A stretch of 23,383 nucleotides of DNA from a virus, in the IMG/VR virus record IMGVR_UViG_3300035698_014762, positions 1-23,383 of that record; one strand, given 5' to 3'. Shown in pieces: positions 1 through 23,383 of this stretch. The translations under genes were made by a program, and so were the position numbers. Within the stretch, counting starts at the first letter, position 1, and every line of letters begins with the position of its first letter. The notes under the pieces are model-generated. The model was not told the origin of the DNA. It worked only from the letters and a program-made list of their open reading frames with translations, and did not search any database.

Positions 1-447
1 ATCGTAGAGTTCTCTATCCCCGCGCAAAGACTAATTATTGAAAAAAAGTTGTCTTTTACCTATCTTATCTTCTTGATTAGAACAGTTAAGAACTATCAAG
101 TTCTTTTCGAAGATCTTATACAAGAAGACATAGAAAGAAAATTGATAGAGAAGATCATTGAACAAAAAATGAAAGTTTCTGAGATAAACGTTCTTTCTCA
201 AATTCTTACCACCTCTGAAAATCTGGTTGAGAAAAGAGAATTTTTAGAGAATAAGGAAATGACATTAAAGGAATTGATTTTAAGAACTGGTGAAAGAGAA
301 AAACAGGATTTACTTGAATTTTATAAAAAGCTGATTTCTTTTGAATTAGAAATTTCTTTGATGTTAGAAAAACGTTATCCTTTAGAAGAGGAATATAAAA
401 ATAAATTAGAAGTTATAAAGGAAAGAATTGAATCTCTTTTATTATGA
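1..447 (+). CDS. Hypothetical protein, 5'-truncated by window edge
   Basis: The reading frame is open from base 1 to the TGA at 445-447, so this is the C-terminal 148 residues of a longer protein. The first in-frame start-like codon is a TTG at 49, and I see no reason to prefer it because the frame continues upstream without a stop. The visible part is rich in Glu, Lys, Ile and Leu and looks almost entirely alpha-helical, possibly coiled coil in its last 100 residues. I recognise no family. The stop overlaps the next start as ATGA (444-447), so the two genes are probably translationally coupled. Its place just before the portal would suit a terminase or packaging-related gene, but the sequence does not show this. 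Confidence 0.7.
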   Translation: MVEFSIPAQRLIIEKKLSFTYLIFLIRTVKNYQVLFEDLIQEDIERKLIEKIIEQKMKVSEINVLSQILTTSENLVEKREFLENKEMTLKELILRTGEREKQDLLEFYKKLISFELEISLMLEKRYPLEEEYKNKLEVIKERIESLLL

Positions 448-1250
448 AGATATGTATACCCTCAAAAAACCGAGCAGAGACGATTAAGACTCATCTATTC
501 TTTAATCCAAAGGATGTCTTAATTTTTGTTGAACCTCAAGAGGTCCGAAAATATCAGATCTTCTGCCCTGAGTATACTATAGTAGACATATTAAAATCAG
601 ACCAAGGAGTTTCTTATGCTAGGAATTACATTTTAGATTATGTTAAGGAGGATAAATTCATTATGGCTGATGATGACATTAATTATTTTGGATCAAGGAA
701 CAAAAATGGAAGATATGATAAAATGTATGATCTTAAAGAAATGATTAAAGACATAGAGGAAAAACTTGAGGAACACTGGGGCTGTTCGATTCCATCTAAT
801 GTGTTTGCTTTTTTTGAAAATCAAAATAATAATCAAAAACGATATTATGTCAATAAAAAATCTTTAGTTTCTTTTTATGGTCTAAATAAAAAAGAGATAA
901 AGAAGAACGATATACATTTCGATAATCAATTAGAAATAGATGACATTGATTTCAGTGCCTTAATTATTCTTCATGATGGAAAAATTAGTTCTGATTATAA
1001 ATATGCAATGTCTCATGATATGAGAACACAAGGGGGTATTATGTCTATGAGAAAATTAAATTCGTACAGTGTAGATTTAACAATCAGAGAACATATAAAA
1101 CAATTATCAAATAAATATGGTGCAGAATTTGTAAAGTACACACATTCAAAAGAAGGGTATGTTCATTCATGTACAATCAATTTTGATTTGTTAATAAAGA
1201 GAAAAGAGATAGTTAAAAAGAACTATGAGGAATATTTATTAAATAAATAA
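444..1250 (+). CDS. TAGT/GREB1-like GT-A glycosyltransferase (possible DNA-base modifier)
   Basis: This 268-residue protein has a GT-A nucleotide-sugar transferase layout. A first beta-strand carries IPSKNRA (residues 5-11), a second strand has VLIFVEP (25-31), an SYARN motif follows (57-61), and a metal-binding acidic cluster FIMADDDI lies at 72-79 (Asp76-78). This order resembles the TET-associated glycosyltransferase (TAGT/GREB1) group of phages, which has been proposed to glycosylate oxidised or hydroxymethylated DNA bases. No TET/JBP or hydroxymethylase gene is present in the window, so a DNA substrate is inference. The start is fixed by the ATGA overlap with the preceding gene. It sits apart from the main sugar cassette, directly upstream of the portal. 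It could also be an ordinary protein or glycan transferase. GT-A fold is fairly secure; the TAGT assignment is moderate. Confidence 0.65.
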   Translation: MKICIPSKNRAETIKTHLFFNPKDVLIFVEPQEVRKYQIFCPEYTIVDILKSDQGVSYARNYILDYVKEDKFIMADDDINYFGSRNKNGRYDKMYDLKEMIKDIEEKLEEHWGCSIPSNVFAFFENQNNNQKRYYVNKKSLVSFYGLNKKEIKKNDIHFDNQLEIDDIDFSALIILHDGKISSDYKYAMSHDMRTQGGIMSMRKLNSYSVDLTIREHIKQLSNKYGAEFVKYTHSKEGYVHSCTINFDLLIKRKEIVKKNYEEYLLNK

Positions 1251-1577
1251 ACCCCTTCTAAGCGTTTAATTATTTCTTAATGATAATATATGCCTATTTA
1301 TAGTTAATCTTTCTCTATAAGAGTTCTAAAGCGTTTAAACAACCATTCTATAAGACATTCTTAACAGTAATCTAAAGAAACTAAGCCCTCCCTTCAATAT
1401 TTATTTTTTTCTAACATTTTGTATATGTTTCTACCTTTTTACTATTTGCATAAATAGTAGTAAAATAAATACAATATACAAAAGTTTCATTTTAAAAACG
1501 GGACTAAATTGTTTGTGCCAGAAAAAGCTGATTCATTATTAATTCAAAAAAAATATTAAAATAAATTTCAAACCTTT
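1251..1577 (+). other. Intergenic gap with inverted repeat and weak promoter-like elements
   Basis: This 327-base gap before the portal gene has no convincing ORF. It contains an 8-bp inverted repeat with a 4-base loop (TACTATTT at 1440-1447, AAATAGTA at 1452-1459). It also has a weak sigma70-like pair, TTGCAT (1446-1451) and TACAAT (1470-1475), spaced 18 bases and overlapping that repeat. The 10-mer AAGCGTTTAA occurs twice (1260-1269 and 1329-1338), which may be chance in AT-rich DNA or a protein-binding site. I see no terminator with a T-tract. The gap probably separates an upstream transcript from the head operon. Confidence 0.45.
1446..1475 (+). promoter_or_regulatory. Weak sigma70-like promoter candidate before the portal gene
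   Basis: TTGCAT at 1446-1451 and TACAAT at 1470-1475 are separated by 18 bases. The -10 matches 5 of 6 consensus positions, the -35 only 3 of 6. The -35 lies in a hairpin-forming inverted repeat (1440-1459), which could allow an operator role. Chance matches are common at this base composition. Confidence 0.3.
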
Positions 1578-3068
1578 ATGGCTATATACACCTTTTTAAC
1601 AGATATCTTTAAAAGAAACAAAAAAGAAACCTCTCAAAAAAACAGACCTGAGAAAGAAAAGAAACAATTGTCTCTTAAAGACATGATGTCTGAGCTTGGG
1701 GTTAGAACTGAAACTACTATAGGAACATATCAGGAAGAAGAGAGACCAGACAAACTAACTATTGATAATTATATTCAGATGCAAGACAATGATGGAACTG
1801 TTAGAGCGATTACAAGACTGTTTGCACTTCCTTTACAATCTACTCCTATAAAAATCATGCCGGGTGAGAATGATAAAGGAGAAAGAGACTTCATCGAATC
1901 TGTTTTCCTTGGTTCTCCTAAGTCTGGCGGAATGTCTACTCCCCTCCCTTTCGTTATTTCTGATATGACTAGGGCTATTTTCGAAGGATTTCGTTTTTAT
2001 GAAAAAGTACCTCAAGTTATTAAGGAAGGAAAATACAAAAACAAGATAGGTTGGAAAAAGCTGGCGCCGAGGGACGCTAAAACAATGACATTAAGATCAG
2101 ATAAGAATGGAGGATATATGGGAGGTCATCAACAAGCAACTTTTGGATCGAAATCTGTGAATGTAAATATTCCACCAGAAAAAAGTATGCTTTTCACTTT
2201 CCAAAAAGAAAGACATCCTTTATATGGAGAATCGATTTTAAAAACTGCTTGGTATCATTATGATAAAAAACACAAACTATACTATTTAGCACATAAGAAA
2301 GCAGAAATAGATGCAGTAGGGTTAAAGGTATTGAAATTAAATAAAGCTTTCTCTGAAACAGAAGTATCGAAAGCAGAAGATGCTGTAGATAATATAGGTG
2401 CGAACACTAGAGTAACATTACCTCCTGGATTTGATTTAGAAGTTGATAGATCTCCTAGTGGTTATGATGTTCTTAAGTTAATCGAACATCATGATACTCA
2501 AATAGCCTTATCAACTCTTACTCAAGCGTTGGGAATTGGTACAAAATCTACTTATAACTACCCGTATGGTAAAGGACATGCTACTCAAACAGAATATATT
2601 ATTCACATGTTGCATTCTATAATGAAAAACATGGAAGACACTTTAAATTATTGGGCAGTAGCTCCTCTAATAGATTGGAATTATGCAAGTGGAAGTTATC
2701 CAAAAATTAAATTAATGCCTTTGAAAGACAATGTACAAGAATTCTTACTTAACATTTATGAAAAACTTATAACGAAAGACCCAACTACCTTTATGTCCCC
2801 TGCATTTGCTGAAAAATTAAGTAATGAAGTAGCTGAAAGACTTGGTATACCTATTAAAGAAAACGGTAAAGAAGGAGCACTAAAGGCTTTTGAGACTGGT
2901 AAGATAAAGGAGTATGATAAAAAGAAAAAACCAGCAGTACCAACTCCTGAAGAGATAAAAGAAGAAATTAAAAAGAAATCAATTTCTCTTCAAGAAGATC
3001 CTTATTTCTTAGAAAGATTTGAATCAATGGGTAGAAATTATGCTATAGAGCATTTAAATCGAAGTTAA
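1578..3068 (+). CDS. Portal protein, DUF935 / Mu gp29-like
   Basis: This 496-residue protein matches the DUF935 portal family in length and pattern. It has a polar N-terminus, then TIDNYIQMQDNDGTVRAITR (about residues 55-74, the helical region where portals carry subunit contacts). The central stretch YGESILKTAWYHYDKKHKLY (about 216-235) is the family's most recognisable segment. Portals form the dodecameric ring at one head vertex through which terminase drives DNA and to which the connector attaches. The C-terminal 60 residues are charged and Lys/Glu-rich. The ATG at 1578 follows an A/T-rich leader without Shine-Dalgarno and is the first ATG of the frame. The protease gene follows 107 bases later. 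A separate Mu gpF-type minor head protein is not seen next to it. Family assignment comes from remembered pattern, not a search. Confidence 0.88.
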   Translation: MAIYTFLTDIFKRNKKETSQKNRPEKEKKQLSLKDMMSELGVRTETTIGTYQEEERPDKLTIDNYIQMQDNDGTVRAITRLFALPLQSTPIKIMPGENDKGERDFIESVFLGSPKSGGMSTPLPFVISDMTRAIFEGFRFYEKVPQVIKEGKYKNKIGWKKLAPRDAKTMTLRSDKNGGYMGGHQQATFGSKSVNVNIPPEKSMLFTFQKERHPLYGESILKTAWYHYDKKHKLYYLAHKKAEIDAVGLKVLKLNKAFSETEVSKAEDAVDNIGANTRVTLPPGFDLEVDRSPSGYDVLKLIEHHDTQIALSTLTQALGIGTKSTYNYPYGKGHATQTEYIIHMLHSIMKNMEDTLNYWAVAPLIDWNYASGSYPKIKLMPLKDNVQEFLLNIYEKLITKDPTTFMSPAFAEKLSNEVAERLGIPIKENGKEGALKAFETGKIKEYDKKKKPAVPTPEEIKEEIKKKSISLQEDPYFLERFESMGRNYAIEHLNRS

Positions 3069-3136
3069 ACATTTTTTAAGTGTAATGTTATTAAAAATAT
3101 AAAATCGTCGAAAATTTTTATTACATATACTATAAG

Positions 3137-3165
3137 TTTACACATTAAAAAATAACTGTTATAAT
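3137..3165 (+). promoter_or_regulatory. Extended -10 sigma70-type promoter for the capsid operon
   Basis: TTTACA (3137-3142), a 17-base spacer and a perfect TATAAT (3160-3165) preceded by TG (3157-3158, TGn extended -10) form the best promoter in the window. Transcription would be expected to begin near 3170-3173, only a few bases before the protease ATG at 3176, so the mRNA would be leaderless or nearly so. This agrees with the absence of Shine-Dalgarno sites throughout. Confidence 0.65.
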
Positions 3166-3175
3166 ATAAATATAT

Positions 3176-5908
3176 ATGAAAAATTTCAATTTTAAATTAG
3201 ACATTGTCAAAACGTTAGCCGATATTAAAACAGGCGATCGAGTGATTGTCGGTTATGCGTCAACTTTCGATGTTGACACAGACGATGCACAAATAACACG
3301 TGAAGCATTGGAAGGTGCAAAAGATGATTTACTAACGTATTCAACTGTATTATTCAATCATGATATGGATAGACCGATTGGAAAAGTAGTTGATACCACA
3401 GTAGATGATGTAGGTCTTCTTGTGAAAGTCATATTGTCAAAGGAAGAAGACGAAATATGGAAAAAAGTTAAGGAAGGTATAATTTGTAAGTTTTCAATTC
3501 AAGGTCGAGCATTAGAAATTAGAGATGTAGAAGGTGAAGAATCTTTACTACGTCAAATTACTAAAATTAAATTATATGAAGTTTCGTTAGTTTCAGTACC
3601 AGCCAATAAAGGAGCAGAAACGATTAGTTATTGGATAGCTAAATCATTAAATATGTCAGATTTAGAAAAAGGTATAGTTTCAAGACATATAACGATTAAA
3701 GCAGAGGAAAACAGAAAGTGGAATGAGACTTCAGCTATAAAAAGATTAAAAATATGGGCATCTTCAGATGGTTCGGGAGAAAAAGAAAAAATTGATTGGT
3801 CTAAATATGCAACAGGATTTGTTTGTTTTAATAAAACAGATAAAGAGAATTTCGCCTCTTATAAATTACCACATCACGATATAGTCGATAACAAACTTGT
3901 AGTTGTTTCAAAAGGAGTGACTAAAAGTATGACTATGTTAAATGGTTCTATAGAAGAGAACGATACAAACGAAGAAAGAAAAGCTATTTATGATCATATT
4001 GCTAGACATTACGTACAATTTGGAAAAGATGCACCAGAATTAGTTAAAATTATTAAAAATGAAGAAAACGAAGAAAAAAAAGTCGAATCTTCAATAAAAA
4101 TAAATAAAAATATGAATGAAATATTAGAAAAGTTAAAAGCTATCTTAACTAAAGAAACAGTAGATAGTGTTCGTGAAGGTTTAAATGACCTTATAAAGAG
4201 TATTGAAATACAAGAAGATTTGATATTAAAATTGGAAGTAGTAGCTGGAAAGCTTACTGGAGAAGATAAAGAAGTGATTGATACTGCAATTAAAGCTTTG
4301 GCTGAAAGAAAAAACGAATCAAACATGGAAGTATCAGATAAAAAATCTTTTGATTTCGATGATGAAACAGATGAAAGACCAGTATTTCAATTAAATGGAA
4401 GTTTATCAGAAATTGAATTAGATGATGGAAACAAATTTAAAAAACAAGTTCTTAAATTTGGAAAATGGTTCCATTGGGATGCTGACGGAGGTGTTTTAAA
4501 CATTTCTGAAAAAGTAGTCGATGATATCGTTAAAAACTTTAAGAAAGGATTAATTGAACATGTATATGTTCCTTTATCTCATACTAACGATCCTGGCAAA
4601 AACGCAGGTGAAGTTATAAAACTTGTTAAAACAGATACTGGATTAGATGCTATTATAGAAATTAAGGACGAAACAGTAGCTGAAAAGATTAAGAAAGGAC
4701 TTATTAAATGTGTTTCAGCTAGTTTAGATCCTAACTATAGAGTTAAGAAAACAAATAAATTTGTAGGTCCTACTTTATTGCATACTGCTTTAGTAGCAGA
4801 GCCTTATATTAAAGGTATGGATAATTTTGTTTCTCTTTCAGATGATTTCAAAGATAGAAACGTTATTCAATTGGAAGATCAAGAACCTAACTTTTTTGCA
4901 ATTATGAAAGCACTTAAAGAATCTCTTGAAAATATAGAAGATAAAGTAGTAACAACTGATGAAATCGCTGAAGTATTTGCAAAACTTAACACAAACGTAA
5001 CAAAAGAAGTGGTAGAAGAGGAAGAAGGGGAGGAAACAAAAGAAGGAGAGATAAAAGAAGAAGTGATAAAGGAAGAAGAAGTAAAGGAAGAGGAAGTAGT
5101 TACAGAAACAAAAGTTGAGGAAGAAGTTAAAGAAGAGGTTGTAGAAGAAAAGAAAGAAGAAACAGAAGTTGAAGAAAATACAGAAGGCGGAGATGAAGGA
5201 GGTGAAGTAATTGAAAAAAAGAAAGCGCCTGTTTTAGGAGACGTATGCTCAGTAGATGGTAAGCAAGGTAAGTATGTTAAGAAAGGCGATGAATTAGTAT
5301 GTGAAGTTTTGTCAGAAAAAGCATTAGAAGATTTAAAAAAGACAAAATTTCAATCTTGTATGTCCGTTAATATGAAAGCAGGAAAGAGTATGAAAGAAGC
5401 TGCAAAAATCTGTAAGGAAGAAACAAATAAAACATTTGAAAAAATGAATTCAGAGGAAGTATCAGAGAAAAAGTCTGAGACTAAGTCTGAAGATTCTGCC
5501 CAGTTAGATTTTGCTGACGCAGAAAAAGTATATGAGGAATATCTCAATGAGGGCAAGCTAGTGCCTGCTCAAAAAGAGACATTCATCAAACTTATTAGTT
5601 CAGGAAAAACTTTAGAATTTGGAGACGATAAGGTCGATGTAGCCAAACTCATAAAGAATTTCATGGAGTCCCAAACTTCAGTTATCAATTTTGATGAAGA
5701 AGGAGTGGTAGAAGGAGAAGAAAAGGAAGAAAAAACATCAGAAGAAGAAAAAGGAAAGGAAGCAGATTTATCAGACATCCCAAATGAAGCAAAAGAACTA
5801 TTTTCAAAAATGGGTCTTAAAGGCGAAGATGTAGGTAAATCATGGAATTATGCTAAAGAGTTGAAAGATGACGAAGATTCAGAAAAATCAACAACATTAT
5901 TCAATTAA
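3176..5908 (+). CDS. Prohead protease-scaffold polyprotein with two S78-like protease modules
   Basis: This 910-residue protein should cleave and scaffold the immature capsid. Module 1 (about 20-155) is an HK97-type S78 protease: VIVGYAST (23-30), the LFNHD motif with His62, FSIQG with Ser107, and the EVSLVSVP segment (135-142). A domain with YKLPHHD (229-235) and ARHYVQFG (276-283) follows, as in other phage head proteases. After a helical linker (310-380), module 2 (about 425-555) repeats the fold: VPLSHTND with His469, KCVSASLD with Ser514, and a LLHTALVAEP strand. The His-to-Ser spacing is 45 residues in both. A very acidic Glu/Lys/Val linker spans about 612-680. A Cys motif (CMSVNMKAGKSMKEAAKIC, 728-746) and a GKLVPAQKETF segment (793-803) typical of phage protease/scaffold C-termini follow. 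Start 3176 fits the promoter at 3137-3165. The fusion is long for the family; whether module 2 is active is unknown. Confidence 0.85.
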   Translation: MKNFNFKLDIVKTLADIKTGDRVIVGYASTFDVDTDDAQITREALEGAKDDLLTYSTVLFNHDMDRPIGKVVDTTVDDVGLLVKVILSKEEDEIWKKVKEGIICKFSIQGRALEIRDVEGEESLLRQITKIKLYEVSLVSVPANKGAETISYWIAKSLNMSDLEKGIVSRHITIKAEENRKWNETSAIKRLKIWASSDGSGEKEKIDWSKYATGFVCFNKTDKENFASYKLPHHDIVDNKLVVVSKGVTKSMTMLNGSIEENDTNEERKAIYDHIARHYVQFGKDAPELVKIIKNEENEEKKVESSIKINKNMNEILEKLKAILTKETVDSVREGLNDLIKSIEIQEDLILKLEVVAGKLTGEDKEVIDTAIKALAERKNESNMEVSDKKSFDFDDETDERPVFQLNGSLSEIELDDGNKFKKQVLKFGKWFHWDADGGVLNISEKVVDDIVKNFKKGLIEHVYVPLSHTNDPGKNAGEVIKLVKTDTGLDAIIEIKDETVAEKIKKGLIKCVSASLDPNYRVKKTNKFVGPTLLHTALVAEPYIKGMDNFVSLSDDFKDRNVIQLEDQEPNFFAIMKALKESLENIEDKVVTTDEIAEVFAKLNTNVTKEVVEEEEGEETKEGEIKEEVIKEEEVKEEEVVTETKVEEEVKEEVVEEKKEETEVEENTEGGDEGGEVIEKKKAPVLGDVCSVDGKQGKYVKKGDELVCEVLSEKALEDLKKTKFQSCMSVNMKAGKSMKEAAKICKEETNKTFEKMNSEEVSEKKSETKSEDSAQLDFADAEKVYEEYLNEGKLVPAQKETFIKLISSGKTLEFGDDKVDVAKLIKNFMESQTSVINFDEEGVVEGEEKEEKTSEEEKGKEADLSDIPNEAKELFSKMGLKGEDVGKSWNYAKELKDDEDSEKSTTLFN

Positions 5909-5926
5909 TATTAACAATAAAACAAC

Positions 5927-6337
5927 ATGACAGCATTAACAGATAATTACGAAGCAAAAAGACAAGATGGTGAGATAATTTCAGTACCAGTTTTGTCTGC
6001 TGCAGTTATATACAAAGGAGCTATGGTTTGTGATAACGGTACAGGATATGCTTCTGCAGGAACCGACGCTGATGCAGCTACTTTCTTAGGAGTTGCAGTA
6101 GAAAAGGTAGACAATACTAGTGGTGATGATGGTACATTAAATGTTAGAGTTTATAAGACAGGTGTTTATCAATATGCAAAGGCAACCGCAGTTCAAACAG
6201 ATCTCGGAGTTGTAGTATATGTGAGAGATGACAACACTGTTAGCACTTCAACTACAAACTCAATTTCTGCAGGATATGTAGTTAGCATTGTTGATAGTTC
6301 CACTGTAAAAGTCAGAATTGACTTAGCAGCTAAATAA
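5927..6337 (+). CDS. Capsid cement/decoration protein, DUF2190-like
   Basis: This 136-residue protein has the short, Gly/Ala/Val/Thr-rich beta-sheet composition of DUF2190 head-decoration proteins. It begins with a conserved-type opening (DNYEAKRQDGEIISVPV, residues 6-22), followed by strands such as IYKGAMVCDNGTGYASAG (28-45) and FLGVAVEKVDN (53-63). Family members bind the outside of the mature shell between capsomers and stabilise it. It lies 18 bases after the protease and 9 bases before the major capsid gene, the expected gene order for Mu-like heads. The ATG follows AATAAAACAAC with no Shine-Dalgarno. Exposed beta-loops rich in Ser and Thr would make it a plausible acceptor for the downstream glycosyltransferases, but this is inference. 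Confidence 0.8.
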   Translation: MTALTDNYEAKRQDGEIISVPVLSAAVIYKGAMVCDNGTGYASAGTDADAATFLGVAVEKVDNTSGDDGTLNVRVYKTGVYQYAKATAVQTDLGVVVYVRDDNTVSTSTTNSISAGYVVSIVDSSTVKVRIDLAAK

Positions 6338-6346
6338 AAATAAAAT

Positions 6347-7285
6347 ATGCTTACTAAAGGAGATATCCCAAAGTTACTACTCGCTGGAATGAAGACGAAC
6401 TTCATGAAAGCGTATGAAGTAGCTCAAAAAGAACATTTAGATATTGCTACTGTTATTACTTCATCAAAAAGCTCAGAAACATACCCTTGGCTTGGAGCGG
6501 TACCGAAAATGAATGAATGGAGAGATGAAAGAATTCCACAAGCAATGTTAGAACACAACTTCACTATTGCAAACAGAGATTTTGAAGCATCTATCGCAGT
6601 TGATAGAAATGCTATCGAAGATGAACAATATGGACAAATCGAAGTACGTGTTAAAGAACTTGCGACAGAAGCAGTTAGATTTTTTGATGAACTAGCGTTT
6701 ACCTTGATGGGTCAAGGAACAGGTACATCAGGTACTGCAGGAACTATCTACGACGGAGTTACTATTTCTTGTTATGATACAAAAGCGTTTTTCGCGACAA
6801 ATCATACAGAAGGAGATTCCGGTACACAATCTAACAGAGGTTCATCAGCATTGAGCGCAACTGCTCTTCAAGCTTCAATAACAGCTATGAAAAAGTTCAA
6901 AAATGATAAAGGTAAACCAGCACATGTAAGACCTAACCTTTTAGTAGTTCCTACAGATCTAGAATGGGAAGCTAAAGAATTATTGAACTCACAGTATTAT
7001 CCAGAAGAAGGTACTACTACTAATAAACTGGCAACAAATGTTTTGAAAGGTTCATTGAATCTATTGGTTAACGACTATTTAACAGATACAGACAATTGGT
7101 TTGTGTTCGACACAAACAGAGTAGTTAAACCTATGATTCTTCAACTTAGACAAGACCCACGTTTCGCAAGTTTAGTATCAGGTACAGAATCATCATTCAT
7201 GAGAAAGAAACTTTACTTCGGTGTAGACTGGAGAGGAGAAATCTTATGGGGTGATTGGAGAACAGGATACGTATCAATCGTCTAA
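6347..7285 (+). CDS. Major capsid protein, Mu gpT-like
   Basis: This 312-residue protein fits the Mu gpT family of HK97-fold shell proteins in size and pattern. It begins MLTKGDIPKLLLAGMKTNF (1-19). The YPWLGAVPKMNEWRDER segment (about 46-62), a DFEASIAVDRNAIEDEQYG stretch (about 79-97) and the FFDELAFTLMGQG helix (about 113-125) are characteristic. The C-terminal half contains RPNLLVVPTDLEWEAKELL and a closing FGVDWRGEILWGDWRTGYV region. Many copies assemble the icosahedral shell on the scaffold supplied by the protease polyprotein. There is no long N-terminal scaffold (delta) domain, consistent with scaffolding residing in the upstream protein. Codon use shows no difference from the neighbours. 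The ATG follows an A-rich tract. A structured RNA segment follows the stop codon. Confidence 0.9.
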   Translation: MLTKGDIPKLLLAGMKTNFMKAYEVAQKEHLDIATVITSSKSSETYPWLGAVPKMNEWRDERIPQAMLEHNFTIANRDFEASIAVDRNAIEDEQYGQIEVRVKELATEAVRFFDELAFTLMGQGTGTSGTAGTIYDGVTISCYDTKAFFATNHTEGDSGTQSNRGSSALSATALQASITAMKKFKNDKGKPAHVRPNLLVVPTDLEWEAKELLNSQYYPEEGTTTNKLATNVLKGSLNLLVNDYLTDTDNWFVFDTNRVVKPMILQLRQDPRFASLVSGTESSFMRKKLYFGVDWRGEILWGDWRTGYVSIV

Positions 7286-7298
7286 AGATTATTCATAA

Positions 7299-7367
7299 TC
7301 CTTCAAATCTTGCTCAAGTGTTAAATTCTTTCCCACTACACTGGAGCAAGTGGAAAGAATTGAAGGA
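7299..7367 (+). ncRNA. Compact RNA structure (hairpin plus possible pseudoknot) after the capsid gene
   Basis: Three complementary pairs overlap here. The main hairpin pairs 7324-7333 with 7352-7361 (10 bp, no mismatch) and continues after a bulged C by 7335-7337 with 7349-7351. The segment 7309-7315 (CTTGCTC) is complementary to 7344-7350 (GAGCAAG), which lies in the hairpin loop and the adjoining stem, giving a pseudoknot or an alternative fold. An outer pair joins 7299-7306 with 7360-7367 (8 bp). No U-tract follows, so it is not a standard intrinsic terminator. It could attenuate transcription, protect the capsid mRNA 3' end, or switch. It is read from base pairing only. Confidence 0.5.
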
Positions 7368-7389
7368 CGTTATATTCTCTAAGTATAAA
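7360..7389 (+). promoter_or_regulatory. Promoter candidate before the first cassette glycosyltransferase
   Basis: TTGAAG (7360-7365) and TATAAA (7384-7389) are separated by 18 bases and match the sigma70 consensus at 4 and 5 of 6 positions. Transcription would begin about 12 bases upstream of the ATG at 7408. The -35 overlaps the 3' arm of the preceding RNA structure. In AT-rich DNA this could be chance. Confidence 0.35.
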
Positions 7390-7407
7390 AAATAAAATAA
7401 AAGAATT

Positions 7408-8055
7408 ATGATAGAAAACAAGAAATTAGTCATAGGTATTCCTTCCTCTGGTATGGTTGATTGGAGATTTGCTAGTAGTCTAATGACTTTACAACTTACT
7501 CAAGAAACAAGAATTGTTTGGACAGTTAAAGTTATGATTGATACTGCCAGAAACACTCTAGTTAAAGAAGCACTTAAAGATGATAGTTTTACACATCTTT
7601 TAATGATAGATGATGATATGACATTCGAACCAGATTTTGTTGAAAGACTTTTAGAACACGATGTAGATGTTGTTGGAGGTCTTGCATTCAAACGTAGTCA
7701 AGATTTCAAACCTTGTGTATATAGACAAAATAAGAAGGATATGAATTATTATCCTATCTTACCAGAAGTATTTCAAGAGGTTGACATTGTTGGAACAGGT
7801 GGTATGCTAATAAATATGGAAGTATTGAAAAAAATGAAAGAACCTTGGTTTTTCACAGATTATGATAAAGATGGTACTCATTGGAGTGTTGATTTTCGTT
7901 TCTGTCAAAAAGCAAAACAAAAAGGTTTTAAAATATTCGTTGATCCAGAGGCACCAATGGGACATGTTGGTAACTCTCCTATTATCGGTCGAACTGATTT
8001 TTTAAAACATGTAAAAGAAGAAGAAAAAATAAATAAACTTTTAAATAAAAAATAA
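7408..8055 (+). CDS. GT-A glycosyltransferase (phage GT2-like), first of the cassette
   Basis: This 215-residue protein is a single-domain GT-A transferase. It starts with the nucleotide-binding strand LVIGIPSSG (7-15). It has an ARNTLV motif (47-52) and the metal-binding HLLMIDDDM (63-71, Asp68-70), followed by VDVVGGLAFKRSQDFKPCVY. A GTGGMLIN segment (about 129-136) and WSVDFRFCQKAKQKGFKI (about 153-170) form the acceptor side. It has two relatives at the far end of the cassette (21220-21924 and 21899-22516), which share the (A/N)RN motif, the D-x-D site and the late region. It begins 122 bases after the capsid stop and ends one base before the small virion-type protein at 8057. Donor and acceptor cannot be read from sequence. 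Confidence 0.82.
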   Translation: MIENKKLVIGIPSSGMVDWRFASSLMTLQLTQETRIVWTVKVMIDTARNTLVKEALKDDSFTHLLMIDDDMTFEPDFVERLLEHDVDVVGGLAFKRSQDFKPCVYRQNKKDMNYYPILPEVFQEVDIVGTGGMLINMEVLKKMKEPWFFTDYDKDGTHWSVDFRFCQKAKQKGFKIFVDPEAPMGHVGNSPIIGRTDFLKHVKEEEKINKLLNKK

Positions 8056-8056
8056 A

Positions 8057-8317
8057 ATGCAAGTAATCAAAGTAACAGCGACTGGAGTAGCACATACTGG
8101 TAAAACAATTATAGGTAATGTGAACTTAGTATCTGGTTCTGCTGCAGCAACAATAGTGTTGAATGATAGTTTAGATGGATCTGGTGATGACTTTGGAGCA
8201 ATAAAAACAGCCAATGGTACTTCAAACAGAATGGACATGGAAAGCCAAGTTTTTAAAACTGGTATATATGCAACAATAACAGGAGCAGGGGCTTCAGCGT
8301 ATATCTACGTTAAATAA
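8057..8317 (+). CDS. Small beta-rich virion-type protein
   Basis: This 86-residue protein has alternating Val/Ile/Thr/Ala strands. It starts with MQVIKVTATGVAHTGKTIIG, has a central SAAATIVLNDSLDGSGDDFG region and ends in GIYATITGAGASAYIYVK. Similar short proteins with a VTATG opening and a G(L/I)YATITG ending are common in phage structural regions, where they are thought to be virion components. No signal peptide or membrane segment is visible. It follows the glycosyltransferase stop by one base, so the two are likely co-translated. It could be a decoration or fibre-associated subunit and a candidate acceptor of the glycan. Function is inferred from composition and context only. Confidence 0.6.
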   Translation: MQVIKVTATGVAHTGKTIIGNVNLVSGSAAATIVLNDSLDGSGDDFGAIKTANGTSNRMDMESQVFKTGIYATITGAGASAYIYVK

Positions 8318-8347
8318 TAATTAAAAAAAATTACTTTTACGAGAGAT

Positions 8348-8482
8348 ATGGAAAAGACAAAACAAAACGATTTTTCTCATGAATATATCATTGAGAAGGT
8401 AAAAAAAGTATATCTATCTTATAGAGACACCCTTAGAAGTGTCTTTATGAGTATATTGTATAAATATACCTTAATATTATGA
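8348..8482 (+). CDS. Possible 44-residue small protein, ATGA-coupled to next gene
   Basis: A 45-codon frame runs from ATG at 8348 to TGA at 8480-8482. It encodes a basic peptide starting MEKTKQNDFSHEYIIEKVKK and ending in a hydrophobic SILYKYTLIL tail. Its stop overlaps the next start as ATGA, the arrangement seen at five other gene junctions in this window. Against it, the frame is short, its middle is a strong hairpin (8421-8448), and no family is recognised. The alternative is a non-coding leader with a terminator-like stem. Confidence 0.35.
   Translation: MEKTKQNDFSHEYIIEKVKKVYLSYRDTLRSVFMSILYKYTLIL
8421..8448 (+). terminator. Terminator-like hairpin upstream of the CgeB-like gene
   Basis: Bases 8421-8430 pair with 8439-8448 over 10 bp with one G-U pair, around the 8-base loop CCTTAGAA. 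The 3' arm contains TTT but no longer T-tract follows. It may end transcription from the upstream genes, or act as an RNA element inside the possible small ORF. A second small inverted repeat (8451-8456 with 8464-8469) follows. Confidence 0.4.
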
Positions 8483-9450
8483 AAAAAGCTTTAACAATAG
8501 GTGTTTATGACCCTAATTTAATAATACAGGCTAGTCCATACTGTGGTGATCAAGTATTCGCAAAAGGATTAGAAGCAAATGGTCATGAGGTAACTAGATT
8601 TGATTATAGAAAAAGTCAACTTCCTAATCACGAACTGTTAAAACTTTCAGATGAAACAAAACCAGATTTGTTTTGGTTTGGTAAAGCTGAAAAAATAAGT
8701 GAAAAAACTATAGAAGTATTAAGAAAACGATTTCCAAAAGCAAAATTTATTAAATGGTTCGCAGATATATGAAACGAACCAACTTCACATGATATGTCAC
8801 ATAACAAACATATGGATTGGTGTTTTGGTACTTCGGGTGGAGAATACTTAAAGAAACATTTATTGTCTACTATGAAAGGAGTCGCTTCAATAATTACTTT
8901 CACTGATTCTGATTTTTATAAAAAACAAGAAGTGGAAGAACAATATCAGTCAGATATACTTTGGACTGGTAGAAAAGGGTTTGGTGATAATGAAATGAGA
9001 AATGAAGTGATTGATTTTCTTAGTCGAATTTCTAATGTAAATGTAAAAATAACAGGTTTGAATGATTGGTTAGGCGATCCAGAGTATCTATATTATATAA
9101 ACGGTACAAAAATAGGAATTGGTGCAAATAGTTTTAATAGAACAAAGTATACCTCAGACAGATTAGGAAATTATATTTCATGTGGTACTTTTTATCTACC
9201 ACATTATTTTGAAGGAATAGAAGAAATATTTACTAGAGGTGTGAATATCGATTGGTACGATTCTATCGAAGAATTACAAAAGAAATTGGAATATTATTTA
9301 TCAAATCCAGACGAAAGAAAAAAAATTGCTTCAAAAGCAAATAAATTTGTATTAAAATATTTTGACACTAAACCATTAGTTAATAATCTTCTTCATATTA
9401 TTAAAACAGGCAAAAGTCAAAACAAATGGGACGATGTTTTTTTAAACTAA
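8479..9450 (+). CDS. CgeB-like glycosyltransferase split by one in-frame TGA
   Basis: One frame from ATG 8479 to TAA at 9448-9450 encodes a 324-position product interrupted by TGA at 8770-8772 (position 98). The 97 residues before it start like a GT-B N-domain (IGVYDP, PYCGDQVFAKGLEANGHEV) and end in KWFADI. The part after it includes DWCFGTSGGEYLKKH, LNDWLGDPEYLYYING, SDRLGNYISCGTFYLPHYF and YYLSNPDERKKIASKA, matching the CgeB/Glyco_trans_1_2 C-domain. A second start at 8794 would give a separate 218-residue protein. The seven codons between TGA and that ATG read as sensible protein (NEPTSHD). Relatives I recall have Arg after the Asp-Ile pair, so AGA or CGA to TGA by one change is likely. 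Options are a recent nonsense mutation, a split gene, or UGA readthrough. It is no general recoding, since UGA is used as a stop elsewhere in the window. Confidence 0.75.
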
Positions 9451-9496
9451 ATATATCTTTATTATAAAATATTAATAATCATTAAATAAAAGTACA

Positions 9497-9820
9497 ATGT
9501 ATAAAAAAAAATATTTAAAAACACTTACAAAAAAGATGGATAAGAAGAATGAAGAATTCACGAAAAAGTTGTTATCAGATGAAGAGAAATTAATGAATTT
9601 ATCTCCATACGAAACATCAGATTATATTAAATGTAAAGGACGTATGATAGAGGAATTCGAAGGCAAAATAAGAGTGGCTTTCGTTCGATGTCCAAAATGT
9701 AGAAAATTTATAAGTATACATAAAGATGAGATTGGTAGAGAAGGTTTTACGAAGATTAGAAAATGTCTTTGTGGAGTAAAAACATCTTTTATTTTAAAAA
9801 AATGGAAAACTAAAACATAA
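9497..9820 (+). CDS. Small zinc-ribbon-like protein of unknown function
   Basis: This 107-residue basic protein has a Lys-rich helical N-terminus (1-35) and a Cys pattern CPKC (65-68) with CLC (90-92) that could bind one zinc ion, as in zinc ribbons. I recognise no family. It lies 46 bases after the CgeB-like gene and 7 bases before the homing endonuclease start. It might have arrived with the endonuclease, because zinc-finger proteins often travel with such genes, or belong to the phage. The ATG follows TTAAATAAAAGTACA, A-rich with no Shine-Dalgarno. Similar AT-rich composition gives no sign of separate origin. Confidence 0.6.
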   Translation: MYKKKYLKTLTKKMDKKNEEFTKKLLSDEEKLMNLSPYETSDYIKCKGRMIEEFEGKIRVAFVRCPKCRKFISIHKDEIGREGFTKIRKCLCGVKTSFILKKWKTKT

Positions 9821-9827
9821 ACATATC

Positions 9828-9851
9828 ATGGAAGTAACAACAATATTACAA
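9828..9851 (+). repeat. Direct repeat copy 1 (start codons of homing endonuclease)
   Basis: These 24 bases match 10574-10597 at 22 positions, differing only at bases 7 and 15. Both copies start at the ATG and end after codon 8 (CAA). Upstream and downstream sequence then differs completely. The two copies bracket 722 bases of endonuclease sequence. Confidence 0.8.
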
Positions 9852-10583
9852 ACTAAAAGAATAAGTAATTCCAAAGGTAAACATTGGAAATTATCTACAG
9901 AAACTAAAAAGAAATTTAGTGACGTAGCAAAAAAGAATGGATTTGGTAAATGGATGAAAGGAAGAAAAAAGAAAGAAGAAACTATACAGAAAATGTTATT
10001 GACTAGAAAAGAAAGAGGTCACTCAAAATGTAACGAAAAGACAAAAGAAAAAATAAAACAGTCAGCGTTATTAAGATGGAAAAATCCAGAATTTAGGAAA
10101 AAAATGGTTATCGTTAACAAAACGTTAGATACTATAGAAAAAAGAAAGAAAGCATCTTCTGGTAATAAGAATGGATTTTTTGGAAAAACGCATTCATCTT
10201 TAACTCGTCAGAAATTACAAGAATATCAAATTCAAAATCCAAATCAATTATATTCCAATACTAGTATCGAAAGAAAAATAAATAAAGAAATCAAAAAATT
10301 AGGCTATATACAAGAAATTGATTTTTTCCAAAATTATCCTATAAAAAATATCGCAAATGTAGATTTCTTTTTTCCTATACAAAAAATCGTAGTACAATGT
10401 GATGGATGTTATTATCATGGTTGTTCGAAACATCATCCCGAAATGACACGTACAATAAAAAGAGATCTTTTTCAAAATAAACGACTTAGAGAAAATGGAT
10501 ATATAGTTTATAGATTTTGGGAACATGAAATAAACGAATCGTCTAAAAAATGTATAAATAAAATAAAAGAATTATGGAAATAA
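9828..10583 (+). CDS. Homing endonuclease: NUMOD3 DNA-binding repeats plus Vsr-like nuclease domain
   Basis: This 251-residue protein has a basic N-terminal region with NUMOD3-type modules (GKHWKLSTETKKKFSDVAKK, 17-36; GNKNGFFGKTHSSLTRQKLQ, 112-131). These are the DNA-binding units of phage homing endonucleases. A C-terminal Vsr/PD-(D/E)xK-like domain follows (about 145-235), with TSIERK (145-150, Glu148), VDFFFP (178-183, Asp179), VVQCDGCYYHG (188-198, Asp192 and His197) and YRFWEHEI (228-235). Where many relatives have Glu before CDG, this one has Gln190. It should make a site-specific DNA break that drives its own spread. Its first eight residues, MEVTTILQ, are not part of the nuclease family but copy the start of the next gene (MEITTILQ). 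Its last codons overlap that gene's start (10574-10583). It is a free-standing gene, with no intron evidence. Confidence 0.85.
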   Translation: MEVTTILQTKRISNSKGKHWKLSTETKKKFSDVAKKNGFGKWMKGRKKKEETIQKMLLTRKERGHSKCNEKTKEKIKQSALLRWKNPEFRKKMVIVNKTLDTIEKRKKASSGNKNGFFGKTHSSLTRQKLQEYQIQNPNQLYSNTSIERKINKEIKKLGYIQEIDFFQNYPIKNIANVDFFFPIQKIVVQCDGCYYHGCSKHHPEMTRTIKRDLFQNKRLRENGYIVYRFWEHEINESSKKCINKIKELWK

Positions 10584-10597
10584 CAACTATATTACAA
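10574..10597 (+). repeat. Direct repeat copy 2 (start codons of glycosyltransferase)
   Basis: This is the partner of 9828-9851, 22 of 24 bases identical. Its first 10 bases also encode the last codons and TAA of the homing endonuclease in another frame. Confidence 0.8.
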
Positions 10598-11287
10598 TTA
10601 TATCGCCGACCAGAATATTTAAAAGAGCAAGTAGAAGCGATAAAAAAACAATCGATAACTTCTAAAATAATTGCTGTTCATAACGAAGGAGATGTATTAT
10701 TTGAATATCCTAAAGAAATCGATGCTATAATATATTCCAGTGAAAATCTTAAATATCATTTAAGATACGCGATAGGTCTTTTAGCAAAGACTAAATACGT
10801 TTCTTTTTTCGATGACGATACTATATGTGGACAAAAATGGTATGAAAATTGTATAAATACTATTAAAAAACATGATTGTATTTGTGTAGCGAATGGAAGG
10901 ATTATTGATAGAAAAAACCAAAGACAATATGGACCAGGTTGGCCTGATCCAAAAGAACATGAGATCGAAGTTGATTTTGGCGGTCATGCTACTTTTTTAA
11001 AAAAAGAAAACCTTAAATATATGTGGTATGATGATATTATTGAACATAATAATGGTGAAGATATACAATTAAGTGCAAATGCGAAGATATTTGGAAAAAT
11101 ACCAACGTATGTACCACCTTATCCATTAGCAGATAAATCTTTATGGGGTTCAGACCCAGAAAAAGCAATGAAGTATGGAGCAGATAAGGTAGCTTCTTAT
11201 ATTGTAAATCCTGCACATCATAAAGAAAGATATATTCTTTTTGATAAATACGTAGAAAGAGGCTGGGAGTTATTATTAGAAAAATAA
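10574..11287 (+). CDS. GT-A glycosyltransferase at homing endonuclease insertion site
   Basis: This 237-residue single-domain transferase opens with TTILQLYRRPEYLKEQVEAI (4-23), typical of a GT2-like first strand and helix. It has VHNEGD (35-40) and the metal site VSFFDDDTICG (76-86, Asp80-82). Later elements include GPGWPDPKE, DFGGHATFLKK and EHNNGEDIQLS, the last giving a likely acidic acceptor-side residue. The start at 10574 lies inside the last codons of the homing endonuclease, overlapping by 10 bases. Before the insertion, this gene presumably followed the zinc-ribbon gene directly. It appears intact, so the insertion preserved the host gene. A 99-base gap follows before the next transferase. 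Confidence 0.82.
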   Translation: MEITTILQLYRRPEYLKEQVEAIKKQSITSKIIAVHNEGDVLFEYPKEIDAIIYSSENLKYHLRYAIGLLAKTKYVSFFDDDTICGQKWYENCINTIKKHDCICVANGRIIDRKNQRQYGPGWPDPKEHEIEVDFGGHATFLKKENLKYMWYDDIIEHNNGEDIQLSANAKIFGKIPTYVPPYPLADKSLWGSDPEKAMKYGADKVASYIVNPAHHKERYILFDKYVERGWELLLEK

Positions 11288-11386
11288 CATAATATATAAG
11301 ACATCATTAAAAAAATCATTAGAGATCGTTCTAGAGCGTTAGAAAACGAATATATTAAGGTATTTAGATAAAAATATACAAACAAG

Positions 11387-12082
11387 ATGAACATTTCAAT
11401 TATAGCACCAATAGTATTATTGGAAAAAGAACTTTTAGATAGAACAAAGTTATTCTTTGAAGACATTAGAGCAGGTATGGACGAAGACGACGAATTGATA
11501 GTCGTAGACAATGGTTCCAAAATAGGTAAGGAAGATTTAATGAAAGCAGCAGATATCTATATACATACACCAGAACCAGTTGGTTGTGCTACTGCTTGGA
11601 ATTTAGGCGCAAAAATAGCAAAAGGTAAATATATAGTAATTGCTAGCAATGATTGCAGAGTTGGTAAAGATTGGGCTAAAAAAACTATAGAAAAATTCGA
11701 AGAAAATGAAAAAATAGGAATTGTTTCTTGTAATGGTTCACATATGTTATCATCGACAGGTACTGCATTCAATGGTATCTTTTGGACAGTTAGAAAAAAA
11801 GTATTTGATGATATAGGTTATTTTGAAAAATTACAACCATATCAACCCGATGATTCTGATTTTTGTTTAAGAGCAGTTATAGCAGGTTGGGAAATCAAAG
11901 TAGCTGATTTTTTATATAGTCATCCATCTAGAAAAAGTACGCATACACAAGACGAATTTAATAATATTATTAAACATAGTTCTCTTTGGACAGAAAAAAC
12001 ATTTTGTGAAAAGTGGAATTTAGAAAAAGAACAAGAATGGTATAGGTATGCATTGAATTTTAAAAAAACAAAACAAACATGA
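11387..12082 (+). CDS. GT2 glycosyltransferase
   Basis: This 231-residue GT2 enzyme shows the family order. It has a first strand ISIIAPIV (3-10), the donor-binding LIVVDNGS (37-44), EPVGCATAWNLGAKIAKGKY (63-82), and the metal-site strand YIVIASNDC (82-90, with Asn-Asp in place of the usual Asp-x-Asp). A DDSDFCLRA acceptor-side motif follows in the C-terminal third. It is a close paralogue of 15265-16005, sharing the opening (ISxIxPI), the EDIRAGM/SDIREGM helix and the DN(G/A)S motif. It overlaps the next gene as ATGA (12079-12082). The start at 11387 follows ATACAAACAAG and is the first ATG in the frame. The upstream gap (11288-11386) holds only a short frame lacking ATG. Confidence 0.85.
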   Translation: MNISIIAPIVLLEKELLDRTKLFFEDIRAGMDEDDELIVVDNGSKIGKEDLMKAADIYIHTPEPVGCATAWNLGAKIAKGKYIVIASNDCRVGKDWAKKTIEKFEENEKIGIVSCNGSHMLSSTGTAFNGIFWTVRKKVFDDIGYFEKLQPYQPDDSDFCLRAVIAGWEIKVADFLYSHPSRKSTHTQDEFNNIIKHSSLWTEKTFCEKWNLEKEQEWYRYALNFKKTKQT

Positions 12083-12810
12083 AATTTGCATCTCTTACGA
12101 TAGCGTATAATGAGGAAGATATGATCCGAGGTTGTCTCGAAGGTTTAAAAGATATTGATAGATATGTTATTATTTCAAAACCTTGGTTTGGTGCACATAA
12201 AAAGTTTGATAAAACTTTTGAATTAGCTACTAAAATGGGAGCAGTAGTAATACGTAAAGACTTTAAGACAGAACAAGATCAACGCAATCACTTAATGTCG
12301 TTTCTTCAAGAATCAGGATATGATTATGTATTCATAGTTGATTCTGATGAATTTTATACTAGAGAAGATATACAAAAAGCAATATCATATATCGAAAAAC
12401 ATTCAAACATAGAACAATTTATGGTAGGCACATGCAAATATTTATGGAAAGATTATAATTGGGAAATCATACCAAGATATAATAACATTATTCCAATTTG
12501 TATACGTTCTAATATGAGATTTAAATCTACAAGAAATGTAATAACGACAGATAAAGAAATTTTACCACCGAATATTACATTATATCATTTTTCATACGCT
12601 GGTAAAGATAAAAGAATTCTTAGCAAATTAGAACATTTTAGTCACGCGAATGAAATGAATCCAGAATGGTATGAAAAGGTTTGGAAAAATTGGAATCCAG
12701 AAATGGAAGACATTCATCCAGGTATGAATTGCCCTAGTAGTTTTAAAAAAGCAATACCTTTTAAAGAATGTCCAATAAATATTATTAATAGATTCAATAA
12801 CAATATATGA
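12079..12810 (+). CDS. GT2 glycosyltransferase
   Basis: This 243-residue GT2 enzyme has the nucleotide-binding start ASLTIAYNEEDMIRGCLEGL (4-23). A KTEQDQRNHL stretch (63-72) precedes the metal-site strand VFIVDSDEF (84-92, Asp88 and Asp90). The second half has YLWKDYNWEIIPRYNN and LYHFSYAGKDKRI. The AYNEE motif resembles that of LPS core and beta-1,4-glucosyl-type GT2 enzymes, but no specific substrate follows from that. Both ends overlap its neighbours as ATGA (12079-12082 and 12807-12810), so three genes in a row are probably translated in stoichiometric coupling. Confidence 0.85.
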   Translation: MKFASLTIAYNEEDMIRGCLEGLKDIDRYVIISKPWFGAHKKFDKTFELATKMGAVVIRKDFKTEQDQRNHLMSFLQESGYDYVFIVDSDEFYTREDIQKAISYIEKHSNIEQFMVGTCKYLWKDYNWEIIPRYNNIIPICIRSNMRFKSTRNVITTDKEILPPNITLYHFSYAGKDKRILSKLEHFSHANEMNPEWYEKVWKNWNPEMEDIHPGMNCPSSFKKAIPFKECPINIINRFNNNI

Positions 12811-13304
12811 AATTAAATTTAGGAAGTGGTAATAGAAAGATTGATGGATATACGACAGTAGACATACATCCGTTTAAAAACGTGGAAATAGTGCATGATA
12901 TCGAAAAAAAATTACCAATACAAACAAACTCTGTTACAGAAATATATAGTAGTCATGCGTTAGAACATTGTAAAATGTCTGCAGTATCAGAAATGTTAAA
13001 AGATTGGTATAGAGTGTTAACTAAAGAAGGAATTGTTCGTCTTGTAGTACCAGAATTAATGTCTTCTTTGAAAAATTTTATAAATTCAGAAGAAAATGGA
13101 GACCGTTGGAAAGTAAGGATTGAATATATATATGGCGCACAAGACAACAATCATGGACAACAAACTCATAAATCAGGTTATACACCAGAACGTATTACTA
13201 ATTTATTAGAAATTGCAGGTTTTCAAGTCGATAAATTAGAAATTATTAACAATGGTATAAATGATTGCATTCATTTATTAGCAAGCAAAAAACAAAATGG
13301 ATAA
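12807..13304 (+). CDS. Small SAM-dependent methyltransferase
   Basis: This 165-residue class I methyltransferase has the SAM-binding loop LNLGSGNRKIDGY (3-15), the acidic residue after the second strand (VDIHP, Asp19), the SSHALEHC segment (48-55) and DWYRVLTKEGIVRLVVPEL (about 66-84). It is shorter than typical relatives but has all core strands, so I do not regard it as truncated. In this context it likely methylates a sugar or a glycan end, as O-methyl groups often cap phage and bacterial glycans. The substrate is inference. It overlaps the transferase upstream (ATGA) and the epimerase downstream by 8 bases. Confidence 0.82.
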   Translation: MKLNLGSGNRKIDGYTTVDIHPFKNVEIVHDIEKKLPIQTNSVTEIYSSHALEHCKMSAVSEMLKDWYRVLTKEGIVRLVVPELMSSLKNFINSEENGDRWKVRIEYIYGAQDNNHGQQTHKSGYTPERITNLLEIAGFQVDKLEIINNGINDCIHLLASKKQNG

Positions 13305-14265
13305 CATAAAAAAAGATACAGTTTTAGTAACTGGTGGAGCTGGTTTTATTGGTTCCCACTTAGTAGACGAATTACTTTTTCAAGGTCATCGTGTGATTGT
13401 CATCGATGATTTAAGCACAGGCAATAAAAACAATGTCATAAAAGAAAGAGATTTCGTATGTTCGTATTTATTTAATGAATTAAACATAGGATCGAACATT
13501 GCAGAAGAGGTATTAACACATTTGTTAAAAAGAGAAAATGTTAGATATATTTTTCATTGTGCTTCAATACCAAGAACACAATATTGTGTAGAAAATCCAG
13601 GAGAATGTAATCAAGCAAATGTAACTGGTACTTTAAATGTTCTTAATGCAGCAGTTAAATCAAAAAACATTAAGAAAATTATACTTTCTTCTTCTTGTGG
13701 TATATATGGTGCTCAAAAAAAGTTACCGATTACAGAAGAAGCTCCTATTAATATGGGTACTCCATATTCCGTCCAAAAGTATATGCAAGAACTATATGTC
13801 AATCTTTTCAATACTCTTTATGAATTACCAGCAGTTATTTTAAGGTATTTCAATGTATATGGTACGAAAAGACAAACAGAAAAAGGTTCATATCCTAATG
13901 TATTAGCTGCTTTTTCAAAACAAAAAAGAGAAAATGGCAAGATTTTTATAACTGGTAATGGTAAACAAAGCAGAGATATGGTGCATGTGTATGATGTCGT
14001 CAATGCAAATATTATTGCTATGCATTCAGATTTAGAAAACGCTGAAGTATTTAATATTGGTACGGGTAAAAAAATATCAATAAATAGTATGGCAAAACAT
14101 TTTAAATGCCCTATTGAATACATAGAAAAAAGACCAGGCGAGGCAAAAGATTTGTATGCAGATATTTCAAAAACTATTAAAGGATTAAATTGGAAACCAA
14201 AGATTTCTTTTAAAAAAGGTATTCAAGGATATTTAGAACAGACAAATGATTTATTAAAAAAATAA
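13297..14265 (+). CDS. NAD-dependent nucleotide-sugar epimerase/dehydratase (SDR)
   Basis: This 322-residue extended SDR enzyme has the NAD-binding motif VTGGAGFIGSHLV (11-23), an acidic residue for the NAD ribose (IDDLS, 36-40), the Ser triad SSSCGIYG (131-138) and catalytic PYSVQKY (156-162, Tyr157 and Lys161). Then comes LRYFNVYG (182-189). All catalytic elements of UDP-glucose/UDP-GlcNAc 4-epimerase-type enzymes are present. It should interconvert or dehydrate a nucleotide sugar that feeds the nearby transferases. The exact sugar (4-epimerase, dehydratase or other) cannot be settled. It overlaps the methyltransferase by 8 bases and is followed by a second, divergent SDR after 32 bases. 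Confidence 0.87.
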   Translation: MDNIKKDTVLVTGGAGFIGSHLVDELLFQGHRVIVIDDLSTGNKNNVIKERDFVCSYLFNELNIGSNIAEEVLTHLLKRENVRYIFHCASIPRTQYCVENPGECNQANVTGTLNVLNAAVKSKNIKKIILSSSCGIYGAQKKLPITEEAPINMGTPYSVQKYMQELYVNLFNTLYELPAVILRYFNVYGTKRQTEKGSYPNVLAAFSKQKRENGKIFITGNGKQSRDMVHVYDVVNANIIAMHSDLENAEVFNIGTGKKISINSMAKHFKCPIEYIEKRPGEAKDLYADISKTIKGLNWKPKISFKKGIQGYLEQTNDLLKK

Positions 14266-14297
14266 GATCTTAGAAGATAGTCGAAAAAATTAAAAAA

Positions 14298-15257
14298 ATG
14301 TTAAATAAAATTAAAATGGAAAAAAATATAAAAAATATTGCAGTGACAGGTGGTTGTGGTTTTATTGGTTCACATTTGGTAGATAATCTTTTATCAAAAG
14401 GACATAATATTACAGTATTTGATAGACACTACGATGAAAAAATGTTTGAGGAATATGGTTGGAAAAATAAAGTTGTCTTTAGATTAGGCGATTTAAAAGA
14501 TAGAGATTCAGTATTTGAATTAGTTAGTCATTCTGATATTACTATAAATCTTGGAGGATTGCTTGGTACACAAGAAATGATGCAAAACCCAACAGAAGCG
14601 ATTAATGTTAATATACTTGGTGCGATAAATGTATTCGATGCTATAAGACTGCATAATAAACGTGGATTTCAAATAGCAGTAGGTAATCATTGGATGAACA
14701 ATCCTTATTCGATTACAAAAACAACTAGTGAGAGATTTGCTTTAATGTACAATAAAGAACATAATACAGATATTAGAGTATGCAGAGCTATGAACGTGTA
14801 TGGTGAACGTCAATTACATAGACCAATAAGAAAAATATTTCCTAATTTAGTAGTACCTGCGTTATTAAATAAAGACATTACTATATATGGAGATGGTGAA
14901 CAAATAATGGATCTGATTTATGTGAAAGATATGGTAGAAATTTTATCAAGAATTATTCTTAAAGATAACATACCAAATGATATCATTTATGAAGCAGGAG
15001 TAGGCGGTAAAATGACAATTAACAAAGCAGTTGATTTAGTATTAGAAATGACTAATTCTTCTTCAAAAGTAAACAAAATTGATATGAGACCAGGCGAAGA
15101 AGCTGGAGCTATCGTTGAAATTTCAGAAAAAGGTTGGGACAATCTTAAAAAATACATAGATTATTTTCCAGAGAATATAACACCTATGAAAGAAGCTATC
15201 CAAAAATCTATAGTATGGTATAAGGAACATTTATCAGATTTTGAATGGGACGAATAA
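14298..15257 (+). CDS. NAD-dependent epimerase/dehydratase homologue lacking the usual Ser loop
   Basis: This 319-residue extended SDR has VTGGCGFIGSHLVDNLL (16-32), an NAD acidic residue (FDRHY, 41-45) and the catalytic pair PYSITKT (136-142, Tyr137 and Lys141), then ICRAMNVYG-type and GDGEQIMDLIYVKDM segments. Unlike its neighbour, only about eight residues separate the end of the third strand (IAVGN, 126-130) from the catalytic Tyr. The usual Ser/Thr triad loop of about 25 residues is missing. It may use another residue, be inactive, or catalyse a different step on NDP-sugars. An alternative start is ATG 14316, six codons in, which removes a basic LNKIK extension. Neither has a Shine-Dalgarno. 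It ends 7 bases before the next transferase's ATG. Confidence 0.82.
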   Translation: MLNKIKMEKNIKNIAVTGGCGFIGSHLVDNLLSKGHNITVFDRHYDEKMFEEYGWKNKVVFRLGDLKDRDSVFELVSHSDITINLGGLLGTQEMMQNPTEAINVNILGAINVFDAIRLHNKRGFQIAVGNHWMNNPYSITKTTSERFALMYNKEHNTDIRVCRAMNVYGERQLHRPIRKIFPNLVVPALLNKDITIYGDGEQIMDLIYVKDMVEILSRIILKDNIPNDIIYEAGVGGKMTINKAVDLVLEMTNSSSKVNKIDMRPGEEAGAIVEISEKGWDNLKKYIDYFPENITPMKEAIQKSIVWYKEHLSDFEWDE

Positions 15258-15264
15258 AAAAAAT

Positions 15265-16005
15265 ATGAAAATATCTCTTATTTCACCAATAATGTCATTA
15301 AATGAAGAATTAGCATTGTTAACGAAAAATATGATTAGTGATATCAGAGAAGGTATGAACAATGAATGTGAATTAATCATTGTTGATAATGCATCTACAC
15401 ATGGTATAGAATACATGATCGAAGGGGCTGATATTTATATAAAAACAAGAAACAATAGAGGTTGGGGTGGAGGCAACAATTTGGGTATGAAAGTAGCAAC
15501 AGGAAAATATTTTATATTTGTTAATAATGACATAAGCGTTAAACCAGGTTGGGCTGAAAAACTTATAGAAAGATTCGAATCAAATAAAAAAATAGGTACT
15601 ATTTCGATCAATAGTAAAGGTGGTTTTGGTGGTTCGTTTTTTGCTATTAGAAAAGAAATTTATGATAAAATAGGTGATTTCGATGAAGAAAATTTTCCTT
15701 TGGGACATGCTCAAGACTGTGATTATTTATATCGATTGATGAAAGAAGGTTGGAATGATAACGTATTAATAATTGATGATTTCAAACATTTTGGAAGACG
15801 AACATATAATCAATCAGAATTTAAAGAAAGATATTCAAAACATAACAATTATTCTAAAAGCGATTTTATGAAAAAATGGGGATTTGAAGAAAAGGAATGG
15901 GAAAACAGAGGACATAGAGACTGGGAAAAAACAATATTATCAAAACCAAGTTTAGATAGATTTAATGAATTAGAAGCAGTTAAAAAAAGATTAGAAAAAA
16001 AATAA
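15265..16005 (+). CDS. GT2 glycosyltransferase, paralogue of 11387-12082
   Basis: The 246-residue product starts MKISLISPIM, then SDIREGM (25-31), the donor motif ELIIVDNAS (36-44), RGWGGGNNLGMKVATGKY (65-82) and the strand FIFVNNDI (83-90, Asn-Asp metal site). The C-terminal half has GSFFAIRKEIYDKIGDFDE, where a Glu/Asp-rich turn is expected on the acceptor side. I chose ATG 15265 over an in-frame TTG at 15241. The ATG aligns with the paralogue's start and has the A-rich leader seen everywhere else, while the TTG would overlap the preceding gene. Sharing an ancestor with 11387-12082 suggests duplication within the cassette, with specialisation to different sugars or linkages. Confidence 0.85.
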   Translation: MKISLISPIMSLNEELALLTKNMISDIREGMNNECELIIVDNASTHGIEYMIEGADIYIKTRNNRGWGGGNNLGMKVATGKYFIFVNNDISVKPGWAEKLIERFESNKKIGTISINSKGGFGGSFFAIRKEIYDKIGDFDEENFPLGHAQDCDYLYRLMKEGWNDNVLIIDDFKHFGRRTYNQSEFKERYSKHNNYSKSDFMKKWGFEEKEWENRGHRDWEKTILSKPSLDRFNELEAVKKRLEKK

Positions 16006-16028
16006 TTAAACATAACATATTATATAAA

Positions 16029-16583
16029 ATGAAAAAAGAAATTTTAATATCATTTGATGATTTATGGGAGGGAAATGATCATTGGGAAGAGTTTGAGAAG
16101 TTTGCAAAAGAATTTCCTAGTTTAAAAATAACTTTTTTCGTGATAACAGGCGAATGTTCTGAAGATTTTTTAAAAAAGATAAAACAACCTTGGGCACAAT
16201 TAGTTTTCCATAGTTGGGAACATTCAGGTCATTGGCAACATTGGACAGTCGAAGAAACTAAAGAATGGTTACTTAAATTTCAGAAATATGGTTTCGAAAA
16301 AGGATTTAAAGCTCCTGCTTACAAATGGTCTGATAAACATATAGATGCGTGCAATGAATTAGATTATTGGGTATGTAGTTCACCAACTATACCAGTGAAA
16401 GCAAAAAAGTATTGGTATACTTATCCAAAAGATGCCTCTATTATGAATTATCCAACATATGATGAATACTATGATCATTTACAAAATAAAACATTTTCGA
16501 AAGATTTAGAGACATTAAAACAATTTTGTAGAGATAATGATCCAGAGTTTAAATTCATATCAGAAAAAATAAAAACACAATGA
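16029..16583 (+). CDS. NodB-type polysaccharide deacetylase-like protein
   Basis: This 184-residue protein has the NodB homology motifs: ISFDDLW (7-13, Asp10 as base and Asp11 as metal ligand), VFHSWEHSGHW (59-69, His61 and His65 as metal ligands), and KGFKAPAYKW (91-100). In the last, Lys94 takes the place of the usual Arg of the R-x-P motif. Family members remove acetyl groups from N-acetylated sugars. With a UDP-GlcNAc 2-epimerase nearby, an N-acetylhexosamine substrate is plausible. It is shorter than most deacetylases and has no signal peptide or membrane segment, so it would act in the cytoplasm. It overlaps the next gene as ATGA (16580-16583). Activity on a glycan already attached to a virion protein is inference. 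Confidence 0.78.
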   Translation: MKKEILISFDDLWEGNDHWEEFEKFAKEFPSLKITFFVITGECSEDFLKKIKQPWAQLVFHSWEHSGHWQHWTVEETKEWLLKFQKYGFEKGFKAPAYKWSDKHIDACNELDYWVCSSPTIPVKAKKYWYTYPKDASIMNYPTYDEYYDHLQNKTFSKDLETLKQFCRDNDPEFKFISEKIKTQ

Positions 16584-17323
16584 AAAGCAATACAATACAT
16601 TTTATATGCAATGAATTTTCTAGAGGGATTGGTCAGAGTTTAGATTGGTGGAAATACAGATTATCCATTTACGAACACTATACTTTAAATAGTATCATCA
16701 AACAAACAAATAAAAACTTTTATTTATTAATGACTATTGACAATAGATTTCCTTTAAAAAAGGAACTAGAAGAGATATTAAAAAAATCTGGATTAAAATA
16801 TATATTTGTCAATCGTTCAATAGAAAATGATTTTAAAAACAAAATAAGTATGTTACCAGATTTCGAATACGCGTTTGCTACTAGAATAGATTCTGATGAT
16901 TTGTTTAGAAACGATGTAGTCGAAGAAATACAAACTTTTGAATATAGTTGGAAAAGAGCTTTAGTATTTCAAAAAGGTTATTGTTACAATTGTATAGATA
17001 ATAAATTACAACATTATAAAGTATTCTCACCACCCAATTCAACTATTATGTACCCTAAAGATATTTTTGTTGATGAAGTTAAGAATAGAGAATATTTAGA
17101 TATACATGGTCATGATCAAGTTTTTTCAAGAATGAATTCTATCGTTTTGTCTGAAAACAAATATATTATATTAATTCATAAAAGTAATCGAAGATCTGTA
17201 TATATCGAAGGAGAACAAGCAGATGATTTAAAAAGGTTTGATATCAATGAAAATGAACATATTGATATATTAAAAAACTTTAGCATAACGAACAAAACAC
17301 ATAACAAAGTATGGAAAGAATAA
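16580..17323 (+). CDS. Putative rhamnosyltransferase-type glycosyltransferase
   Basis: This 247-residue protein resembles the Rhamno_transf family. It has an N-terminal segment with Trp-rich DWWKYRLSIYEHYTLNSI (22-39), NKNFYLLMTIDNRFPLKKEL (44-63), and the metal site YAFATRIDSDDLF (97-109, Asp104, Asp106, Asp107). Next come FQKGYCYN and PPNSTIMYP. The family name reflects a few rhamnosyltransferases; the donor sugar here is not known and no rhamnose biosynthesis genes are in view. The ATGA overlap with the deacetylase and the 13-base overlap with the methyltransferase behind it indicate one tightly packed operon. Confidence 0.78.
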   Translation: MKSNTIHFICNEFSRGIGQSLDWWKYRLSIYEHYTLNSIIKQTNKNFYLLMTIDNRFPLKKELEEILKKSGLKYIFVNRSIENDFKNKISMLPDFEYAFATRIDSDDLFRNDVVEEIQTFEYSWKRALVFQKGYCYNCIDNKLQHYKVFSPPNSTIMYPKDIFVDEVKNREYLDIHGHDQVFSRMNSIVLSENKYIILIHKSNRRSVYIEGEQADDLKRFDINENEHIDILKNFSITNKTHNKVWKE

Positions 17324-17925
17324 TAGAAAATAATATAAACACAACAGAATATTGGGACGCCTTTGCAAATGTTGATTACATGGAAGCAGATAGAAAAAGA
17401 GGAGGTAATATTTGTCGTTTTTCAAATATTTTCGAATACATAAAAGAAGATGTAGATATTTTAGATATTGGATGTCTTACTGGCAATCTTTATAATTTTA
17501 TTAAAGAAAAGGAACTAAAAATAAAGTCATTCACAGGGATAGACATATCTGATAAATTGATAGAACTAACAGAAAAAAGATTTCCAGAACAGACATGGAA
17601 AGTAGCTAATTGTTATTCTCTTCCATTCGAAGATGATTCTTTTGATATAGTCACAGGATTGGAAGTAATAGAACATATTGAAGAACCAGAAAAAATGCTC
17701 CAAGAAATGATGAGAGTGACAAGAAAAAACGGTAGTGTTATTATAACTACTCCAAACAATAATTTTGTTAAAGATGCAGCACATATTTGGTCTTATTCGA
17801 CTGCAGATATTTTCGATCTGTTAAGTAAAATTAGCAAAAATATAGAAATCATGAAAATCTGTTCTACTGATAGATATATTTTAGCTAGAGCGATTATTAA
17901 TTTTAGTAATGAATTACCTACTTAA
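17311..17925 (+). CDS. Class I SAM-dependent methyltransferase (Methyltransf_11-like)
   Basis: This 204-residue enzyme has an N-terminal YWDAFANVDYM (14-24) as in UbiE/Methyltransf_11 relatives, the SAM loop ILDIGCLTGNL (50-60), the acidic residue FTGIDIS (74-80), ANCYSLPFEDDSFDIV (99-114), and VIEHIEEPEKMLQEMMRV (119-136). All core motifs are present. It probably methylates a sugar or a sugar-linked group in this cassette, since no other substrate genes lie nearby, but small-molecule or other targets cannot be excluded. It overlaps the preceding transferase by 13 bases and is followed by the UDP-GlcNAc 2-epimerase gene after 5 bases. It is not closely similar to the methyltransferase at 12807-13304. 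Confidence 0.85.
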   Translation: MERIIENNINTTEYWDAFANVDYMEADRKRGGNICRFSNIFEYIKEDVDILDIGCLTGNLYNFIKEKELKIKSFTGIDISDKLIELTEKRFPEQTWKVANCYSLPFEDDSFDIVTGLEVIEHIEEPEKMLQEMMRVTRKNGSVIITTPNNNFVKDAAHIWSYSTADIFDLLSKISKNIEIMKICSTDRYILARAIINFSNELPT

Positions 17926-17930
17926 AAAAA

Positions 17931-18968
17931 ATGAAAGAAAACACAAACGAAATATTTATTGTTGGTACTAGACCAGACATTATTAAAATGGCACCTCTTA
18001 TATTAAAGATGAAGCCTTTTGTTATACATTCTGGACAACATAAAGAATTAGCAAAAGAAGCGTTTGAAATTTTTGGTATAAAACCAGACATTGATTTAAA
18101 ATTAATGAAAAAAAATCAAACTATTATTAGTTTTATTTCGAAATCTATAAAAGAGATAGATAAAATAATAAAAATTAAAAAACCAAAAAGAATATGGGTT
18201 TTAGGAGATACTTCTACTGCTTATGTTGGTTCTTTAGTCGCTTTTACAAATAATATACCTTTAGTACACATCGAGGCTGGTTTAAGAACGCATGATAAAT
18301 ATAATCCATTTCCAGAAGAAATGTTTAGAATAGCTATCGATCAGTTTGCAGATATAATGTTTGCACCAACAAAAGGAAACGTCAAAAATTTACAAAAAGA
18401 AAACTGTTTAAATAAAGTATTCGAAGTAGGAAATACTATCGTCGATGCTTTAACAATTATTGAAAAGAAATTACCAAAAGAAAGACCAATACAAGAAAAA
18501 TATATTTTAGCAACTGTACATAGAAGAGAAAGTATAGGAAAAGATATGTATGAAATTTTTAAAACTCTTAAAGAAATATCAAAAACTACAAAACTTATTT
18601 TACCAGCTCATCCAAATCCAAACGTACAGAAGATCATCAAACAAGTTGGTATAAAAGTAGTCAAACCTATGAATTATATAGATTTTTTATGGCATCTTCG
18701 TGATTGTGAATATGTAATAAGCGATTCAGGAGGTATTCAAGAAGAAGCATCATCTTTTGGTAAAAAAATTATTATATTAAGAAAAACTACAGAAAGACAA
18801 GAAATAATTAGAAAAGGTTATGGTATTCTTATTAAAAGAATGGAATATTTATATATGTTGAATAAAATTAAGAAATTCGTTTCTAAAAAAATAGACATTA
18901 ATGAAAATCCATTTGGAGACGGTACTACTTCTGATAAAATCATAAAAATAATAAAAGAAAAGGGGTAA
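17931..18968 (+). CDS. wecB: UDP-GlcNAc 2-epimerase, non-hydrolysing (WecB-type)
   Basis: The 345-residue product shows the family's full set of signatures: VGTRPDIIKMAPL (11-23; most relatives have Glu where this has Asp), LGDTSTAYVG (91-100), HIEAGLRTHDKYNPFPEEMF (113-132), VHRRES (196-201), SDSGGIQEEASSFGK (264-278) and RKTTERQE (284-291). The enzyme interconverts UDP-GlcNAc and UDP-ManNAc in the cytoplasm. It is the one activity here whose substrate can be named with confidence, so N-acetylmannosamine or a derivative (for example an uronic acid) is a likely building block. It sits 5 bases after the methyltransferase and 33 bases before the basic-tailed glycosyltransferase. Length is slightly below the usual 360-380 residues, with the shortening at the C-terminus. 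Confidence 0.9.
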   Translation: MKENTNEIFIVGTRPDIIKMAPLILKMKPFVIHSGQHKELAKEAFEIFGIKPDIDLKLMKKNQTIISFISKSIKEIDKIIKIKKPKRIWVLGDTSTAYVGSLVAFTNNIPLVHIEAGLRTHDKYNPFPEEMFRIAIDQFADIMFAPTKGNVKNLQKENCLNKVFEVGNTIVDALTIIEKKLPKERPIQEKYILATVHRRESIGKDMYEIFKTLKEISKTTKLILPAHPNPNVQKIIKQVGIKVVKPMNYIDFLWHLRDCEYVISDSGGIQEEASSFGKKIIILRKTTERQEIIRKGYGILIKRMEYLYMLNKIKKFVSKKIDINENPFGDGTTSDKIIKIIKEKG

Positions 18969-19001
18969 AAAAAAGATTAGCGTTTTTCTAATAACAGAAA
19001 T

Positions 19002-20231
19002 ATGAAAAAACAAACAAATAAGGCAATAAACAGAATAAAAAGCAAAAGAACATCTATTGTCATAAAAACGAAAAAAACAAAGAAAAAAATTATAAAAAGT
19101 ACACGAAAACGTACAAATAAACATAATATATGCGTAATATCGCTTACTTTTGATAGACCAGAATATATCAAGAGATCTTTTGATAGTCTATATAAAAGAG
19201 CAGGTATGAAATTCGATCATTATGTATTTGATGATTGTTCGAATAAGAAAACACGAGAAATGTTATTAAAATTAAAAGAAAAATATCATTTCAAATTGTT
19301 TTTAAATAAAAATAGAGTAAGTATTTTCAAAAGATTTTATCTATCTTTATTAAAGATACCTTTAGATTATAATTATTATGTTAAATTTGATAGCGACGTA
19401 GAAATATTAAGTGATAACATGTTTATTCATATATTAGATATTTTTTCTTTTCCAGAAAAGGTAAGTGGTGTTATGCCAAGAGTTGAAGGAGTAAGAAATG
19501 TTGATAGATATGATAGTGGAATGGAATTTTTCAATGGACATGTTATAAAGAAAGAGTCATCTGCTACTTCTGGTTGTTGTATGTTTTTTTCAAATGAGAT
19601 GTTTTCTTCTTTTGAAAGAAAAAGTTTAAGTGATATCAAGGAATTAAATTCAAAATGGGGTGTTGATTCTGTTTTGTATGATCATGCGTTAAAGATGGGA
19701 AAATTTATTGCAATTGAAGACGTTAGTGTATATCATATCGATAATGCATATGGACAAAGACGAGTAAACCCTTCTTATTTTACTAAACGTAACAGATGGA
19801 ATGTTATTGATATCGATGAAGTATGGTATATGAATGCATCGAAAATATACGCCCCTCAATATTTAAATAGAGCAGCATTAAGCAAATCAAAGAAGGAATC
19901 GCATAATTTTAAAGAGTTTATTGATAATACTGAACAATTTTTTGATACTTCATATGTTAAAGGAAAAGGTAACAAAAACAGATTAATAAAAAAGTTTAAT
20001 AATAATAAAAAGGAAGAAAAAACTGTTTTTTTGAAGAAAATGTACAAAATAACTTCACCTTCGAACTTTAGAAAAGATCCAAATATGACTCATGGTACTT
20101 TCAAATATTTCTCAGAAATACCTATTTGGGCTAAAAATAACATAAGACTAGTAACAGAAGAGATAGAAATAGACACAAAGAAAAGAAAAAAAGAAACAAA
20201 AGATATCAAATTACATATTTCCGAAAAATAG
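19002..20231 (+). CDS. GT2 glycosyltransferase with basic N- and C-terminal extensions
   Basis: In this 409-residue protein the GT2 core begins near residue 43 (ICVISLTFDRPEYIKRSFDS). The donor motif VFDDCS (75-80) and metal-site strand YYVKFDSDVEI (125-135, Asp130 and Asp132) follow, then a SGCCMFFSNEM acceptor segment (about residue 190). Residues 1-41 are strongly basic, with runs such as KTKKTKKKIIKSTRKR (22-37), and the last hundred residues are Lys-rich too. Such tails are unusual for GT2 enzymes and may bind nucleic acid, an acidic virion protein, or be disordered. The first ATG of the frame is used; a later start would remove the tail, but no downstream ATG precedes the core. The TAG stop is the only one in the window. 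An unusually long gap (145 bases) follows. Confidence 0.8.
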   Translation: MKKQTNKAINRIKSKRTSIVIKTKKTKKKIIKSTRKRTNKHNICVISLTFDRPEYIKRSFDSLYKRAGMKFDHYVFDDCSNKKTREMLLKLKEKYHFKLFLNKNRVSIFKRFYLSLLKIPLDYNYYVKFDSDVEILSDNMFIHILDIFSFPEKVSGVMPRVEGVRNVDRYDSGMEFFNGHVIKKESSATSGCCMFFSNEMFSSFERKSLSDIKELNSKWGVDSVLYDHALKMGKFIAIEDVSVYHIDNAYGQRRVNPSYFTKRNRWNVIDIDEVWYMNASKIYAPQYLNRAALSKSKKESHNFKEFIDNTEQFFDTSYVKGKGNKNRLIKKFNNNKKEEKTVFLKKMYKITSPSNFRKDPNMTHGTFKYFSEIPIWAKNNIRLVTEEIEIDTKKRKKETKDIKLHISEK

Positions 20232-20234
20232 AGG

Positions 20235-20240
20235 TATAAT
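20235..20240 (+). promoter_or_regulatory. Possible -10 element after the basic-tailed transferase
   Basis: A perfect TATAAT lies at 20235-20240, with ATTACA (20210-20215) at a loose 19-base spacing as a possible -35. It would give a leader of about 130 bases to the small virion-type genes at 20377. Chance occurrence is likely in AT-rich DNA. Confidence 0.25.
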
Positions 20241-20314
20241 TGAAAGGATATATGTTTAGGATATTCATGTGATTAATGTTAATAAAGCACTTAAAAAACA
20301 TATCAAAAAATAAT

Positions 20315-20343
20315 GTTAGTTTTTGTATAAAGGCCGAACTAAC
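20315..20343 (+). other. Inverted repeat in leader of 20377 gene
   Basis: GTTAGTT at 20315-20321 pairs with AACTAAC at 20337-20343 (7 bp, 15-base loop). The T-run is in the 5' part of the loop, not after the stem, so it is not a standard terminator. It may be a leader element or an operator. Confidence 0.3.
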
Positions 20344-20376
20344 GATATTAAAAATCAAATATAACTTCTTATAAAC

Positions 20377-20586
20377 ATGAGAGTAAAAGTAAAATTTATA
20401 ACCTCAATGATGAAAAATGGCAAACTTAGAAAGCCAGGTGATGTAATGGAAATAGATGCTTCATCAGCTGTTCTACTTGCGGCAAAAAATAATGTCATCA
20501 TACCTGGTTATCAAGTAAAAAAAGTAAAAAAAGAAATTGAGATAGACACTCTTGTTGTTAACGAAGAAGTCGACAAAAAAATATGA
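20377..20586 (+). CDS. Small structural-region protein of unknown function
   Basis: This 69-residue protein has the opening MRVKVKFITSMMKNGKLRKP and GDVMEIDASSAVLLAAKNNV (22-41), a beta-beta-alpha pattern found in many small phage proteins of head and connector regions. A Lys/Glu/Val-rich tail follows. I cannot name the function. Its stop overlaps the next start as ATGA (20583-20586), so it is coupled to the fibre-like protein and is probably a virion or assembly component. Together the two return the operon to structural genes after the sugar cassette. Confidence 0.6.
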   Translation: MRVKVKFITSMMKNGKLRKPGDVMEIDASSAVLLAAKNNVIIPGYQVKKVKKEIEIDTLVVNEEVDKKI

Positions 20587-21068
20587 AAGAAGCAAAAAAT
20601 TTAGAAAGAGCATTAATGAAGGGTTATATAAAAATTGAACTTTTTGATGATGAAGGAAATCTTAAAGAATCATTAGAAAAACACAATACTTTTATGGCTG
20701 TTGGAGATGCTCATGTCGCAGATCAACTTGCTGCTACACCCGCTGAAACTGCAATGGGTTATATGTCAGTTGGTACTGGTTCTACTGCTTTCACTACATC
20801 AAGTACTGTTTTGAATTCAGAAATAGATAAAAACGCATTAAGTGCAGGTTATCCAGAACAACAAGCTGGTGCTGCTGATAATGACGTTATTTATAAAGCT
20901 AATTGGGCGGCAGGCGATGCTACTGGAGCACTTACTGAAGCTGGTATTTTCAATTCTTCAGTTTCAGATGCTGGTATAATGTTGGCTGCTTCAACTTTCT
21001 CCGTTATTAACAAAGGAGCATCCGATTCGTTAACAATCACTTGGACAATTACTGTTGGTGCAAGCTAA
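20583..21068 (+). CDS. Virion structural protein, tail-fibre-like
   Basis: The 161-residue product has an N-terminal helix-strand segment (MKEAKNLERALMKGYIKIEL), a Gly/Thr-rich middle with YMSVGTGSTAFTTSSTVLNS (about 59-78) and the ending AASTFSVINKGASDSLTITW (about 135-154). The GTGSTAF, ITEAGIFNSS-like and FSVINKGASDSLTITWT patterns are familiar from phage fibre or baseplate-adjacent proteins. Serine and threonine make up much of the C-terminal half. This makes it, with the capsid cement protein, a plausible O-glycan acceptor, though that is inference. The start is set by the ATGA overlap with the previous gene. A large palindrome and hairpin lie beyond the stop. Confidence 0.72.
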   Translation: MKEAKNLERALMKGYIKIELFDDEGNLKESLEKHNTFMAVGDAHVADQLAATPAETAMGYMSVGTGSTAFTTSSTVLNSEIDKNALSAGYPEQQAGAADNDVIYKANWAAGDATGALTEAGIFNSSVSDAGIMLAASTFSVINKGASDSLTITWTITVGAS

Positions 21069-21109
21069 TTATGATTTATTACATCTATATGGTGTAATTA
21101 ATATGTAGT

Positions 21110-21127
21110 TAGTTATTCGAATAACTA
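21110..21127 (+). repeat. Perfect 18-bp palindrome
   Basis: TAGTTATTCGAATAACTA is its own reverse complement, centred on TCGA, between the fibre-like gene and the hairpin at 21142-21181. Dimeric regulators bind such sites, and in RNA it would form only a stem with a very small loop. Confidence 0.7.
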
Positions 21128-21141
21128 TCTAATATCTATTA

Positions 21142-21181
21142 AAGGGCTCGTGTTATAGTTTTTTTAATAACAAGAGCTCTT
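21142..21181 (+). terminator. Strong hairpin, likely terminator
   Basis: Bases 21142-21156 pair with 21167-21181, giving 15 positions with one mismatch (G21150-A21173) and one G-U pair. The loop (21157-21166) holds seven T's. The stable stem lies between the fibre-like gene and the second glycosyltransferase block. The T's sit in the loop rather than after the stem, so termination is likely but not certain. Confidence 0.5.
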
Positions 21182-21219
21182 AAATAGAGGTGAACAATAT
21201 AAACAAATAAGAAAAACAT

Positions 21220-21924
21220 ATGAATGAAAAGACTAGAATAACAATTGGCATTCCTACCTCGAACGCTTATTTGCATAGAAAATTCGTTCAAAGTCTAATG
21301 AGTCTCAGATATCCTAATAATGTTGATGTTAATATTAACATTATAGAAGGTTTTCAATTACCTTTCGCACGTAATCGAATAGTTCAGTCAGCATTAAAAG
21401 ATAATTCTGATTATATTTTTTGGTTAGATGCTGATATGGTATTTACACCAGACGTTTTAACTAGATTATATGAACGTAAAGTTGATATTTGTCATGCTCT
21501 TTCATTTAGACGAACTAAACCACATTATCCATGTGTATTCAAATGGGTAGAAAAAAATAAATGCTTTGAAACGATCGATTATTCAAAAATTCAAGAAGAA
21601 ATATTCGAAGTTGATGCTGCTGGTTCAGCATGCACATTAATAAGTACAGACGTATATAAAAAATTGTCAGTTCCATATTACTATTATAGAGATAATTTAA
21701 TTAGTAGTGATTTGACTTTTAGTGAAAATGTAAGAAAAGTAGGATATAAAATTTGGATAGATAAAACATTAAAAACAGGACATATAGGTGAAGAAATTGT
21801 AGTAACTGAAACTACATACTTGTCAAATCTATCAAAAAAATCGATTGAGGAATGGAACAAAGATATGAAAAAAGGATTAGAAAATAAAAAAAATATTAAT
21901 GAAAATACATCTATCGATTCTTAA
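21220..21924 (+). CDS. GT-A glycosyltransferase, paralogue of 7408-8055
   Basis: The 234-residue product has RITIGIPTSNAYLHRKFVQS (6-25), PFARNRIV (48-55) and the metal site YIFWLDADMVF (65-75, Asp70 and Asp72). The VDICHALSFRR stretch, VDAAGSACTLIS and the late SSDLTFSENVRKVGYKIW follow. These match 7408-8055 (the SLM(T/S)L, ARN, DxD, F(K/R)R and V(D/G)(F/L)-x-F-x-(K/N) positions), so the two share an ancestor, and 21899-22516 is a third, more distant copy. The start is after an intergenic stretch with a terminator-like hairpin. The 3' end overlaps the next gene by 26 bases. Donor sugar unknown. Confidence 0.82.
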   Translation: MNEKTRITIGIPTSNAYLHRKFVQSLMSLRYPNNVDVNINIIEGFQLPFARNRIVQSALKDNSDYIFWLDADMVFTPDVLTRLYERKVDICHALSFRRTKPHYPCVFKWVEKNKCFETIDYSKIQEEIFEVDAAGSACTLISTDVYKKLSVPYYYYRDNLISSDLTFSENVRKVGYKIWIDKTLKTGHIGEEIVVTETTYLSNLSKKSIEEWNKDMKKGLENKKNINENTSIDS

Positions 21925-22516
21925 TCAAGGTTCGATTTGTGATGACCTAGCTATAAAACTACCAAGATGGATTGATGAGTGTCGTACAAAAGGACATTCT
22001 ATTTATTTCGAATCATGCAAATTAAGACCAATTGAGAACAATCGAAACACAATAGTAAAACGTTTTCTTGAATCAGATTCAGATTATTTGATTCAAATAG
22101 ATAATGACAACGTACCAGATAAAAATCCATTATTATTAGTCGATACAATGGTTGAAAATAAAATTGATATTTTAAGTTGTCCAGTATGGATTTATCAACA
22201 TAAACTTTGTTTAAACATTTATAAATATGATGACGAACAAGAATTTTTGTTACCTATCGAACCGAACGAATATTCCGGTTTGATAGAAATCGATGCTACT
22301 GGAACTGGCCTTTTATTATGCTCTAGAAGCGCTCTAGAACCCTTAATAAGACCTTTCGAACGTCTTTTTGATGAGATACATGGCATTGAAATATTAGGTC
22401 TTGATTTAGCTTTTTCAAAGAAAGCTAAAGAAGCAGGATTTAAGATTTTTTCTCATCTTGATTATATTTCAAAACATTACAAAAATATCGACATTAGCAC
22501 TTTCTTAAAAAAATAA
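21899..22516 (+). CDS. GT-A glycosyltransferase, third copy of the ARN/DxD group
   Basis: The 205-residue product has IHLSILNQGSICDD (3-16), the NRNTIVKRF motif (48-56) and the metal site YLIQIDNDNVP (63-73, Asp68 and Asp70). IDATGTGLLLCSRSALEPL (about 131-149) and LDLAFSKKAKEAGFKIF follow. It is similar in layout to the 21220-21924 and 7408-8055 products, but with an Asn in place of Ala before the RN pair. The ATG at 21899 lies inside the last codons of the preceding gene (26-base overlap), which suggests coupled translation. The following gene begins 2 bases after its stop. Substrates are not readable from the sequence. Confidence 0.8.
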   Translation: MKIHLSILNQGSICDDLAIKLPRWIDECRTKGHSIYFESCKLRPIENNRNTIVKRFLESDSDYLIQIDNDNVPDKNPLLLVDTMVENKIDILSCPVWIYQHKLCLNIYKYDDEQEFLLPIEPNEYSGLIEIDATGTGLLLCSRSALEPLIRPFERLFDEIHGIEILGLDLAFSKKAKEAGFKIFSHLDYISKHYKNIDISTFLKK

Positions 22517-22518
22517 AA

Positions 22519-23376
22519 ATGTTAAGCATAATTATACCAGCAAGAACTGAAAAATTTCTTAATAAAACAATTTACGATTTATTAGAGAAAGCGACTGGAG
22601 AAATAGAAATCATTGCTGTTCTTGATGGTTATGGAGACACTCCATATGAAAAAGTAAAAGATCCTAGAGTCAAATATATATCTTTTCCTTTACCAGTTAA
22701 TTTAGAAAGAAGAAAAAGACAAGCTGTTAACGCAGGAGTATCTATATCTCATGGTGAATATGTTATGTGGATCGATGCTCATTGTGTAATAGGAAAAGGT
22801 TACGACGAAATATTAGCCAGAGACTGTAAGGACGATTGGGTAATGGTGCCTAGAAGATATAAAATGGATTACACGAAATGGGACAGAAAGATTGAAGAAG
22901 ACAGACCACCTATTGATTATGTATATCCTATGTGGCAATACTTAAAAAAGAAAAATAGAATAGCAGGATATAAATGGGACTTAAAGTCAATAGCAAATAA
23001 AGACATAATGATAGACGATATAATGATTACTCAAGGCTCACTTATATTCACAACTCGTAAATGGTTCGATAAAATGAAATTCATGAAGCTAGAAGGATAC
23101 ACAGGATGGGGACAAGAAGGAGAAGAAGTATGTATGGAGACTATTAAAGCTGGTGGAAGAGCAGTAGTAAATAAAAATACTTGGTATGCTCATCTACATA
23201 AAGGACAAATGCATGGACGTATGTATAAATGGACGACAGTTGAACCTAGTTATGCGTATTCATACAATTATTGGGTACATGAGAATAAAGAATTCTTTAT
23301 AAAATTAATAGAAGATAATCTTCCAATACCGAACTTCCATAGCGATTGGAAACAAAAATTATATGACAAAAAATAA
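22519..23376 (+). CDS. GT2 glycosyltransferase with DxH motif (ppGalNAcT-like layout)
   Basis: This 285-residue GT2/GT27-like enzyme has LSIIIPARTEKFLNKTIYDL (2-21), IIAVLDGYGD (31-40) and the metal-site strand YVMWIDAHCVIGKGY (81-95), with Asp86-x-His88 in place of Asp-x-Asp. A later YTGWGQEGEEVCMETIKAGG segment and KNTWYAHLHKGQ follow. An Asp-x-His site together with a downstream W-G-x-E segment is the layout of polypeptide GalNAc-transferases (GT27), which glycosylate Ser or Thr in proteins. Bacterial GT2 enzymes with other acceptors also have it. This is the strongest hint here that the glycan is put on protein, but it remains a hint. It is complete, ending at TAA 23374-23376, close to the right edge. 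Confidence 0.82.
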   Translation: MLSIIIPARTEKFLNKTIYDLLEKATGEIEIIAVLDGYGDTPYEKVKDPRVKYISFPLPVNLERRKRQAVNAGVSISHGEYVMWIDAHCVIGKGYDEILARDCKDDWVMVPRRYKMDYTKWDRKIEEDRPPIDYVYPMWQYLKKKNRIAGYKWDLKSIANKDIMIDDIMITQGSLIFTTRKWFDKMKFMKLEGYTGWGQEGEEVCMETIKAGGRAVVNKNTWYAHLHKGQMHGRMYKWTTVEPSYAYSYNYWVHENKEFFIKLIEDNLPIPNFHSDWKQKLYDKK

Positions 23377-23383
23377 AATAGGA

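Follow-up and report, generated by a model that had tools for sequence, protein, structure and literature searches.

Gene content of the post-capsid cassette

The window analysed here is the entire 23,383-bp IMG/VR record IMGVR_UViG_3300035698_014762, with no flanking sequence. Pfam matches identify Mu-like head genes in its left part (portal, prohead protease, cement and gpT-type capsid), in an order that is the same in related contigs. The PF10124 capsid and PF06074 portal matches are both above the cut-offs, which places the phage in the Mu-like (gpT) head lineage. Directly after the major capsid protein (MCP) gene lies a cassette with 11 glycosyltransferase (GT) genes and all genes on one strand (Table 1). 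Packing is tight: 18 of the 22 gaps between genes do not exceed 50 nt or are overlaps. Promoter- and terminator-like sites occur in the window at chance level only.

The original prediction described this stretch as a glycan-building cassette without membrane genes. The transferases (predicted as about eleven), two SDRs, the UDP-GlcNAc 2-epimerase and both methyltransferases were recovered, and the three small virion-type genes are present. The 2-epimerase is a WecB equivalog (303 bits against a curated cut-off of 210) with orthologues in 8 of 10 contigs. The nearest solved structures to the SDR at 13297 are UDP-glucose 4-epimerase, WbgU and WbpP; for the SDR at 14298, the top NCBIfam match, dTDP-glucose 4,6-dehydratase, is below cut-off. 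GT21899 is weak in Pfam and matches a PHROG glycosyltransferase family at 6.5e-6. The predicted NodB-type deacetylase is marginal: SFDD and HSxxH motifs are retained and 51–60% identical orthologues are present in G002 and G015, but the Pfam score is just under the cut-off. The predicted gene list also requires correction, since it lacked a CxxC-containing ORF, a nuclease and an upstream TAGT gene, and since the ORFs at 8479–8772 and 8794–9450 are one GT4-type gene.

That gene is interrupted by an in-frame TGA at 8770–8772. It is unbroken in L002, L003, L004, L007 and L183, and encodes ~325–340 aa in relatives. Recoding of the TGA is unlikely, given that Arg occupies this position in L002, L003 and L183, and that 6 of 29 ORFs end in TGA. 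The interruption of a core GT in the window copy counts against a role in virion glycosylation. The NUMOD3/Vsr nuclease encoded at 9828 is missing from this site in L002 and L003, and is probably a homing or mobile insert outside the glycan pathway.

Table 1. Features of the window
Feature	Coordinates	Strand	Evidence or remark
TAGT-family (TET-associated) GT	444–1250	+	PF20691 4.7e-11; PHROG 842 beta-glucosyl-HMC-alpha-glucosyltransferase
Mu-like head module (portal, protease/scaffold, cement, gpT-type MCP)	1578–7285	+	left edge of cassette slot
Portal	1578–3068		PF06074, 3e-27
Prohead protease	3176–5908		PF04586
Cement	5927–6337		PF09956
gpT-type capsid	6347–7285		PF10124, 7e-60
Post-capsid cassette	7408–23376	+	
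GT7408, GT-A transferase, first GT after capsid gene	7408–8055	+	PF00535
86-aa beta-sandwich protein (small virion-type)	8057–8317	+	AlphaFold2 model
GT4-type transferase, split by in-frame TGA	8479–9450	+	PF13524 2e-18 for 3ʹ part
Small CxxC-containing ORF, 107 aa, conserved core member	9497–9820	+	orthologues 46–62% identical in L002, L003, L004
NUMOD3 + Vsr/DUF559-type endonuclease	9828–10583	+	PF07460, PF04480; TIGR00632 below cut-off
GT10574, conserved core GT-A transferase	10574–11287	+	PF00535; orthologues in 7/10 mapped contigs
Two GT2 transferases (11387, 12079), variable part	11387–12810	+	PF00535; orthologues in only 2–3/10 contigs
Methyltransferase	12807–13304	+	PF08241
SDR, UDP-hexose/HexNAc 4-epimerase-like	13297–14265	+	PF01370 3e-54
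Second SDR, nucleotide-sugar dehydratase/epimerase-like	14298–15257	+	PF01370 2e-38
GT2 transferase	15241–16005	+	PF00535 1e-17
NodB-like polysaccharide deacetylase, marginal	16029–16583	+	PF01522 22.8 bits vs cut-off 23.1
Rhamnosyltransferase-like GT	16580–17323	+	PF11316 1e-9
SAM-dependent methyltransferase	17311–17925	+	PF08241 2e-21
WecB-type non-hydrolysing UDP-GlcNAc 2-epimerase (UDP-ManNAc supply)	17931–18968	+	PF02350 5e-88; TIGR00236
GT2 transferase, after 2-epimerase in most relatives	19002–20231	+	PF00535; orthologues in 7/10 contigs
69-aa small protein (small virion-type)	20377–20586	+	48% orthologue in G010
161-aa tail-type virion protein (small virion-type)	20583–21068	+	PHROG 5417 and tail-fiber PHROG 4176
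GT21220, GT7408 paralogue	21220–21924	+	GT7408 profile E 2.5e-48
GT21899, third GT7408-family member	21899–22516	+	GT7408 profile E 4e-19
GT2 transferase, end of record	22519–23376	+	PF00535 9e-13

Conservation and exchange in related phages

A search for the same cassette order in related phage contigs had been proposed as a check, and it confirmed the arrangement: the cassette is syntenic, in a fixed slot after the capsid gene, in 20 related contigs. Together with the short or overlapping gaps, this synteny indicates that the arrangement is more than chance. Downstream of the MCP gene, a GT7408 homologue is present in all 20 contigs that extend past that gene and whose MCP is at least 59% identical, including a contig from a Patescibacteria MAG. 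Core orthologues are 45–70% identical across contigs and their order is fixed. Outer cassette genes have been swapped even between phages whose capsids are 88–91% identical, and many genes in the cassettes of mapped contigs are singletons. In a second clade, the same slot is filled with an unrelated heptose/uronate-type gene set. The exchangeability of the outer part went beyond the original prediction, as did the TAGT gene, a lead towards DNA modification.

Pairs of a GT gene and a small virion-type gene recur. The 86-aa protein follows the GT7408 homologue in 14 of the 20 contigs. Its AlphaFold2 model (pLDDT 93) has eight strands and comes closest (TM 0.87) to small phage proteins that are themselves uncharacterised, with a phage-only fold; the PDB gave only generic beta-sandwich matches (TM about 0.5). 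The model of the 161-aa protein (pLDDT 81) matches HFTV1 tail protein 9h4p_BD (E 1.4e-6). The block 20583-21220-21899 is kept in G005, G006, G007 and G010, and GT21899 homologues lie downstream of 20583 homologues in 12 contigs, most of which have no detectable homologue of the window capsid gene upstream. GT7408 is a candidate initiating or core transferase. The modelled 86-aa protein may decorate the virion and accept the glycan, and the 161-aa tail-type protein is a candidate second acceptor. As candidate acceptors, small proteins adjoining GTs are better placed than the capsid protein. The capsid protein of the window has no Ser/Thr-rich C-terminus, which counts against virion glycosylation. 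As a mark of acceptors, Ser/Thr enrichment or a Ser/Thr-rich tail in capsid or cement proteins did not clearly set cassette-bearing relatives apart from cassette-free ones.

Function of the cassette

What is the function of a glycan-building cassette next to phage head genes? Among 202 cassette proteins from ten clade-I relatives, none has three or more predicted transmembrane (TM) segments, and hence the cassettes encode no Wzx or Wzy. Likewise, there is no flippase, polymerase, exporter or membrane initiating transferase in the window cassette or among the 202 clade-I cassette genes, in agreement with the predicted absence of Wzx, Wzy and a membrane-anchored initiating transferase. Flippase or polymerase genes just beyond the window would have spoken against the prediction; the record ends with the window, and longer relatives (G014, G015, G009 and G010) run from MCP through the GT cassette into large structural and tail-type genes, not into flippases or polymerases. 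Given the fixed slot, the lack of membrane assembly genes, and a chain of homology through the mycobacteriophages Wanda and Che8, glycosylation of virion proteins is the best explanation. We estimate the probability that the cassette is a virion-glycosylation locus at roughly 0.75.

We propose that phage enzymes (the WecB-type epimerase and the SDRs) would supply nucleotide sugars in the cytoplasm of the infected cell, where soluble GTs would build up an oligosaccharide, one step at a time, on freshly synthesised virion proteins; its modification would fall to the deacetylase and methyltransferases. GT7408 and GT21220/GT21899 are probably protein-proximal, each serving a neighbouring virion protein: the 86-aa protein and/or capsid and cement proteins for GT7408, and the 161-aa protein for GT21220/GT21899. 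A conserved core may be added by GT8479/8794 and GT10574, and an exchangeable outer part by the middle genes. We infer the acceptors, the order of sugars, the product on the particle and its benefit, which may be shielding or altered adhesion. The original prediction likewise had a glycan built in the cytoplasm on a virion protein. Cytoplasmic building is favoured by the lack of polytopic proteins and of a flippase or polymerase downstream in longer relatives; for a virion protein as acceptor, the indications are the position in a virion operon and the homologous mycobacteriophage cassette.

The main alternative explanation is that the glycan goes on phage DNA, as a hypermodified base that shields the genome against restriction; the cassette would then act jointly with the TAGT gene, which lies upstream of portal and adjoins a ParB-like gene. 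The TAGT gene is related to beta-glucosyl-HMC-alpha-glucosyltransferases, and a similar set of sugar genes is found in YerA41, whose DNA is heavily modified (PMC7354516). However, the cassette is present without TAGT in G005, G006, G009, G014 and G015, and TAGT is present in only 5 of 17 relatives; hence the two are separable modules, and we found no coupling of this DNA-directed GT to the cassette. Moreover, the cassette sits amid late virion genes. No thymidylate synthase/dCMP hydroxymethylase was detected in the 17 contigs, several of which exceed 50 kb and any of which may be incomplete (the control matched in 9 of 14 genomes). Nor was TET_JBP detected in these possibly incomplete contigs, in a search that gave no positive control anywhere. 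We consider DNA modification unlikely.

Still less likely is a role in remodelling the envelope glycans of the host (O-antigen, capsule or S-layer), of which superinfection exclusion would be one possible purpose. WecB, a GalE-like SDR, GT2s and NodB-like enzymes are typical of bacterial surface polysaccharide loci, and an EamA-type transporter occurs in the slot of one distant clade-II relative. Nevertheless, the cassette has no flippase/polymerase, ABC exporter or membrane initiating transferase, as a Wzx/Wzy- or ABC-type locus would, none of these being found among the 202 clade-I genes, and the cassette lies within a late structural operon, paired with small virion proteins. It is most improbable that the cassette is a mobile or decaying island, functionless in this phage, that just happens to lie beside the capsid gene: the split GT gene, the nuclease insert and the many singletons would fit, but nearly all ORFs are intact and tightly packed, and the core orthologues are conserved in sequence and order.

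If the cassette does glycosylate virions, the fixed slot could be a serotype-like virion glycan locus, with a conserved protein-proximal core, freely exchanged outer genes, and paralogous GTs that each serve a small virion protein of their own, in a clade that probably infects Patescibacteria and has sister phages with a wholly different heptose/uronate-type pathway. We advance this tentatively, at slightly less than even odds. Prophages gave no host assignment: of 380 Patescibacteria genomes, the capsid profile matched a single one, which was the source MAG. If the serotype-like reading is correct, uncultured phages own complete, exchangeable glycan-building loci for their particles. Their antigen-like diversification would occur in habitats without antibodies, indicating selection by adhesion, host range, grazing or phage-phage interference. 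The loci would also be a ready source of soluble protein glycosyltransferases that act step by step and have candidate acceptors encoded next to them.

Comparison with known systems

The tailed phages known to glycosylate their virions are a handful of mycobacteriophages. In the open-licence literature we found no account of a comparably large cassette within an operon of phage structural genes. The predicted unusualness nonetheless needs qualification: the cassette is the rule in this clade, and phage structural operons with simpler cassettes, made up of GT and methyltransferase genes, had been described before (PMC4351075, PMC12363180). Virion glycosylation of Che8, Corndog and Myrna is attributed to Freeman et al. 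2023 in PMC12363180, PMC11600133 and PMC4351075. Virion proteins of Che8 are glycosylated, and gp110 is reported to be indispensable for glycosylation of the capsid (PMC12363180). In Corndog, an O-methyltransferase and GTs are encoded amid structural genes, and the capsid subunits are suspected to be modified (PMC4351075). The window cassette resembles these systems in having phage-encoded, cytoplasmic GTs associated with structural genes, and methyltransferases, as in Corndog; it has no lipid-carrier assembly genes (0/202 clade-I cassette genes with at least three TM segments), and no membrane assembly genes are reported for the mycobacteriophages. Those phages have ~3–7 sugar genes, in contrast to ~15–20 here, where the cassette brings its own nucleotide-sugar epimerases and deacetylase. 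Acceptors there are capsid and tail-tube subunits, whereas here they are candidates only, and the head lineage and hosts differ.

A blastp comparison of Che8 gp110 with the window GTs gave no significant match, which counts against the virion reading; the cassette is said, by analogy, to work like the Che8 system and not to be of the same enzyme family. The window is linked to gp110 only indirectly, via Wanda (Omegavirus). Wanda gp15, encoded directly after the major capsid gene, belongs to the GT7408 family (profile E 7e-13; E 6e-14 against GT7408/GT21220), and Wanda gp20 is 70% identical to Che8 gp109, which adjoins gp110. By annotation only, the Wanda gp15–gp24 region reads MCP, GT, kinase, methyltransferase, GT, GT, GT ... 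GT, head-tail connector. The slot between MCP and connector is the same and likewise begins with a GT7408-family enzyme, but it has no annotated 2-epimerase or SDRs and lacks the two small virion-type partners.

Bacterial O-antigen and capsule loci also have conserved flanks and exchangeable GT and sugar genes; the window differs in lacking Wzx, Wzy, WecA/WbaP or an exporter. The GT7408 family has a weak profile match (E 0.0027) to STIV A197, an essential GT-A-fold enzyme that possibly glycosylates capsid protein B345 (PMC10551542). Both are small, stand-alone viral GT-A enzymes, but STIV is an archaeal virus with a single GT and donors thought to come from cellular pathways. YerA41 g064–g070 likewise include a UDP-GlcNAc 2-epimerase, SDRs and a polysaccharide deacetylase, but these are suggested to feed sugar-modified nucleotides into DNA modification, and YerA41 DNA is not sequenceable conventionally (PMC7354516). 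The cassette is most likely a much larger version of the virion glycosylation that has been demonstrated to date in a few phages of mycobacteria.

Gene content of the cassette

The window is a complete, linear IMG/VR entry of 23,383 bp. Its head module is Mu-like, with a portal, an S78 protease, a cement protein and a gpT-type capsid protein. From 7408 to 23376, every gene is on the + strand and neighbours mostly overlap or lie no more than 50 nt apart. Our gene calls bear out the inventory of sugar genes in the original prediction, and the cassette as such is confirmed.

Features of the window
Feature	Coordinates	Strand	Remark
Eleven glycosyltransferase (GT) genes	7408-23376	+	
Two SDRs	7408-23376	+	
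WecB equivalog	7408-23376	+	
NodB-like deacetylase	7408-23376	+	marginal
Two methyltransferases	7408-23376	+	
Three small virion-type genes	7408-23376	+	
Small CxxC-containing ORF	7408-23376	+	
NUMOD3/Vsr-type nuclease	9828-10583	+	inserted amid cassette core genes
TAGT-family GT	444-1250		beyond the eleven; upstream of portal; adjoins ParB-like gene (1-447)

An in-frame TGA at 8770-8772, where relatives have Arg, cuts a conserved GT4-type gene; it may be a true nonsense change or a sequencing error. An identical 21-nt AAATAAAATAAAAGAATTATG at 7390-7410 and 10556-10576 spans the starts of GT7408 and GT10574 (GTs are named by start coordinate), with 0.04 matches expected by chance.

A conserved slot with exchangeable contents

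The window being the entire record, the neighbourhood beyond the cassette was read from relatives, gathered by capsid protein from viral contigs. Among contigs with downstream sequence and a capsid at least 59% identical, some of them near-duplicates and some ending too early, a GT7408 homologue is among the first few genes after the capsid gene in 20 of 20, and the gene for an 86-aa protein comes next in 14. The shared order continues with a GT4-type GT, a small ORF and GT10574, then a variable stretch, then methyltransferase/deacetylase/rhamnosyltransferase-like GT, WecB and GT19002; several phages also have the block 20583-21220-21899 (a 161-aa protein and two GTs) after these. In contigs of 54–70 kb, the cassette precedes large genes, called structural and tail-type by size and position rather than family matches. 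Their products include proteins of 1148–1919 aa, as well as others of tape-measure size that carry TM segments. In one relative, L041, a 234-aa ORF, possibly an intron or intein-like insertion, breaks the capsid gene into 127-aa and 208-aa parts.

L002 and L003 have capsids 91% and 88% identical to that of the window. Their first five cassette genes are 49–69% identical to those of the window, and their middle genes mostly have no window counterpart; L002 instead has a radical-SAM protein, a GFO/IDH/MocA-kind oxidoreductase, different methyltransferases and different GTs. This is what would be expected of a glycan whose inner part is conserved while its outer part is exchanged. The window nuclease has no counterpart at the same site in either contig; another cassette, that of G010, also holds nucleases of this type. 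Relatives with capsids 47–57% identical carry another starter set in the same slot (methyltransferase/cytidylyltransferase, PfkB-type kinase, cupin, SDR), several with a UDP-glucose dehydrogenase; G004 adds an EamA transporter, LicD and GT8. These relatives are a sister clade (L010/L016/L017, which are G004, with L035, L038, L042-L045 and L047), and their cassette is of an unrelated heptose/uronate type. No window GT homologues follow the capsid gene in still more distant relatives, e.g. Coatesbacteria prophage L186, so the head module appears to be the older part and the cassette to have been added to it.

What does the cassette modify?

Virion-protein glycosylation, in which acceptor and glycan structure are both putative, is the best explanation, with a confidence of 0.75. 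Glycosylation of DNA is the serious rival, given the TAGT gene upstream of the portal and the precedent of YerA41, a phage with modified DNA (PMC7354516). However, TAGT occurs in only 5 of 17 relatives and the cassette also occurs without it. Moreover, thymidylate synthase/dCMP hydroxymethylase homologues were found in 0 of 17 contigs by a search that did detect them in control genomes; the search for TET had no positive control. The ParB-like and TAGT genes form a separable module (5/17 relatives) that possibly serves DNA modification. Modification of the host surface is opposed by the lack of membrane assembly components: a simple hydropathy scan found at least three predicted TM segments in 0 of 202 cassette proteins from ten contigs, and what comes directly after the cassette in the 54–70 kb contigs is structural/tail-type genes rather than a flippase or polymerase. 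The original prediction saw no Wzx or Wzy, and this holds.

High-confidence structure prediction gives the 86-aa protein an eight-stranded beta-sandwich fold; its close matches are limited to small uncharacterised phage proteins (TM 0.87), and it weakly resembles turret and cement proteins in the PDB. The 161-aa model matches one solved structure, a Haloferax tailed virus 1 tail protein (E 1.4e-6), and its sequence matches a tail-fiber PHROG. Profile comparison places GT7408, GT21220 and GT21899 in one paralogous family. Homologues of the 161-aa protein at ~50% identity or more also occur in phages with no detectable window-capsid homologue among upstream genes, and in 12 of these contigs a GT21899 homologue lies within three genes downstream; beside more distant 161-aa homologues, it was found in 0 of 21 contigs, and a GT7408-family gene in 1. 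From this synteny, we infer that these transferases may each serve neighbouring virion proteins.

Host

L183 (JANBVJ010000025.1), which is 4.7 kb long and binned in a Patescibacteria MAG, has a capsid gene 91% identical to that of the window, followed likewise by GT7408, a small protein and GT4. Some Patescibacteria read TGA as Gly (code 25). In the more distant relative G011 (84 kb; capsid 52% identical), TGA lies within many reading frames, and homologues have Gly at 26 of 64 such sites (runner-up residue, 5), which suggests use of code 25 and a Gracilibacteria/Absconditabacteria-type host. The capsid gene is in only 1 of 380 Patescibacteria genomes, so this host is a lead only.

Comparison with known systems

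Among annotated phages, the nearest that have a GT7408 homologue in this position are Omegavirus-type mycobacteriophages. One of them, Wanda, has a portal, protease, major capsid, GT (gp15), kinase, methyltransferase, three GTs and, further on, a GT and a head-tail connector; gp15, right after the major capsid gene, belongs to the GT7408 family. Wanda gp20 is 70% identical to Che8 gp109. Che8 gp110 and Corndog gp38 are described as essential for capsid glycosylation (PMC12363180), and the structural gene region of Corndog includes a methyltransferase and three GTs (PMC4351075). Che8 gp110 is not detectably matched by any window GT, so we do not claim membership in that exact family. The cassette would be a much more elaborate, exchangeable version of known phage virion glycosylation.
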